Shown one piece after another: positions 1-64,000 of a stretch of DNA of 64,000 bases (the stretch's first letter is position 1; each line of letters starts with the position of its first letter). Source of the stretch: Bacteroidetes bacterium HGW-Bacteroidetes-8. GTDB taxonomy: Bacteria; Bacteroidota; Bacteroidia; Bacteroidales; UBA932. The translations under genes were made by a program, and so were the position numbers. Below the pieces are notes generated by a model. That model was not told the DNA's origin. It was given only the letters and a program-made list of their open reading frames with translations, and did not search any database. The DNA lies in assembly GCA_002840895.1 (NCBI GenBank), contig PHCZ01000006.1:238938-302937 (forward strand). The letters run 5' to 3'.

Positions 1-32
1 TTCCGGCTGAGTGTGCCCTATTGTTGCGAAGG

Positions 33-305
33 GTTTTTATTATACAGCCCGTGGAGAGAATTGTGTTCCTGCTGTGTGAATTCTTTTTGTAAAAAGGAGA
101 GGTGCAGAGGGGGGTATTTAACAGCCCGCGGGAGAATGGCTTTCCTGCTGTGCGAGTTCTTTTGTAAAAAGGGGGGTGCAGAGGGGGTTATTTAACAGCC
201 CGCGGGAGAATGGCTTTCCTGCTGTGTGAGTTCTTTTGTGAAAAGGAGAGGTGCAGAGGGGGTTATTTAACAGCCCGCGGGAGAATGGCTTTCCTGCTGT
301 GAGGC
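33..305. repeat. Approx. 75-bp imperfect tandem repeat, about 3.5 copies (core aacagcccgcgggagaatggctttcctgctgtg)
   Basis: Core motif recurs near 42 (degenerate), 119, 194 and 269; spacing about 75-77 bp. Confidence 0.85.
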
Positions 306-313
306 TCTTTTGA

Positions 314-335
314 GAGTTTTTACCCGTAAAAACTC
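314..335. terminator. Perfect 10-bp hairpin GAGTTTTTAC-cc-GTAAAAACTC directly after the 75-bp repeats
   Basis: Arms 314-323 and 326-335 are exact reverse complements; function (terminator or other) not established. Confidence 0.4.
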
Positions 336-519
336 GCCCGGTTTGTTGTTTTAGTGGTCGGTTTTATCTCAGAGATTTAGAGGCAATAAGTTTAATATCA
401 ATTAATTAATGTTAACACCTTGTATGGTGTAAATAGGTTAAAATCTGGTTTTTGGCACAAGAGCTCTGAGATGAAAACTTACTATCTTTGTTTGCATTAA
501 TCGTTAAAAAAATTGGGAG

Positions 520-3375
520 ATGATAAAAATTCCACAAAGAATATTTCTAATAGTTGTTTTGCTAATCTGCACTATTTCAGCTATTACGGCTAGTAGTGCT
601 TCCGGCAAACTTGGTAAGGGTGAGCAATCTGAGGTTTCAAATAAAGAGGTTGTTCGTGGCGTTGTGCTGGACGAGAGGGGCAGGGGTGTTGCGGGGGTTG
701 TGGTGTCGGATGGGTTTGGTGTGTGCAAGAGTGATGCGGGTGGGCGGTTTTCGTTTGTGAGGGCGGAGCGGGCGCGGTTTGTGTTTATGAGTACGCCGGA
801 TGGTTATGAGCAGGTGGGGAGTTTCTTTTATCGCGTTGATGGTAAGGGGGGTGTTGGCAGTGTGGATGGTGTTGGGGATGGCATTGGGGATAGTTCCGGG
901 AATGGTTTTGGCGAAAGTGCAAGGTTCAGGAGTGGTGCAGATGAGTTGGTCTTTAGGGTGGTTAAGAGTGTGGCGAGAGATGCTAGGAGTGCGGCGGTGA
1001 GTTCGGAATTTCTGCATCTGGGTGATACTGAGGCGAGGATTCATAAGGATTGGGTGGATGTTCTTAAGGAGTATTTGGTTTATAACAGGCCTGCGTTTGT
1101 GCTTTTTAATGGGGATATCTGCTATGAGAATGGTCTTCGGTTTCACGCGCGGGAGCTCACATCCGGCAATCTTGGGGTGAGGGCTGTGTACACTTTGGGG
1201 AATCACGATTTGGTAGATGGTGCCTACGGCGAGGAGTTGTATGAGGAGTTGTTTGGTCCGGTCTGGTACTCTTTTAACAGTGGCGGAGTGCATTTTGTGA
1301 ATATACCTGTGCTACAGGGAGATAGAAAGCCATCTTATAGTGCAGATGATGTTTATTCGTGGCTGAAAAAGGATCTGGATGCAATACCTGAGGGTATGCC
1401 GGTTGTTTTGTTGGATCACCATTTTGTAGGTTACAGCGACGATTTCCACCTTAAGGGGGAGAGTGCCTCTGTAAATCTGTTGGATTATAATTTCAAAGCA
1501 TATCTGTATGCTCATTATCATATTAATTTGATAGAGAGATCTGCAAGGACGGGTGTTACAACCATTGCAACGATGTCTCCGAACAAGGGGGGAATTGATC
1601 ACACCCCATCTTCATTTAGGTCGATCAGGTTTGACCGCGAAGGGAATCTCGACTCGCAGATCCGCTACGCTTCGCTTAAAGGGCATATTGCAGCTACAAT
1701 CTTCCCGGCCAACAATTTTGAGAGAAGAGTATCTTCCAATACAAGTGCATCAGCAAATAAGGGAGCATCTGCAAACGAGAAAACAACTGCCCACGAGAAA
1801 GTGTCTGCAAATAACAGTTATGAGCTGATAGCCAATATCTATGATACGCGCACCGATGTCGAGGAGGCGACGGTAGAGTATAACGGGGCAGAGTATAATC
1901 TGCATAAAGTAAGTGAGTGGACCTGGCGGGCAACGCTTCCGGGCGGGGAGAGAGCATCCGGGGCAACTGTGTCGGGGGCAAGTGCGACCCGGGCAACTGT
2001 GTCGGGGGCAAGTGCGACCCGGGGAGCAGTGTCCGGAGCAACTGTGTCGGGGGCAAAAGCATCTGCAGTAGTGACGGCGAAATTTAAGAATGGAACAGTT
2101 GTGAAGGGGGTGGCGAGGGTGCCTGCAGATATCGGGGAGTTCACTCCGCGCAGGGAGGATGCGTTTGTGCCTCAAATTAAGTGGGTTGCCTCGTTGGGGA
2201 ACCATACGTTTATGACATCTCCACTGGTTTATGGAGATTTGGTGATATCTGCAACCTATGACGATAATGGTAAGGGTGGGAGTGCGATTCACGCTTTGCG
2301 CAAGGGGGATGGGTCGGTTGCCTGGAGCTTCCCTGTTGCTAATCCAATAAAGAACAATCTGGCTCTTTGGGAGGGGACTCTGCTTGGGTGCGATGTTCTT
2401 GGTAATTTGTATGCGATAGAGGCCTCTACCGGGCGGGTTGTATGGAGCAAGGCTCTGCGGGATAAGGAGTTGCATCCTGTTTACACACAGGGTGTAACTG
2501 TTCACAATGGAGTTGTCTATGCAGGTCACGGCCATTATCTTACAGCCCTTAAGGTCTTAACCGGAGAGGTTGTGTGGAAGAACACGGCTTGGCGGGGTGG
2601 TGTGTGTACCGTGGCCTCCCCTGTGGTGGAGCCGGAGTCCGGAGTTTTGCTTACTGCGGCTTACTGGACAGGGCGGTTTGCACACAACGCAGTTACGGGA
2701 GAGCTTTTGTGGGCAAAAAAGGATGATGATACCAGAATTGCAGATAACTCGCCGGTCTATTTTAAGGGGAGGTTTTTTTATGCGTCGCCCGGGTTTATTA
2801 TGGAGGTAGATCCATTGAGTGGCAATGAGTTGGTAAAGCATAAGATCAACTATACCATTAACAACAACTCTCGCCCGGTAGTGACCGACAAGCTTTTTAT
2901 TTTGGGGACTACAGATAAGGGGGTGGCTGCATTTGATCGGGAGAACGGATACAAAGAGCTCTGGAATTTCAAGACCAACCCTGGGATCATCTATACGGCG
3001 CCATATACCAAAGATTTTCAGATGACTGTAGAGAGCGGAGCGTTTCTGGACAGAGTTGCCATTAGCGGTGAGAGTCTCAGGAATGGCGGGGATATCTCTA
3101 AGAGCGGTTCGGTTGTGGAAGGTGTTGCCAGTTCCGGCGGGGATGGTGGGGTTGGCGGGGAACGTGGGGTTGCACCCGGGAGTGGGGTTGAGTATGAAGA
3201 GGTGCTCTACTTTGGGGCAAATGACGGGTATCTTTATAGTGTGAATGCACGCAGTGGGGTTTTCCGTTGGCGGATAAATCTCGGGGCTCCTGTTTTGGGA
3301 AACATCGTGGTTAGTGTCGGGGTTTTGTACGCCAGTGATTTTGCCGGGAATGTTTGGGCGGTCTCTTTAAAATAA
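520..3375 (+). CDS. Calcineurin-like metallophosphoesterase with C-terminal PQQ-like beta-propeller repeats
   Basis: HLGDTEARIH, NGDICYENG, GNHD and LLDHH motifs typical of metallophosphoesterases; C-terminal repeated VVWSKAL/GEVVWKN/GELLWAKK blades typical of PQQ-like repeats; N-terminal signal-like segment. Confidence 0.85.
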   Translation: MIKIPQRIFLIVVLLICTISAITASSASGKLGKGEQSEVSNKEVVRGVVLDERGRGVAGVVVSDGFGVCKSDAGGRFSFVRAERARFVFMSTPDGYEQVGSFFYRVDGKGGVGSVDGVGDGIGDSSGNGFGESARFRSGADELVFRVVKSVARDARSAAVSSEFLHLGDTEARIHKDWVDVLKEYLVYNRPAFVLFNGDICYENGLRFHARELTSGNLGVRAVYTLGNHDLVDGAYGEELYEELFGPVWYSFNSGGVHFVNIPVLQGDRKPSYSADDVYSWLKKDLDAIPEGMPVVLLDHHFVGYSDDFHLKGESASVNLLDYNFKAYLYAHYHINLIERSARTGVTTIATMSPNKGGIDHTPSSFRSIRFDREGNLDSQIRYASLKGHIAATIFPANNFERRVSSNTSASANKGASANEKTTAHEKVSANNSYELIANIYDTRTDVEEATVEYNGAEYNLHKVSEWTWRATLPGGERASGATVSGASATRATVSGASATRGAVSGATVSGAKASAVVTAKFKNGTVVKGVARVPADIGEFTPRREDAFVPQIKWVASLGNHTFMTSPLVYGDLVISATYDDNGKGGSAIHALRKGDGSVAWSFPVANPIKNNLALWEGTLLGCDVLGNLYAIEASTGRVVWSKALRDKELHPVYTQGVTVHNGVVYAGHGHYLTALKVLTGEVVWKNTAWRGGVCTVASPVVEPESGVLLTAAYWTGRFAHNAVTGELLWAKKDDDTRIADNSPVYFKGRFFYASPGFIMEVDPLSGNELVKHKINYTINNNSRPVVTDKLFILGTTDKGVAAFDRENGYKELWNFKTNPGIIYTAPYTKDFQMTVESGAFLDRVAISGESLRNGGDISKSGSVVEGVASSGGDGGVGGERGVAPGSGVEYEEVLYFGANDGYLYSVNARSGVFRWRINLGAPVLGNIVVSVGVLYASDFAGNVWAVSLK
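1747..1818 (+). repeat. In-frame 18-bp x4 degenerate tandem repeat (ASANKG/ASANEK/TTAHEK/VSANNS)
   Basis: Direct alignment of four 18-bp units within CDS 520-3375. Confidence 0.8.
1963..2067 (+). repeat. In-frame 15-bp x7 tandem repeat (ATVSG/ASATR units)
   Basis: gcaactgtgtcgggg / gcaagtgcgacccgg units repeated in phase with the reading frame. Confidence 0.9.
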
Positions 3376-3443
3376 TATAACTATGATTATAATAATTGTT
3401 ATATTAACGTAGAATTATAATCGTAACGATAATAACAAGCTAT

Positions 3444-3471
3444 GAAAATTCGGGGTGTGACCCTAATTTTC
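3444..3471. terminator. Hairpin GAAAATTcGGG...CCCtAATTTTC just upstream of prmC
   Basis: Inverted repeat read directly; A/T-rich outer stem could allow bidirectional termination. Confidence 0.45.
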
Positions 3472-3485
3472 AATTTTAGGTGGAT

Positions 3486-4658
3486 ATGGTTTATAAAGAG
3501 TATATTGAGAGGGTTGTGGAGATGGGGAGTCTTCTTTATGGGAAGGAGGAGGGGCGGGCGATAGCCGCAAGGCTATTGCAGCACTTTTGCGGGATAAGTT
3601 CATATGAGCATTTGGTGGAGCCCTATGGTGCAATTGCGCCCGAACATATTGGTGAACTCGAAAGTGCTGCGCAGCAGATTGCTGCCGCCCGCCCACTCCA
3701 GTACATTCTTGGTTACCAAGAGTTTCTTGGACTAAAAATCTCCGTCGAGGAGGGCGTCCTAATACCCCGCCCCGAAACCGAAGAGCTGGTCACCCAGGTC
3801 CTAAACCACATAGCCGCCCAACACCCCCAGCCGGCCGGTCTTAATTCCCACCCGGCAGCACTTGACCCCCCGACAGCTGGTCTTGATTCCCGCCCAGCCG
3901 GGCACTCTCGCCCCGTGGCCGGTCTTAATTCCCATTCAACTGGGCACTCTGGTCCCGCGGCCGGTCTTGATTCCCATTCAACTGGGAACTCTCGCCCCGT
4001 GGCCGGTCTTAATTCCCATTCACCTGGGCACTCTGGCCCCGTGGCCGGTCTTGATTTCCACCCGACAGCACTTGACTCCCAGACAGCCGGTCTTAATTCC
4101 CAGTCGACAACCCTCAGAATTCTTGACGCGGCCTGCGGGTCCGGATGCATTGCCGCTGCCCTGAAATACAATCTGCCTCAGGCACAAATCTTTGCCTGCG
4201 ACCTATCCCCCAAAGCTCTTGAAGTTACGGCACGCAACCTCTCTTCTTTGCACGACTCTTCATCTGCCCCCGATAGCTCATCTGCCCCAAATGTTTTTCA
4301 ATACGATTTGCTAAAATCTCCTGAGGGGTTTCCGCTAAATGAGCTGGATATAATTGTAAGCAATCCGCCCTATGTAATGGAGAGCGAGGCTTCAAAGATG
4401 AGAGCCAATGTGCTTGATTATGAACCGGCTATGGCGCTGTTTGTGCCGGATAATGATCCCCTTATCTTTTATCGTGCACTTGAGCGACTGGCATCTGCAA
4501 CACTAAAACCCAAAGGGGCAATCTTTATGGAGGTAAATGAGAGTCTTGCAGTTGAAACGGCCGCGATTTTCGAAGAGGCTGGTTACTCAGCGGTCGAGAT
4601 TAAACGCGATATTTTTGGTAAAGCCAGGATGGTAACTGGCAGACTTTTGTGTAATTAG
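3486..4658 (+). CDS. prmC: Peptide chain release factor N5-glutamine methyltransferase PrmC/HemK with a ~95-aa repeat insertion
   Basis: IPRPETEELV, LRILDAACGSGCIAAALK (motif I) and DIIVSNPPYV (NPPY motif). ATG at 3486 preferred over the in-frame GTG at 3480 used in the ORF track. Confidence 0.93.
   Translation: MVYKEYIERVVEMGSLLYGKEEGRAIAARLLQHFCGISSYEHLVEPYGAIAPEHIGELESAAQQIAAARPLQYILGYQEFLGLKISVEEGVLIPRPETEELVTQVLNHIAAQHPQPAGLNSHPAALDPPTAGLDSRPAGHSRPVAGLNSHSTGHSGPAAGLDSHSTGNSRPVAGLNSHSPGHSGPVAGLDFHPTALDSQTAGLNSQSTTLRILDAACGSGCIAAALKYNLPQAQIFACDLSPKALEVTARNLSSLHDSSSAPDSSSAPNVFQYDLLKSPEGFPLNELDIIVSNPPYVMESEASKMRANVLDYEPAMALFVPDNDPLIFYRALERLASATLKPKGAIFMEVNESLAVETAAIFEEAGYSAVEIKRDIFGKARMVTGRLLCN
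3829..4113 (+). repeat. In-frame 21-bp (heptad) / 42-bp tandem repeat inside prmC
   Basis: Heptads of type PVAGLNS/HSTGHSG repeat about 13 times; DNA unit ccggtcttaattcccattcaactgggcactctggtcccg. Confidence 0.9.
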
Positions 4659-4757
4659 CTGTTTATCTGCAATATAAAAAAGCCACTTATTTAAATTCCT
4701 TAAAATGAATTTTTTAAATGCCTTGTAATTAAAAAGTTTCACAAAACTCTGCCAGTT
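4634..4757. repeat. TIR-flanked palindromic intergenic element, copy A (124 bp)
   Basis: Left aactggcagacttttgtg (4634-4651) and right cacaaaactctgccagtt (4740-4757): 17/18 inverted match; left arm encodes the end of PrmC. Confidence 0.8.
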
Positions 4758-4770
4758 CAAATTTTTTTTA

Positions 4771-4778
4771 TACATTTG
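4771..4778 (+). promoter_or_regulatory. Putative -7 element TACATTTG upstream of the trp leader
   Basis: Matches the Bacteroidetes TAnnTTTG -7 consensus about 16 bp before the leader ATG. Confidence 0.5.
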
Positions 4779-4793
4779 CCCCAAGAAAAAACG

Positions 4794-4877
4794 ATGATAA
4801 AAAACCTTAACATACAACTATGGTGGTGGCACAGTTCGGTAAGATCTGTGAGCACGGCTATGTATGGAAGGGAGTAG
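4794..4877 (+). CDS. trp leader peptide MIKNLNIQLWWWHSSVRSVSTAMYGRE
   Basis: ATG 4794 to TAG 4875-4877; three consecutive TGG codons at 4821-4829, followed by alternative hairpins and a terminator upstream of trpB. Confidence 0.85.
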   Translation: MIKNLNIQLWWWHSSVRSVSTAMYGRE

Positions 4878-4947
4878 GTAAAGTGAATTAATTTAATTTA
4901 ACTGATATACGAAGGTCCGGCGCTCACGCTCCGGGCCTTTTTTTTTA
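4830..4947 (+). promoter_or_regulatory. Transcription attenuator (Bacteroid-trp-like): 1:2 CACAG/CTGTG, 2:3 GTGAGC/GCTCAC, 3:4 terminator
   Basis: CACAG 4830-4834 pairs with CTGTG 4846-4850; GTGAGC 4848-4853 can instead pair with GCTCAC 4922-4927, which lies in the terminator hairpin. Confidence 0.8.
4914..4947 (+). terminator. Intrinsic terminator of the trp leader
   Basis: ggtccggcgctcacgctccgggcc hairpin (one G-U pair, one mismatch) followed by a T-tract. Confidence 0.85.
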
Positions 4948-4999
4948 TCTGCACCCGAACTCACTAAAAAACTTTAAATAATTTCTAAAAAATCAAAAG

Positions 5000-6286
5000 A
5001 TGAAAACAACCAAAAAATTCCAGCTCGCAGAGAGCGAAATCCCGAGGCAGTGGTATAATATTAAGGCAGATATGCCAAACCAGCCTCGTCCGTTATTGAA
5101 TCCGCAAACCAGAGAAGCGCTTAAGCCCGAAGAGATGGAGGGGCTTTTTGCGAAGGAGCTGGTTGCGCAGGAGTTCTCTGCCGAGCGATGGATTGATATT
5201 CCTGAGGAGGTTGTGGAGCTTTACAAAATCTACCGCCCGACCCCGCTTGTGAGGGCTTACAAGTTGGAGAAGGAGCTCGATACACCGGCGAAGATCTACT
5301 TTAAGAATGAGAGTGTCAGCCCGGTGGGGTCTCACAAACTGAACACTGCAATTGCTCAGGCCTATTACAATAGCAAGCAGGGGATTATGAGGCTGACTAC
5401 CGAAACGGGGGCCGGCCAGTGGGGATCTGCAATGAGTGTCGCCTGCGGATATTTTGGGATTGAGCTTGTTGTTTTTATGGTAAAGCAGAGTTACGAGCAG
5501 AAGCCATACAGGAAGATTGTGATCAACACATACGGGGGGAAAGTTCACGCCTCACCATCCGCTTTGACAAATTACGGTAGGAGTGTTTTGGAGAGCGACC
5601 CGCTGTGCAGGGGAAGTCTTGGGATGGCTATCTCTGAGGCGGTTGAGATGGCTGTGACCACTCCCGACACACGTTACTCTCTGGGCAGCGTCCTCAACCA
5701 CGTACTTTTGCATCAGACAATTATAGGTCTTGAGGCTGAGAAGCAGATGGAGATGGCCGGCGACTACCCGACCAAGGTGATTGCCTGTTTCGGTGGGGGG
5801 TCAAACTTCTCCGGAATCTCCTTCCCGTTCCTCAGGCACAAGTTTACAGAGGGGCGTGCTGTTGAGCTGATTGCTGCCGAGCCTGCCGCCTGCCCAAAAC
5901 TTACTAAGGGTGTTCTTGAATACGACTTTGGCGACACTGCCGGAATGACCCCGCTTATTCCTATGTACACACTCGGCCACGACTTCCAGCCCGAACAGAT
6001 TCACGCGGCCGGCCTCCGCTACCACGGTGGTGGCCAGATCGTGAGCCAGTTAAAGGCAGATGGTTTTGTTAACTCTTGTGCAATTGAGCAGCAGGAGACA
6101 TTTGCCGCCGGCCGGCTGTTCGCTAAAACTGAGGGGATAATCCCTGCCCCGGAATCCTGCCACGCCATTGCCGCAACCATCCGTGAAGCCATTAAAGCCA
6201 AAGAGGCCGGCCGCAGCGAAGTGCTGCTCTTCAACCTCTCCGGCCACGGCCTGCTGGACATGGCGGCCTATGAGAATGGTCTTTGA
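5000..6286 (+). CDS. trpB: Tryptophan synthase beta subunit, TrpB2 type
   Basis: RPTPLVRAYKLEKEL, NESVSPVGSHKLNTA (PLP lysine), ETGAGQWGSA, CFGGGSNFSG; ~428 aa with N-terminal extension typical of TrpB2; no adjacent trpA. Confidence 0.93.
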   Translation: MKTTKKFQLAESEIPRQWYNIKADMPNQPRPLLNPQTREALKPEEMEGLFAKELVAQEFSAERWIDIPEEVVELYKIYRPTPLVRAYKLEKELDTPAKIYFKNESVSPVGSHKLNTAIAQAYYNSKQGIMRLTTETGAGQWGSAMSVACGYFGIELVVFMVKQSYEQKPYRKIVINTYGGKVHASPSALTNYGRSVLESDPLCRGSLGMAISEAVEMAVTTPDTRYSLGSVLNHVLLHQTIIGLEAEKQMEMAGDYPTKVIACFGGGSNFSGISFPFLRHKFTEGRAVELIAAEPAACPKLTKGVLEYDFGDTAGMTPLIPMYTLGHDFQPEQIHAAGLRYHGGGQIVSQLKADGFVNSCAIEQQETFAAGRLFAKTEGIIPAPESCHAIAATIREAIKAKEAGRSEVLLFNLSGHGLLDMAAYENGL

Positions 6287-6316
6287 TGAAAATTTAAACT
6301 GACAGAAAAATTTGTC

Positions 6317-6436
6317 CTAACAGTATTTTGTGAAACACTCTAATTATGAGGTATTTGAAAAACCCATTTTGGTAAAATCTCCAAAATGGGTTTTTTATAT
6401 TGCAGATATACAAATATCTACACAAGATACTGTCAG
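6317..6436. repeat. TIR-flanked palindromic intergenic element, copy B (120 bp), with central bidirectional terminator
   Basis: TIRs ctaacagtattttgtg / cacaagatactgtcag (14/16); central AAAAACCCATTTTGG-taaaatct-CCAAAATGGGTTTTT at 6358-6395; lies between convergent genes. Confidence 0.85.
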
Positions 6437-6442
6437 TACAAA

Positions 6443-7696
6443 TTATCTCTTCAATTTCACCAGAATCATTACCGGATTATCAGTTTCTTTAATACGGCCG
6501 GCCATCTCCCGAAGTTTGTCCGAAACTTTGTGGGTTTCGGAATAGGTGATGAGTTTAAGGGCCTCAATGGAGGCGACTAAATGGTTGCCGTTACTTACAT
6601 AATGTGGCCAAACGGCCGGCCCGCCATCAAAATCATCGGGAAATCCAATCTGATTTTTCTCCGGCTGATCTACCAGCATAAATTCTCCGGTTATCTTATC
6701 GAAAAGTGAGCATGAAATATTATGAGTGACAATGTCATCGTCCGATTTTGCACCGTGTTTCAACATTATTCTGGGTTTATGAGCACCGGCACCCAACTTG
6801 AATTGATCAAATATATATCTGGAAGACTCTAACGGGAACAAATATCTGAAGACATTTGAACTGATATCGGCACGAGCTAATACCTCACCCGGAATATCTC
6901 TTGGATGGTATTTGCCAAAATTTATACGAAAAAGTGTGTCGACGTTAAGATCCTTATCTACTCGCAAAATATTTTCATCCAGTCCATTGTAAATCAAAAT
7001 TCCATCATTTGAACGAACAGCAATCACCTCGTAAAATGTAAATCTGTACATCATTGGCAACGATTTGACAAACTCCCTCTCTTTGATAGGATATTTAATC
7101 TTTAAGGTAGTGTTTGATGCGAAATCCATTATAATAGCAGAGTACTCATTATCTACTCCTCTCTTGAGATTTGTAGTAAAGAGATATTTGTTATCACCTA
7201 ATGGAAGACATTTTTTTAATGAAATGCCGGGGTCATAATTTTTATCTGCCAGAATTTTAACGAAATTCCCCGATTTGTCATAGAGAATAAACTTTTCAAT
7301 AGACCTTACAATAATATTCTCTTCCGGATCGATGCAGAACTCTGCAAGATAGTCATACTCCTGCGGGCCTCTTCCCAACCTGTTGAATTTGAGTATGAGT
7401 TTCCCGTTGTTGTCAAATACAAAAATTGACTGATCGTATTTGATATAGAATTTATTGTTCTCAAATACTACAGAGTTGTAAGATAATTTAGCTACAAGAG
7501 AGTTCTTGGTTGTTTCGAGCGGGATGTACTCGATAGATTCTGCAATTTCGGAGAGTTGGACCACTTTACCTTTGCCAATGGCTCCTGCGACATCTATTGT
7601 TTTGATGTCACTCTCTACATCTGCACCGGCACCTCCATTTTTACAGGATGCTGCGAGTAGTGTAGAGATAATAATTACACTTAAAAATCTGTTCAT
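6443..7696 (-). CDS. 6-bladed beta-propeller lipoprotein
   Basis: Lipoprotein signal MNRFLSVIIISTLLAASC; FVFDNNGKLILKFNRLGRGPQEY blade motif typical of this Bacteroidetes family. Confidence 0.75.
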   Translation of the reverse strand: MNRFLSVIIISTLLAASCKNGGAGADVESDIKTIDVAGAIGKGKVVQLSEIAESIEYIPLETTKNSLVAKLSYNSVVFENNKFYIKYDQSIFVFDNNGKLILKFNRLGRGPQEYDYLAEFCIDPEENIIVRSIEKFILYDKSGNFVKILADKNYDPGISLKKCLPLGDNKYLFTTNLKRGVDNEYSAIIMDFASNTTLKIKYPIKEREFVKSLPMMYRFTFYEVIAVRSNDGILIYNGLDENILRVDKDLNVDTLFRINFGKYHPRDIPGEVLARADISSNVFRYLFPLESSRYIFDQFKLGAGAHKPRIMLKHGAKSDDDIVTHNISCSLFDKITGEFMLVDQPEKNQIGFPDDFDGGPAVWPHYVSNGNHLVASIEALKLITYSETHKVSDKLREMAGRIKETDNPVMILVKLKR

Positions 7697-7787
7697 AAAA
7701 GAGTTAATTTTGAATAATGTATAAATTTATCTAAAATACAATCAGTTTGTATCTTTTTTCTACATTTGCGGCTCAAAACCTCTGTAA

Positions 7788-8900
7788 ATGCAACAATATT
7801 TAGGTGAATTAATTGCAATCGCGGTTGCGGTCTCCTGGACTTTTACGGCGCTCTTTTTCGAGTTTGCCGGAAACAGAATCGGATCTCTGGCAGTGAATCT
7901 GCTCAGACTCTTCTTTGCCTTCTTCCTGCTGGGAGCTCTGCTCTATTTTACTACCGGCTCTTTTCTGCCGGCTGCTGCAGATGGTAAAACCTGGCTGTGG
8001 ATGTCGCTCTCCGGTTTGGTTGGTTTCGTCTTTGGCGATTTGTGCCTTTTCTACTCTTACATTCTCATAACTGCCCGTTTTTCACAGCTTTTAATGACCC
8101 TTGCACCTCCCTTTGCCGCCTTTTTCGGGTGGATGATGCTTGACGAAAAGCTCTCTCCGATGGGCTTTCTTGGTATGGCAGTCACACTCACCGGAATAGC
8201 CATCTCCATACTCAAAAAAGGCGCCAAAGCGCAACCAAGCGGTACGCAATCAGGCGGTTCGCAACCAAACGGTTCGCTATCAAACGGTTCGCTACCAAGC
8301 AGTTCTCTGTCAAGCGGTTCGCAACCAAACGGCAGTGAGCAGATAAAGGATGATACACTGGTGGGCGGGGTTAGCAGTATGTCGGTGGTTACAGATCCGG
8401 GAAGCTCCGCAAAGAGGGGGATACATCTGCATTTACCTTTGAAGGGGGTACTGCTCGGGCTGGGAGGGGCTCTGGGACAGGGGCTTGGAATTGTATTAAG
8501 CAAGATTGGGATGAATCACTACGCCGTTGCTTCCAAAGGTTCGCAGGTTGCAGATTTTATTCCATTTGCTGCCACGCAGATGCGGATTATCACCGGAGTC
8601 ATTGGTTTTGCGCTCATTATCTTCCTCACCCGCAGAGCATCGGTTCTCACGAAAGGGGTTAAGGACAGAAAGGCTGTGAGTGCAGTATTTATGGGTGCCA
8701 TCTTTGGCCCGTTCATAGGAGTTTCGCTTTCGCTGATGGCTGTTCAGCACACCAATACAGCAGTTGCATCAACAATAATGGCCACCACCCCAATCATCAT
8801 ACTTATTCCCTATGTGCTCCTCTACAAGAAGAAGATAAGCTTCATAGAAGTTCTGGGAGCAATCCTCAGCGTTGTGGGTGTTTCACTGTTTTTCTTGTAG
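7788..8900 (+). CDS. EamA/DMT-family transporter with repeat-expanded central loop
   Basis: Multiple TM segments; two EamA-like halves (LGELIAIAVAVSWTFTALFFEFAG; GALGQGLGIVLSK) separated by a low-complexity loop. Confidence 0.88.
   Translation: MQQYLGELIAIAVAVSWTFTALFFEFAGNRIGSLAVNLLRLFFAFFLLGALLYFTTGSFLPAAADGKTWLWMSLSGLVGFVFGDLCLFYSYILITARFSQLLMTLAPPFAAFFGWMMLDEKLSPMGFLGMAVTLTGIAISILKKGAKAQPSGTQSGGSQPNGSLSNGSLPSSSLSSGSQPNGSEQIKDDTLVGGVSSMSVVTDPGSSAKRGIHLHLPLKGVLLGLGGALGQGLGIVLSKIGMNHYAVASKGSQVADFIPFAATQMRIITGVIGFALIIFLTRRASVLTKGVKDRKAVSAVFMGAIFGPFIGVSLSLMAVQHTNTAVASTIMATTPIIILIPYVLLYKKKISFIEVLGAILSVVGVSLFFL
8231..8335 (+). repeat. In-frame 15-bp x7 tandem repeat (QPNGS-type units)
   Basis: gcaaccaaacggttc units, seven consecutive, in phase with the frame. 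Confidence 0.92.
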
Positions 8901-8921
8901 AAACTCTTAGTTTTCCCGCCA

Positions 8922-10310
8922 CTATTTAAACAACTTTCTCACCAGTTCCGGGATATCCTGGACGGTGATGACCTCAATTGAGTGGGATTTGAGGGCTTTG
9001 GCAGATGCCGCGGTTGATGGCTTGCCGAATGTGGATATGTAGATCTTTTCGAAGCCGAGTTTTTGGGCTTCGGCGATGCGGCGCTCGACCTGGGCGACGG
9101 GGCGGATTTCACCGCTAAGGCCCACTTCTGCGGCGAAGCAGATGCGCTGGGAGATTGCAACGTCAAAGTTGGAGGAGAGAATGGCGCATACGACGGCCAT
9201 ATCGCAAGCCGGGTCGGAGACCTTGAGCCCGCCGGCCATATTGAGGAAGACATCTTTGGCAGAGAGGTGAAATCCGGCCCGCTTCTCAAGAACTGCGAGC
9301 AGCATATTCATCCGCCTTACATCAAAACCGGTGGCCGACCTTTGGGGGGTGCCGTAGGCGGCTGTGCTCACCAGTGCCTGAGTCTCAATGAGGAATGGGC
9401 GCGAGCCGTCCAGCATTGCTGCCACGGCAATTCCGGAGAGATTCTCTTTGTGCATCGGGATGAGCATCTCAGATGGGTTACTCACCTCGCGAAGCCCGGT
9501 GTTGATCATCTCGAAGATGGCCAGTTCGGCTGTGGAACCAAACCTGTTTTTGATGCTGCGTAAAATTCTGTAGGAGTGTCTGGTATCCCCTTCGAACTGG
9601 AGGACTACATCTACAATGTGCTCCAGAATCTTTGGCCCGGCAATCATACCATCTTTGGTGATGTGGCCAATCACAATTATTGGGGTGTTGGTCTCTTTGG
9701 CAAATTTGAGCAGGGCGGCGGCCGATTCGCGAACCTGGGTCACAGAGCCGGGTGAGCTCTCGACAACCTGTGAGTAGATGGTCTGGATTGAGTCTATAAT
9801 TATGAGCTGTGGCCGGGCTTCGTTTGCCCTCTCAAGGATGTTCTCCAAAAGGGTTTCGCAAAGAATATAGCAGTTGTCGTGTATGCCGCCCAGCCTCTGA
9901 GCACGCAGCTTGATCTGCCTGGCACTCTCCTCTCCCGAAACGTAGAGCGTAACTAAATCAGGACAATGAAGCGGAATCTGCAAAGCCAATGTAGATTTAC
10001 CAATGCCCGGCTCACCCCCGATTAACACCATAGAACCGGGAACCAGCCCGCCTCCCAGAATCCTGTCCAGCTCGTCGTTGCCCAGAGAAATCCTATGCTC
10101 ATCGGAATAACTTATCTCAGACAACAACTGCGGCTTTTGACTCCTCTCGGAGAGGAAGCTCATACCTCTTGCCCCACCACCTCCGGTATCTTTGGAGATA
10201 ATCTCCTCCTGCAGCGTATTCCACTCCCCGCAAGCAGGACATCTGCCCAGCCATTTGGCACTCTCATTGCCGCAAGATGTACAGAACCAGCCCTTTTTAA
10301 CCTTTGCCAT
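8922..10310 (-). CDS. radA: DNA repair protein RadA
   Basis: N-terminal zinc finger CTSCGNESAKWLGRCPACGEWN; Walker A GEPGIGKST; KNRFGS motif. Confidence 0.96.
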   Translation of the reverse strand: MAKVKKGWFCTSCGNESAKWLGRCPACGEWNTLQEEIISKDTGGGGARGMSFLSERSQKPQLLSEISYSDEHRISLGNDELDRILGGGLVPGSMVLIGGEPGIGKSTLALQIPLHCPDLVTLYVSGEESARQIKLRAQRLGGIHDNCYILCETLLENILERANEARPQLIIIDSIQTIYSQVVESSPGSVTQVRESAAALLKFAKETNTPIIVIGHITKDGMIAGPKILEHIVDVVLQFEGDTRHSYRILRSIKNRFGSTAELAIFEMINTGLREVSNPSEMLIPMHKENLSGIAVAAMLDGSRPFLIETQALVSTAAYGTPQRSATGFDVRRMNMLLAVLEKRAGFHLSAKDVFLNMAGGLKVSDPACDMAVVCAILSSNFDVAISQRICFAAEVGLSGEIRPVAQVERRIAEAQKLGFEKIYISTFGKPSTAASAKALKSHSIEVITVQDIPELVRKLFK

Positions 10311-10403
10311 AATTGTCGTTTATTGATTAACAAATATAGCAATTTTGATTTCCATTTTCTATTATCTTTGTGACCGTTGTCGTTTTTAAAAATATTGAGG
10401 ATT

Positions 10404-12176
10404 ATGAAAAAACTCTATGCAACCCTTTTGCTGATGGCTCTTCTATCTGCAGCAACTCTCTCTGCCCAGGACAATGATGTCATTGTCAAAAAAACTGTAG
10501 ATTATGCCAAAGAGGTTCAAAAGCTGTGGCAGATTCCGGGAATGGCCATCTCCATTGTTAAGGATGGCAAGATGATTTGGTCCGGCGGATTGGGCGTGAA
10601 AGAGATGTGTGCAAGCTGCGGAGACAGTAGTGGAAAAACCTGTGGCGACAATAGCGGGAAAAGTTGCGGCAAAAATTGTGGCGACAGTTGTGGCGACAGT
10701 TGTGGCGAAAAGAGTACCAAGCAGGTGGACGCAAATACTCTGTTCCAGATTGGCTCTGTGTCAAAATCCTTTACCGCGGCGGTGATGGCCTCGCTTGTAG
10801 ATGAGGGGAAGGTTAAGTGGGAAGATACAGTAAAAAATATTCTGCCCGATTTCAAAATGTACGACAAGTGGGTGGAGAGTAATCTCCAGGTTAAGGATAT
10901 TATGACGCACCACTCGGGGCTTCAGGGCCAGCTTGGAACCTATATTCCGAATATGGGTTACGGGAGGGAGGATATCTGGAATATGCTACCGTTGCTTAAG
11001 CCAAAGTACAGCCTGAGAGGCTCATACGAGTATAATAATATCACGTTTATAATTGCTTCAAAGATAATTGAGAAGCTTACAGGCAAAAGCTGGGAAGATA
11101 ATGTTAGAGAGCGTATCTTCAACCCTCTTGGGATGACCTCGAGCAGGGTTGTGGGAGAGGAGTTCAAGGCTGCCCAAAATGTGTCAACACCTCACGAATT
11201 TGTCTACAAAAAGGGGAGGGCACTCTCAGATACCACCTGGGTAGATTCGGTGGCTGTAAATCCGCTTTATGGCGATGAGCAGGCGCTTCACTGGCTTACC
11301 GTTGTTGGGCCGGCGGGCTCTATCAGCTCCACCGCAAACGATATGGCAAAGTACACCCTCTTCCACCTTAACAAGGGGTTTGCAGATGGTAAACAGGTTA
11401 TATCAAAGGAGCAGGCGAACTATCTGCGTAAAGGGCATACAATCACCTCGCAGGATTCGTCGAGAATAACTCTCTATGGTCACTGCTGGTTTATTGAGCA
11501 GAACAGCCGTTACAGGGTGATATTCCATACGGGAACCACCTGGGGCTTCACCACACTTTGCGCATACTTCCCGGAGATGGATCTTGGGATAACTATTCTT
11601 GTTAATTCGGAGGCTCCGGCATTCCCGCGTTATGCAATAATGAGAAGGCTGATAGATCTTTACAAAGGGTTCCCGGATAAGGATTACAATAAACTGTATT
11701 ACGAGGAGTGGCTTGCATCTGCCCGCAAAGGGGTGAGAGCAGCCGACAAAAAAGAGGCAGAGGTTGTAAAAGAGGCTTCGCCCGATATCAAGCTACTCAC
11801 CGGCACTTACGACAAAGGGGCTCTCTTCGGGAAGGCCGTTGTTACACTTGAGAAGAGCTCCGGGAGCGATGCGGGCAACGCCGCCAAAGCGCAGCAGGCG
11901 CCAAACTCGGCAGTAGATCTCAAATCTCCGGTGGCGCAGCAGGGGTCAAAATCTGCAGTAGATCACAACTCTGCAGAAAATCTCTACATAACAGTTGGAC
12001 CTATGGGTTGGAAGAGCAAACTCACTCACAAGAACGGCAATGAGTTCACCTTCCGGATGGATGGGAATGAGTTCAAAGTGAAGTTTGTGAAGGATATCAA
12101 GAGCGGGAAGTTTAACGGGCTGGATATAAATTTTGGCTACACCGAGAATTTTGGCGTGTGGAGCAAATTGAACTAA
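10404..12176 (+). CDS. Serine hydrolase (class C beta-lactamase-like) with C-terminal DUF3471-like domain
   Basis: IGSVSKSFTA (SxxK), YEYNN (YxN), signal peptide MKKLYATLLLMALLSAATLSAQ; start chosen at ATG 10404. Confidence 0.88.
   Translation: MKKLYATLLLMALLSAATLSAQDNDVIVKKTVDYAKEVQKLWQIPGMAISIVKDGKMIWSGGLGVKEMCASCGDSSGKTCGDNSGKSCGKNCGDSCGDSCGEKSTKQVDANTLFQIGSVSKSFTAAVMASLVDEGKVKWEDTVKNILPDFKMYDKWVESNLQVKDIMTHHSGLQGQLGTYIPNMGYGREDIWNMLPLLKPKYSLRGSYEYNNITFIIASKIIEKLTGKSWEDNVRERIFNPLGMTSSRVVGEEFKAAQNVSTPHEFVYKKGRALSDTTWVDSVAVNPLYGDEQALHWLTVVGPAGSISSTANDMAKYTLFHLNKGFADGKQVISKEQANYLRKGHTITSQDSSRITLYGHCWFIEQNSRYRVIFHTGTTWGFTTLCAYFPEMDLGITILVNSEAPAFPRYAIMRRLIDLYKGFPDKDYNKLYYEEWLASARKGVRAADKKEAEVVKEASPDIKLLTGTYDKGALFGKAVVTLEKSSGSDAGNAAKAQQAPNSAVDLKSPVAQQGSKSAVDHNSAENLYITVGPMGWKSKLTHKNGNEFTFRMDGNEFKVKFVKDIKSGKFNGLDINFGYTENFGVWSKLN
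10606..10713 (+). repeat. In-frame Cys/Gly-rich 12-bp-based repeat (CGDS-type units)
   Basis: CASCGDSSGKTCGDNSGKSCGKNCGDSCGDSCGEK; tgtggcgacagt unit repeated. Confidence 0.85.
11889..11978 (+). repeat. In-frame 45-bp x2 repeat (AQQAPNSAVDLKSPV / AQQGSKSAVDHNSAE)
   Basis: Direct alignment of adjacent 45-bp units. Confidence 0.8.
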
Positions 12177-12293
12177 CAGTATTTTGTGAAACAATCTAAT
12201 TATGAGATATTTGAAAAATCTATTTTTGGGATTTAGTAAAATCGGAAATTTTATATACCTGTTATACTGTCAGTTACACAAAACACTGTTAGT
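12172..12293. repeat. TIR-flanked palindromic intergenic element, copy C (122 bp)
   Basis: Left actaacagtattttgtg (12172-12188), right cacaaaacactgttagt (12277-12293): 16/17 inverted match; left TIR overlaps the upstream stop codon. Confidence 0.85.
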
Positions 12294-12340
12294 ACAAAAT
12301 TAAAATCAATTACAAACCGTCCCCGATAAGGACATAAAAA

Positions 12341-13867
12341 ATGAATGACAAAATGACTAAAAAAAGCCGTTTTGCCCGAGTGTTAGACACTATTGAGGTT
12401 GTTGGAAATCGACTGCCACATCCGGCAACCCTCTTTTTAATGATGGCAGCTCTTGTGGCTCTGCTATCCTGGTGGGCATCTGCAGCCGGTCTGCAGGCAA
12501 CACATCCGGCCACAGGTGAGATTGTGAGTGTGAAGAATCTGCTTAATGCAGATGGAATACGTTGGATCTATACCAATGTGGAGCACAATTTCGTGAAGTT
12601 TCCCCCGCTGGGTCTGGTTTTGGTGATAATGATAGGTATTGGAGTTGCCGAGGGTTCGGGGCTCTTTACCGTTCTGGTTCGCCAGCTTGTGCTTGGTGCT
12701 CCTAAGAAGTTAATTACTGCAGCGATTATTATTGCAGGTATCTTCTCTCACCTGGCATCCGAGGTTGGGTATGTGATTCTAATCCCATTGGGAGCAATGA
12801 TTTTCCACGCGTTAGGGCGTCACCCGATGGCAGGTTTTGCTGCTGCCTTTGCGGGTGTAAGTGCCGGTTTCGGTTCCAACTTCCTGATTGGTTCGGTGGA
12901 TCCTATTTTGGCCGGGCTTTCAACATCTGCAGCGCAGATAATTGACCCCGAAATGAACATCAACCCTATGGTAAACTACTTCTTTATGTTTGCCAGTGCG
13001 GTGATGATTACAATTGTGGGTACCTGGATAACGGAGAAGATTATTGAACCGAGGCTTGGTGTCTATGGAGGGACAGAAAAACCGCTTGAAATTGAGCAGC
13101 TTACTAAGGTTGAGAAAAAGGGTTTGCGTTGGGCAGGGTATGGAACCCTGATTTTTATTGCTTTAATGGCGTGGACAATTATTCCGGAAGATGGTCTGCT
13201 GCGTGACCCGGAGACTGGTGGAATCCTTAGATCTCCTTTCTTTTCCGGAATAGTGGTGGGGCTGCTGCTGCTCTTCTTTATCCCGGGTCTTATTTACGGA
13301 ATTATTGTAAAAACAATCAAGAACGATAAGGATGTTGTAAAGCATATGACCCATTCGATGAAGGGTCTGGGTGGATACATTGTCCTGGTATTTTTTGCTG
13401 CCCAGTTTATCTATTGGTTCAACTACTCAAATCTTGGTCTGGTGCTGGCAATTGATGGCGCTCAGTTCCTGAGCCATATTGGTTTTACCGGAATTCCTCT
13501 TATCCTTGCCTTCTTGTTATTATCTGCTTTTCTCAATATGTTTATGGGGAGCGCATCTGCAAAATGGGCCATTATGGCACCGGTATTTATTCCGATGTTT
13601 ATGATTTTGGGCTATCACCCTGGGTTCACTCAGGCTGCCTTTAGGATTGGAGACTCTGTAACCAATGTAATTACCCCGATGATGAGCTACTTTGCGCTCA
13701 TTGTCACCTATGCGCAACGCTACGACGAGAAGAACGGAATCGGCACCATAATTTCACTGATGATCCCTTACACAGTAATCTTTATGATTATCTGGGCAAT
13801 TCTCATAACAGTGTGGATGCTACTCGGAATTCCTGTAGGATTTGACGGGCCTGTTTATCTGCCTTAA
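12341..13867 (+). CDS. AbgT family transporter
   Basis: VLDTIEVVGNRLPHPATLFLMMAALVALLSW and GSASAKWAIMAPVFIPMFMILGYHPGFTQAAFRIGDSVTNVITPMM motifs of the AbgT family. Confidence 0.92.
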   Translation: MNDKMTKKSRFARVLDTIEVVGNRLPHPATLFLMMAALVALLSWWASAAGLQATHPATGEIVSVKNLLNADGIRWIYTNVEHNFVKFPPLGLVLVIMIGIGVAEGSGLFTVLVRQLVLGAPKKLITAAIIIAGIFSHLASEVGYVILIPLGAMIFHALGRHPMAGFAAAFAGVSAGFGSNFLIGSVDPILAGLSTSAAQIIDPEMNINPMVNYFFMFASAVMITIVGTWITEKIIEPRLGVYGGTEKPLEIEQLTKVEKKGLRWAGYGTLIFIALMAWTIIPEDGLLRDPETGGILRSPFFSGIVVGLLLLFFIPGLIYGIIVKTIKNDKDVVKHMTHSMKGLGGYIVLVFFAAQFIYWFNYSNLGLVLAIDGAQFLSHIGFTGIPLILAFLLLSAFLNMFMGSASAKWAIMAPVFIPMFMILGYHPGFTQAAFRIGDSVTNVITPMMSYFALIVTYAQRYDEKNGIGTIISLMIPYTVIFMIIWAILITVWMLLGIPVGFDGPVYLP

Positions 13868-13868
13868 A

Positions 13869-13973
13869 CGCCCGGGTTACCTGCTTAGAGCGCCCGACCT
13901 ACTGTTTTGAGTGCCCGGCCTACTGTTTTGAGTGCCCGGTTTACTGTTTTGAGTGCCTGGTTTACCTGCATTC
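13869..13973. repeat. 21-bp x5 tandem repeat immediately after the AbgT stop codon
   Basis: Units gtgcccggcctactgttttga at 13869, 13890, 13911, 13932 and 13953. Confidence 0.95.
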
Positions 13974-13984
13974 AGTAGTGCAGA

Positions 13985-15160
13985 TTATTTACTGAATAAA
14001 GATTTTGCAATTCCCATCTCCAATCCCCGGAGCTCTGCTATGCCCCTTAACCGGCCTATGCAGGAGTATCCGGGGTTGGTGTTTTTTGAGAGGTCATCAC
14101 AAATCTGATGTCCGTGATCGGGCCTAAGGGGTATTGAGATCTCTCTCTGTTGCTCTATCTCTAAAAGGGCCTTCATCACATTGTACATATCCACATCTCC
14201 CTCAAGGTGGTTGGCTTCGTAGAAACTTCCATTCTCATCTCTTTTGGTGCTTCTAAAGTGGACAAAATTTATACGTTCGGAGAATTTGTGCATTATATTG
14301 ACCAGGTCATTATCTGAGCGGACCCCAAATGAGCCGGTGCACAAACAGAGACCATTTGAGATATTGGGAACCTCTTTAAGTATCTTCTCGAAATCTTGTG
14401 CTGTGCTAAGAATTCTGGGCAATCCAAAGATGGAGTAGGGTGGGTCGTCGGGGTGAATTACCAGCTTTATCTCATATTTATCTGCAACAGGAGTTATCTC
14501 TTTAAGAAACGCAATAAGATTAGATCTCAACCTATGGGCATCAATTTTTGAGTATGCATTGAGAGCTTGTTGAAACTGCTCTATCGTGAAGCTCTCTTCG
14601 GAGCCGGGTAGCCCTGCTATGATGTTTCTTGTGAGGGTATCTCTCTCCGCCCCGCTCATCTCATTAAACCTCCTCTGCGCTTTGGTAATCTCTGCAGATG
14701 TGTACTCTGCTTGTGCTCCATCTCTTTTTAGCAGAAAGAGGTCAAATGCCATAAATGCGTCTCTTTCAAATCTTAAAGCCTTTGAGCCATCTTCCAGCGT
14801 ATAGGCGAGATCTGTTCTGGTCCAGTCCAGTACCGGCATAAAGTTGTAGGTGACTGTTTTAATCCCGCACGTAGCGAGGTTTATTAGAGTCTGTTTATAG
14901 CTCTCTACATATCTTTGGTACTCTCCACTCTGAGTTTTGATATCTTCGTGAACGGGAACGCTCTCGACCACACTCCATCTTAACCCTGCAACCGCAAGTT
15001 CGTTTTTCCTCTTCTCAATTTCTGAAACAGGCCAAACATCTCCATTGGGAATGTGATGCAGCGCAGTTACTACACCCTGCACACCGGCCTGTCTTATATC
15101 CCATACAGAGACCGGGTCATTGGGCCCGAACCATCTCCAGGTTTGTTCACATAGATACAT
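13985..15160 (-). CDS. uxuA: Mannonate dehydratase
   Basis: [50 protein letters not shown] motifs. Confidence 0.96.
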
Positions 15161-15177
15161 AGTAAGAGATTAAAAAA

Positions 15178-15987
15178 TTAAATTGAAAATGCGTCAAAAC
15201 CACCATCAATCACGGTAACAGTTCCGGTTACGAAAGCCGAGGCATCGCTGCAAAGCCAGTGAAGGGTACCAAGAATCTCTTCGGGATCTCCAAATCTTGC
15301 GAAAGGGGTATGAGCAATAATGTTTTTTGCTCTTTGGGTGTATGAGCCATCTTCATTCAAAAGCAGGGCTCTGTTCTGTTCGGTTAAGATAAATCCGGGA
15401 GCAATTGCGTTAACTCTTATCTGTGGCCCATATTTAATTGCGAACTCACTTGCAAGATATTTTGTGAGATTTGTAACTGCTGCTTTTGCTGCTCCATATC
15501 CAACAACTCTTGTTAGTGGCCTTATGGCAGATTCAGATGAGATATTGATAATTATGCCCCTTCTCCTCTCTGCCATTATTTTGGAGAAGACAATCGTTGG
15601 TAAAAAGGTGCCGAATAGGTTTAGATCTACCACGAACTTGAGAGAGTCCATATCCAGGTCGAAGATCGTTTTATCGGGGGGGATTGTTGCTCCGGGAACA
15701 TTCCCTCCTGCTGCATTGATAAGGACATCTATTGTGCCGTATAAGGCTATAATCTCGGTATAGTTCTTCTCAAGCAAATCTCTGTTGAGGACATCTGTAT
15801 ATAAAAACAAGGCCTCTTGACCTCTCTCTTTCACAGACTTTTCCAGAGCTTTACCCGCAACCTCATTTCTGTCAAGTATCACCACTTTACACGATTGTGC
15901 TGCAAAATAGTCAACCATTTTTCTCCCCAATATGCCGGCTGCACCGGTAATTAGGATTACCTTTCCTTTAATGTCAAATAGGTTCAT
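15178..15987 (-). CDS. SDR-family oxidoreductase, probable D-mannonate oxidoreductase
   Basis: GAAGILG nucleotide-binding motif, NAAGG, YGAAKAA active site; located between uxuA and kdgK. Start set to ATG 15987 to avoid overlap with the upstream CDS. Confidence 0.85.
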   Translation of the reverse strand: MNLFDIKGKVILITGAAGILGRKMVDYFAAQSCKVVILDRNEVAGKALEKSVKERGQEALFLYTDVLNRDLLEKNYTEIIALYGTIDVLINAAGGNVPGATIPPDKTIFDLDMDSLKFVVDLNLFGTFLPTIVFSKIMAERRRGIIINISSESAIRPLTRVVGYGAAKAAVTNLTKYLASEFAIKYGPQIRVNAIAPGFILTEQNRALLLNEDGSYTQRAKNIIAHTPFARFGDPEEILGTLHWLCSDASAFVTGTVTVIDGGFDAFSI

Positions 15988-16003
15988 AATAAAAGCTTTA
16001 TAT

Positions 16004-17047
16004 TTATCGGGAGACTCTGCCGCTTCCATCTCCACCGAGAACTCTCTCAATCTCCTCTAAAGTAACCAGGTTAAAGTCTCCGTAAATTGTGTGTTTGAGT
16101 GATGAGGCGGCAACTGCAAAATCGAGAGTTTTTTGATTATCCCCCGGATGATTCAGCAATCCGTAAATAACTCCACCCATAAAAGAGTCGCCGCCGCCCA
16201 CTCTGTCTACAATATGTGTTAAATCGTATAATTTAGATTGGTAGAACTTATTGTCACTGTATAGAACTCCTCCCCAAAAATTGTGGTTTGCATTTATGGA
16301 GCCACGTAGTGTTATGATCACTTTTTTAGCCCTAGGGAATTTAGATGTAATCTCTTTGCACACATACTCAAAATCTTCCGGATTGATATCTCCTTTGGTT
16401 TTTGCAACATCAAAATTGGGTGGATTAATCCCGAAAATCTTTTCGGCATCCTCTTCATTACCAAGTATTACATCACACTCGCTTACAAGAGCCGGCATTA
16501 TCTCCGATGCTTTTTTACCGTATTTCCAAAGGTTCTTTCGATAGTTTAGATCTACAGATACAGTTATACCCATCTCCCTGGCAACCGAGATAGCTTCAAA
16601 ACAGGTTTCGGCTGCACCCGGCGATAGTGCAGGAGTTATTCCGGTCCAGTGAAACCAGCAGGCATCTTTAAAAACTTCGCGCCAATTAACCATTTTAGGG
16701 GTAATCTCCGAAATAGAAGAGCCCGATCTGTCATAAATCACTTTGCTGGGTCGTGCAATAGCACCTGTCTCAAGAAAGTAGATTCCGATTCGATCTCCTC
16801 CTCTTACAATGTGATTTGTGCCCACACCATATTTTCTGAGACTCATAAGGGCACTCTGAGCAATATCATTCTCCGGCAACCTTGTAACAAACTCTGTCTC
16901 CATCCCGTAGTTGGCAAGAGAGACCGCCACATTTGCTTCACCTCCGCCAAAGGTGGCACAGAACTCAGTAGCCTGGCTAAATCTTTGGTAGCCAGGTGTA
17001 GCGAGACGGAGCATTATCTCTCCAAATGTTATAATCTTTTTACCCAT
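16004..17047 (-). CDS. kdgK: PfkB-family sugar kinase, 2-dehydro-3-deoxygluconokinase
   Basis: GGGEANVAVSLANYG, VDLNYRKNLW, DRVGGGDSFMGGVIYG; neighbours uxuA. Confidence 0.9.
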   Translation of the reverse strand: MGKKIITFGEIMLRLATPGYQRFSQATEFCATFGGGEANVAVSLANYGMETEFVTRLPENDIAQSALMSLRKYGVGTNHIVRGGDRIGIYFLETGAIARPSKVIYDRSGSSISEITPKMVNWREVFKDACWFHWTGITPALSPGAAETCFEAISVAREMGITVSVDLNYRKNLWKYGKKASEIMPALVSECDVILGNEEDAEKIFGINPPNFDVAKTKGDINPEDFEYVCKEITSKFPRAKKVIITLRGSINANHNFWGGVLYSDNKFYQSKLYDLTHIVDRVGGGDSFMGGVIYGLLNHPGDNQKTLDFAVAASSLKHTIYGDFNLVTLEEIERVLGGDGSGRVSR

Positions 17048-17057
17048 TTTCTTTTGC

Positions 17058-17828
17058 CTATTCCTCCCTCTCCCTGTAACACATTTTCAAAACCATTGCA
17101 GCATACCTCTCTCCAAGAAGCAGTTGACTCTCTCTGTCAAAATGGGGGTCTTTTTCATTTGAGACTGTATTTGTCCCCTCTGCAGATATACAGGCAGAAT
17201 TTGATATCACTTCGGATACTCTATTGATAACCGGATTGAAATTTGTTGCATAAGGCAACCACCAGGGAGCAATCTCTCCGGCAATAAATGGAACGTCTCC
17301 GCTCCCAATATCCTCTCTAAGATCCTTAACAAAAGCAGATAGTTTGGTTAAGTAGTCTCCCGGCTCCTCACTGTTTCCCTCTCCCTGATGCCAGATTATT
17401 GCGACAAGCCTGCCCATCTTAAGGGCGGCTTTTGTCCTGATTACGGCCTGAGAGTAGTAATTTTTTTCCGGATTCTCCTTGGACCACTCCTCTATTGTGG
17501 AGCCCCCTCTTGCATTTACAACAAGAAGAATCTTACGACCTATCTTTTCGTGGAGTGTTTTTCCAAAACTATATGCAGGAGAGAGCTGCTGCATAGCAAG
17601 ATCTTTTCTTATTGTGGAGTATTTATTAAACGGATTTGATGCAGGCTCCGGGCAGTTATCCAAATTAAGCAGATATACACCCGGGACAGTAGAGTAGTCA
17701 CTCTCGAGAAGTACTCCTCTTCCTGCCATATTGGATTGCCCAATAAGCAGAAAAACATCGTATTCAGTTTGAGAGTAAGCATTCCAGGCGAATATAGCGA
17801 GTAGTGCTGTAAGGAGATATCTTTTCAT
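17058..17828 (-). CDS. SGNH/sialate-O-acetylesterase-type carbohydrate esterase
   Basis: FLLIGQSNMAGRG and IIWHQGEGNSEEP motifs; signal peptide. Confidence 0.85.
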   Translation of the reverse strand: MKRYLLTALLAIFAWNAYSQTEYDVFLLIGQSNMAGRGVLLESDYSTVPGVYLLNLDNCPEPASNPFNKYSTIRKDLAMQQLSPAYSFGKTLHEKIGRKILLVVNARGGSTIEEWSKENPEKNYYSQAVIRTKAALKMGRLVAIIWHQGEGNSEEPGDYLTKLSAFVKDLREDIGSGDVPFIAGEIAPWWLPYATNFNPVINRVSEVISNSACISAEGTNTVSNEKDPHFDRESQLLLGERYAAMVLKMCYREREE

Positions 17829-17835
17829 ATTTTTT

Positions 17836-18873
17836 CTATTTTGACTCCCACATTATTTCGAGGCCTCCAAATTCAAAAATATCTATTCCTCGGAAAGAGT
17901 TGAATTTTTTTGCTTCGGCCAGTACGTATTTAAGAGAGGTGATGAGATTATCCCAACCTTGTGGCTGGAAAGATGTGAGAGGGCCATCGTCACCAAGGGT
18001 ATTAAGACTTGTCTTAACGGCAACACTCACAGATTTTGGGTACTGAGAAGCAGCTGTCAATACAGGTGTTGCCATCTCTATAACCCTTTTTGCCTGGTAG
18101 TTATATGCCATAACCACTACCTGGTCACAGTGTTGCAAGAACTGTTGTGCACCACCCCAGGAGAGTAACCCTGTGTCATAACGGGACTGAAAGAAAAAGC
18201 CTAAAGCTTGATTAAGAGTTAGTGATCCCATCTCTTTTTTTGCGAGAGCCATAACCTCAACTGTACGTTTAAGCAGCAGGTCATTATCTCCGCCAATACC
18301 GTAACTCTCCTGCCAGGCAAGGGTGAGCCCCTCGGGGCGGCGGGTTGAGTTGATCTTTAGAATATGAGGCTCCAGATCTGCCGAGATGCCGTCAAACTTT
18401 TGGGTTGCATCTACAGAGTTATTGAACTCATTTATCCACTCCAGATTTTCTTTAATTGGCTCATCACTAACGTATAGCTTAAGATTACTAAGGCTTAGAG
18501 CGTGAATTGTGATCCCGTTTTCGTGAGCAAGCTTATTGAATGTCAAGTACCAGCTTTTAGGAATATATAGAGATGAAGAGGGTTTGTCGTAGGCGATATA
18601 GACATCTGTAAAACCAAGCATTACAAGTTTTGCAACCAGATCCTGAGGGTTATCTATATATTTTTTGACTGTTCGGGTTGCATATACATAGACGCTCGAT
18701 CTAAAGATAGACTCTTCACCTGTTCCAATAGCATTTTTAAAATCTGTCGCTCTTGAACGCATCACAGAGGTAACTCCCGGAACCTGAACCTCTTTTGAGC
18801 AGGATTGTGCAATCATAATTTGCGGGATAATGGTTAGCAATCCCAATATAAGTGCTTTTATTTTATAGCTCAT
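17836..18873 (-). CDS. Secreted protein of unknown function, possible TIM-barrel glycosidase-like
   Basis: N-terminal signal-like segment; FDGISADLEPH acidic motif; VVVMAYNYQ strand resembling GH18-like folds; encoded inside a PUL. Confidence 0.55.
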   Translation of the reverse strand: MSYKIKALILGLLTIIPQIMIAQSCSKEVQVPGVTSVMRSRATDFKNAIGTGEESIFRSSVYVYATRTVKKYIDNPQDLVAKLVMLGFTDVYIAYDKPSSSLYIPKSWYLTFNKLAHENGITIHALSLSNLKLYVSDEPIKENLEWINEFNNSVDATQKFDGISADLEPHILKINSTRRPEGLTLAWQESYGIGGDNDLLLKRTVEVMALAKKEMGSLTLNQALGFFFQSRYDTGLLSWGGAQQFLQHCDQVVVMAYNYQAKRVIEMATPVLTAASQYPKSVSVAVKTSLNTLGDDGPLTSFQPQGWDNLITSLKYVLAEAKKFNSFRGIDIFEFGGLEIMWESK

Positions 18874-20444
18874 TTTTTTGTAAGATTTTGTAATGTTTGG
18901 TAGATCTTAAATAACTTCTCTGTCCTCAGCCCATTTATCTCAACTAACTCCTGATGGTAGAGAAATCCTTTGTTAAGTGAGATGAATCTTTTATTGATAC
19001 TCTTTGCCTCTTTAACCAGTGGCTCCAATCGTTTAATAAATTGTGGAGCAGCCTCTCTGCTAAACTTGTCGGATTCATACTCATTTTCAACCTCCTTAAA
19101 CATAAGATACTGCACCCGAATATCAAACATCAGTTTGAAGTGATCAAACTCCTTTAGATTGGTTTTTGGTTTTAAGCTATATAGTTTGGATTGTATCTTT
19201 CTGGTATCTGCAAGAATCTCCGACACCCCTTTTTTGTTGAGATCTTCTCCTCTTACAATCACCTCTTGCGGTGCAGTTAATATCTCCCAAAGTGCTCTCC
19301 CCTCATTTTCGGTCAACCCGAATCTCTCCACGGCATATTTTATCACAAACTGCTGCGAGTTAACAGCTCCTTCTGTTTTTAGAGCCTCTCCGTAACAGGC
19401 AACAATTATCCGAAATCCCGAGAGTGGGTATACGTATCTGATAGGATACATCTGAATCACCTCCCAGTTGGTGTCGTATAAAAATCCATAGGTGCCACCA
19501 TTTGACCAGGATGTCATTACAATCCCCTCGTAGTTTTTCTCTCTGCAATATGGTATGAAAATCTCCTGATTTCTAAAGTGCTTGTTCCATTGTGTTAAAT
19601 AGAGATTATCGGGATGGCTTCTTATGGATGGAGATCCCCAAAAGGTAACCCCCGCCCGGTAGAGTTTTTCTATATCTCCGAAATGGTCATTTTTCCACCC
19701 ATAGTTCCAGTCGACAAAGATTGCGTTCTTTGGAAGTTCCGATACCGCCTCCGGGTATTTTAATATAACATCTGCCCAGAGTATAGGCTGTTTGCCAAGA
19801 TCACTAACTATTTTGCACATTGCCTTAACATAGTCTACAAATAGCTTCGATTTTCCAACCTCTGCTGCTTTTTGTGCACAAAGTTTACAAGAGCCTAGCA
19901 GATATGTCTCATCCCCACCGATATGAAAATATTTTGAGGGGTGTTTTGATGCTACCTCTTTGAAAATCTCCGAGAAAATCTCTATACACTCCTCTTCCTT
20001 CATTGGACAGACCTGGGATACCTCCTTTTTATCCTCTTTTATATGGGCATACCTGTCGTGTGAGAGGATATACTCTGCGTGTCCAAAACAGTTCTGCAAG
20101 GGGATGACATCTATTCCAATGGTGCTGCAATAATTAATAAAGGAGTCTACCTCCTCTTCGCTGTATGCATACTTGTTAGACAGAGTTGCGTGGTTTTTGA
20201 ACGGGAATGTTGCCTCCCACTCCATAATTATTGTGTTAATTCCAAACTCCGAGAGCTCCTTTGCAAACGATTTAAGTGCAGGCATAGTCATAATCTGGCA
20301 TCGGAGATCTATATGGAATCCTTTTACCGGGAATTCAGATTTTCCCGATGAGAAAGCTCTTGTTGTTGCAGAAAAAAAGATGAGTAGACTTAATACAACA
20401 GCAATTTTGGCAATCAAATAGTTAACCGTTTTACCCTTTACCAT
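18870..20444 (-). CDS. GH20-related family 20 glycosylhydrolase
   Basis: KGFHIDLR, PLQNCFGHAEYIL, KYFHIGGDETYLLGSC (HxGGDE motif). Confidence 0.82.
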   Translation of the reverse strand: MVKGKTVNYLIAKIAVVLSLLIFFSATTRAFSSGKSEFPVKGFHIDLRCQIMTMPALKSFAKELSEFGINTIIMEWEATFPFKNHATLSNKYAYSEEEVDSFINYCSTIGIDVIPLQNCFGHAEYILSHDRYAHIKEDKKEVSQVCPMKEEECIEIFSEIFKEVASKHPSKYFHIGGDETYLLGSCKLCAQKAAEVGKSKLFVDYVKAMCKIVSDLGKQPILWADVILKYPEAVSELPKNAIFVDWNYGWKNDHFGDIEKLYRAGVTFWGSPSIRSHPDNLYLTQWNKHFRNQEIFIPYCREKNYEGIVMTSWSNGGTYGFLYDTNWEVIQMYPIRYVYPLSGFRIIVACYGEALKTEGAVNSQQFVIKYAVERFGLTENEGRALWEILTAPQEVIVRGEDLNKKGVSEILADTRKIQSKLYSLKPKTNLKEFDHFKLMFDIRVQYLMFKEVENEYESDKFSREAAPQFIKRLEPLVKEAKSINKRFISLNKGFLYHQELVEINGLRTEKLFKIYQTLQNLTKK

Positions 20445-20461
20445 AATAATATGTTTTTTAT

Positions 20462-21223
20462 TTACAGTAGATATTTTGCACTCTCTTTATCGCAATACAA
20501 TGTAGCAAAATTATGCCTTCGCAGTATTGATGCAGGAGACTCTTCAGATATTTCACCATTGACAACAGCGTTAATAGCGTTTGCTTTGGAGGGTGCCGGT
20601 ACAATGCAGAATATCCTTGAGGCGCTTAAAAGCGAAGGAATAGTCATTGTCACTGCGTGTGTAGGTACGTCATCTAATTTTGAGAAAAACCCGTCGTTAA
20701 CCTGTTGATTACGACAGGTTAAATCGAGGGATACAATTTTAACAACCTCCGGGTCAGAAAAAAGAGCAACGTGTGGGTCATTAAAAGCAATATGAGCATT
20801 CTCGCCTATTCCCATAAAGACAATATCTATCGGAGATTTTTTTAACAACAGAGAGTACTCTTTGCAGATCTCTTCCGGGTTATCTCCTAATTCATAAAGA
20901 TAGTTTATTGACTTTAGAGGAATTTTGTCAAAGATCTTCTCCTTCAAGAAATTTCCAAACCCTTGAGGGGAGTTGTGAGGCAGGCCAATATACTCATCCA
21001 TATGGAAGGCGTTAACTCTTTCCCACTCAATGTCTTGTTTCAGAAGAGAGGATAAAAACTCATTTTGAGAGGGGGCCGAGGCAAATACAATTGAGAGCTC
21101 GCTCTTAGTTTTTAACTCCTCCCGAATGTAAAGTGCGGCCTCCTGTGCCGCTATTAAGCCCATCTTCTCTCTTGTCTCAAAGATCTTAATTTGTAGCCTA
21201 TCTTTATTGAATTGTTTTGTCAT
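20462..21223 (-). CDS. nagB: Glucosamine-6-phosphate deaminase family protein
   Basis: FHMDEYIGL, GIGENAHIAFNDP, THAVTMTIPSLLSA. Confidence 0.9.
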   Translation of the reverse strand: MTKQFNKDRLQIKIFETREKMGLIAAQEAALYIREELKTKSELSIVFASAPSQNEFLSSLLKQDIEWERVNAFHMDEYIGLPHNSPQGFGNFLKEKIFDKIPLKSINYLYELGDNPEEICKEYSLLLKKSPIDIVFMGIGENAHIAFNDPHVALFSDPEVVKIVSLDLTCRNQQVNDGFFSKLDDVPTHAVTMTIPSLLSASRIFCIVPAPSKANAINAVVNGEISEESPASILRRHNFATLYCDKESAKYLL

Positions 21224-21234
21224 TTTGTTTTTGA

Positions 21235-22407
21235 TTAAATAAATTCACCATCAATGATTGTGCTTTGAATCTCTATTTTGTCGTTAAAAATTACAATATC
21301 TGCATCATAACCAACTGCTATCCTGCCTTTTTTATCATCTATACGTGCGATGCGGGCAGGGGTTGAGGTAGCCATCCGGACAGCCTCTTTTAAGGGAACT
21401 CCTCCTATGTCTCTAATGTTTCTAATAAGCAGATCTGCAGTTGCTACGCTTCCTGCAAATGCAGATCTGTCAATAAGTTTAGCCACACCATCTTCAATTA
21501 TAACATTCTGTCCATTTTTTAAACTCCCTAAAATTGACTCTCCGTCAGGCATACCTGCTCCTCGCATAGAATCAGTCACTAGTGCTATGTTTTCTGCCCC
21601 TTTTAACTTATATATTAATTTCATTAATGGTTCGGGTACGTGAATCCCATCTGCAATTATCTCTACACTCATCTCATCTATAAGATACCCTGCCTCTATA
21701 CATCCGGCGTATCTGAAGGCATTTTTGCGGGTAATTCCATTCATACAGGAGTAGAAATGGGTGATATGGGTGAATCCGGCTTTGAAAGCCTCCACAATCT
21801 CTTCATAGATTGCATCGGTGTGAGCAATAGATGGCAGAATTCCAAGCTTGGTGAGAGTGTGTGCAAATTCTATTGAGCCGGGTAGTTCAGGAGCAATGCT
21901 CCATCTAACAATATCTTTGCTTCTCTCTAAAATTGAGTTGTACTCTGCGGGGTTTGGGTTTCGCAGATACTTGGGATCCTGGGCCCCTCTGTGATTATAC
22001 GAGAAATAGGGCCCTTCAAGATGTATCCCTCCGAATTTTGCACCTTTGGTATTTAAGGGGAGGGCTTTTTCGTATGTGTCGAAGAAAGAGTACAACTCCG
22101 AATTGTCTCCGGCAAGAGTTGTCGGGTAAAGCAGTGTTGTCCCGTGTTTTGCGTGCATATTGGCCGCTGTGAGAAATGCTTCCGGTGTAGAGTCCATAAA
22201 GTCGCAGTCGCCTCCTCCGTGAGTATGCAGGTCTATAAACCCTGGAGTTATATAGTTACGGTTTGCATCCACTTCCAAATAACCGCTCACCTCAATATTT
22301 CCCTTTTCAACGGCAGTTATCTTGCCGTTATCTATTAAAACAGTGCCAATCCCCAAATTTTCAAATGGGGTGATTATATTGCCGTTAAATAATTTTAGTC
22401 TGCTCAT
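21235..22407 (-). CDS. nagA: N-acetylglucosamine-6-phosphate deacetylase
   Basis: PGFIDLHTHGGG, GIHLEGPYFS, LVTDSMRGAGMPDG; ATGA overlap with the upstream MFS gene supports ATG at 22407. Confidence 0.93.
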   Translation of the reverse strand: MSRLKLFNGNIITPFENLGIGTVLIDNGKITAVEKGNIEVSGYLEVDANRNYITPGFIDLHTHGGGDCDFMDSTPEAFLTAANMHAKHGTTLLYPTTLAGDNSELYSFFDTYEKALPLNTKGAKFGGIHLEGPYFSYNHRGAQDPKYLRNPNPAEYNSILERSKDIVRWSIAPELPGSIEFAHTLTKLGILPSIAHTDAIYEEIVEAFKAGFTHITHFYSCMNGITRKNAFRYAGCIEAGYLIDEMSVEIIADGIHVPEPLMKLIYKLKGAENIALVTDSMRGAGMPDGESILGSLKNGQNVIIEDGVAKLIDRSAFAGSVATADLLIRNIRDIGGVPLKEAVRMATSTPARIARIDDKKGRIAVGYDADIVIFNDKIEIQSTIIDGEFI

Positions 22408-23717
22408 AGTGCAGGAGATTTTTTCCAATATTCAATTTTGTGCCCTTTGAATGCATAGAAGATAAGATAGAGAAAACAAGGTATCAAAACCCAGTAGGAG
22501 AGTCTCTCTCCATAAGAATCTGCAAAGGCGCCGTAGATAACCGGAAGGAATGCATTTCCACATAGAGCCATTACCAGTAATGAGGAGCCCAGGTTTGTAA
22601 ATTTCCCTAAGTTACGAATTGCAAGCGGCCAGATTCCTGCGTATATAAGAGCATTGGGCATCCCCATAAGAACCAGAAACCAAATTGAGATATCTGTTTT
22701 ATGTGAGAAGAGCTCAATATTACCCGAGATGTAGATAACTCCAAGTGAGAGAATCAGCCCAAGGGAGGTGGCTATCTGCAGGGCACGTTTTTGACTTAAT
22801 ATTTTTGGAATAAGTACTATACCAATAAAGTACCCAACTAAAGTACAAGACATTGTATATGAAGGGAAGACCTTTGCTGCTGTGAGCTCAATGCCCATTG
22901 TCCCTGCATAGTTGATTATTGTATCTATGGATATCACCTGCGCACCAACGTGAAAGAAGATGGCAAGGACACCTAAAATAAGATATGGGTATTTAAATAT
23001 TGAAGATCTTTCTGTGTTGGATCCGTCTGTACTTCTGTTTTGCTCTCGGGTGTTTATCTCCGGAAGAGGAGAGTACCTTATTAGTATACCAAAGATGAGT
23101 AGAAGAGCAGAAAGGAAAGCGTAGGGAACCATTACCCTACCGATTAACTCATCTAAAACGATCTCTCTCTCTGCTCCCATAATAACTCCATCTTTGAGTT
23201 GCTGAAACATCTCTGAGTCACTTGCCTGGAGTATTACCGCAGCAAAAATGAGGGGTGATATTATACCTGCAAATTTATTACAAAGCCCAACGATGCTGAT
23301 TCTTTTTGCTGCACTCTCTATAGGTCCTATAATTGTAACATAGGGGTTAGCTGCTGTTTGGAGAATTGCCAGCCCGGTACCAATACAAAAGAGTCCGAAA
23401 AGAAAGATTCCGTAGGTTCTGGTGTAGGCTGCAGGAACAAAGATTAGTGTTCCCAAAGACATCATTGCAAGACCAATGAGCATCCCTTTTTTGAACCCGA
23501 ATCTGTTTAGAAGTTTAGATGCGGGAATCGCCATCACAAAATATGCTATATAAAAGGCGAATGCAACAAAATATGCCTGTGTGTGAGTAAGTTCACAAGC
23601 TATCTTAAAATAGGGTATTAAAATAGCGTTTACCCAGGATACAAATCCGAAAATAAAGAAGAGGGAGCAGAGTATCACCATTGAGATGATATATGTGGGC
23701 TTTTTAAATATACTCAT
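22404..23717 (-). CDS. Sugar MFS transporter (FucP/NagP-like)
   Basis: LFFIFGFVSWVNAILIPYFK, QTAANPYVTIIGP, ~12 TM segments; operonic with nagA. Confidence 0.88.
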   Translation of the reverse strand: MSIFKKPTYIISMVILCSLFFIFGFVSWVNAILIPYFKIACELTHTQAYFVAFAFYIAYFVMAIPASKLLNRFGFKKGMLIGLAMMSLGTLIFVPAAYTRTYGIFLFGLFCIGTGLAILQTAANPYVTIIGPIESAAKRISIVGLCNKFAGIISPLIFAAVILQASDSEMFQQLKDGVIMGAEREIVLDELIGRVMVPYAFLSALLLIFGILIRYSPLPEINTREQNRSTDGSNTERSSIFKYPYLILGVLAIFFHVGAQVISIDTIINYAGTMGIELTAAKVFPSYTMSCTLVGYFIGIVLIPKILSQKRALQIATSLGLILSLGVIYISGNIELFSHKTDISIWFLVLMGMPNALIYAGIWPLAIRNLGKFTNLGSSLLVMALCGNAFLPVIYGAFADSYGERLSYWVLIPCFLYLIFYAFKGHKIEYWKKSPAL

Positions 23718-23724
23718 TATAGAT

Positions 23725-25308
23725 CTATTTTAAGTAGTCCGGAAAATAGGTAATACCTTGTGAGTCCCAATATCTTTTCAACACATTGAGTGAATTGAGA
23801 AAACGGGCAAAATCTTTGTTCTCGCTTTTTGTCCAGCCAACCTCTGCATAGGCGGCTACTCTTGGAAATACCTGCCTGTATAGGTCAGATACTTTAGGGA
23901 TATACTCGCTCCACATCTGACAACCGGAACCAAGCACGTTTTTTATGTATTTTGGATCCAGCCCTTGTGGAATAGGAGAGAAGTTATATGCCTTCTCTAA
24001 TGGAATTCTGGTGTATGTGTAGTCCAGATATGTATCCCAATGGTTAGAGTTTACAACATCGTACCCCTCTTCAAGTGCCTCTTTAAGAAGAGCGGGCTCT
24101 CCCTTCCAGAAGTGAACGATACTGTTTTTTGAAAGAGTCTGTTCTGAGTTCTCCTCTGCAGACCATTCGTGAATATTTTTACCCAGGATCTCGTTCCATC
24201 CCATCATTCTGTAGCCTTTGCTGTCGAAGAATTTAGACATTCTGTTAACAAAAAAGACCTGAACGTCCGACGGGTTTTTTAGCCCCTCTCTCTTCATCAT
24301 CTCCTTTACCTCTTTACTGGCATTCCACTCATCGTATTTGACTTCGTCTCCACCAATATGGATAATCTTAGAGGGGAAAAGAGCCATAACCTCCGAAATC
24401 ACATCTGTAAGGAAGCCGAACACCTTTTCGTCGGCAACATTGTAGGTAGATTTGAAAATTCCGAAATCTCCCGTCACTTTTATGATATCTCCGCTTGCAG
24501 ATAGCCAAGGATAGGATGCGACCGCTGCTGTTGCGTGTCCGGGCATCTCAATTTCGGGAACAATCATAATATGTCTTTTTGAAGCGTACTCAACCACCTC
24601 TGCAATATCTTTCTGAGTGTAGAATCCTCCGTGAGGGTAGTCGTAATATACTCTTGCACTATCTTTAGGAGCGTATTTGAGCTGTGTCTTCGCTCTCCAG
24701 GCTCCTACAGATGTGAGCAACGGATATTTTTTTATCTCAATTCTCCACCCCTGGTCGTCTGTAAGGTGCCAGTGAAATACGTTCATCTTTAGTAAAGCCA
24801 TCTGATCCAGCATCTTTTTTACTATCTCTTTACCTTTGAAGTGTCTCGACTCATCCAGCATAAAGGCTCTCCAGACAAATGCAGGTGAGTCTGCTATTGT
24901 ACAGGCAGGGATATTATATGAGCCGTCACTGAGGAGTGTTATAAGCTGGCGAAGTGTCTGCATAGCATAGAAACTGCCCGATTTTGAGCCGGCCTCTATC
25001 TTTATTCCCCCCTGCTCTACTATAAGATTGTAGGCACCCTCCTGTAATGCTTTACTCTTTGTGATCTTAACATCACCGGATGTGGAGTTAATAAGATTAA
25101 TGCAGAATTGATTATAAAAGAGCTCTTTAAATATCTCAATTTCTGAGGAGAACTCCTTGTCGTAACTTACAGAGAGGCTGTTTTTGAAGTTAAAAACTCC
25201 GCTCTTTGCAATCAAAGAGTTTGGGTAGGGTGTAATGTTGTACACTGCCTGCGAATAAGCGCCGGAAAAGATAATCAGTGCAGTTAAAAGAGAGATTAGT
25301 TTTCTCAT
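23725..25308 (-). CDS. GH20 beta-N-acetylhexosaminidase
   Basis: WRAFMLDESRHFKGKE, NVFHWHLTDDQGWRIEIKKYP, KIIHIGGDEVKYDEW, EMPGHATAAVASYPWL. Confidence 0.95.
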   Translation of the reverse strand: MRKLISLLTALIIFSGAYSQAVYNITPYPNSLIAKSGVFNFKNSLSVSYDKEFSSEIEIFKELFYNQFCINLINSTSGDVKITKSKALQEGAYNLIVEQGGIKIEAGSKSGSFYAMQTLRQLITLLSDGSYNIPACTIADSPAFVWRAFMLDESRHFKGKEIVKKMLDQMALLKMNVFHWHLTDDQGWRIEIKKYPLLTSVGAWRAKTQLKYAPKDSARVYYDYPHGGFYTQKDIAEVVEYASKRHIMIVPEIEMPGHATAAVASYPWLSASGDIIKVTGDFGIFKSTYNVADEKVFGFLTDVISEVMALFPSKIIHIGGDEVKYDEWNASKEVKEMMKREGLKNPSDVQVFFVNRMSKFFDSKGYRMMGWNEILGKNIHEWSAEENSEQTLSKNSIVHFWKGEPALLKEALEEGYDVVNSNHWDTYLDYTYTRIPLEKAYNFSPIPQGLDPKYIKNVLGSGCQMWSEYIPKVSDLYRQVFPRVAAYAEVGWTKSENKDFARFLNSLNVLKRYWDSQGITYFPDYLK

Positions 25309-25320
25309 AGTTATTTGCTG

Positions 25321-27249
25321 TTAGTTATTAACGAAGGTTTTATCTACAAAGAGTTCAAAAGGTTTATTGGTATGCTTTCCGAACAGCTTAATCTCTAACG
25401 ATTCGCTGTTTTTAAACAGTAAGATATTCTCCTCTCCCAGGGCTGTTTTAATTAACAGGCCTAACCCCTGAGGGGACTCCTTTTTCTCGATCTTTATCTT
25501 AGAGGAGTTTCCGGATTTAGGTAGAATAATAAATATCGATTTAACAGCTCCCTTAGACTTGATTGTGTAGTTAATCATTGGAGCTTTAAGATCTTCCCCG
25601 TTTAGATAAAAATATTGGTCCGTAATTTCAATGTTGTTTATTATATCCCTCTCTATAGGGATAATAGAGACAATTGAGTCGTTGTACAGAGTTACCTCTT
25701 TAGAGCTATTATTAAGATATAGCTCTACCGGAGGGGTGTGGAAAAGAGTCTCATAACTATGCTCCCTGTCGCTTAAAAAGTGGTCATAAACTATTACAAA
25801 TTCATCTTTCACCAGAGCAACACTCCTCTCCCATTTAACATTAACATTGGTTGGATCATCTGCAGGTGAGACCATTTTACAATACTTAAAATTAGGATTA
25901 TCAATCCACTCTGTAATTCTGTTTCCGGTCTCTCTCTTTTTTGCGTATTCAACATTCGATGAGGACTCTGCATCCTGGACTCCATCTATTAGGACGGTGT
26001 TGTGAGCCATAGATGTTCTATACCAACTGTTTTTGATAGGTTTATCGTAGTTGCAGCAACCTGCCTCAATAAGAATCGGTCTATCATTAAGCCATAAGTA
26101 TAGCCCCATCCTGCCGGCGTGAGAGTGGGAGCCGATTCTTCTTGCAGGATTTAGCAGAAGATACCAGGAGTTACTCTTTGTGCCACTCTCGTTGCGCATT
26201 ACGGCAATTTGAGTATCGGGATAGTAGACAGATTTTTTTGATTCAGTGGTGATATCTGTTCCGAGAATTCGGTTTAAAATCTCAATCGATGGAATGATAC
26301 CCATAGCATAGGAGTCATTCAATGGAGGCATCGTTTGGTTTGGCTGTGCCATTACAGAGATGTAGTTTGTCATCTTGTGCAGCATTGGAATTAAGTTTTC
26401 GGGGTACTTAATATTGTTGGCACTGCAAAGCAGATACATATCCCGGAAGATTGAGGTTTGAAAAGGGAAATAGCCGAACATCTGTTCAATGTTCCCGCCA
26501 TCGTTGTAGTGTGCGTTATCTAAATGGTGGGTTAGGATTCTTATAGCATTTGACAGCAACTCGCCGTTTGAGTCTGTTTGGTTGAAAAGCGTAGATAGGT
26601 AGAGCATTGCCAACGCTCCGTGAGATTGATGGTTAAAGTCGTTTAAAGGTTGTTTGGCAAACCAGGATAAAAGCGCTTGTGAGTGATGGTTCTGGATATC
26701 TGTAAACAGCTGCTTATCGGAATCGGAAAGAGCCTCCTCTGTTAAGTAGTAGCACCAGGAGAGGTGAATAGCTCTCCAGGCAACCTGCATATCTCTCCAG
26801 TTAAAACTTTTTCTCTCAGATCCCACAATTCGGGGGTTATCCTCTATCCATCTTTTAAGGATTGAGATCATATCTGTAACGTAAGTAATATCTTTTGTGA
26901 GATAGTACATTCTGGCAAATGAGGGGAGGAAGTAGAGTCTGTTGACCCATACGCTCGTCTCAAGTTCGCTCTTCTCGTATTTAACCCAGTCAATAGGGGT
27001 TCCAAACTTTTTATTTAACAATCCACCCCTTATCTTATGGACGATTATAGCATCGCTCTCACTGTTTAACAGCTCGACCTGAATAAATTTCCCGCCCTGG
27101 TCTTTTGGCATAATCTCGCCAAAATCATACATCTTGGCCAGATCATAAAAAGGGAATTTTCCATTTTGAGCACTTAGGCTCGCTGTTATCAATAAAAAGC
27201 CCGCAAACAGAACAGATCTCTTTATTCTATTGACTATCAAATCGCTCAT
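25321..27249 (-). CDS. Heparinase II/III-family polysaccharide lyase
   Basis: HQSHGALAMLYLS, GSHSHAGRMGLYLWLNDRPILIEAGCCNYD, WYRTSMAHNTVLIDG. Confidence 0.87.
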   Translation of the reverse strand: MSDLIVNRIKRSVLFAGFLLITASLSAQNGKFPFYDLAKMYDFGEIMPKDQGGKFIQVELLNSESDAIIVHKIRGGLLNKKFGTPIDWVKYEKSELETSVWVNRLYFLPSFARMYYLTKDITYVTDMISILKRWIEDNPRIVGSERKSFNWRDMQVAWRAIHLSWCYYLTEEALSDSDKQLFTDIQNHHSQALLSWFAKQPLNDFNHQSHGALAMLYLSTLFNQTDSNGELLSNAIRILTHHLDNAHYNDGGNIEQMFGYFPFQTSIFRDMYLLCSANNIKYPENLIPMLHKMTNYISVMAQPNQTMPPLNDSYAMGIIPSIEILNRILGTDITTESKKSVYYPDTQIAVMRNESGTKSNSWYLLLNPARRIGSHSHAGRMGLYLWLNDRPILIEAGCCNYDKPIKNSWYRTSMAHNTVLIDGVQDAESSSNVEYAKKRETGNRITEWIDNPNFKYCKMVSPADDPTNVNVKWERSVALVKDEFVIVYDHFLSDREHSYETLFHTPPVELYLNNSSKEVTLYNDSIVSIIPIERDIINNIEITDQYFYLNGEDLKAPMINYTIKSKGAVKSIFIILPKSGNSSKIKIEKKESPQGLGLLIKTALGEENILLFKNSESLEIKLFGKHTNKPFELFVDKTFVNN

Positions 27250-27274
27250 ATGTTTTTTTTAAGAGAAGTTAATT

Positions 27275-27302
27275 GGGGGACCCTATTTGGAAGGGATCCC
27301 CC
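27275..27302. other. Strong hairpin between the fasciclin lipoprotein and heparinase genes
   Basis: GGGGGACCCT-atttgga-AGGGATCCCCC with one bulged base; no clear T-tract on the coding strand. Confidence 0.6.
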
Positions 27303-27316
27303 GATTAAAGGTATAA

Positions 27317-27916
27317 TTAAGGCAGATAATATACAACATCCGATGAGACGTGTATAACTCCGTTGGTAGGTCTTATGTTTGACACAAAAATTACAAAAGA
27401 TTTCTTTGTTCCGTGATTAACAACAACCTGAAAGTTGCTATTGTGAGAAAAGTACAAAGGATTTGTCCCCTCTGTCTGGTACATTATCGGAACGTCATTC
27501 TTAATAAATTGAGGGTCTTGTGTGTAGTAATATGTTTTTACAATATGATACTTTAACACATCTGTTAGTATTGCTACAGGCACTGCAGATAGGGAGGCAT
27601 ATTTATTCGTTGTAAGCCAGGCTCTAAAGCCGGGGTTTCTAGGAAGAATAAACGTTCTTGGACCTGCCTGACTGTAGAGAGATTGTAGCCCTGTGAGTGT
27701 TATTGCCTCCTTTATTAAGGAGAGAGAATCCAATGGTCTTGTGCTGTTGATAAAGTCCATTGCAGTTCCGGCAAATTTTCCGGTTTCGGAGGTTGTTGAT
27801 GACTCGTAATCAAAACTCTCCTGAATGCAAGAGACCAAAGAGAGTGCTGCAATAACAAAGACTACAGCTTTGACTCTTATATTGTGAATTATATCTGTTT
27901 TTTTCATCTTAGACAT
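27317..27916 (-). CDS. Fasciclin (FAS1) domain lipoprotein
   Basis: TFILPRNPGFRAW, LTDVLKYHIVKTYYY, NGVIHVSSDVVYYLP; lipobox LVSC. Confidence 0.8.
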   Translation of the reverse strand: MSKMKKTDIIHNIRVKAVVFVIAALSLVSCIQESFDYESSTTSETGKFAGTAMDFINSTRPLDSLSLIKEAITLTGLQSLYSQAGPRTFILPRNPGFRAWLTTNKYASLSAVPVAILTDVLKYHIVKTYYYTQDPQFIKNDVPIMYQTEGTNPLYFSHNSNFQVVVNHGTKKSFVIFVSNIRPTNGVIHVSSDVVYYLP

Positions 27917-27924
27917 TTTTACTT

Positions 27925-29316
27925 CTATCTGTAAAATTCATTTTGAACTATATTCGGATTCTTATCAATTGTGCTTGTACTGATTGGCCACACCAAGTTC
28001 TTCTCATTACTGAGACCATTAATAGGCTGCATAGTAGAGATAGCCTTTCCTGTTCTTACAAGGTCAAACCATCTGTGTCCCTCAAAACAAAGCTCAATAG
28101 ACCTTTCGTGCAAAATTGCATTCTCAACGGAGCCGTACATAGTTATTGCCTGAGCCTCTGTTAATAGAGTCGGAGTTATGCCGGCTCTGCTTCGAATAGG
28201 AACAAGTAGATTCAGTGCAGCAGATATATTTGCAGATCCTCCCAGTTTTGTAAGGGCCTCTGCTTTAAGAAGGATAATATCTGCAAGACGAATAAGGATG
28301 ATATTCTGCTTTGAAGGTGTTGCAATTTGGTCACTCACACCTTTTCCGAGATATTTCCACATTGCTTTAGGGTCAGCCTGTGTTTCGTCATAAATATATG
28401 AGCGACGAAGGTCTCCGGGCTCAAAAGATGCCATAAATTTGTTTGATGGAGTGTAGTGTGCATCGGAGCCGATTGCATAAAGAACTCTAAGTCCGTTTGT
28501 TTGAGTATCATTGTACCCCACCTCGAATATACTTTCATTAGAGTAACTGGCTGCGAACATATTCCCCCAGGCACTCATTGTGGTAACAAGTGAGTATAAA
28601 GGATTTGCGATAACAAGGTTTGCTGTTGTAATTGCCTCATTATATTTTTTACGCCACATATAGACCTGAGTAAGCAGCCCGTTAGCGCTTCCTTTATTAA
28701 ACATAATACGGTCATTTGTAGTGTTGAATTTTTCCACACAATTTGCAGCAGCAAATATTAGGTCAGCCTCAATCTGGTCAAGAACCTTTTCTGAGCTCTC
28801 TCTTGAGACAAAGATGTCCTGGCCGGTTTCGGTATATGGCTCCAGAATGAGAGGAACATCTCCCCAAACTCTCACGAGATAGAAGTATGCAAGAGCTCTT
28901 AAGGCTTTAGATTGACCTATCAGTTGATTCCCGGTAGCATCATTCTCGGGAAATACCTTAGGAATATTTGCAATGGCATAGTTTGCTCTGCTTATTAAGG
29001 TGTAAAGAGCTGTCCAGTCTGCAGATGTTATTGATGCTGTAAGGGTATTATTCTGCAAAAAAGTTGTCTCACCTGCGTGTTTGATCTTAACATTATCTGC
29101 ACGACCCTCTCCCCAAAACGAAAAGTTAGTGTGCATTGCAGATTGTAGAGCATTGTAAACGCCATAAACGCCGGCTTTTGCCTGATCTTGTGTGCGATAA
29201 AAGCTCTCTGCAGAGAAACTGCTTATAGGCTTTTTATCCAGCAAAGCGTCTACACAAGAGGTTATGCTAAAAATAGCCAACCCCAATAAAAATATTTTAT
29301 AATTTATTTTTTTCAT
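27925..29316 (-). CDS. SusD/RagB family outer-membrane lipoprotein
   Basis: Lipobox, FSAESFYRTQDQAKAGVYGVYNALQS, LRALAYFYLVRVWGDVPL, ERSIELCFEGHRWFDLVRTG. Confidence 0.95.
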   Translation of the reverse strand: MKKINYKIFLLGLAIFSITSCVDALLDKKPISSFSAESFYRTQDQAKAGVYGVYNALQSAMHTNFSFWGEGRADNVKIKHAGETTFLQNNTLTASITSADWTALYTLISRANYAIANIPKVFPENDATGNQLIGQSKALRALAYFYLVRVWGDVPLILEPYTETGQDIFVSRESSEKVLDQIEADLIFAAANCVEKFNTTNDRIMFNKGSANGLLTQVYMWRKKYNEAITTANLVIANPLYSLVTTMSAWGNMFAASYSNESIFEVGYNDTQTNGLRVLYAIGSDAHYTPSNKFMASFEPGDLRRSYIYDETQADPKAMWKYLGKGVSDQIATPSKQNIILIRLADIILLKAEALTKLGGSANISAALNLLVPIRSRAGITPTLLTEAQAITMYGSVENAILHERSIELCFEGHRWFDLVRTGKAISTMQPINGLSNEKNLVWPISTSTIDKNPNIVQNEFYR

Positions 29317-29329
29317 TTTTAACTATGTT

Positions 29330-32300
29330 TTAGAAACCAATATTTAACCCAAACAGGATTGTTCTGCTCTGTGGATATGAACCATAGTCAACACCAAGTC
29401 TTAATCCGGAAGATAGCGTATTTACATCGGGATCGTATCCGCTGTAGTTTGTGAAGGTGAGAAGATTGCTTCCGGTTACATAAAGTTTAAGACTCTGGAG
29501 TTTAAACTTGGAGACAAAATTTCTAGGAAACTCATATGCAAATGTTGCAGATTTAACCTTAAGATAAGAACCATCTTCAACCCAACGGCTTTGTACTCTG
29601 GCCTCATTTTGCATAGGGTCATTCCTTACAACCTTAGGATACTCTGTAACATCACCCTGATTTCTCCAGGCGTTGTAGTAGAACTCTGTGCTTACATTAT
29701 TATAAGAGAAGATTGAGTTTCTGTAGTAGTCTACGTTGTTGTAGATGTCATTACCGTAGCTGAATTGGAGGAAAACATTCAGGGAGAAATTCTTATATGA
29801 GAAATCATTTGTAAGACCACCTACAAAAAGAGGTTGAGCATTACCGATGATAGTTCTGTCATTCTGGTCTATATAGCCGTTTTTATCTATATCTTCCCAA
29901 ATAACATCACCACCTTTGAATATCTTACCTGTACTGTTGAGGTGTCTAAGCTGGTCTACGTTATCTGTGTCATATGCATAGATTCCTTTGTATTTATAAC
30001 CAAAGAATGTAGAGATTGGTTCTCCCTCTTTAAGTATATGGAAAGAGCCATTCTGGATGTAGCCGTTAACGAGAACCTCCTTTGGCAGGCTTACAACTTT
30101 GTTTTTGTTAAAACTTATGTTAAAAGTTGTATTCCATTTGAAGTTATCTACAAGATTCTTTGATATAACCGAGAACTCAAGACCTTTGTTCTGAACCTCT
30201 CCAACATTATTGATAACTGAGGTGAACCCGGTTGTATTTGGCATTGGAACATCGTATAATAGATCTTTTGTGTTCTTGATATATGCATCGAAGATAAAGT
30301 CTACTCTTCCGTATAGGAATGAGAGGTCCAGACCTAAGTTATATTGGGTTGTTGTCTCCCAGGATAGGTCTGCATTTGGCATCTGGTAAGGGGCAACACC
30401 TGCATTTGTGAGATAGTTTCTACCTGTAATAAATGTTCCCTGTGCAGTGTAGTTGTCAATAGCTTCATTACCTGTCTGACCAACACTAAATCTAAGTTTT
30501 GCATCGTTGACAAATTTTATAGGTTTAAACCAATTCTCGTCTGAGAAGCGCCACGCTGCAGATGCAGAAGGGAAATATCCAAATCGGTTGTTTTTACCGA
30601 ATCTTGATGAACCGTCTGCTCTAAGATTAACCTCAAACAGATATTTACCTTTATAGTCATAGGCTCCTCTTGCGAAGAATGATGCCATAGAGTGACCATA
30701 GGCGACATTCACCTCCTGACCCGAAATGGTACCTGCTCCGTTTAGAGTACGGATATCATCACTCACAAATGTAGATCCGTTAAGACCGGTAACATCTGTT
30801 TTCCACTCTTGCTGACTGAAGCCCAGCAGACCACTCACATTATGTTCACCAAACGACTGGTTATATGTGAAATAGTTCTCGTTGGCCCAGGTGAAATACT
30901 CGGCAACCCTAACAGCTCCGGTGTTGTAACCAACCCTGTAGTCAACTGTAGATGGGAAGAATTCATCCTCTTTCTGAGCTTCGAAATCTATGCTGAAGCT
31001 TGTTTTGAACTTTAACCATTTTGTGAAAGAGATCTCCAGATACTCATTTGCATTAACCCTGTGAGATGTATTAAGGTGAAGACACTCCTCTGCAAGTGCT
31101 ATTGGATTTCTTTTCCCGTTTAGATAACCTAAATACGAGCCATCCGGATAGTTCAATGCATATGTAGGCGGCCTTGTTAAGAGAGCAACTACCATAGATC
31201 TGTTACCCATACCCCCTGCAGATACCCTGTCGTTTGTACTGTAGGTGTATGAGATATTTGTACCCACTTTAATGAATTCAGATGCGTCAAACTCGGTGTT
31301 TGCGCGGGTAGTAAATCTTTTGTATTTGGAGTTTCTGATTATACCCTCCTGATCCAGATACGATGTGCTAAGAGAGTAACGCATTGCTTTAGTTCCTCCC
31401 GAAATATTTACTCCAACCTGTTTTTCGTAAGCGGTATTGTACATAAGTGATTGCCAATCTCCATCTCCGCTATTTACAGGGTTAAGTGAGTCTACTACAG
31501 TGTAGTGAACTGCTGTCTCCTTTGCTAATCCCATATGGAGGTCGTAGTTTCTGTAACCCTCAAGAATGAACTCTCTCCATTGTCTTGAGTTAAGAACGCT
31601 TAGTTTTCTTGTAATGTTGCTTATACCGAATGATGAGAATAGATTGATTGAGGCCTTCCCCTCTTTTCCCCTTTTTGTTGTGATGAGTACTACTCCATTG
31701 GCAGCTCTGGATCCGTAGATTGAAGAGGATGCAGCATCCTTTAAAACCTCAATTGACTCGATATCCCCCGGGCTGAGATATGATAGAGGATTTAAACCGT
31801 GTTCGTCGTCTACATTTAGTAGTGAAGTAGATGTAGTCTCGATTGGAATACCATCGACAACATAAAGCGGGCTGTTACCCGAGTTAAGTGAAGATGCTCC
31901 GCGAACACGAATTTGCATACTTGAGCCGGGTGCTCCCGAGCTCGAGATAATCTGTACCCCGGCAACTTTTCCCTGCATTGCTGTCAAGACGTCTTTGACA
32001 GGGTTAGATTCCAGGTCTTTACTGCTTATAGAGGCGATTGAACCGGTAAGATCTCTCTTCCGTTTTGTACCGTATCCAATTACTACCAACTCGTCAAGTA
32101 CGCTGGCATCATCCTGAAGGACGATATTTCCACCGGTAAGTTCTGCAGCTGGGAGCTCTCTGGTCTTATAGCCAAGGCAAGAGAAAGATATTACTTTGCC
32201 CTTATCTGCCTGTATTGTGAAGAGCCCGTTGAGATCAGATACGACCCCTCTTCTCTCTCCCATAACAGCTATGTTTACTCCCATAATAGGCGCATTATTC

Positions 32301-32434
32301 ACATCAACTACCTTACCGGAAACTGTAACATTTTGTGCAGAAGCAGTAGTTACAAATGGCTGGCAGATAGTAAAGATAATGCTTAGACAAAAGCCGATTA
32401 TCAACTTCTGTTTGTCTAAATTAAAATAATTCAT
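29330..32434 (-). CDS. SusC/RagA TonB-linked outer-membrane protein
   Basis: Carboxypeptidase-regulatory-like N-terminus, VIGYGTKRKRDLTGSI, RGASSLNSGNSPLYVVDGIP, KDAASSSIYGSRAANGVVLITTK. Confidence 0.97.
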   Translation of the reverse strand: MNYFNLDKQKLIIGFCLSIIFTICQPFVTTASAQNVTVSGKVVDVNNAPIMGVNIAVMGERRGVVSDLNGLFTIQADKGKVISFSCLGYKTRELPAAELTGGNIVLQDDASVLDELVVIGYGTKRKRDLTGSIASISSKDLESNPVKDVLTAMQGKVAGVQIISSSGAPGSSMQIRVRGASSLNSGNSPLYVVDGIPIETTSTSLLNVDDEHGLNPLSYLSPGDIESIEVLKDAASSSIYGSRAANGVVLITTKRGKEGKASINLFSSFGISNITRKLSVLNSRQWREFILEGYRNYDLHMGLAKETAVHYTVVDSLNPVNSGDGDWQSLMYNTAYEKQVGVNISGGTKAMRYSLSTSYLDQEGIIRNSKYKRFTTRANTEFDASEFIKVGTNISYTYSTNDRVSAGGMGNRSMVVALLTRPPTYALNYPDGSYLGYLNGKRNPIALAEECLHLNTSHRVNANEYLEISFTKWLKFKTSFSIDFEAQKEDEFFPSTVDYRVGYNTGAVRVAEYFTWANENYFTYNQSFGEHNVSGLLGFSQQEWKTDVTGLNGSTFVSDDIRTLNGAGTISGQEVNVAYGHSMASFFARGAYDYKGKYLFEVNLRADGSSRFGKNNRFGYFPSASAAWRFSDENWFKPIKFVNDAKLRFSVGQTGNEAIDNYTAQGTFITGRNYLTNAGVAPYQMPNADLSWETTTQYNLGLDLSFLYGRVDFIFDAYIKNTKDLLYDVPMPNTTGFTSVINNVGEVQNKGLEFSVISKNLVDNFKWNTTFNISFNKNKVVSLPKEVLVNGYIQNGSFHILKEGEPISTFFGYKYKGIYAYDTDNVDQLRHLNSTGKIFKGGDVIWEDIDKNGYIDQNDRTIIGNAQPLFVGGLTNDFSYKNFSLNVFLQFSYGNDIYNNVDYYRNSIFSYNNVSTEFYYNAWRNQGDVTEYPKVVRNDPMQNEARVQSRWVEDGSYLKVKSATFAYEFPRNFVSKFKLQSLKLYVTGSNLLTFTNYSGYDPDVNTLSSGLRLGVDYGSYPQSRTILFGLNIGF

Positions 32435-32601
32435 TACATTAAGTCTTTGTTAGAGGTTTTTAAATTTATAGTACAAATACTTCCCGAAATATATTTGTAT
32501 TACAAAATAAGGTAAAAAAAATCTGCATATTTTATCTAAATGCGAAATTAAATCCTACATTTGCGTCAATGTTTTTAGTTTGGTTACAATTCATAATCTA
32601 A

Positions 32602-33759
32602 ATGATAAAAATATTAATATTAACTGACTTTACCAGCACATACAGTAGAAGTTTATTAAGGGGTATTGTAAAATACTCTCAGGAAGTTGAGGAGCTGAGT
32701 TTTTACAGGATGCCCCTTTTTTATCGCTCTGTTTATGGTGATAAATATGTAATCAGTTGGGCTAAAAAATGGAAAGCAGATGCGATAATTGGTCAGTTGC
32801 AGGACCTCGATATCACTCTCTACTCAAAGTTGAATATACCTATAATTATACAAAATTATTACGATAGGGCAAATAACGTTATTAACCTAACCGGAGACTA
32901 CATTGGGACAGGTTATATGGCTGCCGATTTTTTTATAAAACGGGGGTTTAAAAATTTTGCATACTATGGTATAGTTGCTACGATATGGTCCCGGGAGAGG
33001 TATCAGGGATACAAAGAGAGGGTGGAGGAGAATAATCTCTCATTTTACGAATATCTCGAAAACGAGAGATCAAAAGAGAGGCGGGCATTTAACCTTGATA
33101 TGCTTGCAAAGTGGTTAAAGTCTCTGCCTAAACCAATTGCTATTTTTGCGTGTGACGATCAGTATGCACTCTATATCTCAGAGACTTGTAAGATTCACGA
33201 CATCTCCATACCTAACGAAATCTCACTTATGGGTGTAGATAACGATAACCTCTTTTGCAACATCTCAAACCCTCCACTATCATCAATTTTACTCGATGTT
33301 GAGTATGGGGGATATCTTGTCGCAAAAACAATCTGCCAATTGATAAAGAGAGAGATTACTCAACCGGAGGATATCTTTGTAAGTGCAATTCAAATAGTTA
33401 AAAGAGAGTCTACTGAGAGATTTGCTATAAGAGATAAATATATTCTGAATGTGGTTGAGTATATTGAGCATAACTATAAAAAGACAATTTCGGTTGACTC
33501 TCTGTTAAAAATTGTGCCTCTATCGAGGAGGGTTCTCGAAAAAAGATTCCGACAAAACACCGGTAGTTCGATTTATAAATATATACAGTCTCTTAGGATT
33601 GAGAATATCTGCCATCTGTTGATAAATACAGATAAATCAATTGAATATATAGCTACCGAAAGTGGGTTTAAATCTAATCAGAATATGTCTAAGCTCTTTT
33701 TTCAGTTTAAGCAGATGACCCCATCGGGTTACAGAAAAAACTATAGGAACAATAGTTAA
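32602..33759 (+). CDS. XylR-like transcriptional regulator (periplasmic-binding-like domain plus AraC HTH)
   Basis: LacI/XylR-like sensor (FACDDQYALYISE, LMGVDNDNLFCN), C-terminal AraC HTH (VPLSRRVLEKRFRQNTG, ATESGFKSNQNMSKLFFQFKQMTPSGYRK). Confidence 0.9.
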   Translation: MIKILILTDFTSTYSRSLLRGIVKYSQEVEELSFYRMPLFYRSVYGDKYVISWAKKWKADAIIGQLQDLDITLYSKLNIPIIIQNYYDRANNVINLTGDYIGTGYMAADFFIKRGFKNFAYYGIVATIWSRERYQGYKERVEENNLSFYEYLENERSKERRAFNLDMLAKWLKSLPKPIAIFACDDQYALYISETCKIHDISIPNEISLMGVDNDNLFCNISNPPLSSILLDVEYGGYLVAKTICQLIKREITQPEDIFVSAIQIVKRESTERFAIRDKYILNVVEYIEHNYKKTISVDSLLKIVPLSRRVLEKRFRQNTGSSIYKYIQSLRIENICHLLINTDKSIEYIATESGFKSNQNMSKLFFQFKQMTPSGYRKNYRNNS

Positions 33760-33821
33760 TATATTTTTATATTTGTACCTGCAACATTTTACTCCACAAG
33801 ATCAATTAAAATAAAAAGAAG

Positions 33822-34601
33822 ATGAAAAAATTTTTATCAATCGCACTTCTGCTTCTTGTATCTGCCTCAATTTTTGCGCAGACAGCCAAAAAACCGATTA
33901 TAGGCATCTCCTCTACCTGGGGAGAGGGCACCTCAACCTCGGCGCCTCTTACCTATGTTGAATCTGTTATTCGGGCAGGAGGGGTTCCTCTGGTTTTGCC
34001 GATAACGCTGGATCCTGCAATTATGGCTCGTATGTTGGATTGTGTAGATGCGGTTATTATGACGGGGGGTGAAGATATTGACCCTCTCAAATGGTTTGGT
34101 GAGGAGCCGGTTCCGGGAATGGGAGAGATTGTTCCGGCCAGAGATTCGTTTGATATTGCACTTATAAGAATGGCTGTCGGCAAAGGTTTGCCGCTGCTTG
34201 GTATCTGCAGAGGCCATCAGTTGCTCAATGTTGCTTTTGGCGGGTCGCTTTATCAGGATATCCCTTCTCAGGTTAAGGGTTCAAATGTGAAACACAGTCA
34301 AAAAGCTCCGCGATTCTACGGAACACATACAATCAACATCGAGAAGGGCTCGCTGCTCAACAAGCAGATAGGTCTTGAGAAAGTTGCCGTAAACTCATAC
34401 CACCATCAGGCCGTTAAAGATGTGGCCCCAGGATATAAAGTAACTGCCCGCTCGGTAGACGGAATTGTTGAGGCAATGGAGAAGATAGGCAGCACCAAAG
34501 TGTTTAGTGTCCAATTTCACCCGGAAGGATTCACCGCCAGTAATATAGACACATTCCTCGGTATCTTCCAGCACCTCGTAAAAGAGGCCGGCAAAAAGTA
34601 G
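33822..34601 (+). CDS. Gamma-glutamyl-gamma-aminobutyrate hydrolase family protein (peptidase C26)
   Basis: PLLGICRGHQLLNVAFGG nucleophile elbow, VNSYHHQAV, FSVQFHPEG. Confidence 0.92.
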   Translation: MKKFLSIALLLLVSASIFAQTAKKPIIGISSTWGEGTSTSAPLTYVESVIRAGGVPLVLPITLDPAIMARMLDCVDAVIMTGGEDIDPLKWFGEEPVPGMGEIVPARDSFDIALIRMAVGKGLPLLGICRGHQLLNVAFGGSLYQDIPSQVKGSNVKHSQKAPRFYGTHTINIEKGSLLNKQIGLEKVAVNSYHHQAVKDVAPGYKVTARSVDGIVEAMEKIGSTKVFSVQFHPEGFTASNIDTFLGIFQHLVKEAGKK

Positions 34602-34671
34602 CTCCGCTGCGCGCATATGGTCTGCTTCGCAGGAGTTTACCGCTGCGCGGGAAAACAGAACCGGGCTTTGG

Positions 34672-34783
34672 CAGTGTTTGATGAAAGCTATTGACAAACA
34701 ATATGTTGCAAAACCCAGTTTTCCAAATATGGAAAACTGGGTTTTGCATTTAATTGATATATTGAAAGTTGCATCAAACACTG
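34672..34783. repeat. TIR-flanked palindromic element, copy D, with 19-bp perfect central hairpin
   Basis: CAGTGTTTGATG (34672-34683) / CATCAAACACTG (34772-34783); central TGCAAAACCCAGTTTTCCA-aata-TGGAAAACTGGGTTTTGCA 34707-34748. Confidence 0.9.
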
Positions 34784-35487
34784 GCAGAGCGCATTTTGGC
34801 AAAGGAGAGGATGAGCCCCAATACTATGGAGAGGGATGCTGCGAAGATCACTTTATAGGTGTCCGGCAGCAAAAAAGTGATGGTGTGGGCGGGAATCCAG
34901 AATAGTGGGATGGTTTTGCCCACAACAAATTTCAAAAATCCGCTCCAGTCGATCACCGAGATGGCTCCCGAGATTGTCATTTTTTGTCCGGCAGAATTCT
35001 TGCCGGCATTATTGCCGGAAGAACGTGCATCGATCCAGGTGTCGGTTATGCGGTGGGCGGCCATAAATACCGGGGCAAAGGTGAGGTTCATAATTGCAGA
35101 TATATAGAGGGCTTTGAGCAGTTTTGCCAGAAACCCGCCGGCCATACCAGAACCGCCGGCCAAGCCTCCTGTCCAGAGCAGGCCTTTGTTGATAGCGCCG
35201 GAGACGCCATCTGCATAAACGGAGAACATCATCACAATTAAAACTCCCAAAACACCCCAGATGAACATTTTGGGGAGCATCCCGGGAACCATCTGCCATC
35301 TTTTAAAAACGAGTCTGGTGGCCAGGAATTCGCCCATTGTTGAGAGGATTGCAAATTTTATGAATCCCATAATGTAGGGGTGGGAAGATGTTGCTGAGAC
35401 AAATAGTTGATGGGTGGAGGGGATAATTAAAAATGCAGCAAATGCCGCAAGGATCATTACCCATATTGCTGTTCCGTATTTTGCCAT
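34774..35487 (-). CDS. Integral membrane protein of unknown function
   Basis: Several hydrophobic segments; start set to MAKYGTAIW at 35487 because the upstream ORF extension is not protein-like. Confidence 0.65.
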   Translation of the reverse strand: MAKYGTAIWVMILAAFAAFLIIPSTHQLFVSATSSHPYIMGFIKFAILSTMGEFLATRLVFKRWQMVPGMLPKMFIWGVLGVLIVMMFSVYADGVSGAINKGLLWTGGLAGGSGMAGGFLAKLLKALYISAIMNLTFAPVFMAAHRITDTWIDARSSGNNAGKNSAGQKMTISGAISVIDWSGFLKFVVGKTIPLFWIPAHTITFLLPDTYKVIFAASLSIVLGLILSFAKMRSASV

Positions 35488-35583
35488 TTTTGTTTTATCT
35501 TTATAAGTTGTGTGTGCAAAGATATGCGTATTGTTAAATTTTGCATAGGGCGGATTAAATAAAATTTTTAGATTTGCATCATC

Positions 35584-36150
35584 GTGAGAGACAGTATTTC
35601 GTTTATCAATGGGGTTAATTCTAAAAATAAGAGCTCCTGGGAGGAGCTTTACAGCTACTTCTATGCTGCTTTGTGTAACTACTCGTCCAAGATAACCAAA
35701 GACAAACACACATCGGAAGATATTGTCCAGAGTATGTTTATCAGGTTGTGGGATTCCAATGTGATCTTTAATGACCTCTGTGGCCTAACTGCTTATCTCT
35801 ATAAATCTGTCTACTCAAGGTCGCTTAACTTTTTAAGAGACAATAAAAAGGGTTTGCCTATTGAGCCGGATGCCGTTAAAAACGAGTTATCCCTTGAGGA
35901 GAGATATATAGAAATGGCATTGGAGGAGGAGATTATCTCCCGCTTCTATAAGGCTTTGGAGGAGATGTCACCCCAGCAGAGGGAGATTATTCTTATGACT
36001 CTCAGAGGGGATAGGGTAGATGATATTTCGCGGAAGTTGAGCATCAGCCCAAATACTGTAAAGACGCAGAAGAAGCGGGCCTACACATTTTTGCGAGGCA
36101 AGCTGGGAGCCAGTTTTGTAGTTGTGAAATTCCTTCTCTTTACTTGTTAG
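35584..36150 (+). CDS. ECF RNA polymerase sigma-70 factor
   Basis: Sigma-70 region 2 (DIVQSMFIRLWDSN) and region 4 (EEMSPQQREIILMTLRGDRVDDISRKLSISPNTVKTQKKRA); GTG start. Confidence 0.88.
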   Translation: MRDSISFINGVNSKNKSSWEELYSYFYAALCNYSSKITKDKHTSEDIVQSMFIRLWDSNVIFNDLCGLTAYLYKSVYSRSLNFLRDNKKGLPIEPDAVKNELSLEERYIEMALEEEIISRFYKALEEMSPQQREIILMTLRGDRVDDISRKLSISPNTVKTQKKRAYTFLRGKLGASFVVVKFLLFTC

Positions 36151-36889
36151 AGATTGCTGCACTCGCCTTTTCAAACGATGTCTCTTTACGCAGATAGTCG
36201 CCTCCAAGGATCTCGGGGGTGAATGAAAGTGGTGGTCGGTGAAGTGAGGCAGATGGTATATTTTCCGATGCAGATAGGTGAATTTCGGATACTCCGGTCT
36301 GCGCAATAATGCCGGCGATGTTTGATTCATTAATACCGGATCCGGGCATTATGATTACTCTGCCCGCGGCAATTTCGTTCATCTTCTTAAGAGTAGGAAT
36401 AGCCTCAAAAGCTGTTTGGGCACCTCCGGAGGTGAGCACCCTGTGGGCACCAAGGGCAATCACAGACTCCAATGATTGGAAAATATCTCTGGAAACATCA
36501 ATAGCCCTGTGAAATGTTACTGATAAAGAGTGTTTTGAGGCAGCCTCTATGAGGGGCCTGCAAAATTCCATATCTACATTGCCATATTTGTCCAGTGCCC
36601 CAATCACAACACCCGCTACCTTCAGCTGACCGCACATCTCAATATCCCGTATCATCACCTCCATATCTTCCCGACTATAGAGAAAATCCCCTTGACGAGG
36701 CCTTATAAGAACATTTATATCTATTGAGATCTCCTTCCTGGCCAGAGATATTACACCATATGAGGGGGTTACTCCACCAAGAGAGAGCACGCTGCAAAGC
36801 TCAACTCTTTGAGCACCTGCTCGCTCGGCCACTTTGCAACTCTCAAGAGAGCCTGCACAAATTTCTATTTTAATATTTTTCGAGTTCAT
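36140..36889 (-). CDS. cutC: Copper homeostasis protein CutC
   Basis: IEICAGSLESCKVAERAGAQRVELCS, VLIRPRQGDFLYS, MPGSGINESN. Confidence 0.95.
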   Translation of the reverse strand: MNSKNIKIEICAGSLESCKVAERAGAQRVELCSVLSLGGVTPSYGVISLARKEISIDINVLIRPRQGDFLYSREDMEVMIRDIEMCGQLKVAGVVIGALDKYGNVDMEFCRPLIEAASKHSLSVTFHRAIDVSRDIFQSLESVIALGAHRVLTSGGAQTAFEAIPTLKKMNEIAAGRVIIMPGSGINESNIAGIIAQTGVSEIHLSASENIPSASLHRPPLSFTPEILGGDYLRKETSFEKASAAISNK

Positions 36890-37002
36890 TTTACGCCCGG
36901 GATAATCACCCATATATTTTGTGAACCTATTCACATCCAAATTTAAAAAAAATTTCTAAGTTTGATAATTAATTGCAAATCTGCTTAAAACCCGCGCACA
37001 CT

Positions 37003-40000
37003 ATGTTGAAAAGAACTGTTTATGCACTTCTGCTTATGTGCATAGTAACCATTGTCGTAAAGTTATTTATCTCCCCGGCGGAGCCTCCTGTAATCTCAAA
37101 CCCGGCTTATATGGAGATGGTTGAAGAGAATTTTGAGATGAAAAAAGTGCTCATCGGCAATGACTCCCTCTTTACAATCTTTGAGAAATGTAAAACAAAA
37201 AGGGAGAGAGAGGCGCTTATGTTCCTCTATGCCTATATGCCAATTGGCGATATTGCCGACTACAATCCCGAGCTGTTTCTTGAAGGGGTAAGGCATTCGT
37301 TTAAGGTGAGAAGGGAGATGCCTTGGGGCAAGAGTATTCCGGAGGGTATCTTCCGGCATTTTGTTCTGCCGCTAAGGGCAAACAATGAGTCTTTGGACTC
37401 GTCGCGAGTTCTTTTCTACCAAGAGCTAAAGGATAGAGTAGAGGATCTTACGTTGTATGATGCTGTTATTGAGGTAAACAGATGGTGTCAGGAGAAGGTG
37501 GTTTATACTCCGTCAGATGAAAGAACCTCATCTCCGCTCGCAACGGTGAAGACAGCTTATGGCAGATGTGGTGAGGAGTCGGTATTTACCGTTGCTGCAA
37601 TGCGTTCGGTGGGGATTCCTGCCAGACAGGTCTACACTCCGCGCTGGGCTCATACAGATGACAACCACGCCTGGGTTGAGGTGTGGGTAGACGGGAAGTG
37701 GTACTACCTGGGTGCCTGCGAGCCTGAGCCAAAGCTAAATGTTGCCTGGTTTAGTGCAACTGCGCAAAGGGGTTTGCTGATGCATAGCAGGGTGTTTGGC
37801 TATTATGGTGGAGAAGAGGATATTATCAAAAGGACAAAAGTCTTTACCGAGATAAATGTAACTGCCAACTATGCCCCTGTGGCAAAGGTTAAGATACGGG
37901 TTACCGATACCGCCGGCAATCCGGTTGAGGGGACAGAGGTAGATTACAAAATTTACAACTATGCAGAGTATTACAGCGCAATCACCGCTGTTACCGGTGC
38001 AGATGGTATTTCACAAGCCACTCTTGGTAAGGGTGATATAATTGTCTGGGCGCACAAAAACGGGAAATTCGGATTCAAAAAAGTGACCCCTGGCGGGACA
38101 AATTCCGGGTCAGCTGCCGGGGCAAATTCCGACTCCGCGCAGGTGGTTCAAATCGTTCTGGACAGAGCTGAGGGGGATGTTTTTGCAGCAGATTTGGATA
38201 TTGTCCCGCCGGCAGAGGGAAAGGCAGATGTCAATATTACTCAGCAGGAGCGGGAGGAGAACAACAGACGAATTGCCTTGGGTGATTCGTTGAGAAAGGG
38301 CTACACCACAACATTTGCAGACAGTGCTTCAATTGCAGCGCTGATTGACGAACTCGAGAAAAAGGGGAGAGTTGTTCCAAAGGAGCGGGTAAAGAGATAT
38401 CTGCTCTCATCGCGCGGAAACCACAAAGAGATTGCAAAATTTCTGGAGTGGCTGCCTCAGGAGAGTTTTGAAACAGGGCTCGATATGCTTGATGTGATTA
38501 CCGAAAAAGATTTACGTGACACCCCTTCAAAAGTACTGGAGAGTCACATCAGAATTATTTTGGAGCAGGGCTATTCCCGGAAACTCTCCGAGCAGAACTC
38601 TTCCGGAAATACCGCCGGCTTGAACTCTTCACGGAATTATCCCGGCTTGAACACTTCCGGAAATACCGCCGGCTTGAACTCTTCACGGAATTATCCCGGC
38701 TTGAACACTTCTGGAAGTACCGCCGGCTTGAACTCTTCCGATGACTCCGCCGGCGAGAGTGAAATATTTAAGAGGTATCTGCTTAACCCGAGAATTGGCA
38801 AAGAGCCTCTTGGGTGCTGGAGGGAGTTCCTCTATAAAGAACTTGCCGGGAGAGGGACCGTAACTAACCCTCAGGCAAACTTAGAGAATAACTCGCAGGC
38901 AAAATTTGTCAATAACCCGCAGGCCATAATAGAGTTTTGTCGCAAAATCAAACCGGCTTCAAAACACAATCCGCAAAATATCCCGATAACTCCGGTGGGA
39001 GTTTATAGACTGATGGCGGCAGAGAGGGCATCTGCAGAGGGTCTCTTTATTGCAATCTGCAGGACATTCGGTATCCCGGCGAGATTCGAGGAGGTGACCG
39101 GAAAGGTCCAGTACTATTATGGAGGCGCGTGGGTTGAGGCAGATATCTTTGAAAAAGGAGACGGAGAATTATCCCTTAAAATTCAGGCAACTGATGGAAA
39201 TCAAACATCTGCAACGGAGATTAAGCCAAATACAGGTCGGCTGATGGTCAACTACAGGGGCAAGGTGGTTGATGATCCTAAGTTTGAGAGCCACTTTACC
39301 ATTGCCAAAATTGCAGATGGTATTATTAATACGCTTAATTTCAGAAATAAAGAGGGGTTTGAAGGGACAAACACTCTGCAAGGAACCTTTAAAACTCCTG
39401 TTAATTTGGAGCAGGGATATTACGCCCTGACCAGCGGAACACGGATGGCAAGCGGAAAGGTTCTTAGCAGAATATCTCTTTTTAAAATTGAGGCCGGCAA
39501 AACAACTAATGTCGAACTTGTGATGAGAGACGACCAGCAGGATTTGAGGGTAATTGGATCTCTCAATCCCGAAGCCAGGTTCTTCAACAACAGTGCGGCA
39601 AAAGAGCAGTCAATTCTTGAGTGCACCGGAAGAGGCTTCTTTGTGCTTGTCTTCCTGAAGTCTAACCACGAACCAAGCACTCACGCCATTAGGGATATCC
39701 TTAAAAATTCAGATGAGTTCGGCCGGTTAGGCAGATCTGTAATTCTACTCTTTAGAGAGAGTAAACAGCTTGAAGATATTGCTGCTGTGCGGGATATATC
39801 AGATAATCTGCCTAAGAACTTTGTGATGGGTGTAGATTCCGGCAGCAAGATATTGTTGGAGGCATCTGCCTCATTAAAGCTTGGAGATAATCCCGATATG
39901 CCTTTGATTGTGATTGCAGATACTTTCGGCAGAATTGTCTGGTACACGAAAGGGTATAATATCGGAACCGGAGGTCAGACACTAAATGCTTTTGCCAGAA

Positions 40001-40035
40001 CTCAGAGTAAAGTTCCGCATATTCAAGCAGATTAA
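37003..40035 (+). CDS. Transglutaminase-domain protein with repeat insertions
   Basis: TAYGRCGEESVFTVAAMRSVGIPARQVYTPRWAHTDDNHAWVEVWVDGKWYYLGACEPEP (Cys-His-Asp transglutaminase core). ATG 37003 preferred over 36973. Confidence 0.9.
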   Translation: MLKRTVYALLLMCIVTIVVKLFISPAEPPVISNPAYMEMVEENFEMKKVLIGNDSLFTIFEKCKTKREREALMFLYAYMPIGDIADYNPELFLEGVRHSFKVRREMPWGKSIPEGIFRHFVLPLRANNESLDSSRVLFYQELKDRVEDLTLYDAVIEVNRWCQEKVVYTPSDERTSSPLATVKTAYGRCGEESVFTVAAMRSVGIPARQVYTPRWAHTDDNHAWVEVWVDGKWYYLGACEPEPKLNVAWFSATAQRGLLMHSRVFGYYGGEEDIIKRTKVFTEINVTANYAPVAKVKIRVTDTAGNPVEGTEVDYKIYNYAEYYSAITAVTGADGISQATLGKGDIIVWAHKNGKFGFKKVTPGGTNSGSAAGANSDSAQVVQIVLDRAEGDVFAADLDIVPPAEGKADVNITQQEREENNRRIALGDSLRKGYTTTFADSASIAALIDELEKKGRVVPKERVKRYLLSSRGNHKEIAKFLEWLPQESFETGLDMLDVITEKDLRDTPSKVLESHIRIILEQGYSRKLSEQNSSGNTAGLNSSRNYPGLNTSGNTAGLNSSRNYPGLNTSGSTAGLNSSDDSAGESEIFKRYLLNPRIGKEPLGCWREFLYKELAGRGTVTNPQANLENNSQAKFVNNPQAIIEFCRKIKPASKHNPQNIPITPVGVYRLMAAERASAEGLFIAICRTFGIPARFEEVTGKVQYYYGGAWVEADIFEKGDGELSLKIQATDGNQTSATEIKPNTGRLMVNYRGKVVDDPKFESHFTIAKIADGIINTLNFRNKEGFEGTNTLQGTFKTPVNLEQGYYALTSGTRMASGKVLSRISLFKIEAGKTTNVELVMRDDQQDLRVIGSLNPEARFFNNSAAKEQSILECTGRGFFVLVFLKSNHEPSTHAIRDILKNSDEFGRLGRSVILLFRESKQLEDIAAVRDISDNLPKNFVMGVDSGSKILLEASASLKLGDNPDMPLIVIADTFGRIVWYTKGYNIGTGGQTLNAFARTQSKVPHIQAD
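38596..38757 (+). repeat. In-frame 27-bp x6 tandem repeat (NSSGNTAGL/NSSRNYPGL)
   Basis: aactcttccggaaataccgccggcttg units at 38596, 38623, 38650, 38677, 38704 and 38731. Confidence 0.95.
38866..38937 (+). repeat. In-frame 24-bp x3 repeat (NPQANLEN/NSQAKFVN/NPQAIIEF)
   Basis: Direct alignment of 24-bp units. Confidence 0.8.
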
Positions 40036-40200
40036 GTTCCTCACATTCAGGCATATTAAAGTTGTCCGTTTAGCGGATGTGTTGTCCGCTGCGCGGTTTT
40101 TTAGAGCTTATGTCTGAAAATCAATAATATCCCACGATGCTTGGCATGGTTTGTCACCCGTTTTGTTTTGTTTTGTGTTATATAACAAACACGTGTAAAA

Positions 40201-41409
40201 ATGAGATGGGAAGAGATACAGGAGAGAGCCGCCAGGATGGTTGGGTTTCTTATTAGAAAAGAGAGAGTTGGCATTGATGGCAATCCGGAAAAGCCAGGTA
40301 AAGAGGAACTTTTAGGAATTGAAAAATTCAAAGACTCCAATGTTATTTACGAAAACCTCTCCCAAAGAGAGCAGTATGATTACAGAAGAGCATTCTTAAA
40401 ATTAAGCAGGAGAAACAGAATTCGCAAAACACTCAGATACTCTGCCGCAGCAGCTGTGGCGGCAATCTTTATAGGTGGAGCTCTGTTTGCAGGATATGAA
40501 TATCTATGGAGCCCTTCAATTGGAGGTGATTTGGTTGCAGATTATTCCAACATAAAACCTGTAGAGAAAAAGGCACGTTTAATTCTTGCAGATGGAATGG
40601 AGGTTGATATCAAGGCAGTTGGAGAGGCTGTGATAGAGCAGAACGGCAAAAAGATAAATATCGGCGCGCAGGGCGTCAACTACCAGGAAGATTCAAGAGA
40701 CTCCGGCAGTGGTAAAGTGGCCACCGCGAAAAAAAATATCTACAACACGCTTGAAATTCCAAGAGGAGGAGAGTACTCGTTGACTCTGGCCGATGGCACC
40801 AAAGTGTGGATGAATGCAGATTCCAAACTAAAATACCCAATCTCTTTTCTGGAAGATAGACGGGTGGTTTACCTTGAAGGGGAGGCCTATTTTGAGGTGG
40901 CAAAAGATGCCTCAAAACCATTTATTGTGAGTACAACATCCGGAGATATCTCTGTCCTGGGAACTCAGTTCAATGTTAAAAACTATGCCGAAGATAAAAC
41001 TATCTACACTACACTTGTAGAGGGCTCTGTACTGTTTAGGGGTACAACAAACAGAGAGACAATTCTCGCACCCGGGCAGCAAATCATCTTTTCTCCGGAA
41101 TACGGAACTCAGGAGCTGAAACAGGTGAATGTAAACAACTTCATAAGTTGGAAAGATAATCTCTTCCAGTTTGAAGAGCTTTCGCTGGAGGATATTATGA
41201 AGACCCTTTCAAGGTGGTATGATGTTACTGTCTCTTACGATAAAGAGGAGCTTAAACAGTTGCAGTTCTCGGGTAACCTGGACAAATACAGTAATATAGA
41301 GTCATTCTTAAAGCTGTTTGAGGTGGGTGCAAGAATTGAGTTCAAGGTAGACAAAAAGCATATACATATATCATCCAGTAAATGGTCAATCACAAAAAAC
41401 GTTAAATGA
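40201..41409 (+). CDS. FecR-family anti-sigma factor
   Basis: Central TM segment, IPRGGEYSLTLADGTKVWMNADSKLKYP, VEGSVLF, SLEDIMKTLSRWYDVTVSYD. Confidence 0.93.
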   Translation: MRWEEIQERAARMVGFLIRKERVGIDGNPEKPGKEELLGIEKFKDSNVIYENLSQREQYDYRRAFLKLSRRNRIRKTLRYSAAAAVAAIFIGGALFAGYEYLWSPSIGGDLVADYSNIKPVEKKARLILADGMEVDIKAVGEAVIEQNGKKINIGAQGVNYQEDSRDSGSGKVATAKKNIYNTLEIPRGGEYSLTLADGTKVWMNADSKLKYPISFLEDRRVVYLEGEAYFEVAKDASKPFIVSTTSGDISVLGTQFNVKNYAEDKTIYTTLVEGSVLFRGTTNRETILAPGQQIIFSPEYGTQELKQVNVNNFISWKDNLFQFEELSLEDIMKTLSRWYDVTVSYDKEELKQLQFSGNLDKYSNIESFLKLFEVGARIEFKVDKKHIHISSSKWSITKNVK

Positions 41410-41478
41410 TCAAATAACAAAATAGACATATGATCAATAAATAACTATAAAACTTTTACTTAACAAAAACTATAATTT

Positions 41479-44400
41479 ATGAAACTAAAATTTCCCTTCA
41501 GGCGGGGATGTCCCGTTTCTCAAATAAGAGTGTTGCTATTGGCAATCATCTCTTTTTTGATGCTAGGATCGAATGTGCTTGCTGCAGGAGTTCTTACTCA
41601 GGCCAGGCCCATCACGATGACAATTAAAAAAAGCACTTTGAACAATGTTCTCACCCAAATCAAAGATAACTCCGGAGTGAAGATGTTGTTCAATGTTAAC
41701 AGTGTAAAAAACATCGAATGTGACGAGGTGACCTTCAACAACACACCTGTAGAAGAGGCTTTGAAAACTGTCCTTAAAGGAACAGGATTCGGGTACCAGG
41801 AGGTTGACGGAGTTGTTGTGATTAAAGAGGTACCCCAACCACAAGAGCCGCAAAAGCCGGCCGAGGTTAAAGGTAAGGTGATTGACGCAACCGGTCTTCC
41901 TTTACCGGCAACAGCCATTATGATAAAAGGGACAAAAACCGGTTTTGTGACAGACGAGAATGGTAACTTCTCATTCACACTCAAGACCCCAAAGGGGGCT
42001 ATTCTGGTTTTTACCTTCCTCGGAATGAAAACCCAGGAGATTCCTTACAAAGGAGAGGCGTTTATGAACATAAAGATGGAAGATGATCCGAACCTTATTA
42101 ACGAAGTAGTTGTAACAGGTATCTTTAACAGGGATATCAACACCTTCACAGGATCTTCCACTACGGTTAAGGCAGATGAGATCCAAGCATTCGGAAACCG
42201 TAATATATTGACATCACTTAGGAATATAGATCCGGCATTCAATATTATTGAGAGCAACACCTTTGGTTCAGATCCTAACAGACTTCCGGAGATTCAGATC
42301 CGTGGTAACTCAAACCTACCAAATGTAAACCAACTGCAGGATGAGAACAGGTTTGGAATGAATACCCCACTCATTATCCTTGATGGATTTCAGTCGACCC
42401 TCAGAAAACTGCTGGATATTAATGAAAATGAAGTTGAGACTATCACCCTTCTTAAAGACGCAACAGCAACATCAATTTACGGATCGAGAGGAGCTAATGG
42501 TGTAATTGTAATTACCACAAAAACTCCTGAAATGGGTAAGCTCAAAATACATTATAAAGGGGATGGAAACATCGAACTTCCGGATCTTTCGGGCTATAAT
42601 CGCCTGAATGCCCGTGAGAAACTCGAACTGGAGAAGATGGTAGGTGTTTACGAAACAGCCCGTGCAGAGAATGATGTTCCGCTAAAGAGATACTATAATG
42701 ATGTCCTTAATGAGGTGAATTCAGGTGTAAATACAGACTGGATGTCAAAACCACTCCGTGCAGGGGTAGGACAGAGACACAATATCCGCCTCGAGGGTGG
42801 AGATAAAACCTTTAGATATTCAGCCTCAGCGCAGTTGAACAATATTCAGGGCGTAATGAAAGAATCTAATCGTACTACCTTCAATGGAACCATTAAGCTT
42901 AGCTATACTTACAACAAGGTTAAGTTCACAAACACTTTAATGGTGGGTATAGGAAATAATTCCAACTCACCTTACGGATCATTCAGCGACTATGCAAGAC
43001 TGAATCCTTACTGGAGATCTCACGATGAGAGTGGAAAGGTTTTAAAAACTTTGGGTTATTATGGAAATAGTGACAACTGGTCATTTATGAATCCACTCCC
43101 TACAAACCCTCTGTACAACGCGACTCTGAATACATTCGACAGAGGCCAAACTGCAGAGATTACAAATAACACCTCTATTGAGTGGACTATCACAGGTAAT
43201 CTTATAATGAGAGCAAGATTGGGACTTACCAAGATTAATGGCCAGACTCACAACTTTAAGCCTGCAGACCACACCGAATTTGCAAACTACTCAGAGGCAG
43301 ATATGTTCCGTAAGGGAAGCTATAACTTTGGAGTATCGAACTCTTTCAACTATGATGGAAGTTTAAACTTTAGTTATTCAAAGCTTTTCAATCAGGTTCA
43401 CTCTCTCTATGCAGGGGTTGATATGAATATAAGCGAGAGTCAGTATTCATATTACGGGATTCTGGCAGAGGGATTCCTCAATCCGAACTTCGACTTCCTC
43501 TCTATGGCCCTTCAATATGCAAAAGACGGAAAACCATCGGGGAGTGAAAGCTATAGAAGAGCAATCGGTTTCACAGGAAGCTTTAACTACACCTACGACA
43601 GCAAATACAACATCGAATTCTCGGGCAGAACCGACGGATCTTCTCAATTCGGATCGAACAAGAGATTTGCACCATTCTGGTCGGTAGGTATCGGTTGGAT
43701 TGCAACTAAAGAGGAGTTTCTTAAAAATGTCAAATTTATTGATAGGATGAAATTTCGTGCATCGTTGGGTACAAATGGTCACCAGAATTTTGACTCCTAC
43801 CAGGCTCTCTCGACATATCGTTACTATACCGCAGACAGATATTACTCGTGGCTCGGAGCATATATGCTTGGACTTGGTAACCCGGATCTGAGATGGCAGC
43901 AAAAGATGAATTACAATGCCGGTATTGAGGCTTCATTTCTGAAAAACAGATTGAATATAGTTGCAGATGTTTATCTGGAGAGGGTAAACGACCTTGTATC
44001 TTCTGTAGACCTTCCTGCCTCTAACGGATTCCGCAGCTATATTGAGAACATTGGAAAGATGGAGAACAGAGGATTTGAGTTCAAGGCAACCGCTGTAGTT
44101 GTCAAAAAGAGTAATCTGTCCTGGAGCATTACAGGAGCTATTTCTCACAATAAGAATACGATTGTAGAGATATCTCAGGCACTCAAAGATGCCCAGAAGT
44201 CGATAGAGATGGCAGCCGGTGCCAATCCAAATTTTCTCTTTAAGGAGGGATATTCAACAAACGCTATTTGGGTGGTACCATCTCTTGGTATAGATCCAAG
44301 TACAGGTAAAGAGCTCTATCTTAATAAAGAGGGAAATCCGACCTTCACCTGGAGTGCTCTTGATTTGCAGGCGGTTGGTATTGCAGAGCCAAAATACTAC

Positions 44401-44841
44401 GGAAACCTCAATACCTCGCTTCGTTATAAAGGATTATCGGTTAACCTCTCATTCGGTTACAGATTCGGAGGGCAGCAATACAATCAGACACTTATTAACC
44501 TTGTGGAAAACGCAAACTATAAGTGGAATGTAGACCGTAGGGTTTACGACAGCAGATGGCAAAAACCGGGTGATAACGCAGCATTTAAAGGGTTGCTTGT
44601 AACAACCGCTACCAATAAAACATCCCGTTTTGTACAGGACGAAAACACATTCAACTGCCAGAATATTAATGTTAGATACGATATAAAGTCTAAGAGACTC
44701 CAAAGTGTTATGAGAATTGAGATGATATCACTCTCTGCAAATATGGCAGATCTCTTCTACATATCATCTGTTAAAAGGGAGAGAGGTACAACCTATCCAT
44801 TCTCAAGGCAGATATCCTTTACACTTGGTTTAACCTTTTAA
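41479..44841 (+). CDS. SusC/RagA TonB-linked outer-membrane protein with N-terminal STN domain
   Basis: STN-like N-terminus (STLNNVLTQIKDNSGVKMLFN), CarboxypepD_reg, TonB plug KDATATSIYGSRGANGVIVITTK. Confidence 0.96.
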   Translation: MKLKFPFRRGCPVSQIRVLLLAIISFLMLGSNVLAAGVLTQARPITMTIKKSTLNNVLTQIKDNSGVKMLFNVNSVKNIECDEVTFNNTPVEEALKTVLKGTGFGYQEVDGVVVIKEVPQPQEPQKPAEVKGKVIDATGLPLPATAIMIKGTKTGFVTDENGNFSFTLKTPKGAILVFTFLGMKTQEIPYKGEAFMNIKMEDDPNLINEVVVTGIFNRDINTFTGSSTTVKADEIQAFGNRNILTSLRNIDPAFNIIESNTFGSDPNRLPEIQIRGNSNLPNVNQLQDENRFGMNTPLIILDGFQSTLRKLLDINENEVETITLLKDATATSIYGSRGANGVIVITTKTPEMGKLKIHYKGDGNIELPDLSGYNRLNAREKLELEKMVGVYETARAENDVPLKRYYNDVLNEVNSGVNTDWMSKPLRAGVGQRHNIRLEGGDKTFRYSASAQLNNIQGVMKESNRTTFNGTIKLSYTYNKVKFTNTLMVGIGNNSNSPYGSFSDYARLNPYWRSHDESGKVLKTLGYYGNSDNWSFMNPLPTNPLYNATLNTFDRGQTAEITNNTSIEWTITGNLIMRARLGLTKINGQTHNFKPADHTEFANYSEADMFRKGSYNFGVSNSFNYDGSLNFSYSKLFNQVHSLYAGVDMNISESQYSYYGILAEGFLNPNFDFLSMALQYAKDGKPSGSESYRRAIGFTGSFNYTYDSKYNIEFSGRTDGSSQFGSNKRFAPFWSVGIGWIATKEEFLKNVKFIDRMKFRASLGTNGHQNFDSYQALSTYRYYTADRYYSWLGAYMLGLGNPDLRWQQKMNYNAGIEASFLKNRLNIVADVYLERVNDLVSSVDLPASNGFRSYIENIGKMENRGFEFKATAVVVKKSNLSWSITGAISHNKNTIVEISQALKDAQKSIEMAAGANPNFLFKEGYSTNAIWVVPSLGIDPSTGKELYLNKEGNPTFTWSALDLQAVGIAEPKYYGNLNTSLRYKGLSVNLSFGYRFGGQQYNQTLINLVENANYKWNVDRRVYDSRWQKPGDNAAFKGLLVTTATNKTSRFVQDENTFNCQNINVRYDIKSKRLQSVMRIEMISLSANMADLFYISSVKRERGTTYPFSRQISFTLGLTF

Positions 44842-44853
44842 TTGAAACAGAAA

Positions 44854-46329
44854 ATGAAAAAAATATACAAATTAATCACAGTTTTATTTTTGTCATTGTC
44901 ACTCACATCTTGCTTAAACGAGTGGTTAACGGTTAATCCAAAGACCGATATGACAAGAGATATCCTGTTCAGTTCTGAATCGGGATTTAAGGATGCCCTC
45001 ACGGGTGTCTATATTCAGCTAAAAAGCGGCAATGGTTATGGAGATGCTCTGACTATGACCACAATAGAACATCTGGTTACATCCTGGGATGTTACATCAA
45101 GCTCGACACAGCAGCGACTTAATCAGTTTCTTTATACCGACTCCGGAGTTGAAACCGCGATGTCATCTATCTTCTCACAGCACTACTCAGTAATTGCAAG
45201 CATTAACGCTATCCTGGACCAGATAGACAACAAGAAAGATGTCTTCACAACAGATAAGATGTATGAGCTTATTAAGGGCGAAGCGCTTGCTTTAAGGGCT
45301 CTGTGCCATCTTGACATTCTTCGTCTTTTTGGACCTGTACCAACAGTTACAACTGCAGACAATATTCTTCCATATGTTAAGACCCTCTCAAGAGAGGCCG
45401 TTCCTCATATCAATTTTAACGCCTTTAAGGCAGAGTTGCTAAAGGATCTGAACGATGCCGAACAACTTCTCAATGCAGCCGATCCGGTAAAGAACTACTC
45501 AATGTACGATCTTCGCCGCCCGGGGCCGACTTATACATTTAATCCGGCAGATACTTACTTCGGTTTCAGACATATAAGAATGAACTACTATGCGGTTAAG
45601 GCACTCAAAGCCAGAACATATCTCTGGTTTGGCGACAATGAGAATGCATTTGCAAACGCAAAAGAGGTTATCGATGCCAAAAATCCGGATGGAAGTATAA
45701 AATTCCCCCTTGGTACATCGGCCGATATGACAGCGGGTTACCTGAATCTTCCATCGGAACATATCTTCGGAATCTATGAGTTCTCATTGTTAAACAAGTA
45801 TAATACAATATATGCAGTTGGAACATTAAAAAAGGGAAGTGCCGAGACAACAATCAAGAGCCAGTTATACGGGAACACCGGTACAGATATCCGCGAGACA
45901 TATCTCTGGGAACTTATTACTCAGGCTAATCAGGCCAAAACTTATATTATAAAAAAATATAAAGTTGTTGATTCGCCTACAAATATGACCGTAGACTACC
46001 GACAGATTCCACTTCTGAGAATTGCCGAAATGTATCTGATTGCAACTGAGGCTGCGCCTACATTAACCGAAGCTCAGGCCTTCTGGAGTACATTCAGAAT
46101 AGCCCGTAATATATCTGTAAGCACACTATCTGCCGATCCTAATCTACTTAAAGATGAGGTTATGAAAGAGTACAGAAAAGAGTTTTATGCAGAGGGTCAG
46201 GCATTTTACAACTATAAGAGAATGAATATGCCAAAAAATAAAATTCTCTACGCATCTACTTCTGCCACTGTTGTTCTCAATTATGTTGTTCCACTCCCAA
46301 AATCCGAACTGATAAACACCAATAAATAG
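44854..46329 (+). CDS. SusD/RagB family lipoprotein
   Basis: Lipobox LTSC, LRALCHLDILRLFGPVP, SusD-like C-terminus; ATG 44854 chosen over TTG 44842. Confidence 0.92.
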   Translation: MKKIYKLITVLFLSLSLTSCLNEWLTVNPKTDMTRDILFSSESGFKDALTGVYIQLKSGNGYGDALTMTTIEHLVTSWDVTSSSTQQRLNQFLYTDSGVETAMSSIFSQHYSVIASINAILDQIDNKKDVFTTDKMYELIKGEALALRALCHLDILRLFGPVPTVTTADNILPYVKTLSREAVPHINFNAFKAELLKDLNDAEQLLNAADPVKNYSMYDLRRPGPTYTFNPADTYFGFRHIRMNYYAVKALKARTYLWFGDNENAFANAKEVIDAKNPDGSIKFPLGTSADMTAGYLNLPSEHIFGIYEFSLLNKYNTIYAVGTLKKGSAETTIKSQLYGNTGTDIRETYLWELITQANQAKTYIIKKYKVVDSPTNMTVDYRQIPLLRIAEMYLIATEAAPTLTEAQAFWSTFRIARNISVSTLSADPNLLKDEVMKEYRKEFYAEGQAFYNYKRMNMPKNKILYASTSATVVLNYVVPLPKSELINTNK

Positions 46330-46337
46330 TTTACATT

Positions 46338-47108
46338 ATGAAAAACATAAAATATATTTTAATGGCAACAGTGCTCCTGCTACTTTATTCTTGCAAGGAG
46401 GAGTACTATCTGTACAATGATGTGAAGAGAATCCAGTTTGGTCCGGATATCGCCCGTATCTACACCCCATCATATAATATGGCCGATACTACAAAAAGCT
46501 ATACGTTCTTTTATGAAAGTACGGCAAAGCAACAGGACACCCTCTTTTTTGACATTTATGCGATAGGAGGGGTTTCAAATAACGATCGTTCATTCAAACT
46601 GGAGCAGGTTGCTGTTCCGGGGGCAGATAATGCAGTTTCAGGAAAACATTACAAGGCTTTTAACGACGCATCGCTTGCTTCTAAGTATGTGATCAAGGCG
46701 GGAGCTGTTCACGCAAAAGTACCAATTGTAATGCTTCGTGACGTAACTCTTAAAATCACAACAGTTACCCTTAAGTTTCAGATTGTGGAGAATGAAAACT
46801 TCTCTTCCGGAGAACCTTCAAATTTATGGCGAAAAGCTGTATTTACTGACAGACTTAGTCAGCCACCGGCTTGGGATGCATCGGCTACACAATACTATTT
46901 CGGGAAATACAGCGTTGTGAAACACAACTTCTTTATTGAGCAGACAGGTCAAAAGTGGGATAACGATTTTATACTTTCTATAAGACCAGATTATGCCTTA
47001 TTGAGTTATTGGAGAGGAGTAGTAAAGGTGGCGTTAGTAAATTATAACGCTCAGCATCCGGGAAATCCTCTTACCGATGAGTTCGGAGAATTAGTAGTAA
47101 TACCATAA
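46338..47108 (+). CDS. DUF4843-like lipoprotein
   Basis: Lipobox YSCKEE; NDVKRIQFGP start; downstream of susD. Confidence 0.75.
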   Translation: MKNIKYILMATVLLLLYSCKEEYYLYNDVKRIQFGPDIARIYTPSYNMADTTKSYTFFYESTAKQQDTLFFDIYAIGGVSNNDRSFKLEQVAVPGADNAVSGKHYKAFNDASLASKYVIKAGAVHAKVPIVMLRDVTLKITTVTLKFQIVENENFSSGEPSNLWRKAVFTDRLSQPPAWDASATQYYFGKYSVVKHNFFIEQTGQKWDNDFILSIRPDYALLSYWRGVVKVALVNYNAQHPGNPLTDEFGELVVIP

Positions 47109-47119
47109 AGTTAACAGAG

Positions 47120-48637
47120 ATGAAAAATAAATATCTATACATTATATTGATTGCCGGAGTTTTATCTTCTTGCTTCAAGGATAAGGGTAACTATGTTTAC
47201 ACCGAACACGAAGAGATAACCGTAACCGGAATAGCTGCAAGTTATGACAAGATTTCACTTGTAGATAAGATAACAATTGACCCGACAGTGACATCAAATA
47301 AGCCGGGTGCAGAGTTTACATACTGGTGGGGCCTGTATGAGACAAGTGTTCAGGGAGCGGTTCCTAAGGTAGATACCCTTGTAAGGACAAAAGCTATAGA
47401 CTATCTGGTTGTTCAGCCTGCAAAGGGTTGGGTTCTGGTATTCGGAGCCAAAAACATCAAAACCGGGTACACAAAAATTGTGACCTCAAATATCAATGTT
47501 ATTACCCAGTTTACACGTGGATGGTATGTTGCAAAGACAGAAGCCGGCAAGACCGATCTTGACCTCTATCTGACCCCGACAAGTGCCATTCCGGGGGGTA
47601 AAATGGAGAATGTGTTTTCTATGGTTAATGGCAAGAAGCTTAACGGAAAGGCTCATACCCTTCGTTTCTACCACGACTACAAAGCATTGACAGGAACCAG
47701 TTTTCTTAACACCCGTTCACTCTTCGTTGTCTCGGACCAAGATGCATCTGTTGTAAATATTGGAACTATCAAAGAGATAAGAGACTTTAACGCTCTGTTT
47801 TACAATGCTCCTGCAGTTAAAAAACCAGATATAGTCAGTAATGGATCGGCAGCATTCTATTTCATCAATAATGGAAGGCTTCATAGCATTTATAATATGA
47901 GTGCAAACTCAGGACAATTCGGTATTCAGCAGATGGTTAATGAGTACAATGGTGATTATAGACTTTCAAAGTACTTCTATTCAGCTGGCTTTTATGACCC
48001 GTACTTTTTTGATGAGTTGTCAAGCACTTTTTACTCGGCAGGTGGAGCCTCTTTACAGTTAAACAATGTAAATAGTGCAGCAACTTCAAAATTACCGGCC
48101 AAAAACAATAACAAAACGCTTTTATATCTAGGTTTCAAATCAACCTCTGCGGCATTTGCGGTTTTTCAGGATAAAACGAACGCCAACATTAAGATTTTAT
48201 CTGCAATTACTCCAAGTACAAGTGCAATGGTCATTTTAGCCGACACCCTTGCTGCAACCGAGAAGCTTTATAGCGCAACTATGCACACCCTTTTCAACGG
48301 TGATGAGAATATGATGTATTTTGTAGTTGGAAACCAGATTTGGTCAAGAAACCTATCAAACAGGTTTGAGCAGCTTCAGTATACAGTTCCGGGTGATGAG
48401 ACCATCTCCTTTATCCGCCACCTTAAGTACACAGTTTCCGGCGACGCTGCATTTAACTACAATTATGTTGCAATTGCAAGCAAAAAGGGAGATTCATACA
48501 ACATTAGAATGTTTACAAAGACATCGGGTAACCTCAATCCTGCCCCTGTTTTCACAATTACAGGAAAAGGTGAAGCCGGAGATATTATATATATATCGCC
48601 ATCTGTTAGCGGGTACACATACCCAAACACTTTGTAA
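47120..48637 (+). CDS. PKD-like family lipoprotein
   Basis: Lipobox SSCFKDKGNYVYTEHEEITVTG; position after DUF4843-like gene in SusCD locus. Confidence 0.75.
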   Translation: MKNKYLYIILIAGVLSSCFKDKGNYVYTEHEEITVTGIAASYDKISLVDKITIDPTVTSNKPGAEFTYWWGLYETSVQGAVPKVDTLVRTKAIDYLVVQPAKGWVLVFGAKNIKTGYTKIVTSNINVITQFTRGWYVAKTEAGKTDLDLYLTPTSAIPGGKMENVFSMVNGKKLNGKAHTLRFYHDYKALTGTSFLNTRSLFVVSDQDASVVNIGTIKEIRDFNALFYNAPAVKKPDIVSNGSAAFYFINNGRLHSIYNMSANSGQFGIQQMVNEYNGDYRLSKYFYSAGFYDPYFFDELSSTFYSAGGASLQLNNVNSAATSKLPAKNNNKTLLYLGFKSTSAAFAVFQDKTNANIKILSAITPSTSAMVILADTLAATEKLYSATMHTLFNGDENMMYFVVGNQIWSRNLSNRFEQLQYTVPGDETISFIRHLKYTVSGDAAFNYNYVAIASKKGDSYNIRMFTKTSGNLNPAPVFTITGKGEAGDIIYISPSVSGYTYPNTL

Positions 48638-48675
48638 CATTATTTAAAAGGATTATTAATAAGTAAATTAGATAG

Positions 48676-50016
48676 ATGAAAAAGACATTAGTACTATTTT
48701 TTGCCCTCCTCTCTGTAAACATAGTTATTGCACAGAGCGTTATGATCTCCGGGAAGGTTCTTACAGAAAAGAGAGCTGCAGATTTATCTCTTCTGACCAT
48801 TATTGACGGTAATACCTTCGTTATTGCTACCGCAGTGCCTTCGGCCGATGGGTCGTTCGGATTCTACTTTAAACCCGATTATGAGGGTTTCTATATGATT
48901 GGTGGCTCTAAGGATATGGATGTTCAGTTTCCTGTTTATATCAAAGGGGGTGAAAATTTTAGTGTCGTTATAAAAGACAAAACTATCAGCTATGAGGGTA
49001 AGCTCACTCAGGAGAACAAGATTTTGGCCTCCTGGGTGGCTATGTCACAGGTTGTAAGAGAAAAATCTCACTACTGGATGGGCAGTATGAGCATCTATAA
49101 GGACTTCTTTCCGGAACTTGAGGCACTGGTTGCAAAGAACCAAGCTTTCTTAGCGGGAATCAACACAAAGAATACACTATTCAACGAGCTGATGAAGAGC
49201 TATGTTATCTTTGGCACTGAGTATTATGCCATTAATTTCCTGAGAGTTCCAAGAACTTCACATCCGGATAAGAGCGATTTGGTAAGCTTCTATAGTACCA
49301 TAGTCACTCCAAATCACTTACCGGACGATAAAGTTTTGCAAATTCCTCACAGTAAGAGATATCTCTCTATGTACGTAGATTATGCATCCGGAAGTGAGAA
49401 GGATGTAGAAAAAAAACTGGTACATCTTGGGACCGATAAGCAGAAGGCTGAGTATCTATCTTACTCAAATCTTTCCAGACTTAAGAGTTATGATCTTTAC
49501 CTTGATTTTGTCGAGAAATTCGGTAGATATTTCGCCACACCTGCCCATAAAAAGCTTCTGGAGGAGACAGGTGCAAAGCTCTATGAGACTCGTAGCGGCG
49601 GTGTTGCTGCCAACTTTACCTATCCCGATGTAAACGGCAAAAATGTCTCTCTAAGCGATTTTAAGGGTAAGGTTGTGCTTGTGGATGTTTGGGCCACCTG
49701 GTGTGGACCCTGCAAGCAGCAGATCCCCTCTATGAAGAAACTCGAGGAGGAGCTTCACGGGATGGATGTGGTTATCCTTAGCGTCTCGGTTGATGAGGAG
49801 AAGGACAAAGAGAAGTGGAAGCAGATGATTATTGACGAAAAGCTTGGCGGAGTTCACATTTTTGCAAGCGGATGGAGTAAAATCTGCAAAGATTACAAGA
49901 TCACCGGTATTCCACGCTTTATGCTCTTTGACAAAAATGGTAATGTAATATCTACCGATGCTCCAAGACCATCCGATCCTGAGCTCAAAACGCTTATAAT
50001 GAAATATCTCAAATAG
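48676..50016 (+). CDS. TlpA-like thioredoxin-family protein with N-terminal DUF4369-like domain
   Basis: VVLVDVWATWCGPCKQQIPSMKKLEEEL; signal peptide. Confidence 0.9.
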   Translation: MKKTLVLFFALLSVNIVIAQSVMISGKVLTEKRAADLSLLTIIDGNTFVIATAVPSADGSFGFYFKPDYEGFYMIGGSKDMDVQFPVYIKGGENFSVVIKDKTISYEGKLTQENKILASWVAMSQVVREKSHYWMGSMSIYKDFFPELEALVAKNQAFLAGINTKNTLFNELMKSYVIFGTEYYAINFLRVPRTSHPDKSDLVSFYSTIVTPNHLPDDKVLQIPHSKRYLSMYVDYASGSEKDVEKKLVHLGTDKQKAEYLSYSNLSRLKSYDLYLDFVEKFGRYFATPAHKKLLEETGAKLYETRSGGVAANFTYPDVNGKNVSLSDFKGKVVLVDVWATWCGPCKQQIPSMKKLEEELHGMDVVILSVSVDEEKDKEKWKQMIIDEKLGGVHIFASGWSKICKDYKITGIPRFMLFDKNGNVISTDAPRPSDPELKTLIMKYLK

Positions 50017-50119
50017 ATCGCTCTTTATTTATTGAAATAATTTCCGGGTAATTCATTCCGGTCACCGCACACAAAGTTAAGTTGTTAATTGGGTTAATGG
50101 TTAGTAGTTTGTATGTGCA

Positions 50120-50548
50120 GTGGCCGGATTTGTTATTACAGGCTATCCTACATCCATTGTAATGGATAGTGAGTGGAATCTAAAAAGCATTGTTCTTGGC
50201 TACCGTAACTATGAAGCTCGTATGGATTCGGTGCTTAATGCCGGTGTAAAACTCTACGATATACGGCTTAAAGATATTACTAAAGAGAGGGCGATTGAGA
50301 TGTTTGGGTATGCACTTAAGGCTTTGCGTTGCTAATGGAGTGGAGACTTTGTGCAGATGGAGAGTTTTGCGCTAAAATCGCGTGAGAGTGGCGAGTACCT
50401 TTTTAATAACTATCTGCTTTATATCGCAGCTACAAAGAGAGGCGATGCCGCATATGCAGCACTCTACAAAAACGAAATTGCCACCAAATTTTCCGACAAA
50501 ATGCACCGCTCAATCTACGCCGAAATGTTCACCGAAATGCAGCTTTGA
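50120..50548 (+). pseudogene. Decayed thioredoxin-like fragment split by an in-frame TAA at 50333-50335
   Basis: ORFs 50120-50335 and 50351-50548 share a frame; continuous reading through the stop (ALRC*WSGDFVQMES); GYPTSIVMDSEWN resembles the cis-Pro region of TlpA-like proteins; no CxxC N-terminal half. Confidence 0.65.
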
Positions 50549-50812
50549 TGAGAGCTGCATTTTCCATCCTGCCGCAAATCGGCCTAAAAATTCAAAATTA
50601 TTTTAACAAGGACTGCTTGACGAGGTAGACCTGATAGAATGCTTTAACGAACCGGGTAGATCTCTCACAGTAGGCGAGATACTACAAAAGCAAAGGCAAG
50701 TATTCAAGGATATGGATATGTTGGCGCGTGACGCCATCGCCTCGTTATGAGCATAAGTGAATGCAGGGTGTAAGCGATTAGTATAATATGGCCTATAACA
50801 GCTTGCTCGACT

Positions 50813-51022
50813 AATCGACATTTTTTTGCATTCGCCTCATTTTAGTCGATAAAATTTTGCAATCTTAAGTAAAGAGGAAGAAATAATCGACGTTTTTTTA
50901 CTTATACGAGAAGTGTGCTATAAGTATTTAATCGATGTTTTTTTGCATTTATGCCGCTTTAGTCGATATTTTTTTGCACTTTTGTTGTAATCTAGATTTT
51001 TAATCGATGTTTTTTGCATTAT
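50813..51022. promoter_or_regulatory. Six operator-like direct repeats, consensus ARTCGAYRTTTTTTTGCAYT
   Basis: Copies at 50813, 50844, 50884, 50930, 50961 and 51002, ending 5 bp before the Fic gene ATG. Confidence 0.8.
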
Positions 51023-51026
51023 ACCA

Positions 51027-52484
51027 ATGAATAAAGAGATAATTTTTGGCACGTCAGATTCCGTTGAATCTCGTCGCATTACTAAAAAGGAAAAAGAGGG
51101 TAAACTCAAAAAGATTGCTCCACGCATTTATACATCAAATTTGCTTGATTCCGAGAGTAATATAATTCGCCGAAACCTGTTTGAAATCATTGCGTGGAGG
51201 CTCCCAAATGCTATTATAAGCCATCGGAGTGCTTTCAGTATGTCGCCTACACCATCCGGAGATTTCTTTTTGACGGCTGGTTCTTCTCGTATAGTCGATG
51301 ATATTCCGGGCATTAAACTTAACGTAATGAAAGGTGCTGACCCTTTGCTCAGCGACATAAAGCTTGGAGAAATGCCGCTTTATGTTTCATCCGAATACCG
51401 TCGTACTCTTGAAGTTCTCCAATCGAGTAGAAAGAAAGGGGATGAGAGTAAATCTTTAGAGCAATCTTTCGTTGAAAAACGTATGGAAGCCTTGATTAAT
51501 TCTCAAGGAGAGGATGCTGTCAATCGCTTTCGAGATGAAGCAAGGAACACTTCAACGCAGTGTGGTATGGAAAAGGAATTTTCCAAACTGGATAAAATCA
51601 TCTCGGCTCTTTTGGCAACTCGCCCAGCCTCTATATTAATTACGGAATCCGGTAAAGCCCGGGCAGCGGGCATACCGTATGATGAGAAAAGAGCGCAGCT
51701 ATTTTCATTACTTTACGATGCATTGTCGAGTAAATTCTTCAAGGAGATACTGGATAGAAATACGGATGAGCCTTCTTTTCGTCTATTCTCTTTCTTCGAA
51801 AGTTACTTTTCAAACTACATAGAGGGAACTAAGTTTGAAGTAAGCGAAGCTCTCGAAATAGTGGAGACGGGGAAAATAATCCCAAAGCGTACAAATGATT
51901 CTCACGATATTCTGGGCACATTCAAGATTGTATCTAATAGAGCCGAGATGAATATAGTGCCAACAACAGAAAATGAGTTCTTATCAATACTCAAACACCG
52001 TCATACAACACTAATGGAAGGTCGTCCCGATAAGGAGCCCGGAGTATTCAAAACAAAAGCAAATCAGGCTGGAAATACATTCTTCGTATTACCCGATTTA
52101 GTAGAGGGCACACTTAGATATGGTTTTCGGTTTTATACAGTATTGAGTGACCCATTAGCAAAAGCTATATTCATGATGTTTATTTGTAGTGAAGTACATC
52201 CTTTCAATGACGGAAATGGAAGAGTTTCCCGAATTATGATGAATGCAGAATTAGTTAAAGGCGGTCGGACTCGCATCATTGTACCAACTGTTTTTCGGGA
52301 AGACTATTTACTTTCGCTGAGACGACTTTCTCGAAACAATGATCCTTCTGTATATATCAGAGTTATGGAGAAATTGCAACTATTCAGCACTTATATTATC
52401 GGAGATAATTATGCAGATGTGTTAAGATTTTTAAAAGAAAGTGAAGCTTTTGAAGAACCGGAAACAGGGCGATTGAAATTTTAA
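51027..52484 (+). CDS. Fic-domain protein with AbiEi/DUF6088-like N-terminal domain
   Basis: Canonical HPFNDGNGRVSR; SNYIEG matches the Fic inhibitory motif (S/T)xxxE(G/N); N-terminal RRITKKEKEGKLKKIAPRIYTSNLLDSESNIIRRNLFEIIAWRLPNAIISHRSAF resembles AbiEi-type antitoxins. Confidence 0.85.
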   Translation: MNKEIIFGTSDSVESRRITKKEKEGKLKKIAPRIYTSNLLDSESNIIRRNLFEIIAWRLPNAIISHRSAFSMSPTPSGDFFLTAGSSRIVDDIPGIKLNVMKGADPLLSDIKLGEMPLYVSSEYRRTLEVLQSSRKKGDESKSLEQSFVEKRMEALINSQGEDAVNRFRDEARNTSTQCGMEKEFSKLDKIISALLATRPASILITESGKARAAGIPYDEKRAQLFSLLYDALSSKFFKEILDRNTDEPSFRLFSFFESYFSNYIEGTKFEVSEALEIVETGKIIPKRTNDSHDILGTFKIVSNRAEMNIVPTTENEFLSILKHRHTTLMEGRPDKEPGVFKTKANQAGNTFFVLPDLVEGTLRYGFRFYTVLSDPLAKAIFMMFICSEVHPFNDGNGRVSRIMMNAELVKGGRTRIIVPTVFREDYLLSLRRLSRNNDPSVYIRVMEKLQLFSTYIIGDNYADVLRFLKESEAFEEPETGRLKF

Positions 52485-52627
52485 TATTTATGATGGTAAA
52501 AAGTATTAAAGAGGGATACAGCAAAATGAGTAATAAGTAATCCATAAAAGAAATGTAATTGATTGGCTGCTGGAAGAGAATTAGCTTGTTTTCAAACTTG
52601 TTTTTTTATATTTGAGAAAAAAAAGAA

Positions 52628-53194
52628 GTGACCGACAATACAAATAAATTCGTAGCACAAGCCATTAAAGAGGGGGATGAAAAGGCTTTTGCCGCCTTTA
52701 TGGCTACTGAATTCAATAACATTGTCCACTTTATAAATCACTTTGTTAAACACTTCGAGGTTGCAAATGATCTGGCTCAAGAGACATTTATCTCACTGTG
52801 GTTTTCAAGAGAAACTATTGACCCGGATCAAAATTTCCGCTCCTATATATTTAGAATTGCTAAAAACAAATCTCTAAACCAGTTGCGCCAACAATATATG
52901 TGGTGTACAGATAGTCTGGAAAAGAAGAATATAGATCTGTCAATAAACACACTAAAGAGTGAGCAGGTTGACGACGGGATAATGGCTCTTGAATTGGAGG
53001 AGCTAATAGAGAGAACCTATTCACAGCTCCCTTCAACCTACAGGGAGAGTTTTATTTTAAGCAGAAAAATGGGGATGACCTATGAGGAGATAGCTGAATC
53101 AAAAGGTTTGTCAGCTAAGACAATTGAGTACCATATAAGTAAAGCCCTTATATTTTTCAGGAAAAGACTCTCAGGTTATTTTAAAATATTTTAA
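52628..53194 (+). CDS. ECF RNA polymerase sigma-70 factor
   Basis: DLAQETFISLWFSRE and LPSTYRESFILSRKMGMTYEEIAESKGLSAKTIEYHISKAL; GTG start. Confidence 0.92.
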   Translation: MTDNTNKFVAQAIKEGDEKAFAAFMATEFNNIVHFINHFVKHFEVANDLAQETFISLWFSRETIDPDQNFRSYIFRIAKNKSLNQLRQQYMWCTDSLEKKNIDLSINTLKSEQVDDGIMALELEELIERTYSQLPSTYRESFILSRKMGMTYEEIAESKGLSAKTIEYHISKALIFFRKRLSGYFKIF

Positions 53195-53237
53195 GGGATA
53201 AGGTAAAATTTTGTGTATTGTTATTGTGTATGTAGAA

Positions 53238-54242
53238 ATGGATAAAGAGAGAATTATAAAACATTTGAGGGGATTAAACTCTGCTTCGGAGAAAGAGGAG
53301 CTGTTAAACTGGGTGAATCAGAACGAGGAGAATGCGGCACTTTTCAATTCGATAAGATCTGAATTTGTATTTGACAATCTCCCATACAGGATGATTGACA
53401 GGCAAACTCAATCCGAGGTTATGAGGAGGGTTAAAGATAACCACCCATTTAGAGGGAGGATTTTAAGAGCGGCTGCAGTAGTGTTGATCTCTCTGATGTC
53501 TATTGCTGTTTATGAGCTTGTTAACAAGAAGGAGGAGTCGCCATCGCTTTCTGCAGTAACTTCAGTTAAGATCATTCCTGAACAGAGGCAGATAACAACT
53601 CTGTACAAGGTAAATCCCGGAGTGAAAGGTCTGGTTAATCTTCCGGATGGGAGCAGTGTTTGGCTCAATAGTAACAGTACACTTGAAGTCCCGGATAAGT
53701 TTGATTCTCTTGCCAGAGTCGTAGAGCTAAATGGAGAGGGATACTTTTATGTAGAATCTAACAGTGAGTGGCCAATGTTTGTAAAGACAAAGAAGGGGAT
53801 TACCGTTAAAGTTACCGGAACCGAATTCAACCTTCTATCTTATGATAATGATAGTGAATTGAAATTTACACTACTTTCAGGGCAGGCCAGCCTCATAAGG
53901 GAGAGCACAAAAGAAGAAATCAGTGTAAAGGTTATGGAAGAGATTGTTATCCCGGGCAATCCAAAAGTTGCAGGTAAAAGAGGAGCTGCTCGCGTAAAGC
54001 TAAATACCGGCTGGAAAGACGGACTGTTGGTGTTTGAAGATACACCAATGACGGATGTGATTAAGAAGATGGAGAGATGGTACGGAGTCAGCTTTACCGT
54101 AAGCGATAGAAATATCTACTCATATTGCTTTACGGCAACCTTCACCTCGGAATCAGTTACACAGGTTCTGGAGCTACTTAAAATCACCTCAAATATAGGC
54201 TACTCCATAAAAAACAAAAATGTGACTCTACATTTTAAGTAG
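53238..54242 (+). CDS. FecR-family anti-sigma factor
   Basis: VNPGVKGLVNLPDGSSVWLNSNSTLEVP, FEDTPMTDVIKKMERWYGVSF. Confidence 0.92.
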   Translation: MDKERIIKHLRGLNSASEKEELLNWVNQNEENAALFNSIRSEFVFDNLPYRMIDRQTQSEVMRRVKDNHPFRGRILRAAAVVLISLMSIAVYELVNKKEESPSLSAVTSVKIIPEQRQITTLYKVNPGVKGLVNLPDGSSVWLNSNSTLEVPDKFDSLARVVELNGEGYFYVESNSEWPMFVKTKKGITVKVTGTEFNLLSYDNDSELKFTLLSGQASLIRESTKEEISVKVMEEIVIPGNPKVAGKRGAARVKLNTGWKDGLLVFEDTPMTDVIKKMERWYGVSFTVSDRNIYSYCFTATFTSESVTQVLELLKITSNIGYSIKNKNVTLHFK

Positions 54243-54302
54243 ATTTTTTTAGGGAACATAATTTTTTTTGTGTATTAGGGTTATAACCTAACACAAAAAA
54301 GT

Positions 54303-57300
54303 ATGAAAAAACTGAAGAGCCTATCAGCTATCAGAAGATTGTCAGGATTTTTATTCTTCCTGATTCTTTTCCTATCTTTTTCAGAAAATGTCAGTGCACA
54401 AAAGGTCACGATTAATCAGACCAATGTACCTCTGGTAAATGTTCTAAAAGAGATAGAGAGCCAAACTCCCTACACTTTCGTTTACACCAGTTCTTTGATT
54501 GATGTTAAGAAGAGAGTGTCAATTAGTGTTATCAACGAGGAGATTGTTCCTTTATTGGATAAACTTCTTTCAGGTACTGAGATTTCGTACAAAATTGTAG
54601 ATAAACAAATCACACTCTCCCCCAAAGAGTTCAAGAATGAAAAGCAGAACGCCTCAGTACAACAGCAAAACGGGAGGCGTATTTCGGGACTGGTCACTGA
54701 CGAAACCAAAGAGCTGCTGCCCGGCGTTTCTGTACAAAACCTCAATTCAAAGAAGAGGGCATTTTCAGATTCTAAAGGTGTTTATGAAATTGATGCCAAC
54801 GACGGAGATCTGATCCGGTTTTATATGATTGGAATGCTTCAGAAGGATCTAATAGTCACTAAAGGAAAAAGCGTTTTCAATATTGAGATGTTGACCGATA
54901 TTGTTCAATTGGAGGATGTGTTAGTCACAGGATATCAGACTATCTCAAAAGACCGGGCAGCAGGTGCAGTAGGCATTATTAATGCCGCAGAAATTCAGAA
55001 CAGACCCTCTGTCGATATTATTTCGGCAATGGACGGTATGTTCGCCGGACTTAGAGTACACGGCGATGGTGGGAGCGAGAAGCTAACAATTAGAGGTATA
55101 AGCACTATGACTATGGGGGTTTCAAATCCTTTGGTCGTTGTAGATGGATTTGCAGTAGAAGATGGACTTGAGAGCATCAATCCCAATGATGTTGAAACAA
55201 TTCACATCCTCAAGGATGCCTCTGCGGCCTCTATCTGGGGTGCCCGATCATCCAACGGTGTTGTTGTAATCACTACAAAAAAAGCAAAGAAAGGGCTTCA
55301 CGTAAAATTCAACTCATTTGTCTCTGTACAAGACAAAATTGATATTGAATATGCAAATCCAATCGCATCCTCAAAGGATGCTCTTAGGTGGGAGAAATAT
55401 CTATGGGACAACAATAAAAAATTCTCATCATTCTCAATTTCCAAAGAGGTTGACGGAAACAATAATCCGGCTACTCTGGGAATCACCCTTATGAATATGA
55501 GGGATCTCGGGAGAATTTCTCAAAGCGATTATAATCAACAAATAGCAAGGCTAGAACAGATAGATTATAAGGATGATGTTTATAAATATCTTTTAGAAAA
55601 TGCGGTTACTCAAAACTATGATTTCTCCGTTAATGGGGCTTCCGAACGAAATCAGTATGTGTTTAATCTAAGATACACAAAGGATCAATCCTCCTTTAAG
55701 TTCAGTCATAACAGTGAGATTTTAGCCAATTTCAGGAATATTTACAGTATTACCCGCTGGCTTGATTTTAACTTTAGCATAATGACTAAGTTCTCCAGGA
55801 GTAACAACAGTGGAGCTTCACTCTCTGACATTAAAAACATCTCTCCCTATGAGAAGATAATTGACGACAACGGAGGTTATACAAAAATGGTAGGAGCCCA
55901 TTACCAGGAATTTATTGATGATGTAAACGGAGTATTCCCAAAAGACTGGAATTATAATCTGCTTCAAGAGATAAAAAGCAGGGAGTTACTTACCGACAGG
56001 AACAGTCTCAGAATGCAGACATCTTTGAACTTTAAACTGTTTAAAGGATTGACATATGAGACCAAGTTTCAGTATGAGTTATACAAAACCGAGAACAACA
56101 ATTACTACAACGAAGATTCTTACTATGTAAGAGACCAGGTAAACAAATGGGTAGATTATAATACTACAACCAGAAAGGTTTCTAAGCTATATGTGCCGCT
56201 TGGAGGTCAACTTTTGAAGGGATACAGCACTAACCGGGCATATAACTTCGGGAATCAGCTCAAATATAATCAAACCTTTGGAAGGCACGAAGTTACAGGA
56301 GGGTTATTTACAGAGATATCTTCAAGCGTAAATGAGTCTTACAGTGCTCCGACCATATTCGGTTACAATCCCGATATGCTTACCACCCAGACTCCTGAAA
56401 TATTTTACCCGATTCACTCTTACTGGGGAGCGACAAATTACACTTTAAACGGTCTTGATCCTTCATTGAGTTATACAGATGAAAGATTCTTTTCGATTCT
56501 AGGGAATGCTGCCTATACACTCGATAACAAATACTCTCTAACCGGCAGCTTTAGGATTGATGCTTCAAACTTGATTGTAGAAGATCCGAAGTACAGGTAT
56601 GCACCTTTCTGGTCGGCAGGAGTAAACTGGAAAGCAGACAGAGAGGATTTTATCAAGGAATTGAGTTTCTTTGAGAGACTAAATATTAGATTCTCATACG
56701 GTCATACCGGTAATGTTGTAACATCAACCTCTTTTGTCCCACTAGTTAAGTTGATGGGAGTTTACTCACCGACAGGTGTGGAGTATGCTGTTATTAATGA
56801 CTATGGTAATCCTGCCCTAACCTGGGAGAGAACAAAGAGTGCAAACTTTGGTATTGACTTTGCTCTTAAAGGAGCTAAACTCTACGGAACGGTAGAATTA
56901 TACAATAAGCACGGAATAGACATAGTAGGCGAGATTGACTTACCGAGGCTGACAGGAACATCGCTTCAGAAATTCAATACAGCCGAGATATTGAACAGAG
57001 GTGTTGAACTCAACCTAAATTATGAACTCTCTTCACCTTCAATTGATCTTACCTGGCTCACCAAACTCAACTTTAGTTATAATCACAGCAAAGTTTTAAG
57101 TCTCAAAAGGGTAAGTTATTCTGCGGCAAGTGTAAGAGTTCCTCATTTTGAAGAAGATAGGCCTGTGGGATCGATCTACTCATATAAATATTTGGGAATG
57201 AATGAGAGCAACATTCCATATTTACAAGGTATCGGTGAAAATACCTGGACATTCAATAATGTTGCACCCAGCACCAGCGACCACAGGGATTATATGATAT

Positions 57301-57830
57301 ACTCGGGTTCAAACCAGCCAAAAGTGTTACTGGGATGGCAGAATAGCCTTTATTTCAAAGGATTTCATCTCTCTGCCTTTATAACCGGAGAGTTTGGGCA
57401 TATATTCAGGAGACCAACCTTTAACTATCCTATATTGACAAACTCCAAGGAGAGTTCAATTCTCAACAAGGATGTTGTTGAGGTGCTGGACAACACAGCT
57501 ACTAATATTCCTAAGATGCCTTCAAACGCGGAGACAAATCTTCAGGCGTGGGGAACTCTGGCTCAATTCCTTAATACTACTATTGACAAAGCTTCCAGCA
57601 TAAGACTACAGGAGGTTAATCTATCCTATAATATACCTTCTTCGTTGATATCAGGCACAGGATTGTCTAATATCAAGCTCTACTGCCAGGTGAGCAATGT
57701 GGGACTACTTTGGAGTGCAAGCCGCGACGGAATGGATCCCAGATACATTCTCAACTCAACCTCCAGTGCAGCAACAACAATGTTGAAGCCTCCAAGAAAG
57801 TACACTTTTGGATTGTCATTTGAATTTTAA
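54303..57830 (+). CDS. SusC/RagA TonB-linked outer-membrane protein with STN domain
   Basis: STN-like N-terminus, VLVTGYQTISKDRAAGAVG, KDASAASIWGARSSNGVVVITTK. Confidence 0.96.
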   Translation: MKKLKSLSAIRRLSGFLFFLILFLSFSENVSAQKVTINQTNVPLVNVLKEIESQTPYTFVYTSSLIDVKKRVSISVINEEIVPLLDKLLSGTEISYKIVDKQITLSPKEFKNEKQNASVQQQNGRRISGLVTDETKELLPGVSVQNLNSKKRAFSDSKGVYEIDANDGDLIRFYMIGMLQKDLIVTKGKSVFNIEMLTDIVQLEDVLVTGYQTISKDRAAGAVGIINAAEIQNRPSVDIISAMDGMFAGLRVHGDGGSEKLTIRGISTMTMGVSNPLVVVDGFAVEDGLESINPNDVETIHILKDASAASIWGARSSNGVVVITTKKAKKGLHVKFNSFVSVQDKIDIEYANPIASSKDALRWEKYLWDNNKKFSSFSISKEVDGNNNPATLGITLMNMRDLGRISQSDYNQQIARLEQIDYKDDVYKYLLENAVTQNYDFSVNGASERNQYVFNLRYTKDQSSFKFSHNSEILANFRNIYSITRWLDFNFSIMTKFSRSNNSGASLSDIKNISPYEKIIDDNGGYTKMVGAHYQEFIDDVNGVFPKDWNYNLLQEIKSRELLTDRNSLRMQTSLNFKLFKGLTYETKFQYELYKTENNNYYNEDSYYVRDQVNKWVDYNTTTRKVSKLYVPLGGQLLKGYSTNRAYNFGNQLKYNQTFGRHEVTGGLFTEISSSVNESYSAPTIFGYNPDMLTTQTPEIFYPIHSYWGATNYTLNGLDPSLSYTDERFFSILGNAAYTLDNKYSLTGSFRIDASNLIVEDPKYRYAPFWSAGVNWKADREDFIKELSFFERLNIRFSYGHTGNVVTSTSFVPLVKLMGVYSPTGVEYAVINDYGNPALTWERTKSANFGIDFALKGAKLYGTVELYNKHGIDIVGEIDLPRLTGTSLQKFNTAEILNRGVELNLNYELSSPSIDLTWLTKLNFSYNHSKVLSLKRVSYSAASVRVPHFEEDRPVGSIYSYKYLGMNESNIPYLQGIGENTWTFNNVAPSTSDHRDYMIYSGSNQPKVLLGWQNSLYFKGFHLSAFITGEFGHIFRRPTFNYPILTNSKESSILNKDVVEVLDNTATNIPKMPSNAETNLQAWGTLAQFLNTTIDKASSIRLQEVNLSYNIPSSLISGTGLSNIKLYCQVSNVGLLWSASRDGMDPRYILNSTSSAATTMLKPPRKYTFGLSFEF

Positions 57831-57872
57831 CGCTAAAGTCATAGATCTAGTTAATAATAAATTACGACAGAT

Positions 57873-59333
57873 ATGAAAACATATATTTTTAAAAGCTTGT
57901 TAATATTGTCAATGGCTTTGTTTATAAGTTGTGATGATTTTCTAAGCGAACCACCGGAAAAGAAAAACAATCTTGAGATTAAATCTATTGAGGCGCTGGA
58001 TATGCTTCTTAACCATTACAATGTCCTGTTTGACCGAAGTCGTGAAGTAGTGCTTGCTTCTGATAGTTATGGTCTTTACAAAGGGTATTATCTTGCTAAC
58101 AAAAGCAGATTTGACAGCCAATTACAATATATACTTTGGTTTCCTGAACTTTGTGCCCTCCAGACATACTACTGGGAGCAGGAGTTTCTTAAAATTGCTT
58201 ATGCCAATACAGTACTATCTGCAATAGATGATCTTGAAGGTGCTGAGGCCGATAAAAAAAGGATTGTGGAAGATGCTCATTTTTTGAGGGCCTATGAATA
58301 TTTTAATCTTACAACGCTATATTGTCTCCCATATTCCGTGGAGAACAAAAGCGCGCTTGGGATGCCTCTAAAGAGGACTCTTGTTTATGATGAAGATCTT
58401 ACCAGAAAGAGTCTGGAAGAGACGATGAAATTTATTGAGGATGAAATGAAGATAGCACTTGAGACAACACAGGCAAGGGATGTTAACAAACTCTTCCGAA
58501 TCAGCCTGCCGGCTGTACAGGCATTTGCAGCACGCTACTATCTATATATCCACAATTATGATAAGGCAGAAGAGTACGCAAATCTTGCTCTCACATCTCA
58601 CTCCCAGATGGTAAATTATCAGACCTACTTCTCTCCAACAATTCGAACCTACTCTTCCGGAGGGGGAACATATGTTGCACCCAATGCGCCATCTGACTAT
58701 AAATTCGGGGAGAGCTACTATGCCCGTATGCTTTACAACCATACACAGAATGCAGTTCCTAGTGAGAAACTGATGAACCTTTACGACAAAGTTAATGATT
58801 ACAGATACGATGCATTTTTTGTGGAGAACTACTCCTACAACAGAGCTTCTGTTCCGGGATGGAGTGCATATCAGCAGTTCGGTTCAATTGGGATTTTACA
58901 GGGTCCTACAACTGCAGAGATGTATCTTATAAGAGCTGAGTGCAAAGCAAGGAAGAATGATATTCAGGGTGCTGCTTCGGACCTGAACACAGTAAGAACA
59001 AACAGATTTAAGAGCGGCACTTATGTAAACCTCACATCTGCAAACTTTACTGATAAAAAGAGTCTGGTACAGTTTGTAATTGATGAAAGACAAAGAGAAT
59101 TTCCTTTTACTCTACGCTGGTACGATATCAAGAGAATCAACTCAGATCCTCAGAACATTGTGGACAAAATTACAATTACAAGGGAGTTCTTTAATTTTGA
59201 TGGTGTGATAACAGATGTTAATATTCCCAAAACCTATACATTGGTTCCGGGTGACAAGAGATTTGCGTGGCCGTTACCGAAAATTGATATAGAACTCAGT
59301 AAAGGTCAGTTGGTTCAAAACCCATATGACTAA
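57873..59333 (+). CDS. SusD/RagB family lipoprotein
   Basis: Lipobox ISCDDFLSEPPEKK, LRAYEYFNLTTLYCLPYS, SusD-like C-terminus. Confidence 0.92.
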   Translation: MKTYIFKSLLILSMALFISCDDFLSEPPEKKNNLEIKSIEALDMLLNHYNVLFDRSREVVLASDSYGLYKGYYLANKSRFDSQLQYILWFPELCALQTYYWEQEFLKIAYANTVLSAIDDLEGAEADKKRIVEDAHFLRAYEYFNLTTLYCLPYSVENKSALGMPLKRTLVYDEDLTRKSLEETMKFIEDEMKIALETTQARDVNKLFRISLPAVQAFAARYYLYIHNYDKAEEYANLALTSHSQMVNYQTYFSPTIRTYSSGGGTYVAPNAPSDYKFGESYYARMLYNHTQNAVPSEKLMNLYDKVNDYRYDAFFVENYSYNRASVPGWSAYQQFGSIGILQGPTTAEMYLIRAECKARKNDIQGAASDLNTVRTNRFKSGTYVNLTSANFTDKKSLVQFVIDERQREFPFTLRWYDIKRINSDPQNIVDKITITREFFNFDGVITDVNIPKTYTLVPGDKRFAWPLPKIDIELSKGQLVQNPYD

Positions 59334-59381
59334 CCCGAGGGACCTTGCCAATTTTTTCTTAATCAATATTAAATCAACGCT

Positions 59382-61082
59382 ATGAAGATTAACTTTATTA
59401 CTATTTTAATAATTATGCTGTTTGTGGGAAGCCCTGCGATTACATCGTCGAATCTTAGGAGCATAGATACTGAAAATGGAGATGTACCGGTTCGAAATTT
59501 GGAAATTAAAGGGTTCCCCCAAGGTGCACAAGTAGTAGCGCTTGGAAATCTCTGCGGAAATACAAAAGATGAGCTGATACTTGGATGCGACTCAACACTG
59601 TATATCTGCACAATAATCAGGGATTCCGCTCTAGTCCTTTTTTCTCATAGTTTTGATAAGCCTGTACTCAAACTCTGCGCAGGAGATGCTAATAATGATG
59701 GGAAAAATGATCTGGTTCTGATAACAGGGTATACTCAATATAAAGATTCTGAGGTTAATGTATATATTGTAAAATATTCCAATGAAGTATCAGGGGTTAA
59801 TGGAGGTAAATGGAGTGTTTCTGAGATCTACACAAAGGAATCTGAACGACCGCAACCTCTTTATCTGGAGATTGCCGACATAGACAATGATTCTAAAAAT
59901 GAAGTTATTGCATCTTATTATGAATCTAAGTATATGGTTGAGACAGTTCTGATATCTTATTCATCAGGAAACTGGAGCAACAAAATTTTTCTTACCGAAA
60001 GAATGTCTACTGCATTTGATATAGGAAAATTCGATGAGAAGAATCTGTTTTTTGTTGGAAGAGTTTATGGGGACTCTATTGGTGACGAAGGGGATGCCTA
60101 TATCCTTGATGGCAAAGTAAAAACCGAGCTTAGTGTAAGAAGAGGTGTAAAATCCGCAATCAAAGTCGGTGATGGTGACAACAATGGAAAGAATGAAATT
60201 TATATAGGTGATGGTTGGCATCAAAATTACGGTAAAATTGCAAGGGGAAGGTTGGCTGTAATAAGAGAGGGTTTTACATACAAATTGATAGAAGATGTTA
60301 AAGGACAATCCAATATCGATCAGATAGAGATTGCTGACATAGACTGTGACGGGAAAAACGAAGTGCTTACCTCAGGAAGCAGGTTTTTCAGGATTTATAG
60401 TTATGCTGTTAATGGTGATTCTGTCGGACAATGGGGGGTATTCAAAGACCCTGTTTACAGTTCAGACACACTACTCAAACCGGATCAGTTTGCAATAGGC
60501 CACATAAATGAAGATAAAATACCTGATTTGGTTTTCGCAGGGAAACTCAACAGGCGCGACAGGGGTGTCCGTGTCTTTAATCTTAAAAGCCTCACATACA
60601 GCGATAGGCTAGATAAAGAGGTTGTCACAAAGGTTGTAAGTCCCGATTCTCTAATAAACAAAACCGCCCCTGAGTTGATAATGAACCGTTGGTGCAACGG
60701 GGTATTTCCCGGAATCAGAAAATCACCCGGTAAAGTGATTGTACTTGATTTCTGGGCAACCTGGTGCCAACCCTGCAAGAGGATGTTCCCCGCACTGAAA
60801 GAGCTTCAGGAGAAATACCGTAATAGAGGTCTGATTATTGCCGGAGTTACAAAGGTTGATGCAACCCAGAGTGTTGCTGCTATTGAGAAATATGTGAAAG
60901 AGGAGGATTTCAACTACCTGATGGGAATCTCAGAGGAGACCTTTAATGATCTGGCCTACGGTGTTGGAGCAATTCCGCATATGGTACTGATTGACAAAAA
61001 AGGAGTTGTAAGAAAATACATCGTGGGAGTTCACGATTCCAAAGATCTGGAAAAAGAGATATTGAAGCTGATAGAGGAGTAG
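59382..61082 (+). CDS. FG-GAP/VCBS-like repeat protein fused to a C-terminal thioredoxin domain
   Basis: DANNDGKNDLVLITG, DIDNDSKNEV, DGDNNGKNEIYIGDG, DIDCDGKNEV repeats; VIVLDFWATWCQPCKRMFPALKELQEKY. Confidence 0.88.
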   Translation: MKINFITILIIMLFVGSPAITSSNLRSIDTENGDVPVRNLEIKGFPQGAQVVALGNLCGNTKDELILGCDSTLYICTIIRDSALVLFSHSFDKPVLKLCAGDANNDGKNDLVLITGYTQYKDSEVNVYIVKYSNEVSGVNGGKWSVSEIYTKESERPQPLYLEIADIDNDSKNEVIASYYESKYMVETVLISYSSGNWSNKIFLTERMSTAFDIGKFDEKNLFFVGRVYGDSIGDEGDAYILDGKVKTELSVRRGVKSAIKVGDGDNNGKNEIYIGDGWHQNYGKIARGRLAVIREGFTYKLIEDVKGQSNIDQIEIADIDCDGKNEVLTSGSRFFRIYSYAVNGDSVGQWGVFKDPVYSSDTLLKPDQFAIGHINEDKIPDLVFAGKLNRRDRGVRVFNLKSLTYSDRLDKEVVTKVVSPDSLINKTAPELIMNRWCNGVFPGIRKSPGKVIVLDFWATWCQPCKRMFPALKELQEKYRNRGLIIAGVTKVDATQSVAAIEKYVKEEDFNYLMGISEETFNDLAYGVGAIPHMVLIDKKGVVRKYIVGVHDSKDLEKEILKLIEE

Positions 61083-61150
61083 TTCTTAAAAAAAGTAATT
61101 GCCTGTCTTTCAATCTTATTCATAAGGAACTAATTAGAAGGTGGATTTCA

Positions 61151-61177
61151 AAAAGAGAGAGTTTCCACTTCTCTTTT
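61151..61177. terminator. Hairpin AAAAGAGA...TCTCTTTT after the thioredoxin gene
   Basis: 8-bp perfect arms, T-rich right arm. Confidence 0.5.
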
Positions 61178-61526
61178 ATATAGATTTTGTAAAAGGTCTT
61201 GAGGGGATGAATAAAATGATAAGCCAAGGCACCGGACTTACACCGTAGCAAGTACACGCTATGGTAAAAAGTATTAAAGAGGGATACAATAAGATCAACA
61301 GTAAAAAGTAGCTCTGAGTTTCAACAGGAGGCATAATGACGAAATACAACTTGAACGAGAATTTTCGTCATTAGCTTATTGCAAATTCTGACAAACCTGT
61401 AAAATTCTATAACCTGATTGTGATTATTTTTGTCGGTTACAGAGGATAATTATTTGGAAAGCTTGATAGTATTAGAAAATATTAGTAAAAATGGATTGAT
61501 TATAAACTTTTTATTATTTTTGCAAC

Positions 61527-61597
61527 GGAGAGATGCACCTTCGGGTCATCACTCCCTGCAACAGGAGTAGGCATTAAGTTTACTCCTGTTTTATTAC
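61527..61597 (+). ncRNA. Candidate structured small RNA: UUCG-capped hairpin followed by intrinsic terminator
   Basis: GGAG-a-GATG-c-ACC-TTCG-GGT-CATC-a-CTCC (61527-61555), then AACAGGAGTA...TACTCCTGTT (61560-61590) with T-rich tail; TATTTTTG at 61515-61522 just upstream. Confidence 0.6.
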
Positions 61598-61635
61598 CGA
61601 ATCACAGTCGTTATTCAATTTCTATTATAAGATTA

Positions 61636-62013
61636 CTAATCTATTACTTTGCCGAGTTTATATCTTATTTCTGCAGCAACATATTCGAACCCCTCGTACT
61701 CATAGACAATATCGTCTCCTTGTTCATCAGTGAGGATAATAATATCTTCGCCAAGTACTTCAACTAACATTGAGGGTCGCTTACCTTTATACTCACCAGT
61801 CAGGAATCGTATCTGATCATACTTTATAGGCACACATTCCACATCTGTAGCATCTGCGGGAACTTCTTTTATTTTCATTTTTTCCCCATTTACCTGGTAT
61901 TCAATGTATTTGCCTGATGTATTGGCTCGGATTTCCCGAACTTCTTCTTTTTTATTCCCTGATTTTATTTCATCAAAGAATGTTTGTTTAATTGATAATG
62001 TAAGTGTCTTCAT
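61636..62013 (-). CDS. ASCH-domain-like protein
   Basis: MKTLTLSIKQTFFDEIKSGNKKEEVREI matches the N-terminal pattern of ASCH proteins. Confidence 0.65.
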   Translation of the reverse strand: MKTLTLSIKQTFFDEIKSGNKKEEVREIRANTSGKYIEYQVNGEKMKIKEVPADATDVECVPIKYDQIRFLTGEYKGKRPSMLVEVLGEDIIILTDEQGDDIVYEYEGFEYVAAEIRYKLGKVID

Positions 62014-62128
62014 ATAATGTATTGTAACTTTTCATTCCAAAAAAGGGGATAATGTACTGGCTTAAAAGACTATTCAGATGTAAATATAAAAATTTTTCGT
62101 CTTAATCACGCACCCGTGCGGGGTGTTA

Positions 62129-62147
62129 GTCCAGACACTGTCTGGAC
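62129..62147. repeat. Perfect palindrome GTCCAGACA-C-TGTCTGGAC
   Basis: 9-bp exact arms, 1-nt centre. Confidence 0.8.
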
Positions 62148-62532
62148 AATGGGATTCTCTTTAATGCTTCAGTCCACGCATCCGCGCGGCATGCTCAAGT
62201 ATCCTCCACTTATATAGCTGTAACGCTCATAGAATCAAATTTGAATTGTTGTTTTCCTGGAAAATATTTAAAAGTTGAATTTACTATTTGAATTCAGGGG
62301 TGTAAACAAATTAATTGACATAAATTGTCAAAATATCACAGTAATCTTGCAGGAACCTTGCAGGAACCCAATACCAGCAATGGAAAGCAGAAATGTGAAT
62401 AATATTTAATATATTTTGTTGACTGTTAAGGGTTTTTGTTATATCTTTAAAAAACAAAAAAAATGTCAAAATCAATTACCCGATTCTAAACATCCAAATT
62501 TATATTTTTAACTATTCAAACATATATATAAT

Positions 62533-63189
62533 ATGAGAATTCATTTAAAAATTAAAACAGCAAATACACTAATCCCATTTAACCACCAGCATTTGCTTAC
62601 TGGAACAATTCATAAATGGTTGGGTTGGAACAATGAACACGGAAATCTTTCACTGTATTCGTTTTCTCAACTTTCTGGTTGCTCAGTTACTGACAATGGA
62701 TTTACGTTTAAATCTGCAACATCTATGTTTTTCAGTTCTCACGACTCTATTTTAATAAAGACAATGATATCAGGAATTCAGAAAGATGCAGATATGTTTA
62801 ATGGTCTTACAGTAACAGATATAATTATGCAAGATGACCCCGATATGACATCCCGTAATCTATTTTATGTAGCCAGCCCAATCTTTATTAAAAGAAGAGT
62901 GGGAGAAAGGGATGATCATATAATATACAATGACTCTCGAGCAAATGGGTGCTTAAAAGAGACTCTTATATCCAAAATGGAAAAAATAGGACTGAATGAC
63001 GAATCATTAGTTATTATGTTTGATGACAAATATCCTAAAGCAGGAACTAAAATGATTGCCTATAAAGAAGTCGAAAACAGATGTAGCTGGTGTCCGGTTA
63101 TTATCGAAGGCAAGCCAGAAACAAAACTGTTTGCCTGGAATGTAGGACTTGGAAATTCAACAGGAATAGGATTTGGATCAATTAAATAA
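62533..63189 (+). CDS. cas6: CRISPR-associated endoribonuclease Cas6
   Basis: RAMP-type protein ending NVGLGNSTGIGFGSIK (Cas6 glycine-rich C-terminus); FYVASPIFIKRR; followed by cas5 and cas3. Confidence 0.85.
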   Translation: MRIHLKIKTANTLIPFNHQHLLTGTIHKWLGWNNEHGNLSLYSFSQLSGCSVTDNGFTFKSATSMFFSSHDSILIKTMISGIQKDADMFNGLTVTDIIMQDDPDMTSRNLFYVASPIFIKRRVGERDDHIIYNDSRANGCLKETLISKMEKIGLNDESLVIMFDDKYPKAGTKMIAYKEVENRCSWCPVIIEGKPETKLFAWNVGLGNSTGIGFGSIK

Positions 63190-63195
63190 AATAGT

Positions 63196-63741
63196 ATGTA
63201 TTACATCGTAAAATTTTCTGGTCCTTTTGGGTTTATCAAGCCTTGGACCGCAGTGAGAGACGGAAAAACATTTAGCCAGCAATTTCTTACACCATCCATA
63301 GTTGAAGGAATAAGACAAAAATTGGAAGTCAGTTCCATTGTAAGGCATAAACTAAGATACAAATCAATCAGCATTCAACAAGAGCAAACCCAAACTAGAG
63401 GTTGGGCAAAGCAATCGCAATTAAAAATGATGGTTCGTAATCAATCTATCCTTGAGCGTGGTGTGATGATAAACCCGATTCTTTACTTGGCATTCGAGAA
63501 AGAAGAAGATGCTCATATTAGCGTAAAACAACACATTTGCCTATGTCGAAATGAAGACATACTCTTCCCCGATTCTGAGATTATTCAAATGGAAGAAGCT
63601 GCATTTGAAAATCTAACAGGATTTGAATTAAGGTTTGGACAAACTGAAAAGTCCTTTTTGGTAGGTTTTAACCGATTCAATGAGGCTAAACCAATGTATG
63701 GATGGTTAGAAATTTCGGGTAACCCGGTTAGTGGAATGTAA
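63196..63741 (+). CDS. cas5: CRISPR-associated protein Cas5
   Basis: N-terminal YYIVKFSGPFGFIKPWTAVRD...TFSQQFLTPSIVEGI resembles Cas5; between cas6 and cas3 HD. Confidence 0.75.
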   Translation: MYYIVKFSGPFGFIKPWTAVRDGKTFSQQFLTPSIVEGIRQKLEVSSIVRHKLRYKSISIQQEQTQTRGWAKQSQLKMMVRNQSILERGVMINPILYLAFEKEEDAHISVKQHICLCRNEDILFPDSEIIQMEEAAFENLTGFELRFGQTEKSFLVGFNRFNEAKPMYGWLEISGNPVSGM

Positions 63742-64000
63742 TGAAAAACCTTAACCACATATTAGCGAAAGGAGAAGAACACGGCCAAGTCACATTGGTC
63801 CAACATTTAACGGAAGTCTCTTTACTTGCCGAAAAAGTTGCACAATATCTTGGGTTAGATACATCGATAGCTAGAAAAGGAGCTATTCTTCACGACATTG
63901 GCAAAACGAGTTCTCTTTTTCAAAAAACATTGACAAAGAGCTTTCAACGACCTCCCGGATTTTTATTTCGACACGAACTGGCTTCATTGTTTTTTATTTC
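63741..64000 (+). CDS. cas3: Cas3 HD-nuclease N-terminus, truncated by window end
   Basis: ATG at 63741 overlaps the cas5 stop (TAATG); HGQ...HLTEVSLLAEKVAQYLGL...GAILHDIGKTSSLFQK...RHELASL HD signature. Confidence 0.85.
   Translation, partial: MKNLNHILAKGEEHGQVTLVQHLTEVSLLAEKVAQYLGLDTSIARKGAILHDIGKTSSLFQKTLTKSFQRPPGFLFRHELASLFFI

Follow-up and report, generated by a model that had tools for sequence, protein, structure and literature searches.

Coding tandem repeats that keep the reading frame have, in general, long been known in bacteria. The in-frame units of coding VNTRs and minisatellites, which serve in MLVA typing and occur at contingency loci, vary between relatives and are usually scattered or located in surface genes, while the heptanucleotide STRR repeats of cyanobacteria form dispersed families. 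The Borgs of Methanoperedens are linear extrachromosomal elements with near-perfect, A-rich tandem repeats along their whole length, while such repeats are rare in the host's chromosome; their units are divisible by three in ORFs, compared with only 14–38% in intergenic DNA (Schoelmerich et al. 2023, PMC9879509). Each Borg array has a locus-unique unit derived from local sequence, evolves rapidly and independently, and encodes a disordered peptide repeat (PMC9879509).

We analyzed a 64-kb stretch of the chromosome of an uncultured Bacteroidales bacterium (the window; G000:C8:238938-302937) from a genome of 2.9 Mb in 22 contigs, together with the arc of the chromosome that contains it. Comparison with Borg repeats revealed that the arrays found here likewise have units divisible by three in ORFs but not in non-coding DNA (48/51 and 12/33, respectively, in the arc), that these units are locus-unique and locally derived, with single-copy seeds in the sister genome and a single own-genome match for the one array searched, and that they evolve rapidly and independently and yield disordered peptides. 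In contrast to Borg repeats, the copies are diverged (65–96% match) rather than near-perfect, the arrays are GC-richer (0.51–0.54, against 0.41 for the genome) rather than A-enriched, and they lie among housekeeping genes of a bacterial chromosome, mostly in one arc, rather than on a linear extrachromosomal element. The present arrays work like Borg repeats but are not Borg repeats. As in VNTRs and minisatellites, units of about 10–100 bp stand head to tail and copy number varies among relatives (6.9, 4.8, and 3.6 in EamA); unlike usual VNTRs, they occupy a contiguous arc of ordinary genes and intergenic DNA in two species. The relative G017 has a 7-bp array (TAGGCAA), in PrmC as well as between RadA and EamA, that resembles STRR repeats, whereas the arrays of the window are mutually unrelated and have other unit lengths. 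In the open-access full texts searched, including those on STRR repeats and in-frame bacterial minisatellites, no precedent was found for a species-conserved regional confinement uncoupled from substitutions.

Arrays and inserts in the window

An earlier note on this DNA had described tandem arrays in five unrelated proteins. Tandem Repeats Finder (TRF) confirmed multi-copy arrays in all five, and the loops that carry them are missing from relatives. The hosts were identified by Pfam as a calcineurin-like phosphoesterase with a PQQ propeller (MPE), PrmC, EamA, a beta-lactamase-fold hydrolase, and a transglutaminase-core protein. The note's 18-bp units (1741-1812) and 45 bp x2 repeat (11892-11981) were seen only in translation, and several features lay beyond its account: three intergenic arrays (37-312, 12187-12243, and 13855-13965), the insert of 35134-35169, and a stop-codon array at 40003-40063. 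The features are as follows.

37..312, no strand: intergenic array of 74 bp x3.7, with a unit not divisible by 3; TRF
841..918, plus strand: MPE Gly/Asp-rich insert, largely missing from the sister species HGW-5; alignments
1741..1812, plus strand: MPE loop of diverged 18-bp units (SAN-type); translation, below TRF score
1957..2056, plus strand: array in an MPE loop, 15 bp x6.7, fitted better by 30 bp x2.7; TRF
3136..3172, plus strand: MPE C-terminal loop array, 18 bp x2.1; TRF
3834..4112 (TRF 3879-4102), plus strand: PrmC loop 1, roughly 13 heptads of 21 bp, with two or four heptads (42 and 84 bp) as the best periods; TRF and alignments
4257..4292, plus strand: PrmC loop 2, SSSAPD x2, expanded in G008, G009, and G016; alignments
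8230..8332, plus strand: EamA inter-helix loop array, 15 bp x6.9 (30 bp x3.4); TRF
8991..9026, minus strand: RadA C-terminal loop GKPSTAASAKAL, unexpanded in the window, 24 bp x3.4 in the sister species; alignments
10616..10712, plus strand: serine hydrolase (beta-lactamase fold) array, CGDS-type units of 12/24/36 bp; TRF
11892..11981, plus strand: serine hydrolase C-terminal insert, 45 bp x2; translation, below TRF score
12187..12243, no strand: intergenic array, 24 bp x2.4; TRF
13855..13965, no strand: intergenic array between AbgT and UxuA, 21 bp x4.5; TRF
35134..35169, minus strand: membrane protein Gly/Ala insert GGLAGGSGMAGG, in part missing from HGW-5; alignments
38595..38740, plus strand: transglutaminase-core protein array, 27 bp x5.4 (54 bp x2.7, 96%); TRF
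38865..38924, plus strand: second transglutaminase array, 24 bp x2.5; TRF
40003..40063, plus strand: array spanning the transglutaminase stop codon, 24 bp x2.5; TRF

In agreement with the note, every unit in the coding sequences of the five proteins is a multiple of three. Multi-copy arrays in as many as five proteins of a single window greatly exceed the chance expectation, since codon-shuffled ORFs of the 2.0-Mb own-genome sample gave only 5–14 arrays in total. The coding arrays of the window match at 65–96% in TRF and are not near-perfect copies. The period that scores best in the five proteins' main arrays is frequently two or more times the basic unit (15 to 30, 21 to 42 and 84, 12 to 24 and 36, and 27 to 54 bp), a footprint that would be expected from repeated rounds of duplication. 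The intergenic array at 37..312 is GC-rich and has a higher-order period of 149 bp, with an internal GCCCGCGGG stretch in most of its 74-bp units. A search of the own genome with the DNA of one array returned a single match and no second copy.

Expanded loops in related genomes

The nearest named relatives are the sister species HGW-Bacteroidetes-5 (HGW-5; L003 = G016) and a Bacteroidales MAG (L002 = G008). Orthologue alignment revealed that the same loops are expanded in these two closest species, with different copy numbers or units. Among the EamA sequences of the genus that were compared, the tandem version occurs only in G000, G008, and G016, with 6.9, 4.8, and 3.6 copies, respectively. 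The EamA proteins of relatives at about 66–71% identity (L004–L007) have short loops and no comparable arrays; L004 and L005 carry merely a 2-copy 15-bp stretch elsewhere in the gene, and no tandem stretch was found in L006 or L007. In the AlphaFold model of EamA, residues 146–218 form an unstructured stretch between helices (mean pLDDT of 41, low confidence). At the MPE loop 1741..1812, both L002 and L003 carry 18/36 bp arrays, and a 42-aa insert around the array at 3136..3172 is missing in HGW-5.

PrmC loop 1 lies between the PETEELV helix and the SAM-binding ILDAACGSG strand, where solved HemK/PrmC structures have a linker of about nine residues. Its units are unrelated across genomes: 42/84 bp in G000, 7 bp x13.6 in G017, and a pair of 15-bp arrays in G004. 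In loop 2, G009 has an array of 18 bp x3.5, while the inserts of G008 and G016 are longer. The AlphaFold model of PrmC has pLDDT >90 for most of the core and <50 at residues 118–208 and 262–267, which are the two repeat stretches. The loop-1 repeat of G017 (L194 1410-1505) belongs to a heptamer family (TAGGCAA / GGCATTG) that also forms a 14 bp x26.6 array between RadA and EamA (L119 919-1494), followed by an adjoining 8 bp x24 array.

Further conserved biosynthetic enzymes on contig C8 of the own genome carry in-frame repeat inserts of this kind, namely LeuC (324400), PanC (345898), and DHFR-like (70074) and HemW-like (157485) proteins, the last two named from sequence inspection rather than a family search. 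The LeuC insert, located elsewhere in the arc described below, is comparable to that of PrmC and stands where a solved homologue has about seven residues. Alignments indicated that the RadA GKPSTxA, serine hydrolase CGDS, and LPGGQS repeats grew from sequence that is single-copy in the other species. Such growth from local seeds goes in both directions, with inserts gained in the own species and in HGW-5. The earlier note had listed RadA as lacking a repeat, which holds for the window's genome but not for the sister species, whose RadA has a 24-bp repeat. Its view of the expansion as local, recurrent, and frame-filtered rather than due to one mobile repeat is borne out: units differ per locus and match local sequence, and comparable arrays are absent from more distant orthologues. 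Non-coding DNA behaves similarly at the AbgT-UxuA spot, where the 21-bp array (x4.5) of the own genome is replaced in HGW-5 by an unrelated array of 25 bp x2.8. The nearby AbgT-like transporter (window 12341-13867) has 99.6% protein and 92.7% DNA identity to HGW-5, and its neighbours mostly 59–95% protein identity; these values may reflect either unusually strong conservation or recent exchange.

Clustering in one chromosomal arc

The hot arc comprises C8:120-374 kb of the own genome, running from about 120 kb to the end of C8 and containing the entire window, and the collinear 1.72–2.08 Mb of HGW-5. It was noticed first in the own C8 and then tested on the collinear HGW-5 arc. The sample read covers 2.0 of the own genome's 2.9 Mb and, for HGW-5, 0.8 of 2.8 Mb (the collinear 1.6–2.0 Mb and 20-kb tiles elsewhere). 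One pipeline was employed for ORFs and arrays, with ORFs called by a simple hexamer scorer, and the main counts include arrays of at least 2.3 copies. At this threshold, the own genome has 23 coding arrays in 265 kb of CDS inside the arc and 4 in 1,266 kb outside, and HGW-5 has 15 in 280 kb inside and 0 in 453 kb outside. In HGW-5, 20 of 21 in-frame coding arrays lie at 1.72–2.08 Mb. Those of the own genome are crowded on C8 and three small contigs (C7, C14, and C21), which were added to the hot set after the data had been seen, and are few on C11, C17, and C20; C8 alone gives 14 in-frame arrays in 234 kb against 4 in 1,333 kb. Three of the four own exceptions (C11:311k, C11:365k, and C17:47k) look like ordinary low-complexity proteins: one has a coiled coil, and the others have tails rich in Arg/Glu and in Gly. 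On its right side the arc has no sharp boundary, with the HGW-5 tile at 2.15 Mb being cold while hot patches of the own contigs C14 and C21 map together on contig C2 of HGW-5.

The earlier note had inferred a lineage-specific process and named rarity of repeats elsewhere in the genome as a refuting result. In a genome-wide form this process fails by that criterion, because coding arrays are rare outside the arc: C11, C17, and C20 together (1.33 Mb) yielded 13 coding arrays, near the background of 5–14 obtained from the codon-shuffled whole 2.0 Mb. The process is regional, and the region is common to the sister species. Of 157 hot orthologue pairs, 9 have arrays in both genomes, 5 in the own genome only, and 2 in HGW-5 only; among 321 cold pairs, the own-only and HGW-5-only cases number 3 and 1. 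Non-coding DNA of the arc is enriched 4–5-fold as well, with 1.00 versus 0.19 arrays per non-coding kb in the own genome (p = 2e-6) and 0.61 versus 0.15 in HGW-5 (p = 0.007). The arc holds housekeeping genes (prmC, trpB, radA, leuC, panC, and pgk) and lies inside a 2.18-Mb contig in HGW-5. About 7 kb past the right end of the window, CRISPR-like arrays (own C8:309706-315138; direct repeat CCTTTAATCGAACCTTTTAGGAATTGAAAC, period of about 65 bp, several blocks) were observed and left out of the repeat counts.

Inside the arc, unit length is divisible by three in 48/51 coding arrays (94%) and 12/33 non-coding arrays (36%; Fisher p = 1e-8), as the note's distinction between coding and non-coding DNA had predicted; for all non-CDS units, the value is 25%. 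Per 1000 substitutions, alignments of orthologues from the own genome and HGW-5 revealed 7.7 in-frame indels of 4 aa or longer in the arc and 1.0 outside (40 and 8 events; p = 9e-10), about 7.5 times as many. The gene-level contrast (21/157 arc genes and 8/222 outside; p = 6e-4) is weaker because several indels share a gene. Point divergence is not raised in the arc, at 8.3 versus 9.1 per 100 aa for amino acids and 0.475 versus 0.553 for fourfold sites. The encoded peptides are enriched in P, S, Q, A, and G and depleted in F, Y, W, M, and I. GC content is 0.51–0.54 in arrays (genome 0.41), and at fourfold sites 0.39–0.40 in the arc and 0.33–0.34 outside. Fourfold-site GC and the number of arrays are correlated (Spearman 0.24 for the own genome, 0.48 for HGW-5). 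The strand-corrected GC skew of the arc is among the strongest of the stretches read. Arrays showed no enrichment above background at convergent-gene junctions and no preference for strand or within-gene position, and a search for a DNA motif marking the arc gave no clear signal, with GC-rich hexamers and GGCCGGCC enriched as compositional effects within genes.

Origin of the hot arc and its meaning

The explanation that we favor, and hold to be probable, is a regional tandem-duplication process that acts on all DNA and is filtered by reading frame and loop tolerance. In the arc, short stretches (mostly 12–60 bp) of whatever sequence is present would frequently be duplicated in tandem; a first duplication would provide the seed, and later rounds would duplicate dimers and larger multiples. 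In coding DNA, the survivors would be frame-keeping duplications in tolerant loops or tails, giving disordered Pro/Ser/Ala/Gly/Gln-rich peptide repeats, while in intergenic DNA all unit lengths would survive. A local DNA-copying or repair process rather than protein selection is suggested because the same arc is hot in the sister species and most of the sampled chromosome is not. The two are further separated by the enriched non-coding arrays, their unconstrained unit lengths, and indels raised without divergence. We infer that the primary cause is mutational, through replication slippage, template switching, or break repair where the chromosome is regionally stressed or prone to recombination, and that the majority of inserts are near-neutral. 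The combination of higher GC and more minisatellites would be in line with recombination or break repair, and strong skew with prolonged single-strandedness, both being suggestions only.

A more specific form of this explanation, a replication-position effect in which the arc lies in a replichore sector or fork-stalling region with frequent slippage, is possible, and we give it about one chance in three. In its favor, strand-corrected GC skew switches sign beside the arc, at mnmG, and reaches its maximum within the arc, where fourfold-site GC is also raised and synonymous divergence reduced; in the closed relative G010, the EamA/PrmC block stands opposite dnaA. However, the indications disagree: the left flank looks origin-like by its skew, by mnmG, and by low synonymous divergence, while the orientations of rpoBC, rpsL, dnaK, recA, and gyrB suggest forks entering from the other side, and just one side of the skew switch is hot. 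A dif site and DnaA-box clusters, sought to place the origin and terminus, were not found. The gene dnaA lies within 20 kb of a rluD-like gene in the closed relatives G010 and G011, but in the own genome and HGW-5 the two genes are on separate contigs (comparison coordinates below); one of them was therefore probably relocated by a rearrangement in this lineage.

G000:C6:53808, own genome: dnaA / rluD-like comparison
G016:C2:46213, HGW-5: dnaA / rluD-like comparison
G010:C1:1632350, closed relative: dnaA / rluD-like comparison
G011:C1:717107, closed relative: dnaA / rluD-like comparison

It is unlikely that the arrays are adaptive repeat proteins whose loop length is tuned by selection (for surface variation, linkers, or condensates) over a uniform duplication rate. 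The disordered loops that hold the arrays, the repeated expansion of the PrmC loop, and a between-unit dN/dS below 1 (0.44–0.69) speak for such tuning, and this last value may leave room for some selection on the peptide. The hosts, however, are unrelated cytosolic and membrane enzymes that are chromosomal neighbours (PrmC, LeuC, PanC, RadA in HGW-5, and EamA), and arrays are absent from most of the ordinary genes on C11, C17, and C20. The phenotypic tuning raised by the earlier note finds no support because the non-coding DNA of the arc is enriched too. Relaxed selection, under which duplications would arise everywhere and arc genes tolerate more of them, is largely refuted and stands as a slim chance: arrays do sit in dispensable loops and some host genes are lineage-specific, but amino-acid substitution is no higher in the arc (8.3 versus 9.1 per 100 aa) and non-coding arrays are likewise enriched. 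A MAG assembly artefact is very improbable. The HGW-5 and G008 records are titled MAGs, the window's genome is in 22 contigs, and short-read assembly mishandles repeats; yet the frame is kept in three independent assemblies (G000, G016, and G008), with different units in the same loops and intact flanking domains. Insertion of a mobile or diversity-generating repeat element, which recurrence at many loci might suggest, is refuted for the arrays examined by units that differ per locus, match local flanks, and share no ends, and by the one array that found no second copy in the whole own genome.

Bacterial mutation rates vary modestly along the chromosome. We see an even chance that the arc, several hundred kb long, is heritable and conserved across species, with tandem-duplication indels several-fold commoner and point mutation not, and that it keeps adding disordered loops to housekeeping proteins, acting as an indel mutator of one chromosomal domain that is independent of the rate of point mutation. 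In-frame loop repeats, which look like a pattern at the level of proteins, can result from a process at the DNA level combined with a frame filter, and Borg-like repeats are placed on an ordinary bacterial chromosome. If true, a conserved arc in which tandem duplications are decoupled from substitutions would offer a natural setting for the study of local DNA duplication and of the origin of disordered loops in enzymes.
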